NCBI GenBank assembly: GCA_902798385.1
Contig: CADBWK010000013.1
Span: forward strand, 1 to 46,431
DNA length: 46,431 bases
Origin: an uncultured Bacteroidales bacterium
GTDB lineage: Bacteria > Bacteroidota > Bacteroidia > Bacteroidales > Paludibacteraceae
Reading direction: 5' to 3'
The notes under the pieces: generated by a model
Database searches by the model: none
What the model was told of the DNA's origin: nothing
The model's input: only the letters and a program-made list of their open reading frames with translations
Translations under genes and position numbers: made by a program
Part shown: positions 1 through 46,431 of the stretch, in pieces
How positions within the stretch are numbered: position 1 is the stretch's first letter
Layout: each line of letters starts with the position of its first letter

Positions 1-56
1 TGCCCTTCTAAACATTTTTGTACGGCCAATAACCGATCTTCAAATGAATGTTTCAT
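1..56 (-). CDS. Putative IS3-type transposase OrfA, N-terminal fragment
   Basis: An ATG at 56-54 opens a frame reading MKHSFEDRLLAVQKCLEG up to the window edge. A purine-rich AGAGG lies a few bases upstream. The pattern K-[HY]-S-[FL]-E-x(3)-L-x-[AV]-V-x(3)-L-E-G is what the helix-turn-helix start of IS3-family OrfA proteins usually looks like. Only 18 codons are visible, so this is a resemblance and not a domain match. The rest of the gene lies outside the window. Confidence 0.4.
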   Translation of the reverse strand, partial: MKHSFEDRLLAVQKCLEG

Positions 57-93
57 AAACCTCTAAAGTTTTGTGTACAACTTTTAGGGTTCA
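1..93 (-). mobile_element. End of an IS3-like insertion sequence (partial)
   Basis: Reading leftward from about position 93, the minus strand begins TGAACCCTAAAAGTTGTACA and leads after about 35 bases into an ORF resembling the first helix of an IS3-type OrfA. Ends of the form CCCnAAAAGTTGnACACA are common in IS3-family elements of Bacteroidota as I remember them. Only one end is visible because the element runs off the left edge of the window. The call rests on this end-plus-ORF arrangement and is moderate; the exact boundary and any target duplication cannot be seen. Confidence 0.45.
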
Positions 94-340
94 GTTCAGG
101 TATCCCGCGTAATTGACAAAGCCACACTCCGCATTGCGCTACGTCAGCATTGAGGCCTCGCGGGCGGGGCGGCTCGTTTGGCTATTCCGGAATTAAATTC
201 CGGCGCAATAGACAAAGTGACGGACGCGAGGACGAATTCGGCCGCTCGCGGAGAGCGACCGGCGAAGCGGTAAGCCGCCTACACCGCGAGCCTTAACAAG
301 CAAGAAGAAAGAAACAAAAAAGAAGGAAAAACGCGCGGGC
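94..340. other. Intergenic, GC-rich, no gene recognised
   Basis: About 250 bp between the IS-like end and the cca promoter. I see no convincing ORF or RNA gene. The only structure is a palindrome at about 188-206 (CCGGAATT around a central A). The segment is richer in GC than the flanking leaders and could be a decayed gene end left by the insertion. Confidence 0.4.
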
Positions 341-342
341 GC

Positions 343-373
343 TTGCATATGTCAAAAAAAAGCAGTACTTTTG
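343..373 (+). promoter_or_regulatory. Bacteroidota-type promoter of cca
   Basis: TTG at 343-345 and TACTTTTG at 366-373 are separated by 20 bp, matching the -33/-7 consensus of the phylum's housekeeping sigma factor. The predicted start near 380 leaves a leader of only about 12 nt before the start codon, with no clear Shine-Dalgarno sequence. Confidence 0.75.
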
Positions 374-392
374 CAGTCGCAAAAGTGGAGTG

Positions 393-1829
393 ATGGTAAT
401 CAGCGATCCGAAAATAGAGAATCCGATCCTGCATCTGGTGGGTGAAACAGCCGACCGGTTGGGGCTGGAGTGCTATGTGATTGGTGGTTGGGTGCGGGAC
501 CTGTTCCTGCATCGTCCGTCCGATGATATCGACATCGTTGTCGTCGGTTCGGGTATCGCTTTGGCAGAAGAGGTTGCTAAAAAACTCGGTCGCGGCGCCC
601 ACCTGTCGGTGTTCAAGACCTACGGTACGGCGCAAGTAAAGAAGGGTGATCTCGAGTTGGAGTTCGTCGGTGCACGGCGTGAGAGTTATACGCGCGACAG
701 TCGCAATCCGATTGTAGAGGACGGGACGCTTCAGGAAGACCAGAACCGCCGGGACTTTACTATCAATGCCATGGCGATCTGTCTCAACCAAGCACGTTAT
801 GGCGAGTTGTTAGATCCGTTTGACGGTATGGGTGATCTGGAACGCTGTATCATCAAGACGCCGCTGGATCCGGATATCACTTTCAGCGATGACCCGCTGC
901 GTATGATGCGCGCCATCCGTTTTGCAACGCAGTTGGGTTTTAACCTCGACGGCGAGACCTTTGACGCGATCGGGCGTAATAAGGAACGTATAGGTATCAT
1001 CACGCGCGAGCGCATCGCGGAGGAACTGAATAAGATCATGATGAGTCGCCGGCCGTCGGAAGGGTTTATCCTGCTCGACAAGACCGGTCTGCTGCCCCTT
1101 ATCTTCCCGGAGTTAGCAGCGTTGAAGGGCATCGAGGTCAAGGAAGGTCGCGGACACAAGGACGTGTTCTACCACACCCTCAAAGTGCTCGACAATGTAG
1201 CCGAGCTACAGCAGTCAGCCGTCAGCCATCAGCCGTCAGAACATTTTTTATGGCTACGATGGGCGGCGTTGCTGCACGATATCGGTAAGCCGAAGAGCAA
1301 GGCCTTTGATCCGCATGCAGGATGGACATTTAGAAATCACAATTATATCGGGGCGAAGATGGTGCCGAAGATCTTTGCGAAGATGAAACTACCGCTCAAC
1401 GAGAAGATGGAGTACGTGAAGAAGATGGTGGATCTGCATATGCGTCCGATCAACCTCATCGAGGACACCGTGACGGACAGTGCGGTGAGACGGTTGCTTT
1501 TTGAGGCAGGCGATGACATCGAGGATCTGATGCTGCTCTGCGACGCGGATATCACGAGTCGGAACGAAGAGAAGAAAGCGCGCTTCCATCAGAACTATCA
1601 GTTGGTACGGCAGAAGATGGTAGAACTCGAAGAGCGCGACCGCATCCGTAATTTTCAACCGCCCGTGGACGGCATGGAGATCATGGAACTGTTCCATCTG
1701 GAACCCTGTTCGCTGGTGGGCGAACTCAAAGCGGCGATCAAGGATGCCATCCTCGACGGAGTCATCCCCAACGACCACGACGCCGCCAAAGCATTTGTTA
1801 TAGAATTATGGCAGAAGAAAACGAAATAA
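393..1829 (+). CDS. cca: CCA tRNA nucleotidyltransferase with HD domain
   Basis: Adds or repairs the 3' CCA end of tRNAs in the cytoplasm. The class II nucleotidyltransferase head is at about residues 30-60, with GGWVRD and the metal-binding D-x-D in [19 protein letters not shown] (about 120) and [17 protein letters not shown] (about 170) are the ribose- and base-recognition motifs. An HD domain follows, with HTLKV and [11 protein letters not shown] at about 260-310. Length is normal for the HD-containing group. ATG393 is chosen; GTG390 directly before it is equally possible, and both lie just after the promoter. A 7-bp repeat tract at 1212-1239 encodes a short linker ([11 protein letters not shown]) just before the HD motif and does not disturb either domain. 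The 3' end overlaps parE by 22 bp, so the two are probably co-transcribed. Confidence 0.93.
1212..1239 (+). repeat. Heptamer tandem repeat inside cca
   Basis: About four degenerate copies of CAGCCGT (CAGTCAGC, CGTCAGC, CATCAGC, CGTCAG). It is in frame and encodes a linker between conserved blocks. The same heptamer family recurs at 18228-18256. Confidence 0.8.
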
Positions 1830-3727
1830 CGAAAGCAGCCGTCTCGTACGGCGAAGAGAACATTATCCACTTGGATGACATGGAGCATATCCGTCGTCGT
1901 CCGGGTATGTACATCGGTAAGTTAGGCGACGGCAGTCACTCCGACGACGGTATCTACGTGCTGATCAAAGAGAGTATCGATAACTCGATCGATGAGTTCC
2001 GTATGGGCGAAGGCAAGGTCATTGAGGTCGATGTGCAAGACGGTCGTGTGCGCGTGCGCGACTACGGTCGCGGTATACCCTTGGGCAAGTTAGTCGAGGT
2101 TGTCAGCGTGCTCAATACCGGCGGTAAGTACGACAGCAAGGCTTTCCATAAGTCGGTCGGTCTGAACGGTGTGGGCACGAAAGCCGTCAATGCCCTCAGT
2201 TCGTTCTTTGCCGTCGAGTCTTACCGCGAGGGCAAGATGCGTCGGGCAGAGTTCGCGCAGGGTAGGCTGACCAAGGACACCGATATCGTCGATTACAACG
2301 GCAACGAGAAACGCGGTACGATCATTGAGTTCGTGCCCGATGACAGCAAGGGACTCTTCGAGAACTACCATTTCCGCGATGACTATATCGAGGAACTGCT
2401 GCGTAACTACGCTTACCTCAATACGGGTTTGACGCTGGTGTATAACGGCAAGAAGTTCGTGAGCAAGAACGGTCTGCTGGATCTGCTGACGGAGAACATG
2501 ACCGTGCCGTCGCTCTACCCGATCATTCACCTGAAGGGCGAAGATATCGAGATCGCGCTGACGCATACCGACCAGAACGGGGATGAGTATTTCTCCTTCG
2601 TCAACGGTCAGCATACGATCCAAGGCGGTACGCACCAGGCGGCGTATCGTGAGGCGATCGGACGTACGATCAAGGAGTTCTTTAACAAGAACCAGGAGCT
2701 CTCCGATATCCGGAACGGTGTGGTCGGTGCGATCGCGATCAACGTGGAAGAACCCGTCTTCGAGAGCCAGACCAAGGTCAAGCTCGGCTCCAAGGACATG
2801 AGTCCGACCGGCGGCGTAGGTATCAATAAGTTCGTCAATGACTTCGTTAAGCAGCATCTGGATAACTACCTGCATAAGAACCCGCAGACGGTGGAGATCA
2901 TGCTGCAGAAGATCCAAGACTCCGAGAAAGAGCGTAAGGCGATTGCGGCGGTAAGTAAGGTAGCCCGTGAGCGGGCGAAGAAGAACCTCGTCAACAATCC
3001 CAAGTTGCGGGACTGCCAGATCCACCTCAACGACACCAAACCGGTTAAGTCTTCCAAAGATGCGGATGACGATTTGCGTTTGGAGAGCAGTATCTTCATC
3101 ACGGAGGGTCTCTCGGCGTCGGGTTCGATCACCAAGAGTCGCGACGTGCGCACGCAAGCCGTGTTCTCGCTGCGCGGCAAACCGCTGAACTGCTACGGTC
3201 TGACCAAGTCGGTGGTGTATGAGAACGAGGAGTTCAACTGCCTGCAGTCGGCGCTCAATATCGAGGACGGTCTGGATGAGTTGCGTTATAACAAAGTGAT
3301 CATTGCCACCGATGCGGATGTAGACGGTATGCACATTCGTCTGCTGATGCTGACGTTCTTCCTGCAGTTCTTCCCGGACCTCGTCAAGAAAGGTCACGTC
3401 TATATCCTGCAGACCCCGCTTTTCCGCGTGAAGGACAAGAATAACATCATCTACTGCTACTCGGAAGAGGAGCGCCAGAAGGCACTCAATAAGATCAAGA
3501 GCCCCGAGATCACGCGCTTCAAAGGTCTGGGCGAGATCTCGCCGGATGAGTTCAAGGGCTTCATCGGTCAAGGCATCCGTCTGGATCAAGTGACGTTGCG
3601 TAAGGAAGACGCGGTGAACGAACTGCTTGCATACTACATGGGTAAGAACACGACGGAGCGTCAGCAGTTCATCATCGACAACCTCGTCATCGAAGAGGAT
3701 CGCGTAGAAGACTTCGAAGAAGCATGA
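1808..3727 (+). CDS. parE: DNA topoisomerase IV subunit B (ParE)
   Basis: ATPase subunit of the type IIA topoisomerase that decatenates chromosomes. The GHKL ATPase is at the N-terminus: [20 protein letters not shown] (catalytic Glu and metal-binding Asn), DYGRGIPLG, and the lid [17 protein letters not shown] transducer domain follows. The TOPRIM region has [11 protein letters not shown] and the metal-binding [10 protein letters not shown] at about residue 505, then [13 protein letters not shown]. The lid sequence [16 protein letters not shown] and the 639-residue length fit Bacteroidota ParE better than GyrB, which has a GGLHGVG lid. The start ATG1808 lies inside the 3' end of cca. The partner parC is not in the window. 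The stop codon overlaps the next gene as ATGA. Confidence 0.9.
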
Positions 3728-3912
3728 AAGCTCTCCTTGCCTTTATAGTCATGGCGGTGTTGATCCTCGCGCTGATCGAGATCAACGAACGCATCAAAGC
3801 GAAGCGTCCCAAGCAAGACTGTCCTCCAAACAAGTCCGAGCAGGACGACTGCTCGGGCTGCGGATTGATTGAAGTCTGCGAAAAGAAAGAGAAAAGCGCC
3901 ATTGAAAAATGA
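3724..3912 (+). CDS. Small Cys-rich membrane-anchored protein, unknown function
   Basis: A 62-residue protein translationally coupled to parE through an ATGA overlap. One hydrophobic helix (about residues 3-20, [17 protein letters not shown]) is followed by a short basic-acidic tail with four cysteines, including a C-x2-C ([11 protein letters not shown]). This layout (one anchor and a small cysteine cluster) resembles small metal- or thiol-binding membrane proteins, but I do not recognise the family. A terminator overlaps its last codons, so it ends the cca-parE unit. Confidence 0.7.
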
Positions 3913-3924
3913 CGCTTTTTCTCT
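3892..3924 (+). terminator. Intrinsic terminator of the cca-parE operon
   Basis: AAAAGCG (3892-3898) pairs with CGCTTTT (3913-3919). After one mismatch a further CATT/AATG stem is capped by a GAAA tetraloop. A T-rich run follows. It overlaps the end of the 62-residue gene. Confidence 0.8.
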
Positions 3925-3948
3925 TTCACTCTTTCATTCCTTCACTCC
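3921..3948. repeat. Short 8-bp tandem repeat between convergent genes
   Basis: CTCTTTCA, CTCTTTCA, TTCCTTCA and CTCC follow each other directly in the gap between the terminator and the next stop codon. It is similar in style to the heptamer tracts elsewhere, but with period 8. Confidence 0.6.
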
Positions 3949-6900
3949 TTACCTAACCTCCTGTCCGGTCACGGTATAAACCTTCTCCCCGCGGAGGATG
4001 TAGATAACACCGTTGATGAGCAGCTTGCCATCGGACGATTGACTGCTAATGACCTCTTCAAGGCCTTGCATCGTTCTGCGATCCACCACATTCGAGCGAC
4101 CGGAGAGGTTCGCTTGTGCGGCATGGTTGGCAGCAGGAGCAGCCGCAGCACCGGAGAGCTGATACTCAATCGCGTAGTACGGCAAGTTATCATCCGGTGT
4201 TTGGTCAGTGTATGAGGTATTGGACGAAGCGACTACTGCAATCTGCGACAGGTTCGTCGGCGACGCGCCACGGAGGATGCGATAAGCACTCACGCTTGCG
4301 CCGGCATACTCATTCCAGATGAGGTTGTATGTGCCGTTCTGTACACCGCGGTTGATGGTCAGGTGAACCGTCTTATGGATCGCACTGGTCGGCGACTCGT
4401 TGCCATTCGTCATCACACCTGTCAATTGGTAACGTTCAGCTTTCTGTGACGCATCGGAGGTATTGTCGGTATAAGTACCGGCGGAAGCGTTAGCAAAGCC
4501 GATGAGTTGGAAGTCATTGAGGCTGTTACCCTCCTTATAGACATTGACGGAAGCGAAAGCCTCAGCGCCCGTCCACGAGAGGACGTTATGTCCGTTTGCA
4601 TCGGTGGTGACAAGTGTCAGCGTCGGGATGTTGGTAGCCGCCATAACGGTGACATTGCTCGTAAAATAGGTCTCGCAACCATTCGCATTCGTGACAAGCA
4701 GATAGAGCACTACTTGATGTCCGACTAAGGTCTTTTCGGAATAGTTACTCTTATAGTGCGCCGTTACATTCAGTCCGCTTGCGCTCAGGCGATAGTCATA
4801 GGAGACAAAGACGCTGGTTGAAGGCAATACAACTCCGTATTGGTCTATGCGACAAAGTTCACCGCCATCAATAGATACGTACCATGCATATTCGATACCG
4901 TCGGGCACAGAAGCCGAAGCCGGTGTCTCTTCGTAGAGCACGGTCGGCAGCGATACCTCCAAGGCCTTCGGATCGTCAATGGTGATCGTCTGCGAGTAGG
5001 TCTGACCATTAACCGTGAGCGTGATAGTCTTCACACCGCCGGTACTCCAGGTCACATTATACGGTCCGAAACCATAGCCTTCCGCCATACCGTCGTCGAA
5101 AGTCCATGCCGGCGTACCCGAGGTCTCTGCCCCACGATAGGAAACGAGCACCTCTTCATCCGCACAAGCGAAGGACGGCACCTCAATCGGGTTGCGTACC
5201 ACATTCGCGATGATGGTCTGCGAGAAGACAGACAGTTTATTCTGGCGGTCGAGCGCCTGAATGGCTATCTCGTAGTTACCGTTAGAAAGATCGGAGGTCG
5301 GAATCAGATAACTCGTGCCTTCCGCATAGTCATAATCCGGAATGAAGGCTGTGTTATCATTGCCGCCGTTCTGCGGGCTGATGAGATAGGTGGTCGCTCC
5401 TTGCTGTTTCACACTCAGGTTATAACGCATATTTGCCGCCGGCGTATGGTCATCAACCGCCGCCGTCCATGTGATAAGCAAACCTTCGTTGGTCATCGAA
5501 GCCTGTACATTGGTCGGTGCATCCGGACGTACATCGGCTTGCGTTACAATCGGGTAAAGCGTACTGCTGATCCACAGATAGTGGTCATTCGGCGTGAGGT
5601 AACAGTCTCTGAGGTAACAGCCGTTTGCTTTCGGGAGCAGGAATCCTTCAGCAATCACATTGTCCGCCTCTTTATACCAAGCATATATACCCGAAGCACC
5701 TTCACCTTCAGCCGGATTGCTAACACATGCCACGGAATCGAGATAACCGTTATTATCAAGATCCGTCAGCACGTATTGGAAGTCATTGAACGGCGCATAC
5801 TCTTGCTGTCTTTGCGCGAAGAAACTCTCCAACTCCGGATCATTCACGCGCACGGACAAACTATTATTCACTGCATCGTACGGCAAGTACCCATAGCTGT
5901 AATAGGTACTTGTATTGTGATGGTAATACTCACGGAACAACATATCCATATGGCCGTCTTTGTTCCAATCGTACCAGAAAATATCATTGAACAAATAGTA
6001 TGAATTAATAAGATAACCTTCGGTTATGATATTGGTATTCCAAAGACCCGCTGCTTTCGCAAAGAGGTTAGCGTTATTCACTCCTTCTTGTACGGTTATG
6101 GCATAATAGGATCCGCTGTAATAATCGGAAGGCAGCACGCCGTCCATGCGACCGTCGTTGTTAAAGTCACCCATCGGCGTGGAGATGGTAAGTTTTTGGT
6201 CTTCCGTGAGTTGGATCGGTTCGCCTAAACCGGCAGGCAGCACAACGATCGTTGCGCTGGCACTCAGCGTACCGCTGTTCGGCGTTGTCACGGTATGAGT
6301 GATAGTCTTCGTACCGCCGGAAGTGAAGGACAGAAGGAGCTTAGCAGCCGACTCCGTGCTTACTTCGTACGAACCGTCTTGTACTGTCCATTGGTGCGTA
6401 TAACCTTCCGGCAGTGTCGTATAGGTCAGAACGGCTTTCTCGTTGATCGCGATAGTCGTTTTGTCGAGTGTGAACTCTACCGGTACGATATCATGAACGG
6501 CGGTTGCCTCTTGCGACCATGCAGAACCGAAATGCTGCGCATCAATCGCTTGTACAGCCACGTAGATAGTAGCGGGACTATACGAACTCAAATCGATGGT
6601 ATAAGTATGCTCCTTGCCCATGTTGCCATCGAGGAAATTACGTCTCGTACCATCTGCATTAGCGTGCGCAGCAAGGATATCGTTTCCACCGCTTGTTGTA
6701 CCGACTCTCAGCGCGTAAGTGAGGTCATTAACAGCAGTCTTATCATCTGCGCCGTTGCCCCATGTGATAGTCAACTTTCCGTTCGCGTAGTTGAGCATCG
6801 GCTGTGCCGGAGCGTTCGGGCGCACATTAGCAACAGCACCTTCGATGGTATATAACTTGGTGGTCTGACTTCCGTTATTGGACACCCATATCTCCATCTT

Positions 6901-9900
6901 ACCGTCGCCATCGAGGTCTTCGGCACTAACGGGATAAGACGTGAAGGGTTCTTTGGAACTATCCCAATAGGTATGACGCGTGATAATATCGGTAGCCAGA
7001 ACCTGCGGCGTAGTGTTGAAGTGCAAACCGCTTTGACCTTTCAACCAAACAAGGTTGTATTTATCGTTGCTTGTCGGATTGTAGGCCAGCAGGTCGTAAT
7101 AACCATCACCATCCAAATCTTGAAGCGTCATGAACGCAAGCTTATTCGCACCGTAGTTCTGATCTTGTTGCTGCGAGAAGACTCCTTGTCCGTTATTGGT
7201 AAAGAAGCAGGTGTACGCATAGCCGGTTGTATTATTCTCTGCTGTGAAAGTAGCTAATATATCCACGTCTCCATCTTTATCGAAGTCATAGCAGTAGACG
7301 ATATCATCGGAAGCGGCATTCTGATAGAGCAAAGTCCGGACGAAGTTCTTCGTTGTTTTATCGTAGATAACGGTGTACAATCGCTCTCCCGGGAAGACGA
7401 AGTCCATCACACCGTCGTTGTTGAGGTCTGCTGGCACAACCGCTCCGTTGGTCGTTGTCCAAACCCACTTACCATTATCCATATTAGTATAGATGATACC
7501 GGATTTCTCGTCAATCAGATCCATCAGACCGTCTTTGTTGAGGTCAATGACCTTAGTCGGAGCACCTATCAGTGTTCCCAAACCCGGTGCCTTCTTCACT
7601 TCCGGAGCATTGCGTCTCGGAGTACGAGCCAGACAAACGGCACCTAAAGTAACCGGATAGGTATAACGTGACACTTCGCCCAGCGAGTATGCTTGCGGGT
7701 TGTTGTACTGATCTAACTCCTCCGGCGTCATCTGCGCTACGAACTCATCCCATGTGAACACTTGCATCCGTTGCTCTTGGAACGAACCGTCCGCTAACTG
7801 ATAAGCGATAGCGCCGTATTCGGCACTAATTCTATTCGTCAAGGGGATCGATTGGTCAAGTACCAAGTAATCCTTCCGTCCGTCGCGGTTGATATCCATG
7901 TTCGTTACTGCCAGTGCGTTCTTTTGAGGGAACGCGTATCCGCCGGCGTTACTCATCAGCAGTTCATAATAGGTAGTGCTGATCTCCGGTTTTTGGTCGG
8001 CGTTAAGGTCTTCGAAATAAGCTACCGAACTACCCAGACTCTCGGAAGCTGTATATGTGAAAGTGGCGAGTGCTTCTTGCAAACGGAATTGCTCCGTTAC
8101 ATCTTTGGTCAAAATATACGAAGTCGTCCAATCGAACACCGTTTGTTGCATCTCATAGTTATAATAGGGCCCTCCATTCGAGTGCTCTACCCTTACCATC
8201 TGCTTCAGACCGTTACCGCTGAAGTCATAGAGTACATCTGCTCGTTGCAGCGGCACATAGATGATATCGTCATCCGGGTTCACGCGACCTATATACGGCG
8301 TATAACCGTCCGTGAGACCTGTTTCTATATGACTATCATAACCCGGAACCAATTTGCCTTCTACATACGTTCCTAATACGATAACCGTATCCCCTTTGCT
8401 CAGTTGTGCAATGCTGTAGAACGGCTCGCGATCAACGCCTAACATATGGTATGCTTCCACGTTACAGTCATCCCACTCGCCGGTATCCGTCACGCGGAAC
8501 GACAGTGTACCGCCGGTCTCCACTGAACTGCAGAGCATTTCGTATATCACACCTTTGACAGCAAAATAAGTCCCACCCGGAGGTGTCTTCTGGAACTCAT
8601 CGGTTTCCTTGAAGGAGCACCATTGACTTACCGTCATGATATCGGGCGAGTTGGGATTGAAGGTATAGGTCGGTTTGATAGTCACACTTTGTGTGAGATT
8701 CGTCAACGCATGATCCCAACCAGCAAAGGCATGCCCGGGCAACTGCGGAGTATCCGGGGCTACTGCGTTACCGCCAATAAGAACGAACTGCGGATCATCG
8801 ATCTGTTTACCGGCGAAATCAACAAAGACTACTTTCACGTACCCTTCCGGCACGCAGTTATTATCCAACTCCCACAAAGACTGAACCTTTATGTCGTTAT
8901 GCACGTTCGTGAACTCCTTGTCCCAGCCGGTGAAGACCCTACAACTGTGTTCGCCTGACATGCCTGTCGGCGCAACAGCGTTGCCTCCTATAGCCACCGT
9001 CTGCGGTGCACCTACCGGTTGGCCGTCCCAACCCAAGAACGTCACCGAGCAGGTGTTAGCCGTCGTGTCGGAGATAATGGTAAGTGCCATCAGTCTGAGT
9101 CCGAAATAGTAACCGCCGAGGAAAGTCAACTCTGCCGCACTTCCGGTCCAAATAACCGTTTTGGAATCCACAGCTTCCATCTCACCCGAGGAACAGGTAG
9201 AACGCTCCATCCACCTCGTTGCCGGATTACTGGTACCGGCATCACTGAAGGTCAGTACCACCTTATGCATCTTATACGGCGCGGTAATAACCAACGTACT
9301 GTTCTCCAATAATTCGAGGTTATTGGAATTCATCCTGATTTTATCGCGCGAATCTTCCGTCTCTTTCCATGCGAACACAGATTTGTCGTCGATGTTAAAG
9401 CGCACGGAATCTACATATCCGGACGGCCACGGCTCAAACGGGTTTTCGTCATTCCATGCCGTCACCCAATTGGCGATGTTCAGCGTCGTGGTATCATTAT
9501 AGGTGCTCGTCCAATCGATAGCCGGCTCTTTATAGTTGACAGCAAACGACACAAATCCTACGGCACCCGTGAAGGTTACCTCAAGACTCTCCGCCTCGCC
9601 GGTCCACGTCACTTTCACATCGTTCACACTCTTCGAGCCGGTGCTCCATGTGGCATTGTTGAGGTTGCCTGCCATATAACTGTTATACATCGTGAACTCC
9701 ACCTGCGTCAGCAACATCCCCGTCGGGGCACTCACGCTCATCGTGTTACCAGACACGGCCTGCAACGCACTATACTGCGTGTTATAACTCGGAGCCTTCG
9801 CGCCCGTGCCTTGCGCCAGAACGATGGTGACACCGTTTTTAGTAGCGCTCGTGCTCGCGTTATTCAACTCGCTGGCAGTGAAGCTCACTGTCTCTGCCTG

Positions 9901-9951
9901 CATCCCCACCGCCACCAGCAGCGTCAATGCGATAGATAAGTACTTTTTCAT
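3949..9951 (-). CDS. Giant secreted FG-GAP/VCBS and fibronectin-type protein
   Basis: About 2000 residues. ATG9951 is chosen because it starts a clear signal peptide (MKKYLSIALTLLVAVGMQA) and lies 15-20 nt after a promoter; a longer frame from 10026 would start upstream of that promoter. The order is: N-terminal beta-rich region; two InlB-like repeats (VTFLGWDGQPVG..., VVFVDFAGKQID..., each ending in a GWD motif); a stretch with ten FG-GAP/EF-hand-like calcium loops such as DLNKDGLMD, DFDKDGDVD, DLDGDGYYD and DWNKDGHMD; fibronectin type III- and PKD-like modules; then a short C-terminal tag (LLINGVIYILRGEKVYTVTGQEVR region). It is probably a calcium-stabilised surface protein exported by T9SS. 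Its ligand is unknown. It converges with cca-parE and appears to be transcribed alone. Confidence 0.85.
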   Translation of the reverse strand: MKKYLSIALTLLVAVGMQAETVSFTASELNNASTSATKNGVTIVLAQGTGAKAPSYNTQYSALQAVSGNTMSVSAPTGMLLTQVEFTMYNSYMAGNLNNATWSTGSKSVNDVKVTWTGEAESLEVTFTGAVGFVSFAVNYKEPAIDWTSTYNDTTTLNIANWVTAWNDENPFEPWPSGYVDSVRFNIDDKSVFAWKETEDSRDKIRMNSNNLELLENSTLVITAPYKMHKVVLTFSDAGTSNPATRWMERSTCSSGEMEAVDSKTVIWTGSAAELTFLGGYYFGLRLMALTIISDTTANTCSVTFLGWDGQPVGAPQTVAIGGNAVAPTGMSGEHSCRVFTGWDKEFTNVHNDIKVQSLWELDNNCVPEGYVKVVFVDFAGKQIDDPQFVLIGGNAVAPDTPQLPGHAFAGWDHALTNLTQSVTIKPTYTFNPNSPDIMTVSQWCSFKETDEFQKTPPGGTYFAVKGVIYEMLCSSVETGGTLSFRVTDTGEWDDCNVEAYHMLGVDREPFYSIAQLSKGDTVIVLGTYVEGKLVPGYDSHIETGLTDGYTPYIGRVNPDDDIIYVPLQRADVLYDFSGNGLKQMVRVEHSNGGPYYNYEMQQTVFDWTTSYILTKDVTEQFRLQEALATFTYTASESLGSSVAYFEDLNADQKPEISTTYYELLMSNAGGYAFPQKNALAVTNMDINRDGRKDYLVLDQSIPLTNRISAEYGAIAYQLADGSFQEQRMQVFTWDEFVAQMTPEELDQYNNPQAYSLGEVSRYTYPVTLGAVCLARTPRRNAPEVKKAPGLGTLIGAPTKVIDLNKDGLMDLIDEKSGIIYTNMDNGKWVWTTTNGAVVPADLNNDGVMDFVFPGERLYTVIYDKTTKNFVRTLLYQNAASDDIVYCYDFDKDGDVDILATFTAENNTTGYAYTCFFTNNGQGVFSQQQDQNYGANKLAFMTLQDLDGDGYYDLLAYNPTSNDKYNLVWLKGQSGLHFNTTPQVLATDIITRHTYWDSSKEPFTSYPVSAEDLDGDGKMEIWVSNNGSQTTKLYTIEGAVANVRPNAPAQPMLNYANGKLTITWGNGADDKTAVNDLTYALRVGTTSGGNDILAAHANADGTRRNFLDGNMGKEHTYTIDLSSYSPATIYVAVQAIDAQHFGSAWSQEATAVHDIVPVEFTLDKTTIAINEKAVLTYTTLPEGYTHQWTVQDGSYEVSTESAAKLLLSFTSGGTKTITHTVTTPNSGTLSASATIVVLPAGLGEPIQLTEDQKLTISTPMGDFNNDGRMDGVLPSDYYSGSYYAITVQEGVNNANLFAKAAGLWNTNIITEGYLINSYYLFNDIFWYDWNKDGHMDMLFREYYHHNTSTYYSYGYLPYDAVNNSLSVRVNDPELESFFAQRQQEYAPFNDFQYVLTDLDNNGYLDSVACVSNPAEGEGASGIYAWYKEADNVIAEGFLLPKANGCYLRDCYLTPNDHYLWISSTLYPIVTQADVRPDAPTNVQASMTNEGLLITWTAAVDDHTPAANMRYNLSVKQQGATTYLISPQNGGNDNTAFIPDYDYAEGTSYLIPTSDLSNGNYEIAIQALDRQNKLSVFSQTIIANVVRNPIEVPSFACADEEVLVSYRGAETSGTPAWTFDDGMAEGYGFGPYNVTWSTGGVKTITLTVNGQTYSQTITIDDPKALEVSLPTVLYEETPASASVPDGIEYAWYVSIDGGELCRIDQYGVVLPSTSVFVSYDYRLSASGLNVTAHYKSNYSEKTLVGHQVVLYLLVTNANGCETYFTSNVTVMAATNIPTLTLVTTDANGHNVLSWTGAEAFASVNVYKEGNSLNDFQLIGFANASAGTYTDNTSDASQKAERYQLTGVMTNGNESPTSAIHKTVHLTINRGVQNGTYNLIWNEYAGASVSAYRILRGASPTNLSQIAVVASSNTSYTDQTPDDNLPYYAIEYQLSGAAAAPAANHAAQANLSGRSNVVDRRTMQGLEEVISSQSSDGKLLINGVIYILRGEKVYTVTGQEVR

Positions 9952-9972
9952 AGATTTATCAACTTTGCGCGG

Positions 9973-10004
9973 CAAAGTTACGACTTTTTTTTGACATATG
10001 CAAA
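9973..10004 (-). promoter_or_regulatory. Promoter of the giant FG-GAP protein
   Basis: On the minus strand, TTTG (10004-10001), 20 bp, then TAACTTTG (9980-9973). The spacer is almost the same as in the cca promoter (catatgtcaaaaaaaag). Transcription would start near 9966, which fixes the start codon at 9951. Confidence 0.8.
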
Positions 10005-10061
10005 TAATTCGTGCATATTTCGCCAAGCGACCACAAAAAAAGCGCCGTTAGGCGCCTTTTG

Positions 10062-10442
10062 CTACTCATGACAGAGAACTGCTCGTACAAAGTTGCCAAA
10101 CTGGCAAATCCGTTTCTTTCCCAACACAGGATCCGGCTTGCCCTTCAACTGCGCCATATGGCGCTCCACCATCTCTTGATACCGCGGATGATTAACATCC
10201 TTCTCTATCCTCGAAGCCTCCGCACATACCGCCTTCCATTTCTCATACTGCACCTGCTCCGCAGGCGTTCGCGGAGCGCGTTTGTAATCTCGTTTCTCTT
10301 GTTCATATACCTCCTTCGGACCGTGTCCAAATACACGACCATCCGGGTAATGCCATTCTTTCTGTCGCATCACCAGACGCGAGTGTTTTGAAAACTTGCC
10401 GGTCAGATCATCAATCCCGGCTTCTGTAGTAAATTGTGCCAT
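10062..10442 (-). CDS. Conserved hypothetical protein of the DUF3987 locus
   Basis: 126 residues, basic, with no signal peptide or membrane segment. The start MAQFTTEAGIDDLTGKFSKHSRLVMRQK and the end KKRICQFGNFVRAVLC resemble small Bacteroidota proteins I have seen near DUF3987/VirE-type genes, but their function is unknown. The gene lies downstream of the DUF3987 gene on the same strand, separated by about 190 bp that hold a hairpin and a tandem 11-bp repeat. It therefore probably has its own control. No catalytic motif is visible. Confidence 0.65.
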   Translation of the reverse strand: MAQFTTEAGIDDLTGKFSKHSRLVMRQKEWHYPDGRVFGHGPKEVYEQEKRDYKRAPRTPAEQVQYEKWKAVCAEASRIEKDVNHPRYQEMVERHMAQLKGKPDPVLGKKRICQFGNFVRAVLCHE

Positions 10443-10480
10443 TGTTCTTAGGTTTTAATAAGGGTAATGATTAACTAATA

Positions 10481-10502
10481 TTTAACTTATCTTTAACTTA
10501 TC
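10481..10502. repeat. Perfect tandem 11-bp repeat upstream of the 126-residue gene
   Basis: TTTAACTTATC occurs twice with no gap (10481-10491, 10492-10502), with a weaker third relative just before it (about 10470-10480). It sits 40-60 bp upstream of the start at 10442. Spacing of one helical turn is typical of a protein-binding site. Confidence 0.6.
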
Positions 10503-10587
10503 ACTAACGGGCGCTTGCTTTAATACTCTTGCGAATCGCAGCTCTGCCGCTCATATTTCACATCTCGATATTAAAGAAATTTGCATT

Positions 10588-10626
10588 GAGAAAAGTGAGA
10601 AAATTGGGAAAATTCTCACTTTTCTC
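10588..10626. repeat. Perfect 14-bp inverted repeat
   Basis: GAGAAAAGTGAGAA (10588-10601), an 11-nt loop, then TTCTCACTTTTCTC (10613-10626). It starts 8 bp after the DUF3987 stop codon. There is no good U-tract on the minus strand, while the plus strand has one after a few bases. It may be a terminator, but the length and perfection of the arms also fit a binding or replication site. Confidence 0.7.
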
Positions 10627-10633
10627 AAAATTC

Positions 10634-11881
10634 TCATGCAATTTTTTTATAATGTCCAAAACTTGGTCGTGCCAATGTGCCGCGATCGATCCACTGGCTA
10701 CACCAACGCATGACTGTGCTTTGCGGAATTCCTTGCGCTTTAGCTTCTTCAATCAGCATTTTACTCTCAAACTCCTCTGGCAGCAAACTCAGTAGTATCT
10801 GCTTCTGATCCAGCGGTTTCACGGTCGGTAACTCCATTTTTTCTGTTCCTTTTACCAACTGATACGCCTGTGCCATATGTAGGATCAGTTTGTTGCCGAT
10901 GAGTTCGGCGGTAGCATAATCGATGTCGGAACACTCCAGCCGGATGTCATCCGGCACAACGGACGATGTTAATCGAAGGGCGGAGAGGATCATGGCGATA
11001 CGCTCGATGTGGACGGCCATACGGAGAACAACGGAGTGGAATTCTTCGCCGAGCATGCGAATGAGTGTTGGGTATGCGGTCTCGAGGTGCATGCCTAAAC
11101 GGTCTTTTTGCTCTTTGGTCAGGCTAAACTCACGGGGCTTGGTAAAGAGCATTTTCTCATAGAGATGATAGAGTTGCTCGGCTGCGGCTTTAATGGTGTC
11201 GTCCGTGGTGTCGGAGGGTTGCACATAGCGACTGTTGAAGGCTTGGTGTTCATCGACGATAAGGGTGAGCAGACGAGAGAAATATCCGTTTTCGATAGAT
11301 GGTACGAGGGCATGGTACTGCGAGAAGGTACCTGTGAGCACCATGGACACTTGCGGGTTCTCGATGACAGATGCTTCGCGACAGCGGGCACGGGAGATTG
11401 TCTCGTGCTCTGCCGCTTTACGAAGCGCGGTGTTGTAGTTCGCAGTAGAGGAACGCCAGATGTCGGTAATAACCGAGCCTTCGGACTCATGGATATAGCC
11501 GCGACCGTGTTGACGCGCCAGGGTCTGATAGAAAGCCGGATAGGTCGCATCGCCCGGGATGATGAGCGGCATCTTCTCGTGGATGGGTTTTACGAGTTCG
11601 AGGGCAAGGTTTGCTATGCCTTTTCCGCACGCGGCTGAACCTACGATAAAGAGTTGAAGGTTCGGATAATAGTGCTTGGCGGCCATACCATATCGAACGT
11701 ACAAGTTCGGCATGACACTTCCGCACGCTACGAGCGCGCTCATTAATAACATGTCTTTCTCGGCAGGCGTGTTAGCGAGCGAAAGAACGTTTTGCATCAG
11801 TTCAGGCAGGTTGTTTACATCCATGTTTTCCACAATGCGGAGGTTTTCCTGCTCCTCCGGATTTTGTAAGGTTTGAATCAT
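10634..11881 (-). CDS. DUF3987 family ATPase-like protein
   Basis: 415 residues. The central region matches what I know of DUF3987, a primase/helicase-like family of mobile elements and Bacteroidota chromosomes. It has a P-loop-like GSAACGKGIANL (about residues 81-92), a region IHESEGSVITDIW where Walker B-type acidic residues would fall, and VLTGTFSQYHALVPSIENGYFSRLL, a typical sensor-like block. The C-terminal 60 residues look like a winged helix (LIEEAKAQGIPQSTVMRWCSQWIDRGTL), suggesting nucleic-acid binding. It has its own promoter and follows the terminator of the 371-residue gene. The role is unknown; a replication- or phage-derived function is an inference. Confidence 0.75.
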   Translation of the reverse strand: MIQTLQNPEEQENLRIVENMDVNNLPELMQNVLSLANTPAEKDMLLMSALVACGSVMPNLYVRYGMAAKHYYPNLQLFIVGSAACGKGIANLALELVKPIHEKMPLIIPGDATYPAFYQTLARQHGRGYIHESEGSVITDIWRSSTANYNTALRKAAEHETISRARCREASVIENPQVSMVLTGTFSQYHALVPSIENGYFSRLLTLIVDEHQAFNSRYVQPSDTTDDTIKAAAEQLYHLYEKMLFTKPREFSLTKEQKDRLGMHLETAYPTLIRMLGEEFHSVVLRMAVHIERIAMILSALRLTSSVVPDDIRLECSDIDYATAELIGNKLILHMAQAYQLVKGTEKMELPTVKPLDQKQILLSLLPEEFESKMLIEEAKAQGIPQSTVMRWCSQWIDRGTLARPSFGHYKKIA

Positions 11882-11926
11882 AGTTAAAATGAATTAATTT
11901 AAACAATAAAAAATTGATTTTTTCTG

Positions 11927-11957
11927 CAAAGATACGTTGAAAATCACCCTTTTTCAA
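11927..11957 (-). promoter_or_regulatory. Promoter of the DUF3987 gene
   Basis: On the minus strand, TTG (11957-11955), 20 bp, then TATCTTTG (11934-11927). The leader is about 40 nt and AT-rich. It lies directly downstream of the palindromic terminator of the preceding gene. Confidence 0.7.
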
Positions 11958-11965
11958 GGGCGGTC

Positions 11966-11992
11966 ATAAAAAAGGACGTCCCGGGACGTCCT
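11966..11992 (-). terminator. Intrinsic terminator with a perfect 20-bp palindrome
   Basis: AGGACGTCCCGGGACGTCCT at 11973-11992 is fully self-complementary (8-bp stem, CCGG loop). On the minus strand it is followed by a run of T. It lies just after the stop of the 371-residue gene. Confidence 0.85.
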
Positions 11993-12003
11993 CAAAATAG
12001 TAT

Positions 12004-13119
12004 TTATGTATATTGTTTGGTTTTTCGCTTTGGCTTTCGTAATAAGCTTTTTCTCAGCGAACTAGGATCTACGTACCACCCGAAAAGCAGGGTTAACTGT
12101 CGACATAATCTTGCGTGCGATTCATTTTTTGCAAATTTTCTGAAATTTTCGTCGTACTTCTTTCGCTCCTTGACATATTCGCGGGTGGCGGCATATTTCT
12201 CCGGATCGTCTTCCGTCGGACATTTAAGCACTTCATCAGGGAAGAATAATTGCTCTTCCTCTTTCTTCTTTCGGGTTGAAACCGGCGGCTCTATTTTGTC
12301 TTTTACGAAATCGGTCCACTGGCTCATCCATTTACGGAAGAGGTTGATCTGCTCCGGGTCAAAGTCTTTCATCTCGGGTTTGATAAAGTCCCAATCGATC
12401 TCTTTCTCGCGGATGGTTTGTTTGTATTGCACCAACCGTTCCTTGGCATCCGGGTACAGGTTTGCATCCTGCTGAACGGTATTCCATAACCAGTTCCAAT
12501 AGCCATTCAGGATCTGCTCGGCACTGAGGCCGTCGAAGACAAACGTAGGCTGCGTCTCCTCTTGGGGTTTCAGTAAAGATTCTGCCAAAGCATACACGCT
12601 AGCCGGATCGGTCCAATCGATAGCCAGCAATTGTTGACGACGCGTCTCAACAAAACCGGCATTGTAGAGCCATTGTGCGAAGGGCTCCGACCAAGGTACG
12701 AGGTCATAAATATGTTCGCATATCTGCTCCTCGACAAGCATCTCCATGTAATCGACCATGAGTCCGAATGCGAGGTCATACAGCCGTTCATTGCCGCATA
12801 TAGCAAGCAGCATGGTCATGTCGTCGTCAAGTTCCATATAGGCCTCGTTCAGTGCCTGTACCTCGGTGGTAAAGAATCCCCCGTTCTCGTGGATCGTCTC
12901 GTCCTCATAGCGATCAAAGAAGTCTTTGCGTCCCTCGCGTACGTTCAGCATAATATCCCGCTCGCGACCTTCATCCTGCCCATGCAGCAATGCCCCCAGC
13001 ACCGCCGCGCCAAGGAATCCGCGTATCTCTATACGGTCTCCTTCCTTCGGCAAATAAATCAACTTATGCCCTTCATACCGAAGCCGCTCATCAAAAATAT
13101 AATCGTCTAACAGTTTCAT
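12004..13119 (-). CDS. Hypothetical cytoplasmic protein, 371 residues
   Basis: I do not recognise this family. The protein is acidic through most of its length and very rich in Trp, Tyr, Leu and Glu, with no signal peptide or membrane segment; the last 20 residues are strongly basic (SLLRKPKRKTKQYT). The first 60 residues look beta-rich, and the middle looks helical. It starts 15 bp after the DUF5715 gene, so it may be the last gene of the glgB-nagB-cysS run, and it ends at a strong terminator. The basic tail could touch nucleic acid, but that is a guess. Confidence 0.65.
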   Translation of the reverse strand: MKLLDDYIFDERLRYEGHKLIYLPKEGDRIEIRGFLGAAVLGALLHGQDEGRERDIMLNVREGRKDFFDRYEDETIHENGGFFTTEVQALNEAYMELDDDMTMLLAICGNERLYDLAFGLMVDYMEMLVEEQICEHIYDLVPWSEPFAQWLYNAGFVETRRQQLLAIDWTDPASVYALAESLLKPQEETQPTFVFDGLSAEQILNGYWNWLWNTVQQDANLYPDAKERLVQYKQTIREKEIDWDFIKPEMKDFDPEQINLFRKWMSQWTDFVKDKIEPPVSTRKKKEEEQLFFPDEVLKCPTEDDPEKYAATREYVKERKKYDENFRKFAKNESHARLCRQLTLLFGWYVDPSSLRKSLLRKPKRKTKQYT

Positions 13120-13134
13120 GCCTCAAAGGACGTT

Positions 13135-13815
13135 TTATTCTCTGACGGTAATGTGGAAACAGGATTGTTTCCATTCGTACTTGACGTAGATGCGCCCGGC
13201 GCGCTGGTGGTTGAGGAGGACTTGGCCGAGGACGAGTTTGAGGTTATCCTCGTGCATATACAAGTTCGTTCGGGTCACCTTGTCATAGCGCATATAGGCG
13301 AGATCGAAGGTCGTGCCGTAGCAGTGACAGCTCTGGGTGACGGAGTTGATATTGCCGCTGCGCTGCAGGTACTTGATGTCCTCTTGTGTGCGAAGCACGG
13401 AGGTGACATAGAAGCGATAATGGGGCAAACCGTTACGGCTCAGGATATCCGCCCACTCTGCTCCGATGGCATCCAACTCGCGCTTCGCCGCGGGGATGAG
13501 ATACGGTACGGAGTGCGTCAGGCTGTCCACAATATAGTTGTCGTTGGTTGTGATCTGAACGAGACTCTTGCGCATCGATGCGGCATCGGCGCGGTCTTTG
13601 GGCGGTCGCGGCAAACCGATCGCAGATGCTACTTTATGCTGTTTGGCATGCAGGTCATTGAACTTGATCCGATAGTCAAATGTTCGCCCGGGATACCAAA
13701 CAAGGCTGTCTTCAACGACAGCCTGTTCTTCTTGCGATGTACTTGTTCCGCATGAACAAAGGACAACGAGCAACGAACAAAGACAGATTATCTTAAATCG
13801 ACCACTCAAAGCCAT
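13135..13815 (-). CDS. DUF5715 family lipoprotein (M15 peptidase-like)
   Basis: About 226 residues from ATG13815. An upstream in-frame ATG at 13842 is also possible, but ATG13815 gives a compact lipoprotein signal ([21 protein letters not shown]) with the acylated Cys in VLCSC. The C-terminal half has [25 protein letters not shown] and a final CFHITV. The His and Asp of H-x-Y-G-x(3)-D and the last His match the zinc ligands expected in M15-type D-Ala-D-Ala carboxypeptidase folds. It probably acts on peptidoglycan or a related periplasmic substrate; this is inferred from the motif only. The hydrophobic part of the signal peptide is encoded by a 7-bp tandem repeat (13754-13786). It overlaps the end of cysS. 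Confidence 0.75.
13754..13786. repeat. Heptamer tandem repeat coding for a signal peptide core
   Basis: GAACAAA, GGACAAC, GAGCAAC, GAACAAA, GACAG on the plus strand. Read on the minus strand it encodes [12 protein letters not shown] of the DUF5715 lipoprotein. Confidence 0.75.
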
Positions 13816-15256
13816 CCTTTGTATCTTTGATTTGGAAACCAAGTGCGGTCAACTCATTACGTATCTTATCGCTGGTTGCCCAGTCTTTGTTCTGCTTGGC
13901 TTGGAGACGGATACCGAGAAGCAGATCAATGGCGCCATTAAAGGCTTTCTGTTTGCCGGCATCGCCGCCCTGCTCTTCGAGGCGCAGACCGAGGATATCG
14001 ATGGCGAAGGTCTTCCATACCTCGCGCAGTTCGTTCAGGTCCGCTTCGCTGATCGTACCCTTGCCGTCATGGACGGTGTTGATAGCGCGTGTGCTGTCAA
14101 ACAGCGCCGCAATGACGAACGGGGTATTCAGGTCGTCGTCCATCGCCTCTTGGCAACGCTGGCGCAAACCTGCGACCTCTACCGTTGTCTCTTTTCCCGC
14201 CTGCAATTTCTGCAAACGAGTATACGCTTCTTGCATACGCTGCAGACCCTTTTCTGCCGCTTCGAGGGCTTCGGACGAGAAGTCCACCGTGGAGCGGTAA
14301 TGCGCCTGGAGGATGAAGAAACGGATGACCATCGGACCGAAGGGTTTCGACAAGAGCGGGTGATCGCCCTTGAAGAACTGCTCGAGGGTGATGAAGTTAT
14401 TATAAGACTTCCCCATCTTCTTGCCGGCGATGGTGATCATGTTGTTATGCATCCAGTAATGTACGGTCTCGTGACCGAGTGCAGCGCACGATTGCGCGAT
14501 CTCCGCCTCATGGTGCGGGAAGATGAGATCGAGTCCGCCGCCGTGGATATCGAACTGCTCACCGAGGTATTTCGTTCCCATGGTGGAGCACTCCATATGC
14601 CATCCGGGGAATCCTTCGGACCACGGACTCGGCCAGTGCATGATATGCTCCGGCGCCGCTTTCTTCCAGAGGGCGAAATCGTAGCTGTGCTTCTTCTCGT
14701 CCTGTCCGTCCAGTTCACGGGTCTCGGTGACGATATCATTGAGGTTACGACCGGAGAGTTTACCGTACGGATAGTCCTTGGCGTATTTCTCCACGTCCAT
14801 ATAGACAGAACCGTTGGATACGTAGGCGTAGCCTTTGTCCAGAATCTTCTGCACAAAGGCGATCTGCTCGATGATATGTCCCGAAGCGTGGGGCTCGATG
14901 GACGGCGGCAAGACGTTCAGCGCCGCCATGTCACGATGGTAGCGGTTGGTGTAGAACTGCACCACTTCCATCGGTTCGAGTTGCTCAAGTCGTGCTTTCT
15001 TAGCTATCTTATCTTCGCCTTCGTCGGCATCATGCTCGAGGTGCCCCACATCGGTGATATTCCGCACATAGCGCACTTTATAACCGAGGTATTGCAGATA
15101 GCGGTACAGCAGATCGAAGGTGATGGCCGGTCGCGCATGTCCGAGATGGGCATCGCCATAGACGGTAGGTCCGCAGACATACATGCCCACGTGCCCCTCG
15201 TGCAGCGGTTTGAAGGTTTCCTTAAAGCGTGATAAAGAATTATAAATTTCAAGCAT
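13793..15256 (-). CDS. cysS: Cysteinyl-tRNA synthetase
   Basis: Charges tRNA-Cys with cysteine. The zinc-binding and HIGH-type regions are at the N-terminus ([19 protein letters not shown]; the HIGH signature reads HLGH). The middle has GWHMECSTM and the zinc-site HHEAE. The KMSKS loop reads [11 protein letters not shown] at about residue 270. 487 residues is normal. Upstream, 14 bp away, is nagB; a short CAGTAAT/CAGTTTT repeat fills the gap. Its 3' end overlaps the DUF5715 gene, so the two are co-transcribed. The Ser-to-Gly change in the KMSKS loop is mild and I would not read it as loss of function. Confidence 0.95.
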
Positions 15257-15270
15257 TCAGTAATCAGTTT

Positions 15271-16080
15271 TTAGAGTAGGGTCTTGGGATCGAGGTTATT
15301 GCGCTCGATATCTTTGAAATAATTGAATGTACCTACTTTGAGTTCTTCGCAAGCAGCCTCATCGCAGACGATGATACCGTGCTGATGCATCTGGAGCGCA
15401 GAAACGGTCCACATATGGCTGATCGGCTCTTCGATAGCATGCTGGAGTGCACGGGCTTTGTTATGTCCGTTCACCATGATCAGCACCTCTTTGGCGTCCA
15501 TCACGGTACCTACCCCTACGGTGAGGGCGGTCTTGGGCACTTTATTGACGTCATTGTCGAAGAAACGACTGTTGGCGATGATGGTGTCGGTGGTCAACTC
15601 TTTTTTACGCGTACGACTGCTCAGGGACGAACCCGGTTCGTTGAACGCGATATGTCCGTCGGGACCGATACCGCCGAGGAAGAGGTGGATACCGCCGATA
15701 TTGCGGATCTTCTCCTCGTACCGTGCGCACTCGGCTGCGAGGTCGGCTGCGTTACCGTTCAGAATATTGACGTTCTCCTTGCGGATATCAATATGACTGA
15801 AGAAGTTATTCCACATGAAGCTATGATAACTCTCGGGATGCTCTTCGGGCAGGTTGACATACTCGTCCATATTGAAGGTGACTACATTGCGGAAGGACAC
15901 CTTACCGGCTTTATTGAGTTTGATCAGCTCGCGATACATACCCAGGGGCGACGAACCGGTCGGCAGACCGAGCACGAAAGGACAACCCTCTTTGGGTTCA
16001 AACTCATTGATTTTTTTTGCTACATAATTCGCAGCCCACTGACTCAGCAGGTCATACGAAGGTTCAATAATAACTCGCAT
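15271..16080 (-). CDS. nagB: Glucosamine-6-phosphate deaminase
   Basis: Converts glucosamine 6-phosphate to fructose 6-phosphate and ammonia, feeding amino sugars into glycolysis. Full length (269 residues; the E. coli enzyme has 266). Visible motifs are [16 protein letters not shown] (phosphate binding), [10 protein letters not shown] (catalytic Asp region) and [17 protein letters not shown] with the Asp-Gly-His of the active site at about residues 141-143. It lies between glgB and cysS with gaps of about 14 bp on each side, so it is probably in one operon with them. Confidence 0.95.
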
Positions 16081-16106
16081 TTATGATTTATGATTTATGA
16101 TTTTTT
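16081..16106. repeat. Heptamer tandem repeat at the glgB 3' end
   Basis: Three copies of ATGATTT and a degenerate fourth. The glgB stop codon and its last residues (KKS) are made from this repeat. Confidence 0.75.
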
Positions 16107-18176
16107 GAGGACGACAGCACTACGTGCGGGCAGGTACATCTTGAGCCAACCCTTGCCGTCCTTGGCGTAGAGTTCGTCGTGCTCGGTGAAATGCTCGACG
16201 GTGTCATCGCTCAGACCGAAACCGGCGAACTCTTTGGCATCCGTATTGAGTACCACTTTGTACTTGCCTTCGGGCACGAGCATACCGTAGTCGGCGAAGG
16301 ACTTCTGGCCGTTCCAGTTGAAGATGAACAGCAGGTCGTTGCGCGAATAAGCCACTACCTGGTCGCCCTCGTTGTCCCACCATTTCATGACCCACGGCAG
16401 GTGTTTGCCTACATTGTATTTCTTCTCCTCCGCCGTCGGGTTCTGGCTGAGGATATGCTTCTTGAGCAGATGAATCATCTCGGCATCAAAGCGATTGAGG
16501 TCGGCGAAGAAATAGTTGGGGTTATCGACGAGACTCCACTGCCGGCGCGCGTACTTATAGCTCCATCCGTTGCCCTCGCGCGGGAAATCGATCCATTCGG
16601 GATGACCGAACTCATTGCCCATGAAGGTAAGGTATCCGCCATTGATGGTGGATGCGGTTACGAGTCGGATCATCTTATGCAGCGCGATACCGCGGTCGGC
16701 CATATAGGTGGAGTGGCCATGCTCGAAATGCCAGTACATGTCGGAGTCCACGAGACGGAAGATGATGGTTTTGTCGCCCACGAGCGCCTGATCATGACTC
16801 TCGGCGTAGGAGATCGTCTTCTCATCCTCGCGGCGGTTGGTCATCTCATAGAGGATGTGACCGGCTTTCCAGTCTTCGTCTTTCACCTCTTTGATATACT
16901 TGATCCAGAAATCAGGAATACCCATCGCCAGACGATAGTCGAACCCTACACCGCCATCCTCGATAGCCGCAGCGAGCCCCGGCATACCGGACATCTCTTC
17001 GGCGATCGTGATCGCCTCCGGCTTCACCTCATGGATGAGCTTGTTCGCCAGCGTGAGATACATCAACGCGTCGCCGTCTTCGTTGCCGTTGAAATAAGAA
17101 GGATAACCGTTGAAGTCCTCGCCCAGACCGTGGCTGCGGTATATCATCGATGTCACGCCGTCAAAACGATAGCCGTCGAAATCATACTCATCCAACCAGA
17201 ACTTACAGTTACTGAGCAGGAAATGGAGCACCTCGTTCTTGCCGTAGTTGAAGCAAAGGCTGTCCCAAGCCGGGTGCTCACGGCGGTAACCGTCGTGGAA
17301 ATACTGATAACCCGTTCCGTCGAAGTTACCCAGACCCTCGAGTTCGTTCTTCACCGCGTGGCTGTGCACAAGGTCCATGATCACGTGCATACCGCGACCG
17401 TGGGCGTCATCGATGAGGGCTTTGAGTTCATTCGGCGTACCGAAACGGCTGCTGGCCGCAAAGAAATTCGATACATGGTATCCGAACGAACCGTAATACG
17501 GGTGCTCCTGGATGGCCATGATCTGAATGCAGTTATATCCTAATTTGTCAATACGGGGCAACACATCGCGGCGGAACTCCTCGTAAGAGTTCACTTTCTC
17601 CTGCTCGGATGACATACCGATATGGCACTCGTAGATATAGAGCGCTTCGCGCGATTTTTGATTTGTGATTTTTGATTTGTGATTTCTATTCTTCCACTGG
17701 TACTCGGGTTCGTTCCAAACCTGGGCAGAGAAGATCTTCGTCTGCTCGTCCTGTACGACGCGGCGTACGTAAGACGGGATACGCTCGCCGTAACCGCCGT
17801 TCCACTCTACGAGCAGCTTGTACATCTGTCCGTGCTGCATGGCTTTCTCCGGCAGTTTGGCTTCCCATACGCCGTTGCCGACCGGTTGCAGACGATAGGC
17901 CTCGTCCTTGCTCCAGTTATTGAAATCGCCCTTGATATAGATAGCCGTTGCATTCGGCGCCCACTCGCGCAGGACCCAACCCTTGTCGGTATGATGCAGA
18001 CCGAAATAAAGGTAACCGGTTGCCCACTCGGCGAGCGGTTGTCCGCCGGTGATCTCTGCCTCTTTATTACGTGCATAGTCGGCGCGTGCCTGAAGGGCAC
18101 CCTCGTACGGTTGCAGATACGGATCACGCTCCACGATCTTCAGATGCTTCGGAGCTGTTGCTTTTTTTGTTGCCAT
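16095..18176 (-). CDS. glgB: 1,4-alpha-glucan branching enzyme
   Basis: Makes alpha-1,6 branches in glycogen. 693 residues, the eukaryote-like size class common in Bacteroidota. A CBM48 module is at about 60-150 (WVLREWAPNATAIYIKGDFNNW). The GH13 barrel follows with DLVHSHAVKN, DGYRFDGVTSMIY (nucleophile Asp), ITIAEEMSGMPG (acid/base Glu) and ESHDQALVGDKT (third Asp). A heptamer repeat (17653-17687) encodes RNHKSKITNQKSR at about residue 165, in the linker just before the conserved LYIYECHIGM block. First gene of a run with nagB, cysS and the DUF5715 gene. The start MATKKATAPKHLK is well placed. Confidence 0.94.
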   Translation of the reverse strand: MATKKATAPKHLKIVERDPYLQPYEGALQARADYARNKEAEITGGQPLAEWATGYLYFGLHHTDKGWVLREWAPNATAIYIKGDFNNWSKDEAYRLQPVGNGVWEAKLPEKAMQHGQMYKLLVEWNGGYGERIPSYVRRVVQDEQTKIFSAQVWNEPEYQWKNRNHKSKITNQKSREALYIYECHIGMSSEQEKVNSYEEFRRDVLPRIDKLGYNCIQIMAIQEHPYYGSFGYHVSNFFAASSRFGTPNELKALIDDAHGRGMHVIMDLVHSHAVKNELEGLGNFDGTGYQYFHDGYRREHPAWDSLCFNYGKNEVLHFLLSNCKFWLDEYDFDGYRFDGVTSMIYRSHGLGEDFNGYPSYFNGNEDGDALMYLTLANKLIHEVKPEAITIAEEMSGMPGLAAAIEDGGVGFDYRLAMGIPDFWIKYIKEVKDEDWKAGHILYEMTNRREDEKTISYAESHDQALVGDKTIIFRLVDSDMYWHFEHGHSTYMADRGIALHKMIRLVTASTINGGYLTFMGNEFGHPEWIDFPREGNGWSYKYARRQWSLVDNPNYFFADLNRFDAEMIHLLKKHILSQNPTAEEKKYNVGKHLPWVMKWWDNEGDQVVAYSRNDLLFIFNWNGQKSFADYGMLVPEGKYKVVLNTDAKEFAGFGLSDDTVEHFTEHDELYAKDGKGWLKMYLPARSAVVLKKS
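17653..17687. repeat. Heptamer tandem repeat inside glgB
   Basis: Five copies of GATTTNT (GATTTTT, GATTTGT, GATTTTT, GATTTGT, GATTTCT). It is 35 bp long, in frame, and codes for a polar linker. The same family is in miaB and tsaB. Confidence 0.85.
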
Positions 18177-18193
18177 AGTATTTGATTTTGAGG

Positions 18194-18256
18194 CTATCAG
18201 TATTCAGTTTTCAGCATTCAGTTTTTTCTGACAGCTGATAGCTGACGGCTGACGGC
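18194..18256. repeat. Two blocks of heptamer repeats upstream of glgB
   Basis: CAGTATT, CAGTTTT, CAGCATT, CAGTTTT are followed by CTGACAG, CTGATAG, CTGACGG, CTGACGG. The second block is the reverse complement type of the cca tract (CAGCCGT). The two blocks can pair partly with each other. No promoter is obvious in this gap, although glgB begins just to the left. Confidence 0.75.
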
Positions 18257-18261
18257 GATGT

Positions 18262-18717
18262 TTAATTATTCACTTTAGCTTTAACAATTAACTTCCGGTA
18301 CTCCTTGCCCGGCGCGATACCCGGTTGGTGGGCATCGGAGGGGAAGAAGACCGCGAAATGACCGGCAGGCACGGTGAATTTAGCCGTAGCCTTGTCGCCG
18401 TAGAACTCGACGTCTTTGCCTTCGTCATACTCCTGAGTCACCTCCTGGCAATCGACTTGCGCTTTCCATCCCATGATCTCATCATCGCCCAGCGGAATCT
18501 GGATATCCAGATAGTCCTTGTGCGCCTCCATGCGGCATTTGGACTCCTCTTTGCCTTTGAAATCCAGAATGTTCACAAACAGGTCTTTGCCGTCCAAGTA
18601 AATCTTACATGCCGGGAGTTCCTCCAGGTCGTTGTTGTTGTAGAATTGCATGAATTCTTTCAAGCCGGGTACACTGTCATAGTACCAATCGGCATTCTCT
18701 AATTTGTCGAGTATCAT
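18262..18717 (-). CDS. YhcH/YjgK/YiaL family protein (DUF386)
   Basis: 151 residues from ATG18717. A longer frame from 18804 would begin upstream of the promoter, so the short start MILDKLENADWYYD is right. The family forms a small cupin-like beta-barrel; members act as sugar anomerases or as helper subunits of glycosidases. The metal-binding pattern is visible: EAHKDYLDIQIPLGDDE (about residues 75-91) and GHFAVFFPSDAHQPGIA. The substrate cannot be read from the sequence. It is transcribed divergently from the M13 peptidase gene. Confidence 0.88.
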   Translation of the reverse strand: MILDKLENADWYYDSVPGLKEFMQFYNNNDLEELPACKIYLDGKDLFVNILDFKGKEESKCRMEAHKDYLDIQIPLGDDEIMGWKAQVDCQEVTQEYDEGKDVEFYGDKATAKFTVPAGHFAVFFPSDAHQPGIAPGKEYRKLIVKAKVNN

Positions 18718-18738
18718 ATTATTACAGATTTTGCGGCG

Positions 18739-18770
18739 CAAAATTACAAAAATATTTTGATATATGCAAA
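18739..18770 (-). promoter_or_regulatory. Promoter of the yhcH-like gene, overlapping a divergent one
   Basis: On the minus strand, TTTG (18770-18767), 20 bp, then TAATTTTG (18746-18739). Its -33 box shares the segment 18755-18770 with the rightward promoter. Confidence 0.75.
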
Positions 18771-18786
18771 TTTTTTTGTACCTTTG
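18756..18786 (+). promoter_or_regulatory. Promoter of the M13 peptidase gene
   Basis: TTTG (18756-18759), 19 bp, then TACCTTTG (18779-18786). The leader is about 28 nt long to ATG18820. Confidence 0.8.
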
Positions 18787-18819
18787 CAGTCGATTTTGCA
18801 TCAATTAACAATTCAAAAT

Positions 18820-20838
18820 ATGAAAAAACTAATTTTTACGCTGGCAGCGTTTGCGCTTATGACAACAGCTTGCACTACTAAACAACAAACAACCGGTATC
18901 GACTTGGCGAACTTGGACACCACCGCCATTCCTCAGAATGACTTCTATCAATTCGCATGCGGCGGTTGGATGGCGAACAACCCCTTAACCCCGGAATACA
19001 GCCGTTTCGGTTCGTTCGACAAACTCGGTCTCAATAACCTTGAGCAGGTGAACGGCCTGATTCAGGACATCGCCGCGAAGCACCATATGCAGGGTTCGAT
19101 CGAGCAGAAGATCGGCGATATGTACAACATGGCGATGGATACCGCGCGTCGCGATAAGGAAGGTATTGAACCCGTACAGAAGACCCTCGATGAGATCGAT
19201 GCTATTGAGAGCCGGGACGAGTTGTCCAAGGTGCTCGGCGCCGCCATGGATTTCCAACTCTGGGCGATGTACGTCGATGCGGACGCGATGAACAGTTCGA
19301 TGAACATCCTCAACGAGTACCAAGCCGGTTTCTCCCTCGGCGAGAAAGAGTATTATATAGATGAGGACGAGCACACGCGCGCTATACGCGAGGCGTACGT
19401 GCAATACGTAGAGAAAATGTTTGACCTCTTCGGTTTTGACAATCCTGCCGACCGGGCACAGACCGTGCTGCGTCTGGAGACCCGTTTGGCGAAGGCGGCG
19501 TACAGCAATGTGGAGTTACGTGATCCGCAGTTGAACTACAACAAGATGTCGGTGGCTGAACTGCAAGAGCTCGTGCCGCAGCTCAACTGGAAGACCTATT
19601 TCGCGGCGCTTGGCGTGGAGTTGGACAGTCTCTCTATCGGTCAGATCCCGCATTTACAGGAAGCCGGTCGTATGCTGGACGACGAACCGCTCGAGGATCT
19701 CAAGACCCTCTTCTCCTGGCAGGTGATCGAAGGTGCGGCATCGTACCTGACGACGGAGATATACATGACCTCGTTCGATTTCTACGGACGCGTGCTCTCC
19801 GGTACGGAGGAACCCAAACCGCTGTGGAAACGCGCGGTAGGTATCGTGAACGGTACGCTCGGTGAGGCAGTCGGTCAGATGTATGTAGCCAAGTACTTCC
19901 CCGAGGAGAACAAAGCGCGTATGCTGGCGCTCGTCAAGAACCTGCAGAAGTCACTCGGTATCCGTATCGAGAACCTCGAATGGATGAGTCGCGAGACCAA
20001 AGACAAAGCCCTCGAAAAACTGAATGCGATGACCATCAAGATCGGTTATCCGGACGAATGGCGCGACTACAGTAAGTTGGATATCAACGCTGAGGACACC
20101 TACTATGCCAACCTGCAACGTGCCGCTAAGTTCGAGCAGGACTACAGCCTCAGCTACCTCGGCAAACCGGTGGATAAGAAGAAATGGTACATGACCCCGC
20201 AGACGGTCAACGCGTACTACAACCCCTCGTCCAACGAGATATGCTTCCCCGCCGGAATCCTCCAGTATCCGTTCTTCGACATGCGTGCCGACGATGCGTT
20301 CAACTACGGCGCGATCGGCGTGGTGATCGGTCATGAGATGACCCACGGTTTCGACGATCAGGGTTGTCAGTTCGACAAGGACGGTAACATGCTCAACTGG
20401 TGGACCGAAGAGGATAAGAAAGCTTTCGATCAACGCACCAAAGTGATGGAAGAAGCGTTTAATAAGATCGAAGTAGCTCCCGGTGTACATGCCAACGGTG
20501 CGTTCACGCTGGGCGAGAACATCGCCGACCACGGTGGTCTGCAAGTGTCCTTCCTGGCCTTCACGCTCAATGAAGAGTCGAAGCCCGAAGCAGAGCGTCT
20601 GACCACCCGCGACGGCTTCACGCCGCAGCAGCGTTTCTTCCTGGCATACGCGAATGTATGGGCAGGCAATATCCGTCCGGAGGAGATCCTCCAACGCACG
20701 AAGAGCGATCCTCACTCGCTCGGTCGCTGGCGCGTTAACGGCGCCCTGCCGCAGATCAATGCTTGGTACGAGGCATGGAACGTGACACCGGAGAGTCCGA
20801 TGTACGTGGCGCCCGAAAATCGAGTATCGATTTGGTAA
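18820..20838 (+). CDS. M13 family zinc metallopeptidase (PepO/neprilysin type), lipoprotein
   Basis: About 672 residues from ATG18820, which follows the promoter and starts a lipoprotein signal (MKKLIFTLAAFALMTTAC). The family cleaves small peptides. The N-terminal M13 domain begins DFYQFACGGWM. The catalytic region carries the zinc-binding HExxH in VVIGHEMTHGFDDQG (about residue 500), the third ligand in GENIADHGGL, and ADDAFNYGA before it. The C-terminal ends NRVSIW. The protein probably sits in the periplasm, anchored to a membrane. A strong bidirectional terminator follows. Confidence 0.93.
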   Translation: MKKLIFTLAAFALMTTACTTKQQTTGIDLANLDTTAIPQNDFYQFACGGWMANNPLTPEYSRFGSFDKLGLNNLEQVNGLIQDIAAKHHMQGSIEQKIGDMYNMAMDTARRDKEGIEPVQKTLDEIDAIESRDELSKVLGAAMDFQLWAMYVDADAMNSSMNILNEYQAGFSLGEKEYYIDEDEHTRAIREAYVQYVEKMFDLFGFDNPADRAQTVLRLETRLAKAAYSNVELRDPQLNYNKMSVAELQELVPQLNWKTYFAALGVELDSLSIGQIPHLQEAGRMLDDEPLEDLKTLFSWQVIEGAASYLTTEIYMTSFDFYGRVLSGTEEPKPLWKRAVGIVNGTLGEAVGQMYVAKYFPEENKARMLALVKNLQKSLGIRIENLEWMSRETKDKALEKLNAMTIKIGYPDEWRDYSKLDINAEDTYYANLQRAAKFEQDYSLSYLGKPVDKKKWYMTPQTVNAYYNPSSNEICFPAGILQYPFFDMRADDAFNYGAIGVVIGHEMTHGFDDQGCQFDKDGNMLNWWTEEDKKAFDQRTKVMEEAFNKIEVAPGVHANGAFTLGENIADHGGLQVSFLAFTLNEESKPEAERLTTRDGFTPQQRFFLAYANVWAGNIRPEEILQRTKSDPHSLGRWRVNGALPQINAWYEAWNVTPESPMYVAPENRVSIW

Positions 20839-20840
20839 AA

Positions 20841-20870
20841 AGAAAAGCCCGCGGCGCGGGCTTTCTTTTT
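20841..20870. terminator. Bidirectional intrinsic terminator
   Basis: AAAGCCCGC (20844-20852) pairs with GCGGGCTTT (20856-20864), flanked by A-run and T-run. It serves both the M13 peptidase gene and the leftward HIT-greA unit. Confidence 0.85.
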
Positions 20871-21277
20871 TACAATTTCTCAATCGCTTCTGCAATCGAG
20901 TTGGCGATGAATGCCATCTCTTCGGCAGGCAAGCTCAGTTTGGGATTCGTGAAGAGCATGTCTTTCTCGTGGTTCATCGGCACGAGGTGGATATGCACGT
21001 GGTTCACTTCCATGCCCAGCACCGCTACACCCACGCGTTTGCAACCCGTAGCGGCTTTGATACCCTGCGCTACTTTCTTGGCGAAAGTGATGAGCCCTTG
21101 CAGTTGCTCGTCCGTGAGATCGAAGATATAATCTGCCTCCGGCTCTGCCAACTTAGGGATCACGAGGGTATGACCCTTCACGAGCGGGTTGATGTCGAGG
21201 AAAGCATAGTGCTTATCGTCCTCGGCTACTTTGTAACTCGGGATCTCTCCCTTGATGATGCGTGTAAAGAGTGTCAT
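20870..21277 (-). CDS. HIT family nucleotide-binding protein
   Basis: 135 residues. The histidine triad is complete (HVHIHLVP, about residues 98-105), and IIKGEIPSYKV and DINPLVKGHTLVIPK are the usual N-terminal blocks. Proteins of this type hydrolyse purine nucleoside phosphoramidates or adenylates in the cytoplasm. Its start overlaps the greA stop by 4 bp, so it is translated from the greA message, as often seen in Bacteroidota. Confidence 0.92.
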   Translation of the reverse strand: MTLFTRIIKGEIPSYKVAEDDKHYAFLDINPLVKGHTLVIPKLAEPEADYIFDLTDEQLQGLITFAKKVAQGIKAATGCKRVGVAVLGMEVNHVHIHLVPMNHEKDMLFTNPKLSLPAEEMAFIANSIAEAIEKL

Positions 21278-21741
21278 AACGAGATCTCCAATACTTCCAT
21301 TTCCAATGTACCGGCGGGCACCTGAATCTGTGCTTTCTCGCCTACTTTCTTGCCCATCAGGCCTTTTGCGATCGGGGTGGTGACAGAGATCTTACCCTCT
21401 GCGAGGTTCGCTTCGCCTTCGGTAACGAGATGGAAGAGTTTCTCCATTCCGTTTGCCATGCGTACGCGCACTTTGGTCAGGATCTGCACCTCATCGGTCT
21501 TGATATCCGATGCGTCCAACACGCGGGCTTCTGCCAGACGTGCTTTCAGCACGGCTATCTTCGTTTCCAAAGCACCCTGTGCCTCTTTTGCGGCGTCATA
21601 CTCCGCGTTCTCACTCAAATCGCCTTTCTCACGTGCCTCAGCAATCGCGGCAATGATACGTGGGCGCTCAACAGCCTCTAACTGCTGAATCTCCTCTTTC
21701 AATTTTTTCAGACCTTCTTCGGTCATGTACGTTACTGCCAT
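21274..21741 (-). CDS. greA: Transcription elongation factor GreA
   Basis: 155 residues. It rescues backtracked RNA polymerase by stimulating transcript cleavage. The N-terminal coiled coil has the acidic tip GDLSENAEYDAAKEAQ (Asp and Glu at about residues 41 and 44). The C-terminal FKBP-like domain has EGKISVTTPIAKGLMGKKVG. A short ORF and a leader with hairpins lie upstream; the HIT gene overlaps downstream. Confidence 0.95.
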   Translation of the reverse strand: MAVTYMTEEGLKKLKEEIQQLEAVERPRIIAAIAEAREKGDLSENAEYDAAKEAQGALETKIAVLKARLAEARVLDASDIKTDEVQILTKVRVRMANGMEKLFHLVTEGEANLAEGKISVTTPIAKGLMGKKVGEKAQIQVPAGTLEMEVLEISL

Positions 21742-21754
21742 TCTATCTATAGTT

Positions 21755-21859
21755 TTAATATTTTCGATTCAAAATCTCGCTGGCGATAACCGCCTTGCGC
21801 ATCTCGTCCGCATCCGTCAAGTCCGGAATGAGGGAGGTATTTTTCGTTTCGTCTGCCAT
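21755..21859 (-). CDS. 34-residue small protein upstream of greA
   Basis: ATG21859 opens a frame reading MADETKNTSLIPDLTDADEM, continuing to EILNRKY and a stop at 21755, 13 bp before greA. It is acidic at the start and basic at the end, with no membrane segment. The sequence looks like a real short protein and not noise: balanced composition, sensible start, tight spacing to greA. I do not recognise a family. A terminator-like hairpin ends 2 bp upstream of the start codon, so expression may depend on readthrough. Confidence 0.6.
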   Translation of the reverse strand: MADETKNTSLIPDLTDADEMRKAVIASEILNRKY

Positions 21860-21861
21860 AT

Positions 21862-21890
21862 AAAAAATAAGGCGCAGCGCCTCGTTTTTT
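21862..21890. terminator. Terminator-like hairpin in the greA leader
   Basis: AGGCG (21870-21874), loop CAG, CGCCT (21878-21882), flanked by six A (21862-21867) and six T (21885-21890). The A and T runs can extend the stem. It works in either direction and lies between the promoter and the 34-codon ORF. Confidence 0.75.
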
Positions 21891-21900
21891 CTCTTTCGGT

Positions 21901-21939
21901 TTAAAAACGAAAGGAAACTTCACAGCCTCCTTTCGCCAT
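21901..21939 (-). CDS. 12-codon leader ORF (MAKGGCEVSFRF)
   Basis: ATG at 21939 and TAA at 21903-21901 frame twelve codons inside the greA leader. The ORF is wrapped in an 8-bp hairpin. A leader peptide is plausible, but twelve codons can occur by chance; the support is its position between promoter and terminator. Confidence 0.4.
   Translation of the reverse strand: MAKGGCEVSFRF
21908..21935. terminator. First hairpin of the greA leader
   Basis: CGAAAGGA (21908-21915) pairs perfectly with TCCTTTCG (21928-21935). On the minus strand it is followed by five T, so it resembles an intrinsic terminator overlapping the leader ORF. Confidence 0.6.
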
Positions 21940-21978
21940 TAAACCTAAACCTTAACTATGAAAATTTTATTTTCGTTG

Positions 21979-22010
21979 CAAAAGTACTGCTTTTATTTGA
22001 AATGAGCAAA
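21979..22010 (-). promoter_or_regulatory. Promoter of the greA transcript
   Basis: On the minus strand, TTTG (22010-22007), 20 bp, then TACTTTTG (21986-21979). The predicted start is near 21972, giving a leader of about 230 nt before greA. Confidence 0.8.
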
Positions 22011-22054
22011 TATTTTGGCAAAAAAATGCTATTTTTCTTCGTTTTTACACCAAA

Positions 22055-23392
22055 TTACACGATTTCACCCCGTAAAGTGGCAGCCGTGGCATCGAGAATG
22101 CGAATATTGACTATATCTCCGATCTTCTGGTCCGTTCGCGGGAAAACCACCGTCTTGTATTGCTCCGTACGACCGAACATATCGTCATGGCTACGTTTGG
22201 AGAATCCTTCTACGAGCACCTCGACGGTCTTGCCGATCTCCCGTTGGTTGGACTCGAGCGATAGTTGGGTCTGGAGCGCAATGATCTCATTGAGTCTCCG
22301 CACTTTCTCTTCCTCGCTGATGTTGTCCGGAAGATGCTTATGCGCATAGGTGCCCGGACGCTCGGAGTACTTGAACATAAACGCAGAGTCAAAGCCCACC
22401 TCGCGCATGAGGCTCAGGGTCTGCGCATGATCCTCGAGCGTCTCATCATGGAAACCGCAGAAGATATCCGTACTAATCGCCGCCGTCGGTAAGATGCGAC
22501 GGATCGCCGCGATACGATCGAGGTACCACTCACGCGTATACTTACGGTTCATCAGTTTGAGGATGTGGTTCGAGCCGGACTGCACAGCCAGATGAATGAA
22601 CTTACAGAGGTTCTTATGCCGACTGATGGCCTCGAGCGTCTTATCGCTCATATCCTTCGGATGGCTCGTGGTGAAACGAATACGCATATCGGGTACGGCA
22701 TCCGCTACGATCTCGAGTAAGTCCGCAAAATCCACCACCGTACCATCTTCGCGCACGAACTTATAGGAATTCACGTTCTGTCCGAGGAGCGTCACTTCCT
22801 TGTACCCCTTGGCTTGCAGGTCTTTGACCTCATTGAGGATGGACTCCACGTCCCTGCTCCGCTCGCGACCGCGGGTGTATGGCACCACGCAATAGGAGCA
22901 GAAGTTATTGCATCCGCGCATGATGGACACGAAGCCGCTGATGGAGCGCCCGATACGCGCGGGGATGATCTGGCGATAGGTCTCCGTCGTACTGAGTTCC
23001 ACATTCATCGCCTTATGTCCCTGCTCGCATTGCGCCAAGAGGTTCGGGATATCAAGATAGGCATCGGGACCTGCCACGAAGTCCACACCAAAATCATCGA
23101 TCAGTTCCTGCCCCATACGTTCCGCCATACAACCGATGACGCCAATAATTGGCGATTTGTGATTGGCGATTTGTGATTTGTGATTTTTGATGTGCGCCTT
23201 CAGTTCGCGGAGACGGGCACCGACTTTCTGCTCGGCGTTATCGCGGATGGAGCAAGTGTTAATCAGGATGATATCGGCATCCTCCCACTGCTCGGTGAGT
23301 TGGGCATCGGTTGTCTCCATGATCGCCGCCACCACCTCACTATCCGCCACATTCATCTGGCATCCGTATGTCTCAATATAGAATTTTTTCAT
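22055..23392 (-). CDS. miaB: tRNA-2-methylthio-N6-dimethylallyladenosine synthase (MiaB)
   Basis: Radical SAM methylthiotransferase that modifies A37 of tRNAs reading UNN codons. The N-terminal UPF0004 domain has three cysteines for one Fe-S cluster (YGCQMN, NTCSIRD, IGCMAERM). The radical SAM motif C-x3-C-x2-C is in GCNNFCSYCVVPYTRGRERS (about residue 160). A TRAM domain ends the protein. A heptamer tract (23153-23190) encodes IKNHKSQIANHKSP in the linker before IIGVIGCMAERM. It is transcribed divergently from tRNA-Pro. Confidence 0.95.
   Translation of the reverse strand: MKKFYIETYGCQMNVADSEVVAAIMETTDAQLTEQWEDADIILINTCSIRDNAEQKVGARLRELKAHIKNHKSQIANHKSPIIGVIGCMAERMGQELIDDFGVDFVAGPDAYLDIPNLLAQCEQGHKAMNVELSTTETYRQIIPARIGRSISGFVSIMRGCNNFCSYCVVPYTRGRERSRDVESILNEVKDLQAKGYKEVTLLGQNVNSYKFVREDGTVVDFADLLEIVADAVPDMRIRFTTSHPKDMSDKTLEAISRHKNLCKFIHLAVQSGSNHILKLMNRKYTREWYLDRIAAIRRILPTAAISTDIFCGFHDETLEDHAQTLSLMREVGFDSAFMFKYSERPGTYAHKHLPDNISEEEKVRRLNEIIALQTQLSLESNQREIGKTVEVLVEGFSKRSHDDMFGRTEQYKTVVFPRTDQKIGDIVNIRILDATAATLRGEIV
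23153..23190. repeat. Heptamer tandem repeat inside miaB
   Basis: GATTTGT, GATTGGC, GATTTGT, GATTTGT, GATTTTT, GATGTGC. In frame; encodes the NHKSQIANHKS linker. Confidence 0.85.
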
Positions 23393-23407
23393 TATTTTGC
23401 ATTAAAA

Positions 23408-23439
23408 TTTGCACAATTCAAAAAAATGTAGTACCTTTG
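23408..23439 (+). promoter_or_regulatory. Promoter of tRNA-Pro
   Basis: TTTG (23408-23411), 20 bp, then TACCTTTG (23432-23439). The mature tRNA begins at 23467. Confidence 0.8.
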
Positions 23440-23466
23440 CACCCGCTTTTGAAAAATCGAAAGCGA

Positions 23467-23540
23467 CGGGAAGTGGCGCAGCCCGGTAGCGCAACGGTCT
23501 GGGGGACCGGAGGTCGCGTGTTCGAATCACGTCTTCCCGA
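23467..23540 (+). tRNA. tRNA-Pro (anticodon GGG)
   Basis: A complete cloverleaf: acceptor CGGGAAG/CTTCCCG, D stem GCGC/GCGC, anticodon loop CTGGGGG with GGG at the centre, T arm GCGTG-TTCGAAT-CACGT. The first anticodon-stem pair is A-G, a mild mismatch. The discriminator is A and CCA is not encoded, so the cca product is needed. Reads CCC and CCU codons. Its last base lies one base from the stop of the convergent porW. Confidence 0.95.
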
Positions 23541-23541
23541 C

Positions 23542-26166
23542 TTATTTCAATAGAGGCAGGTTAACTTCGGTTACTGCCTTTATTTGTATCTGTTGCAGGA
23601 TCGTTTGCATCTCGGCGTTCTTCTGCGCCATACCAACCCACCATTCTGCTTCATCCAGATCGGCAAAGCCGCTGATACGCAGCGCGCATCCTTCACCCCA
23701 TACGGGTAGTTTCTGCAGATCGAAATCGCGGATAAGGAACTGACTGAAGTTGAACAACGCCACTTCGTACAGCAGTTCATTGAGTGCCTCTTCGTTCGCC
23801 GTCGGCATGATGAGCAATACCACAGACGGCTGTTTACGGTCTTCCGACCATACCTGCGTGGAGTCAGAAGCCTCAGCTTCTTCGGTCTTATCAGACTGGT
23901 TACGCAGTTCCGCCAGATCGCCGGTAGTACCGCCTTTCTGGCTCTCCATTCCCTGTCCCATCATCGCGAGCATGTCCTTGGCCATCGAACCCAACTCCGT
24001 CTCGCCATAACCGGCTACGAGTTCTTGCAGGGCAGTGATAAACGCCGGTTGTCCTTCCGTACGTGCGACGGCTACGGCATTCAAGAAGAGGAATCGAGGC
24101 GCAAGACGCCATCTGTCATTGGTCATTGGTGATTTGACATTAGCTACATTCGTCTTGACCGTTGCATACTCGCCTTTGGTATAGGCGGTGTACGTCGCGA
24201 GATAGAGCGAGTCCTGTTCGTCCAGGAGCTTACGCATACGGGCGATATAAGCCGTATCATTGCGCAAGGCGCGCAACCGTTCGTCCTCGAAGATGTCGTC
24301 CAGACTCGGATGACCGGCGAAACGCTCCACTAACTCACGCAGCGTCTCTTGCGCCAGTTCTTCGTCTTGCAGTTTGTCGCGGTAGATATAATAGAGCGCA
24401 ATCATGCCCTCGCGCCAGAGACTGTCGCTAAGCAGATAGTCCTGTTCGGTGCGCGGGATCTGCTGGAGGTAATAAGCCGGATCATGCGGATCGGTAGAAA
24501 GCGGAATCCGCTCTTGTCCGATCGAGTCGGTTCGTAAGGAATCGCCTCCGAGACTGTCGGGGAATGCCTCATTCTCATCATTGAGCGCAGCGCCGATTTC
24601 ATCATTGACCACGACTTGCTTATTCTGCCGGCGCCAGTTATCCTCGAGCGGACGGTTACCCCAACGGCGCCGCCATTCCTGTTGACCTTGCTTGATGAGT
24701 TGCGGGTTATAGAAGTACCACTCGCCTTTCTGCATGTTACCCGCGCCTAACATATTCGCCGTATTGACGCTTCTCAGACCATCATCGCCTCGCGCGAGCT
24801 CGAGTGCTTCCTCAGCTTGCCGGGTGGAGTCTTGTTTCTCCGCCTCGATGAGATCAGCAATGATCTGATCGACGATAGCGCGTTGCTCCTCTTCGGTCAT
24901 ATGACCGAGTCGCTGGAGTGAGTCTTGCAGTTGTACCTGGGTATAGGCGACAATCAGTTCGTCCAGTACCTCGGAGCGTTTCTGCACGCGTGCATAGTCG
25001 GGGTTCTCTGCCGTGAGGATCGTCACCGCCTCGCGGTAACAAGGCTGCGCCTGCGGGTACGCGCGTTGCTCAAAATAGATATCTCCTGCGCGCACGAGGA
25101 TAGCCGCCTTGGCCGTACCGGCCTGGGTCGATTCTGCGATTGCTTTCTCGTACATCTCCAACGCCTTGACCGTATCGCGTGCCGCGAGGTATATATTACC
25201 CATCGCGCCGTAGATCTGATCCAGACGATCTTTGTATTTGGACTGCTTGGTCATCGTGCGCAGTTTGCGAATGGATTTCTTGCCGCCGAGTTCCGCCATG
25301 CGGATACGCGCATTAAAATCCATCTCATTGACCGGCGCCATACGGATGACCTGCTTATAGGCATGGATAGCCTCTTCGGGTTGGTTCTCTTTCTCGTAGA
25401 GTTGCCCGAGCACGTAAGCAAAACGCGGACGATAGATCTTGCGTTTCTCGTACGGCATGGCTATCTTCACAAAGGGAAGGGCATCGTGATAGTGCTCGCC
25501 ATGCAGGAGTACATCGGCTTTGACAGCGGAATAAAGTTTCGCATGCTTGCGGCTGAGTGCATCGATCTGCACGCGGTGCATCATGTCTTCCGCTTCATAC
25601 TGCCAGCCCATCTCGGCGTATGCACGTGCAATCCAGAGCTGGCATTGCGCGATCATGTCGGGATCGTTCTGGTAGTGGTTGATGATATAATTGAAAGTAC
25701 TGACGGCGCCAAGGAAATCACCTTTATGGAACTCTGCCTGCCCGAGGCGGAGCCATGCGAGGTGCATGTTCTTATTGAACTCCTCCGATTGGAGCCACAG
25801 TTTATATTTGGGATCGTTCGCCTTTTTCGGGTCACGTTTCGGTTTCGCTTTGATAGAGTGCAGTTTGATGCACTTACGGCATTTGTCGATGGTCTTATCC
25901 ATCTGGGAAGTAGCCGCCTGTGCCGCCGTATGATTGGACACAGGATAGAGATAGAGGACGCGTGAGTAGTCGTCCGTGTTGGCATCGCGGATGGCCTTCA
26001 GACCTTCGTCGTACGCGATATTGCCGTTATAGAGAATATTGTATTTGACTTTCGTCTGATGGAACGATCGCGTCGCCCAGGTGTTCTTCTGGGTAGAACA
26101 TGAGGAAAGGATCATCAGTAAGATGATGATAGATGATAGATGATAGATGATATATGATCTTTTCAT
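23542..26166 (-). CDS. porW: T9SS periplasmic lipoprotein PorW/SprE
   Basis: 874-residue TPR lipoprotein needed in known species for type IX secretion, and in gliding relatives for motility. Lipobox ILSSC ends the signal peptide. The mature start CSTQKNTWATRSFHQTKVKYNILYNGNIAYDEG matches the SprE/PorW N-terminus as I know it. TPR-like helices follow at about 120-400 (AWLRLGQAEFHKGDF, ARAYAEMGWQYEAEDM, AYKQVIRMAP, ALEMYEKAIAES, ILVRAGDIYFEQRAYPQA), then charged and low-complexity regions. The signal peptide is encoded by a heptamer repeat (26122-26158), and another tract lies at 24115-24142. Overlaps tsaB as ATGA, so it is the last gene of a surface-protein operon. Confidence 0.85.
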   Translation of the reverse strand: MKRSYIIYHLSSIIILLMILSSCSTQKNTWATRSFHQTKVKYNILYNGNIAYDEGLKAIRDANTDDYSRVLYLYPVSNHTAAQAATSQMDKTIDKCRKCIKLHSIKAKPKRDPKKANDPKYKLWLQSEEFNKNMHLAWLRLGQAEFHKGDFLGAVSTFNYIINHYQNDPDMIAQCQLWIARAYAEMGWQYEAEDMMHRVQIDALSRKHAKLYSAVKADVLLHGEHYHDALPFVKIAMPYEKRKIYRPRFAYVLGQLYEKENQPEEAIHAYKQVIRMAPVNEMDFNARIRMAELGGKKSIRKLRTMTKQSKYKDRLDQIYGAMGNIYLAARDTVKALEMYEKAIAESTQAGTAKAAILVRAGDIYFEQRAYPQAQPCYREAVTILTAENPDYARVQKRSEVLDELIVAYTQVQLQDSLQRLGHMTEEEQRAIVDQIIADLIEAEKQDSTRQAEEALELARGDDGLRSVNTANMLGAGNMQKGEWYFYNPQLIKQGQQEWRRRWGNRPLEDNWRRQNKQVVVNDEIGAALNDENEAFPDSLGGDSLRTDSIGQERIPLSTDPHDPAYYLQQIPRTEQDYLLSDSLWREGMIALYYIYRDKLQDEELAQETLRELVERFAGHPSLDDIFEDERLRALRNDTAYIARMRKLLDEQDSLYLATYTAYTKGEYATVKTNVANVKSPMTNDRWRLAPRFLFLNAVAVARTEGQPAFITALQELVAGYGETELGSMAKDMLAMMGQGMESQKGGTTGDLAELRNQSDKTEEAEASDSTQVWSEDRKQPSVVLLIMPTANEEALNELLYEVALFNFSQFLIRDFDLQKLPVWGEGCALRISGFADLDEAEWWVGMAQKNAEMQTILQQIQIKAVTEVNLPLLK
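24115..24142. repeat. Heptamer tandem repeat inside porW
   Basis: GTCATTG, GTCATTG, GTGATTT, GACATTA. It encodes NVKSPMTND. The same family as 26391-26430 and 37251-37286. Confidence 0.75.
26122..26158. repeat. Heptamer tandem repeat coding for the PorW signal peptide
   Basis: Four to five copies of GATGATA and a variant. On the minus strand this gives SYIIYHLSSIII, the hydrophobic core of the signal peptide. Confidence 0.85.
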
Positions 26167-26861
26167 TTCAATCCTTTCACGTGACTTTGGGCGGCGATGA
26201 ATTCCTTCAAATAGAAGGGTTCGTAATAGGCCAGATCAATCGATTTTTGATTTTCGATTTTTGATTTTTGATTTTCGGCCAATACGCCAACAAACCGTGC
26301 TTCGGGTACGATGTTCGGCACCAAGTGCCAGTTGGGTTTGGTGAAGACCTTAGAGCATTTCTCTGCGCCGTCACCAAAATAGTAAACCGATTGGTCATTG
26401 GTCATTGGTAATTGGTCATTGATCAATGATTCTTCGTTCTCGACTACTACCGCCTTTGTCTCGCCATCAATCATCGTATATACCTCCATGCGACGGGCGT
26501 CGATCATGGGGATAAGAACGATTTTCGATTCTCGATTCTCGATTTTGGATTTGGCTGCTTCGCAGAGTATCTCCAATGTCGGAATGGGGATCAGGGGTAC
26601 GTTGAGACCGTAGCAGAGGCCTTTCGCGGTTGAGGCTCCTATACGGAGACCGGTATAACTGCCGGGACCCTCGGAGAGGGCAACGGCATCGATAGTCAGA
26701 TCCTGCTCGCGCGCAAGACGGAGCAGTTCGTCAATATACAAAGGCAGCAACCGTGCATGGTTGCTTCCTTCGTAGTTGATACACTGTTTGATCAGCGCGC
26801 CATCCTTGCAGATGGCGGCTGAACAAACCGATGTACTAGTTTCGATACATAGTATCGTCAT
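26163..26861 (-). CDS. tsaB: tRNA threonylcarbamoyladenosine biosynthesis protein TsaB
   Basis: Partner of TsaD and TsaE in making t6A37 in ANN-decoding tRNAs. 232 residues, with the ASKHA-type start ILCIETSTSVCSAAI, SEGPGSYTGLRIGASTAKGL and PMIDARRMEVYT. Three separate heptamer tracts interrupt it: KSKIENRESKI before the IDARRMEVY block, LINDQLPMTNDQ in the middle, and ENQKSKIENQKS before the C-terminal YYEPFYLKEF. All are in frame and fall between conserved blocks, adding roughly 30 residues. Stop overlaps the porW start (ATGA); it begins 3 bp after the outer-membrane protein gene. Confidence 0.92.
   Translation of the reverse strand: MTILCIETSTSVCSAAICKDGALIKQCINYEGSNHARLLPLYIDELLRLAREQDLTIDAVALSEGPGSYTGLRIGASTAKGLCYGLNVPLIPIPTLEILCEAAKSKIENRESKIVLIPMIDARRMEVYTMIDGETKAVVVENEESLINDQLPMTNDQSVYYFGDGAEKCSKVFTKPNWHLVPNIVPEARFVGVLAENQKSKIENQKSIDLAYYEPFYLKEFIAAQSHVKGLK
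26242..26276. repeat. Heptamer tandem repeat inside tsaB (third tract)
   Basis: GATTTTT, GATTTTC, GATTTTT, GATTTTT, GATTTTC: 35 bp, encoding ENQKSKIENQKS. Confidence 0.85.
26391..26430. repeat. Heptamer tandem repeat inside tsaB (second tract)
   Basis: TTGGTCA, TTGGTCA, TTGGTAA, TTGGTCA, TTGATCA, encoding INDQLPMTNDQ. TTGGTCA is also the unit of a known cyanobacterial STRR, as I remember it. Confidence 0.85.
26520..26554. repeat. Heptamer tandem repeat inside tsaB (first tract)
   Basis: GATTTTC, GATTCTC, GATTCTC, GATTTTG, GATTTGG: 35 bp, encoding KSKIENRESK. Confidence 0.85.
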
Positions 26862-26864
26862 GCT

Positions 26865-28247
26865 TTAGAAGAGTTTAGAATCTCTGAAGTGTTTCTTCTT
26901 CGGGAAGTTGAAGTGGTATGCCAGTTTGATACCCGCGTCAAAATAACCGAGCTTGTCAGCATATGCGTGCGTAGCGGACAATACATCCAACTTAGCCACC
27001 GAGGAACCGTCTGCAGCCGGAGCTGTCAGGTTGAACAGACCCTCACTGTTGGTGGTGTTCTTGAACGTATTATACACGCTGTAGTTAGCGTATGCACCGA
27101 GACCGAGCGAGTTACCGGATTTGAGAATCCACTCGTAACCGATCTCTGCGGTTAACATCACGTTGATAGTAAACTGAATACCGTTCTTCTCCTCCGGCTC
27201 TTGTCCTGTGTACTTACCGGTCAGGGTCTGGTCAATGACCGTAATACCCGTTTCCTGGAAGACAGCCGAGATATGTGTCTCGTCCGTGTTCGCAGATTGC
27301 TTGTACGGCGTGTAAACCGGAATCATGAACTTCGGACCGATATTGAAGAACAGACCTTTGTCATGGATCAAGGAGAACATCACCGGCACTTCGAGTTGGA
27401 GTTGGTGATCGGTCTCTTTGACATCCTTGACATCAACGGTATAGTGTACGTTCGACGTACCTGCCGTTCTGTCAAACTCCGTATGATCGTAATCCTTCTT
27501 CAGTCCACTCTGCTGGTATCCGATACCAAGTCCGACGATCAGACCGAGGTCTACCGGACGACCGTCCTTAGCCCAATAGTGAGCATATTGGAGGTCGAGT
27601 ACGACGTCACCGCCGCATGTCCAGTTACCGTTCTCAGCATGATGCATCAGCGCCGAAGCACCACCACGGAGGCCGATCGTGAATCGGTCGTAGTTATGCT
27701 TGAACTGTTGCAAGGACTTGAGCGAGTCTTCCTGAGCGCGGAGCGCAGCCTGAGCTTCTTCTTCAGCTCTACGAGCCTCTTCTTCTGCTCTGCGGGCCTC
27801 TTCGGCAGCGCGGAAAGCACTGTCAGCAGCAGCGATAGCTGCAGCCTGAGCGGCAGCTTTACGTGCTGCTTCGTCGCCCTGCTCAAAAGCCTCTCTGTCC
27901 GCAGCCTGCTCAATAGCAGCCTTCTCGGCTGACTCTTTCGCATGACCGTTGACAACGGTCAAACAGGTATCGCAGACCCAGGAGTAGATATTCATAAGGA
28001 GGACACCGTCCGGATGACGCTTGGTACCAAGCTGACGAACGGTATGTACCTTATCCCATACCCAAGTCGAGGGACGCTCGCCCGTGGAGTACTTTTGGCA
28101 CTCACGACGGATCATTACAGAATCTCCCTTCTCAACCGAAAACTCATGTTTCGGCGCAGGCTGAGCTTGCTGCTGTGCCGACAGGGTCGACACAACAGAA
28201 GCGCATATCAGAGTCGTTGCAATAAGAATTGATTTAGCAGTTTTCAT
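26865..28247 (-). CDS. Outer-membrane beta-barrel protein with Ala/Glu coiled coil
   Basis: About 460 residues. Signal peptide (MKTAKSILIATTLICASVVSTLSA); ATG28247 has AAGGAGG nine bases upstream, while ATG28253 is only three bases from it. A small domain with WVWDKVHTVRQLG and CDTC follows at about 25-95, then an Ala/Glu/Arg-rich coiled coil (about 105-165, RRAEEEARRAEEEAQAALR). The rest alternates aromatic beta-strands typical of a porin-like barrel (FTIGLRGGASALMHH, LGLIVGLGIGYQQSG, AEIGYEWILKSGNSLGLGAYANYS) and ends KKKHFRDSKLF. The coiled coil may reach into the periplasm. It is tightly spaced after the repeat adhesin gene and 3 bp before tsaB. I do not assign a named family. Confidence 0.75.
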   Translation of the reverse strand: MKTAKSILIATTLICASVVSTLSAQQQAQPAPKHEFSVEKGDSVMIRRECQKYSTGERPSTWVWDKVHTVRQLGTKRHPDGVLLMNIYSWVCDTCLTVVNGHAKESAEKAAIEQAADREAFEQGDEAARKAAAQAAAIAAADSAFRAAEEARRAEEEARRAEEEAQAALRAQEDSLKSLQQFKHNYDRFTIGLRGGASALMHHAENGNWTCGGDVVLDLQYAHYWAKDGRPVDLGLIVGLGIGYQQSGLKKDYDHTEFDRTAGTSNVHYTVDVKDVKETDHQLQLEVPVMFSLIHDKGLFFNIGPKFMIPVYTPYKQSANTDETHISAVFQETGITVIDQTLTGKYTGQEPEEKNGIQFTINVMLTAEIGYEWILKSGNSLGLGAYANYSVYNTFKNTTNSEGLFNLTAPAADGSSVAKLDVLSATHAYADKLGYFDAGIKLAYHFNFPKKKHFRDSKLF

Positions 28248-28261
28248 TGTCATATCCCTCC

Positions 28262-31150
28262 TTATTTAACGATGTAACGTAAAGTTGATTTCATGCTGCT
28301 ATTGCTCAGCTCAACGATGTAGAAGCCCTGCTCGAAGGCAGCCTTGATCGGGTACGTGGTCTCGCCATGTGCCTTATAGGTAGCCTGGAGCGCACCTTCC
28401 GCCGTATAAACGCGGATGATTGTCTCTTCCATCGGATCGAGGTTGACTACGCGTATATCCTCACCCGGTTGAGCATACGACGGCATGAGAGCCGGAGCGC
28501 CTGCAGAAGCGGTGATGGTATACAGAATCGTCTTACCTATCGCGCCGCAAGACTCGCCGACAGCTGGGAGATTGATCTCCGCGAAGTAAACGCCGGCAGG
28601 CAGCGGATCGCCGCTCGGTAAGGTGTAGTAATAACCTGTTCCTAAGAAGGTAGTATCACCCGAAGCCTCGATACGATACCATTCTACTAACTCAGGATGC
28701 TCAGTATCGAGCGAGTCGAGATGCCATCCCGGGATCTCGTTGATCTGGTTACGGTTGATCATGATGATACGATCACCATAGTAACCCTTGATATCCAGCG
28801 TGGTCTCATACGGCACGTCGATCTCAACGGTCAGCGTAACGATCGAGTCGCAGTTCTGGTAGGTCTGGAACACGTGCGTGTAGGAGTTGATACCGCCATC
28901 GATGATGGTCGTATCTGCCTCTGCCCAGTAGTACATGTTACATTTCTTACCTACGTTAACTGTCTTCGTTACGGAATTGTTGATCGTCAAGTGGAGCGTT
29001 ACGGTTGAATCACATCCTGCTGCGTTCGTGAACACATGCGTATAGTCGCCCGAAGTCGTGCATGTATGCTCATACCATACGAACTGATCGCATTCAACAG
29101 CCGTCGTATCGCCTACCGTTGACTTGTTAAGCGTCAAGTGCAGCGTTACAACCGAGTCACAACCTACGGCATTACCTCCAATGAAGGTATGTACGTAGTC
29201 GCCCGAAGCCGTGCATGTATACTCGTACCAAATGAACTGATCGCATTCAACAGCCGTTGTATCACCCGTAGACGGAGACAACAACGTGAAGTGCAGCGTT
29301 ACAACGGAGTCGCAACCTGCTGCATTACCGCCAATGAAGGTATGTACGTAGTCGCCTGTAGAAGCACAGGTGTTCTCATACCAGATGAACGTACCGCAGT
29401 TCGATGCTGTCGTATCGCCTACTGTCGGCTCCAACAGCGTGAAGTGCAACGTTACGGTTGAGTCACATCCTGCTGCGTTCGTGAATACATGCGTATAGTC
29501 GCCTGTAGAAGCACAGGTGTTCTCATACCAGATGAACGTACCGCAGTTCGATGCTGTCGTATCACCCGTAGTCGGCTCTAACAGCGTGAAGGTCAACGTT
29601 ACCGTCGAGTCACAACCTGCTGCATTGCCGTTCGGGAATGTATGGTAGTACGTACCGGTAGCAGCACAGGTATTTTCATACCAGATGAATGTACCGCAGT
29701 TCGTAGCCGTCGTATCGCCCGTAGTAGATTGGAGAATCTCAACCGTCAGCGTGACAATCGAGTCACAACCGCCAACATTCGTACCAACGTGCGTATAGGT
29801 ACCGGAGGTGTAAATAGCCGAGTCGCCGGCGAATGCCCAGTAATATACATCGCATTGCGGTCCCGGATCCGGTTCTGTACCATAAGTCGTTACGCAAGCC
29901 TGCTGTACGTGCAACGTCAAGTTGATAATCGAGTCACCTGATGTACCTACGCGCGGGAGGATGAGTTGCTCGGTAGTATCCTTTACAGCTGTCGGTTTCA
30001 TCAGATGGCAACCGAACAGGTAGGTCTCGCCCAACGTGATCGTCTCCTCGTAAGCTACCGTAATCGGCGCATTCTGTACGTGCAGTGTCAGGTTGATGAT
30101 CGAGTCACCTGTTGTACCTACGCGCGGAAGCGTGATCTGGTCGGTTACGTCACCTGCAACTGTCGGCTTAATCGGATTACAACCGAACAGATAGGTTTCG
30201 CCCAACGTGATCGTCTCCTCGTAGGATACTACAACCACTCCACCAGCACCCGCAACCGTCAGGTTACAGATAATGATCGAGTCTCCCGCTGCACCTACGC
30301 GCGGAAGAGTCTGTGTCAACTGCTGCGGACCGCTCTCAGAGAACTTGTACGCCTGGCATCCGAACAGGTAATACTCATCAACCATGATCGTCTCATCGTA
30401 CGTTACCGTAACATCCGGTACTGCTTGTACGTGAAGCGTCAGATTGATGATCGAGTCACCGGCCGCACCTAAGCGCGGAAGAGTGATCTGGTCGGTCACG
30501 TCACCTACGGCTGTCGGTTTCATCGGAGTGCAACCGAACAGATAAGTCTCGCCCAACGTGATCGTCTCTTCGTACGATACCGTAATATCCGGTACTGCCT
30601 GTACGTGAAGCGTCAGATTGATGATCGAGTCACCGGCTACACCGATACGCGGAAGAGTGATCTGGTCGGTCACGTCACCTACGGCTGTCGGTTTCATCGG
30701 AGTGCAACCGAACAAGTAGGTCTCGCCCAACGTGATCGTCTCCTCGTACGATACCGTAACGTCCGTAGAAGCCTGTACAGACAAGTGCAGAGTCACGGTG
30801 CTATCGCACGCGCAACCTACTTGCTGCAAGGTCTCCGTCTCCGTCGCATCCGCTGTCAGCTGCTGACATCCAAACAGATAAATCTGTCCGGGCTCGATGG
30901 TAGCGTTATAGGCAACATCCTTCTGCGAAGCGAAGAGCAGGTGAACAGTCACCGTGCTATCGCCGGCAGCGCCTAAACGAGGCATTGTCTCGTCGTAATC
31001 GCCTGAGCCAGTCAGTTGCTGACAACCGAACAGGTACGTACCGGGCTTACACAGCGTTTCAGAATACTGCGTATTAACAGCCGCGTTCAACGATACAGTG
31101 CTCAGTAGCGTCAGCAGGGTTAATAAATATAGTTTACTTTTGCACAACAT
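28262..31150 (-). CDS. Secreted repeat adhesin-like protein with T9SS sorting domain
   Basis: 962 residues. Signal peptide (KSKLYLLTLLTLLSTVSLNA). Then seven units centred on YLFGC, spaced 45-75 residues, each ending in GDSxxxLxLxV. A second set of about seven follows, built on CGTFIWYENTC or CDQFxWYE, with GCDSTVTLHLTL. Each unit of the second set has Cys pairs that probably form disulfides. The C-terminus (VVNLDPMEETIIRVYTAEGA ... FYIVELSNSSMKSTLRYIVK) is a type A T9SS sorting domain. It is probably exposed on the cell surface. Units are nearly identical at DNA level in places (30000-30740). It leads the operon with the barrel protein, tsaB and porW. Confidence 0.82.
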   Translation of the reverse strand: MLCKSKLYLLTLLTLLSTVSLNAAVNTQYSETLCKPGTYLFGCQQLTGSGDYDETMPRLGAAGDSTVTVHLLFASQKDVAYNATIEPGQIYLFGCQQLTADATETETLQQVGCACDSTVTLHLSVQASTDVTVSYEETITLGETYLFGCTPMKPTAVGDVTDQITLPRIGVAGDSIINLTLHVQAVPDITVSYEETITLGETYLFGCTPMKPTAVGDVTDQITLPRLGAAGDSIINLTLHVQAVPDVTVTYDETIMVDEYYLFGCQAYKFSESGPQQLTQTLPRVGAAGDSIIICNLTVAGAGGVVVVSYEETITLGETYLFGCNPIKPTVAGDVTDQITLPRVGTTGDSIINLTLHVQNAPITVAYEETITLGETYLFGCHLMKPTAVKDTTEQLILPRVGTSGDSIINLTLHVQQACVTTYGTEPDPGPQCDVYYWAFAGDSAIYTSGTYTHVGTNVGGCDSIVTLTVEILQSTTGDTTATNCGTFIWYENTCAATGTYYHTFPNGNAAGCDSTVTLTFTLLEPTTGDTTASNCGTFIWYENTCASTGDYTHVFTNAAGCDSTVTLHFTLLEPTVGDTTASNCGTFIWYENTCASTGDYVHTFIGGNAAGCDSVVTLHFTLLSPSTGDTTAVECDQFIWYEYTCTASGDYVHTFIGGNAVGCDSVVTLHLTLNKSTVGDTTAVECDQFVWYEHTCTTSGDYTHVFTNAAGCDSTVTLHLTINNSVTKTVNVGKKCNMYYWAEADTTIIDGGINSYTHVFQTYQNCDSIVTLTVEIDVPYETTLDIKGYYGDRIIMINRNQINEIPGWHLDSLDTEHPELVEWYRIEASGDTTFLGTGYYYTLPSGDPLPAGVYFAEINLPAVGESCGAIGKTILYTITASAGAPALMPSYAQPGEDIRVVNLDPMEETIIRVYTAEGALQATYKAHGETTYPIKAAFEQGFYIVELSNSSMKSTLRYIVK
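30000..30740 (-). repeat. Near-identical tandem units of the adhesin gene
   Basis: The segments around 30000-30060, 30170-30220, 30510-30580 and 30690-30750 repeat the same sentence of DNA (TCGCCCAACGTGATCGTCTC and flanks) with few changes. This marks recent duplication or gene conversion and allows slippage or recombination. Confidence 0.7.
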
Positions 31151-31245
31151 TATATATCCTTTCTTTTATAGGAATGTATAGATGTTGACTTGTACGCAAC
31201 GGGATAAACAAGCGTTATACCATTGCGTGCTCACCCTAAAAACGA
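31151..31245. other. Intergenic, hairpins upstream of the adhesin operon
   Basis: Holds a CCTAA/TTAGG hairpin just after the stop at 31246 and an ACGCAA/TTGCGT stem with inner AACG/CGTT. An AAAGGA Shine-Dalgarno sequence precedes ATG31150. I find no clear -33/-7 promoter here. Confidence 0.4.
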
Positions 31246-31968
31246 TTAGGAGAGAGCGGGTTTAATGGTAATTACGTACTCTTCGTCGTAGTTGGAGTCG
31301 CCATCCAAATCGATCTTAACGTAATATTTGCCACTTGCAAGTGCGCTAAGGTCAATCAGATAAAGAGCGTCGCCAACAACAGCCTCGCTCTTAGCAGGAG
31401 TAGTTGCACCATCTGCAAATACATCAACTTGTGCACCGTTATACATGGTGAGCTCGAGCTTCTCATACTTGAAGCAGATACCCTTTACCAGCGGAGCAGC
31501 CGGGTTAACTTTGTACTTAGCCTCATCACCTGCAGCAGGCAGTACACTGCTTGCATCCAGAGTGATAACCTCGCTCATACCATCGGTAACAGTATACTCT
31601 ACACCATTGATTTTTACCTTGAACGGAGTAGCACCGCTTACATTTGAAGCTGTCAGCGTATAACTGGTAGCTGCATTGGTCTTGATACCAAGTTGGAGAT
31701 CAGCCATCGTTGCCGCGTTGGACGCAAATTGCTGATATTTCTTGCCTCCGAACTCTACATACAATTGAACATCATATCCTTCTTCATTCAATATTGCATA
31801 ATAACCATTGTTGAGACCGTCGCTGAGATCAGCGGATTCTCCAATTGTCATGGTACACGACTTATTATCCGAAGATGTCAAAGTCAGTTTTGCTTTGCTG
31901 GTATATGTAATGGCAAAAGCGTTTAACGATGCTGCTACCATGAGCAGCGAAATCATAATTTTTTTCAT
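31246..31968 (-). CDS. Secreted protein of unknown function
   Basis: 240 residues with a signal peptide (MKKIMISLLMVAASLNAFA). The rest is beta-rich, low in charge and in cysteine, and ends SGKYYVKIDLDGDSNYDEEYVITIKPALS. It lacks the T9SS tag seen in its neighbours; the end may be a beta-sandwich module. No family recognised. It stands alone between the adhesin operon and a structured intergenic element, and a small hairpin (CCTAA/TTAGG) follows the stop codon. Confidence 0.75.
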   Translation of the reverse strand: MKKIMISLLMVAASLNAFAITYTSKAKLTLTSSDNKSCTMTIGESADLSDGLNNGYYAILNEEGYDVQLYVEFGGKKYQQFASNAATMADLQLGIKTNAATSYTLTASNVSGATPFKVKINGVEYTVTDGMSEVITLDASSVLPAAGDEAKYKVNPAAPLVKGICFKYEKLELTMYNGAQVDVFADGATTPAKSEAVVGDALYLIDLSALASGKYYVKIDLDGDSNYDEEYVITIKPALS

Positions 31969-32028
31969 TGTTGTATTAATATTTAATCTTTACTTATTAT
32001 TCTGCATTCTGACGAATGCCTTCCTTAT

Positions 32029-32150
32029 CAATAGAAATCTGAGCGTCTAGAACGGTTTTCTTTCAGGAGCAGGCGTAAGTCCGCCTCCTTGAATTTTGTC
32101 ATCACTGACACATATGATCGATGACAAATGGCACTCCTGAGTTTCTATTG
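32029..32150. repeat. Structured 122-bp element with terminal inverted repeats
   Basis: CAATAGAAA (32029-32037) pairs with TTTCTATTG (32142-32150). Inside, CAGGAG (32074-32079) pairs with CTCCTG (32134-32139). Two hairpins fill the centre: AGGCG/CGCCT and TTTGTCATC/GATGACAAA (32095-32103 with 32120-32128). The nesting is far beyond chance. It could be a folded leader RNA of the 240-residue gene or a small insertion element. Confidence 0.6.
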
Positions 32151-32192
32151 CAGGGCTATTATAAATCTTTTTCATATCTTACAATATCTTAG

Positions 32193-32221
32193 CCGGCTCC
32201 GTGCTCACGCACGGAAACCGG
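32193..32221. terminator. Hairpin downstream of the 1005-residue gene
   Basis: CCGTGC-TCAC-GCACGG with an outer CCGG/CCGG stem, 14 bp after the stop at 32235. No U-tract follows, so termination may need help, or the hairpin protects the 3' end. Confidence 0.5.
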
Positions 32222-32234
32222 TTAAGTGAATAAA

Positions 32235-35200
32235 TTATTTTACGCGTTTCTCGCCGTTTACTACGTAGATACCTGCAGGAAGCGTATTCCATACATTCAT
32301 CTCACCTACGTACTGACCGGTGATGGTGTAGATACCCTTAGCGCTCTTAACAGCCTCTGCGTTCTCGATAGCGGTAGTTACCTTACGCGGGCTAACAACC
32401 TCGAAACGATAGTCGTTTGCGCTGTTAGCATCAGCGGTGAACTCATAGGTAGCACCTTCCACCATTGCAACTTGTGCACCGGTCTCGTGGTCGATGAGGA
32501 AGAGTTCCTCGCCCTGAACATTGGCAAACTCAATGGTGTAGTTACCGCCCTTAACGGTCTGGAGACCTACATAGGTATTGTTCAGATCATCGGTAGCGAA
32601 GATTGACATCTTCTTATCTGCAGTAATATACATGTTTACACCATCGTTCATGTATTTAACTGCATCATAACCATTATCGAACTCTGCAGAGAACTCATCG
32701 TCCTCAGCTACAATTACGCGGTCAACACAACCTTCACCTTTAACAACCATCTTAGCTTTGGTCATGTAGTTAGCAAGACGACGAGCGGGCGCAGGATTTC
32801 CAATACCCATATTAGGATTGTAAACTGCGTACTCATAGCTTACATTTACATTAGCAGCTGCTAATTCATTACAAATCAAGAACGGCTGTAATGGAGCAAT
32901 GTTTTGCATATTCGGCTCGTCTTCATTAAGATTTGTTCTCGGAATCCAAGTGGTCTGTTGTGCAGTAATATCCAACAAATAGATTGCTTTTTGAACAGAA
33001 TTAGGAATTTCGCTCAGCAGTACATTAATATTCATAGGAGCGGTGCAACTATTTGCATAGCCATTCCAAGCATTAGCACGTACATTGAGTTGCGGAATTA
33101 TATTACCCACCAAACTACCATTCATGATAACCTTTGTATTATTCATTACAGTACCATAGTTAATCATCTGATAGTAGTTGAACGGATCTGCCATGTCATT
33201 CAAATTTACAGCCGGGTTCGTGCTATTGATTTCGCCAATAACTTCCCAATCATGAATAGCATAACTATAACGACCAAATTTCGTGCGCACCTTCACAGAA
33301 TAGTCATCTTTGTCAACAGCATCAATTGAAGTCATGGCCTGGTATGTCGGAATACCGAAACATTGACGAGCCCAATTAGAACCATCTACATACGACTTAG
33401 AAAGGAATTCTACAGTAGCCATCGGATGGGTGTTCGATGTAACTGCCGGATTGAAAAGGAAAATAGCTTGCTTCGACTCAGAGGCCTCAAGAACGAGGTT
33501 GCGCTCTTGGAAAGCAGCAAGACCTTGCTCACCGGTAACGATGAATTTGCCACCGGCCTTAACAACGATTTGAGCTTTTGCACCCAAAACTACACGGCCT
33601 ACTTCAAGAGTCAAGCCATCAGGAACAATTAAGGTCTGGTTGTAATCTTGGCTAATTTGAAGCTCAGCAAGTTTCTTATTTGAAGTAAGCGTCTCAGTCG
33701 TAGTACCATCATTTTTCCAGTTAATAGAAGCATTCTCAGCTGCACCAATTACAGAATTAGCTACTGCAGGCTTATCTCCTTCAGAAATAACGATAGTTTG
33801 GTGACCTTGATCGTCAGTTGCAACAACTACGGTATGGGTGTTATCACCTGAGCCAGCTTGATCTACGAGGAACTGCTCCAAGCTCTTACCACCGAGGTCA
33901 ATACCACCACCTGTTTCATTAGCATATTCAAAAGTACCACCATCGATAGAAACGACATTATTACCGCTTGTGGTCTGCGTGGTAACTACGATAGTACCAG
34001 CGTCGCCCTCTTTGAAGGTACCACCCTTAATATCTACGTTATCAACCTTTGTCGTGTCAGCAGCATTGGTAATCTTCTCTTCGATAGCAAAACCAGATGT
34101 CGGAGTAACGACCGTATTGCCCTCAATAGTAATATCTGTACCACCGGCATAGTTAGCAGAGGACTCGATTACGATACCGCTACCACCAGCGTCCACACCG
34201 GATCCTCTATCTGCAGTTGAACCCGAAGCGACTCCGTCGAAGTTAGAAGTGATTTGTGCGTTCTTAAGTTCAATTTCACCGGACTTAACGTAAACAGCTG
34301 TCGAACCCTCAACAGCACCTTCTACCAACCAACGAGCATAACCACCACCGTAAGCAGCAACAGCATCGGTTCTCAAAGTCTCAGTGGTCAGAAGCTTAGC
34401 TGTGCTATAAACGTGGATAAACGGAGAATAGTTCTTCTCATCGTCAGCTGCAATCACGTAACGAGTGCTGTTACGATCACTATACTGGGTTGCGCGATAG
34501 GACTCCTGACCAATTTTTTTACCACTATTATCTGCGGACCACGCCGGGGTACGCAAGTTACCATTTGCCTTGATAGCATACTTTCTTGCCTCAATAGTAC
34601 CCTTTACGTCAATGCATACACCATGAGCTACACCATTACCTTTTGAATAGACATCAGTATAGAGCGCTAACTTATCAGCATCAGCAGTCGGAATGTTTTT
34701 ATTACCGGCAGCCCAAGCAGATGCGATATCCCACGAACTAAATTTATCTACGACAATACCATTAACCGCTGCAACGAGCTTAACGCCTGCGCCAATGGTC
34801 AGGTGAGTGTAGTAAGTATCAGAGGTCTTTGCATCAATGTCCTTATAGGTAGAACCATAGACACGGAAGATCTCGAATTTACTTTGATACTCTCCACCCG
34901 AATAAATCGTACCAGTAGGAGCATGTTTGATACCACCATTGCCGGTAACATTCAACGAGCCATGAGTCAGCACAAATACTTTCTGTGCTGTTGATGTCAG
35001 GGTGTCACCATTCAGATCCAGCGTAATGGACAATGGGTTCTCATCTGCCATAGTGGTAGTACCTAACCAAAGTGTCGTACCAATCGTAATGTTAGCTTGG
35101 AGTTGAATGGTCTCGCCGGTCTTAACGGCTTTCCATGCAGCCTCGAACGTCTCATACTCCGTTGTACCAATCTTGGCAACGGTAGCAGCCGAAGCTGTTG

Positions 35201-35252
35201 TGCTTACTAGCAGCGCCGCTGCCATCAGCACGATTGAATAAAGTTTTTTCAT
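32235..35252 (-). CDS. Secreted beta-helix-like protein with T9SS sorting domain
   Basis: 1005 residues with signal peptide (MKKLYSIVLMAAALLVSTTASA). The first 450 residues have features of a right-handed beta-helix (LDLNGDTLTSTAQKVFVLTHGSLNVTGNG; ITIEGNTVVTP; VDIKGGTFKEGDAGTIV; VSIDGGTFEYAN), the pattern seen in pectate-lyase-like and adhesin folds. The second half is less clear and has few cysteines. The end GIYTITGQYVGEMNVWNTLP ... IYVVNGEKRVK is a type A T9SS sorting domain, so the protein is probably surface attached. No active site recognised. The AT-rich leader is typical of highly expressed genes in the phylum. Confidence 0.82.
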   Translation of the reverse strand: MKKLYSIVLMAAALLVSTTASAATVAKIGTTEYETFEAAWKAVKTGETIQLQANITIGTTLWLGTTTMADENPLSITLDLNGDTLTSTAQKVFVLTHGSLNVTGNGGIKHAPTGTIYSGGEYQSKFEIFRVYGSTYKDIDAKTSDTYYTHLTIGAGVKLVAAVNGIVVDKFSSWDIASAWAAGNKNIPTADADKLALYTDVYSKGNGVAHGVCIDVKGTIEARKYAIKANGNLRTPAWSADNSGKKIGQESYRATQYSDRNSTRYVIAADDEKNYSPFIHVYSTAKLLTTETLRTDAVAAYGGGYARWLVEGAVEGSTAVYVKSGEIELKNAQITSNFDGVASGSTADRGSGVDAGGSGIVIESSANYAGGTDITIEGNTVVTPTSGFAIEEKITNAADTTKVDNVDIKGGTFKEGDAGTIVVTTQTTSGNNVVSIDGGTFEYANETGGGIDLGGKSLEQFLVDQAGSGDNTHTVVVATDDQGHQTIVISEGDKPAVANSVIGAAENASINWKNDGTTTETLTSNKKLAELQISQDYNQTLIVPDGLTLEVGRVVLGAKAQIVVKAGGKFIVTGEQGLAAFQERNLVLEASESKQAIFLFNPAVTSNTHPMATVEFLSKSYVDGSNWARQCFGIPTYQAMTSIDAVDKDDYSVKVRTKFGRYSYAIHDWEVIGEINSTNPAVNLNDMADPFNYYQMINYGTVMNNTKVIMNGSLVGNIIPQLNVRANAWNGYANSCTAPMNINVLLSEIPNSVQKAIYLLDITAQQTTWIPRTNLNEDEPNMQNIAPLQPFLICNELAAANVNVSYEYAVYNPNMGIGNPAPARRLANYMTKAKMVVKGEGCVDRVIVAEDDEFSAEFDNGYDAVKYMNDGVNMYITADKKMSIFATDDLNNTYVGLQTVKGGNYTIEFANVQGEELFLIDHETGAQVAMVEGATYEFTADANSANDYRFEVVSPRKVTTAIENAEAVKSAKGIYTITGQYVGEMNVWNTLPAGIYVVNGEKRVK

Positions 35253-35399
35253 AATTTAATTAAATAAATTTAATTTAATACTTGAGGGTCGTCCCTCGTT
35301 AATTAAAATTTAATTTTTGGTTAAATAAATTTGATTGTTTTTTTTGTTAAAAAATTTTTGTTTTTAATTGTTAATTATGTTTGTTGTTGTTAGTTGTTT
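35253..35399. other. Very AT-rich leader of the beta-helix gene
   Basis: Nearly all A and T apart from a GAGGG-TCGT-CCCTC hairpin at 35284-35297, about 30 nt upstream of ATG35252. No convincing -7 box is visible. The hairpin may protect the 5' end of the message or end the upstream PIN transcript. Confidence 0.45.
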
Positions 35400-35810
35400 T
35401 TACAATGATTCAAAATAGTCCTCTGCTGTCATTACCGGAATTTGAGATTCAACAAAGTCTTTCAAATTGCGAGTAATAATTATATCGGCTTTTGCATTTA
35501 GCGCAGAATAATACTGCATTGCATCTTCAAAATCTGCGAATTTAGAAGCTATAGCATTGTCCACAACGTGCTCGTCTTCTGTTGACACGCTAGTCAACCG
35601 ACGCAAGTTCGCAAGGAGATTACGTACCTCTTCCAGGCTGTTGTGTCGACCAAGAAGATACGATGCGGTTGCGTAAGTGGTCGGAGATATGATCAATTGC
35701 ACACGCTTATGATACGCCTCAGCAAAGAGTTTAGCAGCATCTTTACAGAAGGGCATGCGTTTATCCAACAGATCAATCACAATATTTGTATCTAAAAACA
35801 GACGTTTCAT
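35400..35810 (-). CDS. PIN-domain toxin (VapC-like)
   Basis: 136 residues. The PIN nuclease fold is marked by the first acidic residue in RLFLDTNIVIDLL, the middle FADFEDAMQYYSA and the late IITRNLKDF. The layout matches the PIN_3-type toxins that cut RNA when free of their antitoxin. The start overlaps the end of the upstream small gene as ATGA, the usual antitoxin-toxin coupling. The target RNA is not known. Confidence 0.85.
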   Translation of the reverse strand: MKRLFLDTNIVIDLLDKRMPFCKDAAKLFAEAYHKRVQLIISPTTYATASYLLGRHNSLEEVRNLLANLRRLTSVSTEDEHVVDNAIASKFADFEDAMQYYSALNAKADIIITRNLKDFVESQIPVMTAEDYFESL

Positions 35811-36064
35811 TTATACTTCTCCTCAATATACCCACGATATGCTTTTCTTCCATTCAGGTCATCATCCGCCAATTGTCCACCTGCAGCGCCCAACAAACTC
35901 TTTACGACATCAGGCAGCTCTTGATCTGCAACGGCTTCTTTCTCTTTAGCTGAGGACATAAATTTCACAAGAAAGTCCTCAATAACCGCAGTTATGTCAA
36001 GCCCCTTACGCTCTGCGTATACACGAGCCGGTCCATAAATATTCGGATTAATTGCTACTTGCAT
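35807..36064 (-). CDS. Antitoxin of the PIN toxin (DUF6364-like)
   Basis: 85 residues. The N-terminus MQVAINPNIYGPARVYAERKGLDITAVIEDFL looks like a ribbon-helix-helix DNA-binding fold (one strand, two helices), and the C-terminal half is charged, as expected for the toxin-binding tail. Similar small genes are labelled DUF6364 in this phylum. AGGAGG lies six bases before the start. It overlaps the toxin gene by 4 bp and would repress the pair. Confidence 0.75.
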   Translation of the reverse strand: MQVAINPNIYGPARVYAERKGLDITAVIEDFLVKFMSSAKEKEAVADQELPDVVKSLLGAAGGQLADDDLNGRKAYRGYIEEKYK

Positions 36065-36109
36065 AATATCCTCCTTTCTATCTTATATTATTTATTTGCG
36101 TTATATTTG

Positions 36110-36268
36110 TATTTTTGATATTTTTGTGATGATTTATTATTAACTCTTTGAGTTGAGGATTATTTGGATAAAGTGATCTGTAAATGTATTTATGAGAGCA
36201 CTTTAGCTAAATAAGACTCATGTACGCAGTACTAATCAATCATCTATTTTTTTATAATTTTTCTTTTA
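36110..36268. repeat. Dispersed repeat, copy A
   Basis: 159 bp, at least 95 percent like copy B. The core 36128-36244 begins GATGATT and ends AATCATC as terminal inverted repeats (degenerate on the left in this copy). It lies between the antitoxin start and the MNT gene end. Inside are AACTC/GAGTT and AGTGATCT/AGAGCACT hairpins. Confidence 0.85.
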
Positions 36269-36271
36269 GTA

Positions 36272-36292
36272 GTGGTCGAAATTTTCGACTAC
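36272..36292 (-). terminator. Hairpin after the MNT gene
   Basis: GTGGTCGAA (36272-36280) pairs with TTCGACTAC (36284-36292), one wobble. No strong U-tract on the minus strand. Confidence 0.45.
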
Positions 36293-36304
36293 CTCTTGTT
36301 TCTA

Positions 36305-36625
36305 TCATGCTGCGATTCCGGTTCTCATTACCTCTTTATATAACATCGAATCCTCTCCGCGTTCAATGAGCACCGGCTCTATCAATAAGCTCACCTTGTC
36401 CGCATCCATTCCCAGTTGTACCGAAGCATCCAACCATTGGTCGTCTTTGATTTCCGGAACAATGACAGCCACATCAATATCGCTCCACGGATTGGCAGAA
36501 CCTTTTGCATATGAGCCGAACATACGCACCTCAATTTCATGGTCGAAACGAGGAGCGATCACTTGCTTGTAGCGACGCACAAGCCCGAGGGCCTCATTTA
36601 ATGTCAGAACCGTTGGAGTATCCAT
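36305..36625 (-). CDS. MNT-domain antitoxin (minimal nucleotidyltransferase)
   Basis: 106 residues. The signature GSYAKGSANPWSDIDVAVI (G-S-x(10)-D-x-D) is complete at about residues 37-55. In HEPN-MNT modules this protein transfers AMP to the HEPN RNase and silences it. The start overlaps the HEPN gene by 22 bp. Confidence 0.88.
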   Translation of the reverse strand: MDTPTVLTLNEALGLVRRYKQVIAPRFDHEIEVRMFGSYAKGSANPWSDIDVAVIVPEIKDDQWLDASVQLGMDADKVSLLIEPVLIERGEDSMLYKEVMRTGIAA

Positions 36626-36996
36626 TGTTTCATCTGTTTAGTTTGTTCCAATAATTGATGTGTATTGGTTTCGTTTAGAGAGGCTGCAATCCTGCTTTTG
36701 TACTCACGATAACGTGCCTCAATATTCATCTCACGTATAGTTGTCAAAAAGATTCGTTGTTCCTCTGTTAATTTATCATATAACCCACAACCTTCTGCCA
36801 AACGTTTGTGATCATGAATATAAGGAGGATCATCATCACGAGTCGCTACCCAATATGCTTTCAGCGCCTTCTCCAATACCTGATGGCACATGAAAGCGGT
36901 ATATAGCCAATGCTTGGTTTTGAACAAGTCTTCCGCCACACTCATATCCTCGTCCACCAATTCAAGCCACCTTTCTATAACACTTTCTTTTGACAT
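36604..36996 (-). CDS. HEPN-domain toxin
   Basis: 130 residues, all helical. The HEPN pattern is clear: WLELVDEDMSVAEDLF, TAFMCHQVLEKALKAYWVA and a later RYREYKSRIAA. HEPN proteins paired with MNT are RNases or other toxins. I cannot point with certainty to the usual R-x(4-6)-H motif: REYK at the expected place has no His nearby, so activity may differ. First gene of the pair, just downstream of repeat copy B. Confidence 0.82.
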   Translation of the reverse strand: MSKESVIERWLELVDEDMSVAEDLFKTKHWLYTAFMCHQVLEKALKAYWVATRDDDPPYIHDHKRLAEGCGLYDKLTEEQRIFLTTIREMNIEARYREYKSRIAASLNETNTHQLLEQTKQMKQWILQRF

Positions 36997-37004
36997 CTAC
37001 TAGT

Positions 37005-37165
37005 TATTTTTGATATTTTTGTGATGATTGATTATTAACTCTTAGAGTTGAGGATTATTTGGATAAAGTGATCTGTAAATCTATTTATGAGAGCACTTTA
37101 GCTAAATAAGACTCATGTACGCAGTACTAATCAATCATCTATTTTTTTTTATAATTTTTCTTTTA
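37005..37165. repeat. Dispersed repeat, copy B
   Basis: 161 bp. The core 37023-37139 has perfect 12-bp ends GATGATTGATTA and TAATCAATCATC. It lies between the HEPN start and the end of the InlB-repeat gene. Confidence 0.85.
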
Positions 37166-37171
37166 TATAAA

Positions 37172-40100
37172 CTACTCAACCATGATACCATCCGTAGTAT
37201 ACGTATGCCCACCACGAATGATATAAATGCGCCCATCAATCATGACCTTATTGGTGATCGGTGATTGGTGATCGGTGATTGATTCAAATCCTTCCGTCTT
37301 CTTATGCGCCGTGTATGTCGCATAATATGCCGCATCACTCGTCACAGCCGTCACTCTCGGCGACCAGCCTGCGAAGGTGTAGATATACTCTTCATCATCC
37401 TCCTTAGTCGGTGCCTCTCCTTGGTAAGCCGGCACTACGCCATAGGCTACCAACTGGTTCTCCAACTCCGTACCATCCTCATCCAGGAACTGCACCGTGT
37501 ACATATTCACTACCGTCTTATAGACTGCCGTATAGGTGGCGTTACCCGTTACCTCGGCCAACTCCGGACTCCAGCCCGTGAAGGTATAGCTATAATGCGC
37601 ATTACCTCTCCGCTCCGGTGTACCCGTATATTGAGGCACCGTACCATACGCCACGTTCGCTTTCAGCAACTGCGCACCGTTCCAGTCCTTAAATAGGATC
37701 TCGTACTCTTTCGGTTTCTTGTTAAAGTTCGCCGTATAGTTTACATCACCCGTTACCTCCGTTATTTCCGGACTCCAGCCGGCGAACACGTAGTAATAAT
37801 GCTCTTCCGCCACACGCGACGGCGTGATATCGATGCTCGGCATCTCGCCATACGCCACTTCCGTGGACTTGATCACCGTCACGCCATCCTCAAAATAGAA
37901 GGTCACCGTGTACTTATTGATCACACTGTCAAACTGCGCTATATAGCTTGCCTCACCGGTTACGGTCGAAACCTCCGGACTCCAGCCCTTGAAGGTATAC
38001 GTATATTTCGCCGTGCTCTCCTTATTAATATTCGCGTGCGCGGGCGTGCTGCCATACTCCACTTCGGCTTGATCGATCACCGATCCATCATCCATCAGCC
38101 ACGTGATGGCATAACTCCGCTTTGTAGCCGTGAAGGCCGCCGTGTACGTAGCTTCGCCGGTTACCGCTACCGGCTCAGTTGTCCAGCCGGAGAAGGCATA
38201 ACTAAACTCTGCGCTGCTCTCTTTCGTCGGTGTCTCTCCGTTATAGGCAGGGATCTCGCCGTAGAGGACTGTCGCCTGACTAAGCTGCGTGCCATCCTCA
38301 TTCAGCCATGTGATCGCATAACTGCGCTTCGTTGCCGTAAAGGATGCCGTATAACTTGCTTCGCCTGTTACGGCTATTGGCTCAGTTGTCCAGCCGGAGA
38401 ACACATAACTAAACTCTGCACTGCTCTTTTTCGTCGGTGTCTCTCCGCTATAGGCAGGAATCTCGCCGTAGAGGACTGTCGTCTGGCTAAGTTGCGTGCC
38501 GTCCTCATTCAGCCATGTGATGGCATAACTCCGCTTCGTAGCGGTAAATGCCGCTGTGTACGTCGCTTCGCCTATTACCGCTACCGGCTCAGTTGTCCAG
38601 CCGGAGAACACATAACTAAACTCTGCGCTGCTCTCTTTCGTCGGTGTCTCGCCGTTATAGGCAGGGATCTCGCCGTAGGCTACCGGAGCTTGACTAAGCT
38701 GCGATCCATCCTCGTTGAGCCACGTAATCATGTACTTTCTATGCGTAGCAGTATAGATCGCAGTGTATGTTGCATCACCGGTCGCTGCGACCACCTCAGG
38801 TGACCAATTAGTGAAGGTATATTCATGCTGGGTATCAGCTATCTTTGTCGGAGTCTCATCGCATGACGGAACCTCTCCTTCTGCTACTTGTTTTGCCTCC
38901 AGCAGAGTACCATCCTCATCCAAGAACCGAATGGTATGATAACGTGGGTCGCAAGGATAGAAATAATGATTGTCTTCAAAAGATATAAGCCCCCCGCTGT
39001 TCCAAGTACCTAATATCTCTCGACGAAGCTTGGCTTGCGCATCTTCATCATACGTCTGCTCATTGCGAGACTTATAAGTCCACGTATTATTCAGCCACGT
39101 ATATTCGTTGTTTTTCACCAAAGTTCCGCCTTTATACTCTTTCTCATTTTTTGTTTGATTTACCCAACCATTATTTGCGTATTGTTCTACGATATGCTCT
39201 ATTTCATTTTCCGAACCATCATAACTGAAACTATTACGATATTCGTATACCCAATCCGAACCGCCCCACTTATAAATTATATAGAAGTTAGTCGAGCCAT
39301 TAGTATTGAATGTATATTCTGTCTTATTAGAACCTTTCCAATAATTGGTCGAGTTATCCCATCCCACGTATGTAGCTATCATACTACGACGTCCGCGCTC
39401 ATCATATCTATACTCGTTACGGATATTTCCTTTCCAACCATTATTCCATAAAAAAGATTGTTCATCTATACTTCTTTCTTGCTCATCATAGTAAACTTTA
39501 GACATGGATACCGGCTTCCAATCATTATTCTGCCATCCTTTGTATGAAGCGGTATAAAGTTGTTTCTCCATGGTAGAATTAAGATAAAGAGCCGTGTCCT
39601 TTTTCACACCAATCCATACCGAATCGCTTCCGCAATTCCATTCTGCCGTAAGCGTCTGGCGCTGACCATTGACAACATGATCGACAATATCCTTTCTGGT
39701 CATCGACTTTAATGTCCAGCGATTATTGGTCCATGTCGCTTTATGCGTCATGATATTTGTCCCTGCAGCATTGAATCTGTTGATCGTGCGCTCCACAGGA
39801 GTCCAAACGACACCATCACTCGTATATTTCGTTATGGTATCATTCTTACCACTCGTCCAGTGATAGTCTGTTCGACCGGTCGTTTGCCATGCATCATTTT
39901 GCCACGCAGAGGTAGTTTCTTTCGTTTTATTCGTTCCCGTATACTCTGTCTCGGTGCGATTAGTATTCACCCAATCTTTACTATCTGCCGACCAGGACAT
40001 CTCAATCACATCTATCGGATTGTTGCCCGAATAGGTTGTTTTCGTCCGGGTATACACACCAACCCATTCATCATTTTTCCAGTTGTAAACACAATTATCT

Positions 40101-41314
40101 ATAGTCTTTGAGCCATCATAGGCCTTGACCGTCTTGATATTATTCTCCCAACTTGTACTTGCAGCCACCCATTTGTACTGAAGTTTTACAAGCTGCTGCG
40201 TAGTGTTGTCCTTTAAGGTGTATTCTTCTTTCTTGGATCCCGTTTTAAGTCCCGTCGACTTATTGAAAGTATAATTCTCAACAAGCGTTTGATTGTTGTA
40301 CTCGTTATAGCCGGCAATCTCTCGTTTAACAATAGCCCATTCCCCATTATTCACTCCGTATTCCTCATAGAAGGTCTGCTTACCGGCAGCGTTATTAAAC
40401 TCCCAAATCTTCTTGATATTCTTCACCCAGCCGGTATTAGAACCCGTATGCTTCTCGTAATACGTATTCTTGCCGGACGTATATTCCCAAATCTCACTGG
40501 TCGAACCGGTAGAAGCCACCCACGTGCCGCCATTATACGAAGCATAGTAGACCTTCGTCAACTGATTACCCGACGCATCGTATGTACTCTCTGTCTTTTT
40601 GCCGGCCGAAGGATTTCCGTTCGTATAAGCCGTATACTGGATATCCAATGTGGTTTTGCTGGCATTATACCATTCACGGATACGCTGTGCTGTAATCACA
40701 AGCTGGTTATTACCTGCATTGCGAATATAAGTAGTATACTCCCACTCGCGACCGGCTGCATCATATGTCCAGGTCAGCTGCGCATCAGCCATCCAAGCAC
40801 CATTAATCCAAACATACGTGGTATGACGTACTTTCTTGCCTGCAGCCGTATACTCATCCTCCGTTTTTGAGGTTCCTTTCCAGTTATTGGTTGTATAGTC
40901 CCACTCATAGCTGGCAGTAAAATCGATATTGCCATTTGTGCCGGATTCTTCTTTCGACTCACCCACGCGGCTTCCATCAAGATTAACGAACCAAGTAATG
41001 GTACGGGTCGTATCTCCGTATTCATAGATGGAGACATGAGCAAGATTACCATTCTCATCGTAGGTCTGTATCGAATCAATCGGGCAGGTGCCTGCTGCAG
41101 CGCGCTTGGGCGCGCGTATAATAGCCCGATCAACCGGAGCTACATACCACTCCGGATCATTATTTACCATCGTATCCGCCACAAGAACATCCTCCTCATT
41201 GATGAGTGTATCTTCTATTGCAATCTCTTGGGCGCAGACACGAGTCGAAACAGCCGTCATCACAACGACTGCTATCGTAACCAAAATCATTTCTATGTAT
41301 CTACCTCTGCGCAT
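37172..41314 (-). CDS. Giant secreted InlB-repeat protein
   Basis: 1380 residues. Signal segment (ILVTIAVVVMTAVSTRVCA). About residues 60-780 hold many short units like YDENGNLAHVSIYEYG and WNNGWKGNIRNEYRYDERG, similar to the YD/RHS-style repeats of Bacteroidota surface proteins. Then eight InlB/Listeria-Bacteroides repeats of about 69 residues, each reading [IV]x[FW]LxEDGtxLxxxxVxYGxxPxY ... YxFxGWxPE. Repeats 2-4 are nearly identical. The C-terminus (NKVMIDGRIYIIRGGHTYTTDGIMVE) resembles the end of the FG-GAP giant. A heptamer tract precedes it. It is probably a surface adhesin; the ligand is unknown. An 81-residue gene lies directly upstream. Confidence 0.83.
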   Translation of the reverse strand: MRRGRYIEMILVTIAVVVMTAVSTRVCAQEIAIEDTLINEEDVLVADTMVNNDPEWYVAPVDRAIIRAPKRAAAGTCPIDSIQTYDENGNLAHVSIYEYGDTTRTITWFVNLDGSRVGESKEESGTNGNIDFTASYEWDYTTNNWKGTSKTEDEYTAAGKKVRHTTYVWINGAWMADAQLTWTYDAAGREWEYTTYIRNAGNNQLVITAQRIREWYNASKTTLDIQYTAYTNGNPSAGKKTESTYDASGNQLTKVYYASYNGGTWVASTGSTSEIWEYTSGKNTYYEKHTGSNTGWVKNIKKIWEFNNAAGKQTFYEEYGVNNGEWAIVKREIAGYNEYNNQTLVENYTFNKSTGLKTGSKKEEYTLKDNTTQQLVKLQYKWVAASTSWENNIKTVKAYDGSKTIDNCVYNWKNDEWVGVYTRTKTTYSGNNPIDVIEMSWSADSKDWVNTNRTETEYTGTNKTKETTSAWQNDAWQTTGRTDYHWTSGKNDTITKYTSDGVVWTPVERTINRFNAAGTNIMTHKATWTNNRWTLKSMTRKDIVDHVVNGQRQTLTAEWNCGSDSVWIGVKKDTALYLNSTMEKQLYTASYKGWQNNDWKPVSMSKVYYDEQERSIDEQSFLWNNGWKGNIRNEYRYDERGRRSMIATYVGWDNSTNYWKGSNKTEYTFNTNGSTNFYIIYKWGGSDWVYEYRNSFSYDGSENEIEHIVEQYANNGWVNQTKNEKEYKGGTLVKNNEYTWLNNTWTYKSRNEQTYDEDAQAKLRREILGTWNSGGLISFEDNHYFYPCDPRYHTIRFLDEDGTLLEAKQVAEGEVPSCDETPTKIADTQHEYTFTNWSPEVVAATGDATYTAIYTATHRKYMITWLNEDGSQLSQAPVAYGEIPAYNGETPTKESSAEFSYVFSGWTTEPVAVIGEATYTAAFTATKRSYAITWLNEDGTQLSQTTVLYGEIPAYSGETPTKKSSAEFSYVFSGWTTEPIAVTGEASYTASFTATKRSYAITWLNEDGTQLSQATVLYGEIPAYNGETPTKESSAEFSYAFSGWTTEPVAVTGEATYTAAFTATKRSYAITWLMDDGSVIDQAEVEYGSTPAHANINKESTAKYTYTFKGWSPEVSTVTGEASYIAQFDSVINKYTVTFYFEDGVTVIKSTEVAYGEMPSIDITPSRVAEEHYYYVFAGWSPEITEVTGDVNYTANFNKKPKEYEILFKDWNGAQLLKANVAYGTVPQYTGTPERRGNAHYSYTFTGWSPELAEVTGNATYTAVYKTVVNMYTVQFLDEDGTELENQLVAYGVVPAYQGEAPTKEDDEEYIYTFAGWSPRVTAVTSDAAYYATYTAHKKTEGFESITDHQSPITNKVMIDGRIYIIRGGHTYTTDGIMVE
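37251..37286. repeat. Heptamer tandem repeat in the InlB-repeat gene
   Basis: GGTGATC, GGTGATT, GGTGATC, GGTGATT, GATTC. It encodes SITDHQSPITNK in the linker before the C-terminal tag. Confidence 0.8.
38115..38730 (-). repeat. Three nearly identical 205-bp units
   Basis: The DNA of InlB repeats 2, 3 and 4 (starting about 38117, 38321, 38524) differs by few bases, while the flanking repeats are diverged. A recent amplification. Confidence 0.75.
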
Positions 41315-41347
41315 TTTGCGTTTAATCTTCTTTTATCTCTTATTTAT

Positions 41348-41593
41348 CTACTTGCGTATGTAACGCTTTATTTCATCATCTACAATTCCCCAATAACACC
41401 ATTTTCCATCTCCTCCCAAGTCCCAGGGACATGTCAGTTCGATTTGACGATATGGTATAGAATCTTCTCTTTTAGCGGCTACTGCCACGTGCTCACATCT
41501 ACGAAACCGTCGATGACTAAGTTGTTTCCCTTTCTTTCTGGATTTACAACAGGTCCATGTACCGGAAGGAATCCTTTTTCTACTTTTACTCAT
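41348..41593 (-). CDS. Small basic protein, 81 residues
   Basis: From ATG41593 the protein is MSKSRKRIPSGTWTCCKSRK, rich in Arg/Lys and Cys, then RRFRRCEHVAVAAKR, and a C-terminal CPWDLGGDGKWCYWGIVDDE. No signal peptide. I do not recognise the family, though the DGKxYWG ending occurs in small Bacteroidota proteins. The start codon is buried in a 16-bp hairpin. The giant gene begins 33 bp later, so the two share a message. It could regulate the adhesin, but nothing shows that directly. Confidence 0.55.
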   Translation of the reverse strand: MSKSRKRIPSGTWTCCKSRKKGKQLSHRRFRRCEHVAVAAKREDSIPYRQIELTCPWDLGGDGKWCYWGIVDDEIKRYIRK

Positions 41594-41651
41594 TGTCTCT
41601 AATGTTGCGAGCCACACCGCATGTAGCTCTGTTAAACATTACGAGACAATG
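41591..41651 (-). promoter_or_regulatory. Hairpin containing the start codon of the 81-residue gene
   Basis: CATTGTCTC (41591-41599) pairs with GAGACAATG (41643-41651) and TAATGTT (41600-41606) with AACATTA (41635-41641), with one bulged base; an inner GAGC/GCTC stem is also possible. The ATG of the small gene is at the foot of the stem, so folding would hide it. Confidence 0.65.
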
Positions 41652-41725
41652 TGATTTTGAGTTAATATCCTTGTTGTTTTCTTCATATTTACCTTATATT
41701 ATCTGCGTTAGACAAATATTTTTTG

Positions 41726-41850
41726 TATTTTTGTGATGATTGATTTTAACTCTTTGAGTTGAGGATTATTTGGATAAAGTGATCTGTAAATCTATTTATG
41801 AGAGCACTTTAGCTAAATAAAACTCATGTACGCAGTACTAATCAATCATC
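41726..41850. repeat. Dispersed repeat, copy C
   Basis: 125 bp. The core 41735-41850 is highly similar to copies A and B; the AT-rich right tail of A and B is missing. It lies downstream of a promoter and so inside the leader of the adhesin message. Confidence 0.85.
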
Positions 41851-41917
41851 ATGTTTTTTATGTATTTTTTTCTTTGCTCACGCGCTCGTATATACGCGTA
41901 GTATTCAAAATCGGGCA

Positions 41918-41948
41918 CAAAATTACGAAAAAAAAATCAAACCGCAAA
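41918..41948 (-). promoter_or_regulatory. Promoter of the InlB-repeat gene unit
   Basis: On the minus strand, TTTG (41948-41945), 19 bp, then TAATTTTG (41925-41918). The leader to ATG41593 is about 320 nt and includes repeat copy C and the start-codon hairpin. Confidence 0.65.
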
Positions 41949-42081
41949 GAAAAAAAACAAAAAAATGCGAAAAAGTACGATTTTGTTATCCAAATTCAAC
42001 AAAACTCGCTTTCTCTTCCGCCTTACAACATGAATGTTGCGTTTTTTCGCCACGAAATATTGCCTTTTGAAATGGAAAAGA

Positions 42082-43338
42082 TTATTGATCAATAGTCGTT
42101 TGGTCTAATAGAAAATCATAGATACTGGCAATAGTAATGCCCTTCTCATTGCGATGTAGCTTGATTCGGTCACCCACTATTATCAGTTTGTGGAACTCAT
42201 CTTTAATTTGGCATAAAGAGTTTTGTTCCTGTTTCATCTTTGCCTCGTCCGGCATACGCCATGCGGATTGGATATAATACCGTTTAGAGCCCATATTGCA
42301 TACAAAATCCACCTCCAAAGTCACGCGTTGCTGAACGCCCTTTTCATCCCGTACACGAATATTCACATTCCCGACATCTACCCTGAAGCCACGTCCACGC
42401 AGATCGTTGTAGAGCGCATTCTCCATGATATGATTCTCTTCGAATTGCCGGAACGATAATATGGCATTTCTTAAACCGCAGTCTTTGAAATAGTATTTGG
42501 ACGATGAACCGATATATTGCCTGCCTTTTATGTCATATCGCTCCGATTTCTCAATCAAGAAGGCATCTTGCAGGTATCCGATATAGGTATCAATGGTTTT
42601 ATCGGTAATATTCTGCAGTCGCTTGATACTTTTGAAGGTATTGGCTATGGTGGTCGGACTCATCAGACTCCCGACACCGGAAGCCAGCACACGAACCAGT
42701 TCCTCAAACTCCGCTTTATTCTCGATGGTATGCCGCTCATATATATCCCTCAGATACACCGTTCTGTATAAACGCTCAAGATACGCCGCTTTCTTGTCAT
42801 CGCCTTTTATGGACAACAATTTAGGCAGCCCCCCATACATGTAGTATTCTTGCAGACCATCCGCTTTGTCTCCATCGTAGGCAGTCATAAACTCTTCAAA
42901 CGACAACGGGTATACATGTATTTCATCACTACGTCCTCTAAACTCCGTCGCTATATCCGAACTCAAGAAATGACTGTTACTGCCGGTTACATACACATCC
43001 GCATTCTCCTTAAGCACCAACGAACCAAGCATCTCCACAAAATCCACCACACGCTGCACCTCATCAATAATGATATAGTACTGCTCGTCATCACGCATCT
43101 TTTTATCCACCCACTCCAACAAATAATCAGGATCACGGAAGGCCTTATTCTGACGTCCTTCCAAATCAATCACAAGAATATGATCTGTCGGGACTCCTTG
43201 CTCTAACAAGTGAGCGCGGAACAAAGTCTTCAATAGATACGACTTGCCGGCACGGCGTATGCCGGATACCACTTTGATTAGACCATTGTTCTGTGCGTCA
43301 ATAAGTTGACGCATGTAAGTAGGGCGTAATATATTCAT
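42082..43338 (-). CDS. AAA ATPase with DUF4143
   Basis: 418 residues. P-loop GIRRAGKSYLLK at about 26-37, Walker B YYIIIDEVQRV at about 88-98, sensor-like VYVTGSNSHFLSSDIATEFRGR, and a C-terminal DUF4143 region (YIGSSSKYYFKDCGLRNAIL, then VTLEVDFVCN resembling a nuclease-like fold). Such genes are widespread and strain-variable in Bacteroidota; their function is not settled. It is monocistronic with its own promoter and a palindrome in the leader. Confidence 0.88.
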   Translation of the reverse strand: MNILRPTYMRQLIDAQNNGLIKVVSGIRRAGKSYLLKTLFRAHLLEQGVPTDHILVIDLEGRQNKAFRDPDYLLEWVDKKMRDDEQYYIIIDEVQRVVDFVEMLGSLVLKENADVYVTGSNSHFLSSDIATEFRGRSDEIHVYPLSFEEFMTAYDGDKADGLQEYYMYGGLPKLLSIKGDDKKAAYLERLYRTVYLRDIYERHTIENKAEFEELVRVLASGVGSLMSPTTIANTFKSIKRLQNITDKTIDTYIGYLQDAFLIEKSERYDIKGRQYIGSSSKYYFKDCGLRNAILSFRQFEENHIMENALYNDLRGRGFRVDVGNVNIRVRDEKGVQQRVTLEVDFVCNMGSKRYYIQSAWRMPDEAKMKQEQNSLCQIKDEFHKLIIVGDRIKLHRNEKGITIASIYDFLLDQTTIDQ

Positions 43339-43386
43339 GTTAATATATTTATTGGTTTCTTATAGTACTATTGTTCTACGAAAATC

Positions 43387-43400
43387 TGTCACATGTGACA
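43387..43400. promoter_or_regulatory. Palindromic operator TGTCACATGTGACA
   Basis: A perfect 14-bp palindrome lying 20-30 bp downstream of the -7 box of the ATPase promoter. Its position, just after the predicted transcription start, is that of a repressor site. Confidence 0.6.
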
Positions 43401-43421
43401 CTTTTCCGTAAAAATCCGCTG

Positions 43422-43452
43422 CAAAATTACTACAAATATTTGGAATACACAA
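43422..43452 (-). promoter_or_regulatory. Promoter of the AAA ATPase gene
   Basis: On the minus strand, TTG (43452-43450), 20 bp, then TAATTTTG (43429-43422). Confidence 0.7.
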
Positions 43453-43500
43453 GGATTTAACGGTAAAAAATTAAAATTATTTATATTTTTAGTGGGTTTA

Positions 43501-43528
43501 CAAAAAAAAAACCGGCTCGTTAGAGCCG
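43501..43528 (-). terminator. Intrinsic terminator of the rpoA-rplQ-aspS unit
   Basis: CGGCTC (43513-43518), loop GTTA, GAGCCG (43523-43528), followed on the minus strand by about ten T. It starts 9 bp after the aspS stop. Confidence 0.9.
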
Positions 43529-43536
43529 ATTCTTTA

Positions 43537-44913
43537 TCAAGGTGCCACGCGGTTGATGTCTCGTGGGAACATCGAACATTCTTTGACGTTCGCGATGCCC
43601 AAGAAGCATGCTGTGATGCGCTCCAAGCCGATGGCGAAGCCGCCGTGAGGGGGCATGCCGTTCTTGAATGTATCGAGGTAGAAATGGAAGGCGTCGGGGT
43701 TCATACCGCGACGGATCATCTTCTCTCGATAGTCGGCTTCTTTATGGATACGCTGTCCGCCGGAGGTGATCTCGAGGCCTCTCATGAGGAGGTCGAAACT
43801 GAGTGTCAGACTCGGATCCTCGGGGTCGTCCATCGCATAGAAAGCACGGTGCTCCGACGGGAAGTGGGTGACAAAGACGAAGTCCGAACCGTATTTCTCG
43901 AAGGCGTACTTGCATATAGCGCGTTCCTCTTCCGGCGCGAGGTCGTCTTCACCACGGTGGTCGGCTTCGCATAGGTGGTTCTCAAAGAGAATCTCATGCA
44001 CTTCGCTCAGCTTCCATGCAGGAACCTGCTCTGGCAGCACCGGATTAACGGCGTTGAGGAGTTGCAACTCGTGTGCACAATCGCGCTCTACAACGGCTAT
44101 AATGTGGCGCAGAAGGGCTGCCTCGAGGGTCATGACATCTTCCTGTCCTTTGATGAAGCCCATCTCGACATCGAGGGAGATGTACTCATTGAGGTGACGG
44201 GATGTCGCATGTTTCTCTGCGCGGTAGGCGGGCGCGATCTCGAAGACGCGCTCGTACACGCCTACGCCGATCTGTTTGTAGAACTGCGGGCTCTGCGCGA
44301 GGTAGACCTGCTTGCCGAAATAATCCATCTTGAACACGTTAGCGCCGCCTTCTGCTCCTTCGCTCACGATCTTCGGGGTGAAGATCTGGGTGAAACCATT
44401 CTCGCTGAGGAACTCACCGAAGGCACGTGCGATCGTCGATTGAACCTTGAGGATCGCCATATCACGCGGGTTGCGGAGGGTGACCTGACGGTTATCGAAC
44501 TTATAGCGCAAGAGCGTCTCTTCGTCGCCGAACTTCAGGGCGTTCATGTCCACTACCTCAGCGGTGGTCGGACGGCTCAGGACGCGGACCTCGGCTACAG
44601 CGATCTCAATCGTGTTATAGAACGCTGCGGGGTCCTTGATCTTCGCCTCATTCACCGTACCGGTGATGGTGATCGCCATCTCGCGGCAGAGGTCGTTCAT
44701 GGCTATCTCTGCGCCCTTCTCGTCGAAGAACTTAGAGCTCTCGTTGCTGACTACAGCCTGCAACAAACCACGCGATTTGCGGAGCACGATGAAGCCGCCC
44801 CACTTCGTGACGCGGACGTTATGGATCATACCGCTTATAGTAACAGACTCGCCAACTTTGGCGTTGGCGAGGTCCGTTACGTTAGCATTATGATTTTTGA
44901 TATCCAAAAACAT
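43537..44913 (-). CDS. aspS: Aspartyl-tRNA synthetase, archaeal/eukaryotic type
   Basis: 458 residues, much shorter than the bacterial enzyme (about 590) because the bacterial insertion domain is absent. OB fold at the N-terminus. Motif 1 region FTQIFTPKIVSEGAEGGANVF; then YLAQSPQFYKQ; motif 2 VFEIAPAYRAEKHATSRHLNEYISLDVEMGF; motif 3 GMPPHGGFAIGLERI. QSPQ and RAExH-x-TSRHLNE mark AspRS and not AsnRS. The OB-fold residue aligned with the Trp of archaeal non-discriminating enzymes is His31 (SGMIHNV), which by published work points to a tRNA-Asp-specific enzyme. That inference is by eye. It is the last gene after rpoA and rplQ. Confidence 0.85.
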   Translation of the reverse strand: MFLDIKNHNANVTDLANAKVGESVTISGMIHNVRVTKWGGFIVLRKSRGLLQAVVSNESSKFFDEKGAEIAMNDLCREMAITITGTVNEAKIKDPAAFYNTIEIAVAEVRVLSRPTTAEVVDMNALKFGDEETLLRYKFDNRQVTLRNPRDMAILKVQSTIARAFGEFLSENGFTQIFTPKIVSEGAEGGANVFKMDYFGKQVYLAQSPQFYKQIGVGVYERVFEIAPAYRAEKHATSRHLNEYISLDVEMGFIKGQEDVMTLEAALLRHIIAVVERDCAHELQLLNAVNPVLPEQVPAWKLSEVHEILFENHLCEADHRGEDDLAPEEERAICKYAFEKYGSDFVFVTHFPSEHRAFYAMDDPEDPSLTLSFDLLMRGLEITSGGQRIHKEADYREKMIRRGMNPDAFHFYLDTFKNGMPPHGGFAIGLERITACFLGIANVKECSMFPRDINRVAP

Positions 44914-44946
44914 AATTGTTTAAGCGTTTATTGTGCTGACGCACGT

Positions 44947-45435
44947 TTATTCTGCTTTTGCTTCTTCTGCTGCGGGAGCCTCTGCAACGGCCTCAGCTAC
45001 TTCTTCCTTAACGGCTTTCTTGCCGGCACGGCGGGTAGCTTTCTTGGTTGCTTTCTTGGTCTCCTTGAGCATGTTCTCATTGTAATCAACGAGCTCGATG
45101 ATAGCCATTTCAGCAGCATCGCCCAGACGGAAGCCTGTGCGGAGGATACGTGTGTAACCACCCGGACGGTTAGCGATCTTCTCGCCTACATTCTGGAAGA
45201 GTTCGGTAACGACCTCTTTCTGCTTGAGCAGGCTGAAAGCCAAACGACGGTTGTTCATGTTATCCTCTTTAGCACGAGTGAGGATCGGCTCTACGTAGAT
45301 ACGGAGCGCTTTAGCCTTAGCGAGGGTCGTGCTGATACGCTTGTGGAGAATCAGCGAGCAGGCCATGTTGCTCAGCATCGCAGCGCGATGGTTGGCCTTA
45401 CGGCTAAGGTGATTGAATTTTTTATTATGTCTCAT
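44947..45435 (-). CDS. rplQ: Ribosomal protein L17
   Basis: 162 residues. [29 protein letters not shown] is the classic L17 start, and [30 protein letters not shown] the conserved C-terminal block. A Lys/Ala/Glu-rich tail of about 35 residues follows, common in Bacteroidota. It lies 26 bp after rpoA and 33 bp before aspS. Confidence 0.97.
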
Positions 45436-45461
45436 AATAATTTAATCGTTAAAATTGTTAA

Positions 45462-46431
45462 TTAATCGTTCACGTGATAACGTGAGATGTCCATACCAAA
45501 GGCGAGACCGTTACGCTCGAGCAGTTCGTCCAATTCGGTGAGGGATTTCTTACCGAAGTTACGGAACTTGAGCAGGTCAGCGCGGTGGTAGCGTACGAGG
45601 TCGCCAAGTGTATCCACCTCTGCTTGTTTCAAGCAGTTGAGAGCACGAACGGAGAGGTCCATATCCTGGAGCTTCTGGTTGAGCAGCTGACGCATACGGA
45701 GGATCTCCTCATCGAGTGCGTTGCTGTTCTTCTTGGTCTCCTCTTCGAGTACGATACGCTCGTCGGAGAAGAGCATGAAGTGGTAGATAAGGATCTTAGC
45801 GGCTTCGGTCAGCGCCTGTTGCGGCGTGATAGAGCCGTCAGTTGTAATCTCAAGGGTGAGTTTCTCGTAGTCGGTACGTTGCTCGACACGATACTGGTCA
45901 ACCGAAATCATGACGTTGCGGATCGGGGTATAGATAGAATCGATAGCGAGCGTTCCGATCGGATCGTTCTTATGGCGGTTCTCATCACCGGGCACGTATC
46001 CGCGTCCCTTGTTGATGGTGATCTCAATCTCGAAGTCAGCACTGTCATCGAGTTCTGCGAGACGCAGATCCGGATTAAGTACCTCGAAGTTCTGGAGAAC
46101 GGTATTCAACTCACCTGCGATAAACGAACGTTGTTTGCGCACATGGAGTTTAACGGTTTCTCCTTCCTCTTCGATACCCTCCTTACGGATAAGGCGCACC
46201 TGCTTGAGGTTGAGGATCAGGTTGGTAACGTCAGTGATTACACCGGGGATCGTAGCAAATTCATGATCAATACCACTGATCTTGATAGAGCAGATAGCGT
46301 AGCCTTCGAGGCTACCGAGCAGTACACGACGAATCGCGTTGCCTATCGTGATTCCATACCCCGGCTCGAGTGGGCGAAACTCAAAGATACCTTTGTTCGC
46401 ACTCGAATCCAACATTATCACCTTGTCAGGT
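45462..46431 (-). CDS. rpoA: RNA polymerase alpha subunit, 5' end outside the window
   Basis: At least 323 residues visible. The frame stays open to the right edge as [20 protein letters not shown], which aligns with the PDKVLMLE... of related proteins, so the true start lies a few codons beyond 46431 and the in-frame GTG at 46421 is not the start. Dimerisation domain [29 protein letters not shown]-terminal helix-hairpin-helix [40 protein letters not shown] binds DNA and regulators. Order rpoA-rplQ is universal. Confidence 0.97.

Follow-up and report, generated by a model that had tools for sequence, protein, structure and literature searches.

Period-7 tandem repeats in the window

The DNA analysed here (the window; 46,431 nucleotides) is contig 13 of a 1.92-Mb genome that comprises 44 contigs and is 74% complete. 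The closest named relatives of its MiaB belong to uncultured rumen Bacteroidales (RUG644, RUG715 and others) and to Paludibacteraceae MAGs. Genes were called with our own codon-score caller, and family matches place cca, glgB, miaB, porW and tsaB among the genes that contain tandem tracts; for the gene at 37172–41314, family searches gave no match that names it, so the first-pass name of InlB-repeat gene is provisional. We located tracts with Tandem Repeats Finder (TRF) and with a simple period scan, which scores +1 for a match and −3 for a mismatch to the base seven positions on and calls a tract strong at a score of at least 10. The tracts, all unstranded, are as follows:

1209–1239, unstranded: period-7 tract with unit CAGCCGT in cca (TRF and period scan)
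13754–13780, unstranded: degenerate GAACAAC/GAACAAA repeats of period 7, a weak tract, where the DUF5715 gene starts and cysS ends (TRF)
16079–16103, unstranded: perfect period-7 tract with unit ATTTATG at the junction of the nagB start and the glgB end (TRF and scan)
17653–17685, unstranded: period-7 tract within glgB, GATTTTT and GATTTGT in alternation (TRF and scan)
18197–18256, unstranded: two adjoining period-7 tracts, TCAGTAT-like and CTGACAG-like, in the spacer from glgB to a YhcH-family gene (the glgB leader; TRF)
23154–23191, unstranded: period-7 tract GATTTGT/GATTGGC in the miaB loop, a coil in the structural model (scan)
24115–24134, unstranded: short period-7 tract GTCATTG, 2.9 copies, within porW (TRF and scan)
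26125–26158, unstranded: period-7 tract GATGATA in the porW lipoprotein signal region, read as in frame (scan)
26242–26275, unstranded: period-7 tract GATTTTT at tsaB site D (scan)
26390–26430, unstranded: period-7 tract ATTGGTC at tsaB site C (scan)
26519–26552, unstranded: period-7 tract CGATTCT/CGATTTT at tsaB site A (scan)
37253–37279, unstranded: period-7 tract GGTGATC/GGTGATT near the end of the 37172–41314 gene (TRF and scan)

The window holds ten strong period-7 tracts, against a mean of 0.1 (maximum 1) in 50 shuffles that kept dinucleotides within 500-base blocks. Periods 4–6 and 8–13 gave zero or one tract each at the same score; periods 14 (ten tracts) and 21 (five tracts) are multiples of 7. 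With the mismatch penalty set to −2, the scan returned 11 period-7 tracts against 0.15 in shuffled sequence at a score of at least 10, and 13 against 0.65 at a score of at least 8. The first-pass annotation had listed at least 13 loci and named counts far above a shuffled control as the support to look for. The excess is borne out, and the main tracts of that list were recovered; two of its entries are weak. The DUF5715 tract has 75% matches and a TRF score of 33, and falls under the threshold of the period scan at either penalty. In the nagB–cysS gap, about three degenerate copies ending in TCAG or TTAG can be discerned by eye only (around 15253–15275), and both TRF and the period scan missed them.

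Heptamers dominate the repeat spectrum inside and outside genes

The excess extends beyond the window, as the first-pass annotation had expected of a genome-wide scan. In 297 kb of this genome outside the window, taken as 16 stretches without regard to repeats, there are 23 period-7 tracts, or 77 per Mb, against 0.4 in shuffled sequence, so that counts here too are far higher than chance. Among the multiples of 7, period 14 gave 24 tracts and period 21 gave ten; the next periods were 11 (ten tracts), 22 (seven), and 8 and 9 (five each). The tsaB/miaB neighbourhood is richer than this sampled average (ten tracts in the 46-kb window), and the density of the window therefore overstates that of the genome. 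Four of the 20 own-genome stretches (L007, L010, L016 and L025) had been picked for their (GATTTTT)3; the 297-kb count and the clade densities exclude them, and they are kept in the coding/non-coding spectrum, the location of 50 arrays and the unit-sharing counts.

A larger set joins 21 own with 60 congeneric stretches and covers 1435 kb. Its period-7 tracts number 84 in coding sequence and 55 in non-coding or edge positions; one shuffle gave two and none. Tracts in this set are 17–65 nt long. Period 7 is the commonest of periods 3–13 both in and outside genes; period 6 totals ten tracts and period 8 totals 21. The second most common period outside genes is 11 (40 tracts), which is rare inside them (seven tracts). 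The coding share is accordingly 84/139 for period 7, 3/21 for period 8 and 7/47 for period 11. Per unit length, period-7 tracts are denser outside genes (345 per Mb) than inside (66 per Mb). The 11-nt class (11 and 22 nt) occurs in the same genomes with units of its own.

Fifty arrays were located in the window's own genome: 33 are gene-internal, among them those of cca, miaB and tsaB, six lie at gene edges and 11 are intergenic. Many unit sequences are represented at one constant length, in keeping with the earlier remark that several unrelated 7-mers share it. Of 89 internal coding arrays, 16 carry a stop codon in the sense-strand consensus unit, which casts doubt on some gene calls or short tracts. 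The tolerance of period 7 within genes is not a matter of stop codons: 73% of random 7-mers, 70% of 8-mers and 63% of 11-mers give stop-free tandems, a gap that is too small. That periods 8 and 11 are abundant outside genes yet rare inside them, with stop codons no explanation, speaks against slippage as the source of the arrays.

Period 7 is a clade trait

The clade that includes the window carries 150 period-7 tracts per Mb (53 in 352 kb; 19 stretches from ten genomes), compared to 34 per Mb in other congeners (11 in 326 kb; 18 stretches from nine genomes). Period 11 runs the other way, at 31 per Mb in the window's clade and 52 per Mb in the other congeners, where it is commoner than period 7. 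The 7-to-11 ratio differs between the two groups (Fisher p 6e-5, uncorrected for kinship). G038 and G050, two of the nine 7-poor genomes, are absent from the tree; their placement rests on TsaB identity (57 and 52%). On a TsaB tree of the 48 of 61 genomes with a nearly full TsaB in the gene calls, many forks of which are weak, period-7 richness is clustered: it needs eight changes, against a shuffled mean of 15.8, and none of 500 shuffles was as low. We conclude that period 7 is a trait of the clade.

Among 80 named miaB loci, those titled Bacteroides (seven), Muribaculaceae or Paramuribaculum (four) and Prevotella (two) have no arrays. Distant loci with many arrays do occur: L078 (ten), L096 (seven), L073 (six) and L128 (five; a Prevotellaceae MAG). 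The first-pass annotation had regarded the same tracts at the same sites in distant Bacteroidales as evidence against its reading. The miaB loop is array-less in Bacteroides, Prevotella, Muribaculaceae and most other distant rows. Sites do recur within the genus, where the same loops are reused for arrays, but with different units. L064 and L058 are copies of L164 and L139; we removed them from the analyses of loop lengths, the porW signal, ortholog differences and unit sharing, and kept them in the 80-locus miaB count, the unit survey, the comparison of tracts between the window and L138, and the miaB loop alignment.

Array loops in miaB and tsaB cluster in 21-nt length classes, and their copies change in concert

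Within genes, arrays probably occupy tolerant loops, and the gene-internal tracts lie in open frames. The reading frames of tsaB and miaB stay open through their arrays, and the tracts of both genes sit between aligned conserved blocks, which upholds the first-pass description for these two genes. Modelled with AlphaFold2 (mean pLDDT 82), the MiaB of the window has its array in a coil between a helix and a strand; the pLDDT of block 71–80 is 63, and the solved MiaB structure 7mjv is about seven residues shorter at this loop.

Loop lengths were compared between species, with one genome per species, in the rows caught by motif patterns (29 for miaB; 27, 35 and 33 for tsaB sites D, A and C). The miaB loop measures 48 nt in 12 of 29 rows and 69 nt in five. 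The 48-nt loops include fresh units (AGTCGAA in L057 and L085, AGTGGAA in L164, an AGCCAAG-like unit in L150 and AAATCTC in L139) and, at equal length beside them, decayed arrays (L138, L153, L060 and L056). The 69-nt loops are those of the array-bearing L165, L175, L177 and L062, together with L059, which has a hairpin insert. Other lengths are 51 nt in the window, 45 nt in L061 and 63 nt in L141. At tsaB site A, the 11 array-bearing rows measure 69 nt in six cases and 90 nt in one, the remaining four being 66, 72, 75 and 78 nt; six array-less rows measure 48 nt and the others 54 to 90 nt. Lengths at the miaB loop and tsaB site A thus gather at a base length and at 21 or 42 nt above it, and other in-frame differences also occur. 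The array-less rows at site A likewise span 48 to 90 nt, an observation that counts against slippage, as does the small lag-7 excess at site C described below.

In the miaB loop, as at tsaB sites A and D, base changes are shared between the copies of an array at a lag of 7 nt. Among the 48-nt miaB loops, a difference recurs 7 nt on in 27% of cases (306/1148), compared to 2.4–7.3% at lags 2–6 and 8–12. The corresponding recurrence is 13.6% at tsaB site A (4.0–5.8% at other lags) and 13.7% at site D (3.7–6.0%); site C shows a small excess (6.0% against 2.9–4.4%).

Residue counts were compared with those of array-less orthologs for the 52 internal arrays that have three or more of them; the modal difference was +7 in 11 cases, 0 in eight, +6 in six, +5 in five and +2 in four. 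Differences of +5 and +6 residues together are as frequent as +7 (11 each of 52), a further observation that does not favour slippage.

Arrays come and go between sister species

The window and its sister L138 are 84.6% identical over 8.1 kb, and three of eight indels of at least 4 nt fall at period-7 tracts of the window. The array at tsaB site D is identical in the two over 34 nt, and that of the porW signal differs by one base; an array can thus remain stable. The two differ at tsaB sites A and C: where the window carries arrays, L138 carries unrelated sequence that is 18 nt shorter. This provides the presence and absence at one site that the first-pass annotation had predicted for sister genomes. 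The alignment at sites A and C indicates replacement, not a clean insertion, which is evidence against slippage in its simplest form.

A probable mechanism: slippage in 7-nt steps, filtered by reading frame

We consider it probable that these heptanucleotide repeats arise by replication slippage with a preferred 7-nt step, followed by filtering for reading frame and by concerted evolution. A slipped strand would re-pair one or a few units off, and the shift would be fixed as a gain or a loss. Between genes, any number of units could survive. Inside genes, selection would let through, in tolerant loops only, events whose net effect leaves the frame intact (three units, or gains equal to losses). 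Repeated gain and loss would carry single-base variants across the copies, such that the unit drifts and its length and register persist; where slippage slows, arrays would decay through point mutation. We favour this mechanism because the length classes, the concerted change, the decay and the higher intergenic density (345 against 66 per Mb) follow from it. The period spectrum, the unrelated units of one length, the presence or absence of arrays and the change of unit at fixed sites, and the clustering by clade also speak for it, as does the published proposal of polymerase slippage (PMC4679880, PMC4692102).

TsaB is essential in E. coli, and a 7-nt step breaks the frame, so slippage within tsaB calls for quick rescue of intermediates, for three-unit events or for several copies at once. 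The fixed 7-bp step postulated by the first-pass annotation consequently needs qualification: length 7 does dominate, but a net gain of 7 nt is unkeepable in essential genes, where one unit breaks the frame, and an 11-bp class coexists with it.

Loops of 7 nt exceed the size that MutS-type repair usually corrects, so an intact mutS would be no barrier to slippage. A MutS match was found in 60 of 61 genomes and lies above the family cut-off in 56, which leads us to reject loss of mismatch repair, as judged by MutS, as the cause. Of the five remaining genomes, G018 has no match and G031 and G059 have weak ones, all of them incomplete MAGs; G018 and G059 are members of the 7-rich clade. A Y-family polymerase (PF00817) was found in 48 of 61 genomes. 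At least two arrays are present in 19 of 37 tree genomes with PF00817 and in two of 11 without (Fisher p 0.08), and independent pairs on the tree gave no significant association; gaps in MAGs can mimic absence. Hairpin elements are an unlikely source of arrays in the window's genome, where their pattern matched once, against two matches for a reversed control.

Copy identity is nearly flat with distance along an array (0.923 at lag 1, 0.903 at lag 4). We therefore discard gradual drift of the unit along the array, and the flat profile also fits arrays written in one event.

Copying between sites is the main rival to slippage

The main rival to slippage is copying of arrays between sites of one genome, by ectopic gene conversion or templated insertion, which we regard as unlikely but credible. 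Each genome would then have its own repeat dialect, and arrays would be born with several units in one step, overwriting local sequence. Two unlinked arrays of a genome have the same unit 3.5 times as often as expected: this is so in 74 of 1687 pairs (4.4%), compared to 1.25% in AT-stratified permutations, none of 2000 of which was as high. With the window's genome removed, 6.5% of 490 pairs are identical, and 15.3% agree within one mismatch, against 8.1% in permutations. In L057, L141 and L164, the miaB array and that of tsaB site D have a unit in common. That arrays replace local sequence instead of merely extending it, and that copies are almost equally alike at every lag, also fits such copying. 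However, over 95% of unlinked pairs within a genome have different units, and orthologous arrays stay in register while their unit shifts one base at a time (AATCGAA, AGTCGAA, AGTGGAA), the pattern of local drift. The dialect may in part reflect shared composition or duplicated genes.

A more speculative proposal, to which we give less credence than to copying, is a lineage-specific replication or repair activity with a built-in 7-nt step that would write several copies per event and overwrite local sequence in and between genes. The 11-nt step in congeners would then suggest that step length can evolve and is set by one replication component.

Selection on functional sites is improbable, whether such sites would bind a regulator or a nucleoid protein in a 7-nt register or act as phase-variation switches. 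Several tracts do lie at gene junctions or close to gene starts; related heptamers have been proposed as regulatory sites (PMC4679880), and constant repeat size in Bacillus has been taken as a sign of function (PMC8161180). Units are nevertheless highly diverse even in one genome, 33 of the 50 own-genome arrays are gene-internal (cca, miaB and tsaB included), and arrays appear and vanish between sister species. Least plausible by far are inherited, selectively kept protein segments, or chance or assembly artefacts: the genomes are mostly draft MAGs and some tracts are common to the window and L138, but shuffled controls contradict chance, unit length 7 also prevails in intergenic DNA, separately assembled species have arrays in the same loops (that of miaB among them) with other units, and tracts of 17–65 nt are under ordinary read length.

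Relation to known heptanucleotide repeats

A few fixed heptamer consensus sequences dominate the STRRs of cyanobacteria such as Calothrix and Nostoc. One of them, STRR2, is TTGGTCA, and the window unit ATTGGTC is its rotation. The arrays described here resemble STRRs in being tandem 7-mers and differ from them in having no dominant unit. The likeness that the first-pass annotation drew to STRRs is not supported as kinship, since a TTGGTCA-type unit forms just one of the 50 own-genome arrays, and the many canonical units among those 50 lead us to reject membership in the family. Heptanucleotide STRRs are on record in cyanobacteria (PMC4692102).

The closest precedent is the class of long simple sequence repeats of 5–11 nt (LSSR; Mrazek 2007, as related in PMC4679880 and PMC4692102). 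There, heptanucleotides are reported to outnumber other repeats in most genomes rich in repeats, and the bias is put down, as a proposal, to slippage of a polymerase that contacts 7 nt. Our arrays agree with this class in that repeats exceed chance, 7 nt is the commonest unit length, the units in excess are varied and the phylogeny is patchy. They differ in that most arrays of the window's genome are gene-internal, whereas units that are not multiples of three would be unexpected there, and in the turnover of units at fixed coding loops and the 21-nt length classes.

TAACTGA direct repeats occur in Beggiatoaceae and some Cyanobacteria and Bacteroidetes, mostly just upstream of start codons (PMC4679880). 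They too form heptamer arrays of patchy occurrence, some Bacteroidetes included, but with one fixed heptamer, unlike the many found here, of which 33 of 50 arrays are gene-internal. The Bacillus tandem repeats of constant size and variable sequence, 20–21 and 52 nt (Subirana and Messeguer, PMC8161180), share the retention of length without sequence, the lineage specificity and the presence of several families per genome; our arrays have 7 nt and an 11/22-nt class instead, and our period 21 is a multiple of 7. High STR density, genes included, is described for Bacteroidota (PMC12699852). A literature search that covered few subscription journals returned no account, for Bacteroidales, of heptanucleotide arrays that keep the frame and fall into length classes of 21 nt. 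We conclude that what is new here is the lineage and the more gene-internal form of a known heptanucleotide-repeat phenomenon, distinct from the cyanobacterial STRR family.

That bacterial tandem repeats favour 7 nt has been on record since 2007, with a mechanism so far only proposed. A single genus with 7-rich and 7-poor lineages and with homologous arrays in conserved genes makes this bias amenable to study by comparing relatives, and the reading frame provides a built-in ruler for event size. The arrays also call for caution: repeat dynamics, and not selection on the protein, can reshape the loops of a conserved protein.

Period-7 arrays in other genomes and a second repeat class

A 7-mer array of the AGAGCCA type is also present at the same miaB loop in two water-buffalo Bacteroidales MAGs outside the genus (L100:10218 and L101:9599), whose MiaB proteins are 66–67% identical to that of the window. 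A 20-kb stretch of a relative's genome (L205, G015:C1:5001-25000) holds ten period-7 arrays. The unit AAAGGTG is common to several of these, and two sequences are each present twice, as if the stretch bearing the arrays had been duplicated.

Besides the 7-bp repeats, there is a second class of constant length, 11 bp, with 22 and 33. It is chiefly intergenic (40 of 47 tracts are non-coding or at an edge) and is commoner in the genus members with a low density of period-7 tracts. Tracts of this class, in the window and in three other stretches, are:

Window 10471-10508
L014:17665-17728
L024:11521-11576
L172:13104-13161

Longer repeats

Two large window genes contain long tandem repeats:

29043-30778, 147-174 bp repeat, inside gene 28262-31150
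38095-38729, 207 bp repeat, inside gene 37172-41314

Both look like repeated domains; a family search with gene 37172-41314 returned zero matches. When the relative's stretch L141 is aligned to the window, it carries ~173 extra nt at window position ~23542, directly after a tRNA-like 3' end (GGTCGCGTGTTCGAATCACGTC), composed of similar sequence in repeated copies.

Hairpin inserts

At loops where other species have 7-mer arrays, some species carry in-frame inserts of short hairpin units:

miaB loop: L137, L160, L168, L170, L173, L059, L063
tsaB sites A/C: L139, L156, L057, L063, L137, L167

The units, often in tandem copies, follow the layout TCAG-stem-CGAAG-stem-GGTCT, and both arms of the stem change in pairs (for example, TCCGAAGGA, CACGAAGTG and TTCGAAGAA). 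In the window's own genome, a pattern search gave one match for the hairpin and two for the control. The strict pattern had ten matches in the relatives' stretches examined (six sense, two antisense and two extragenic), and a looser pattern had 24 matches in 15 of the 81 loci examined, 20 of them genic. The spread is genus-wide: the pattern was matched in 48 of 61 genomes, with the highest counts in G002 (59), G007 (44) and G022 (33), against at most three matches in any genome for the reversed pattern used as control. By look, the inserts resemble the in-frame palindromic elements of Rickettsia.
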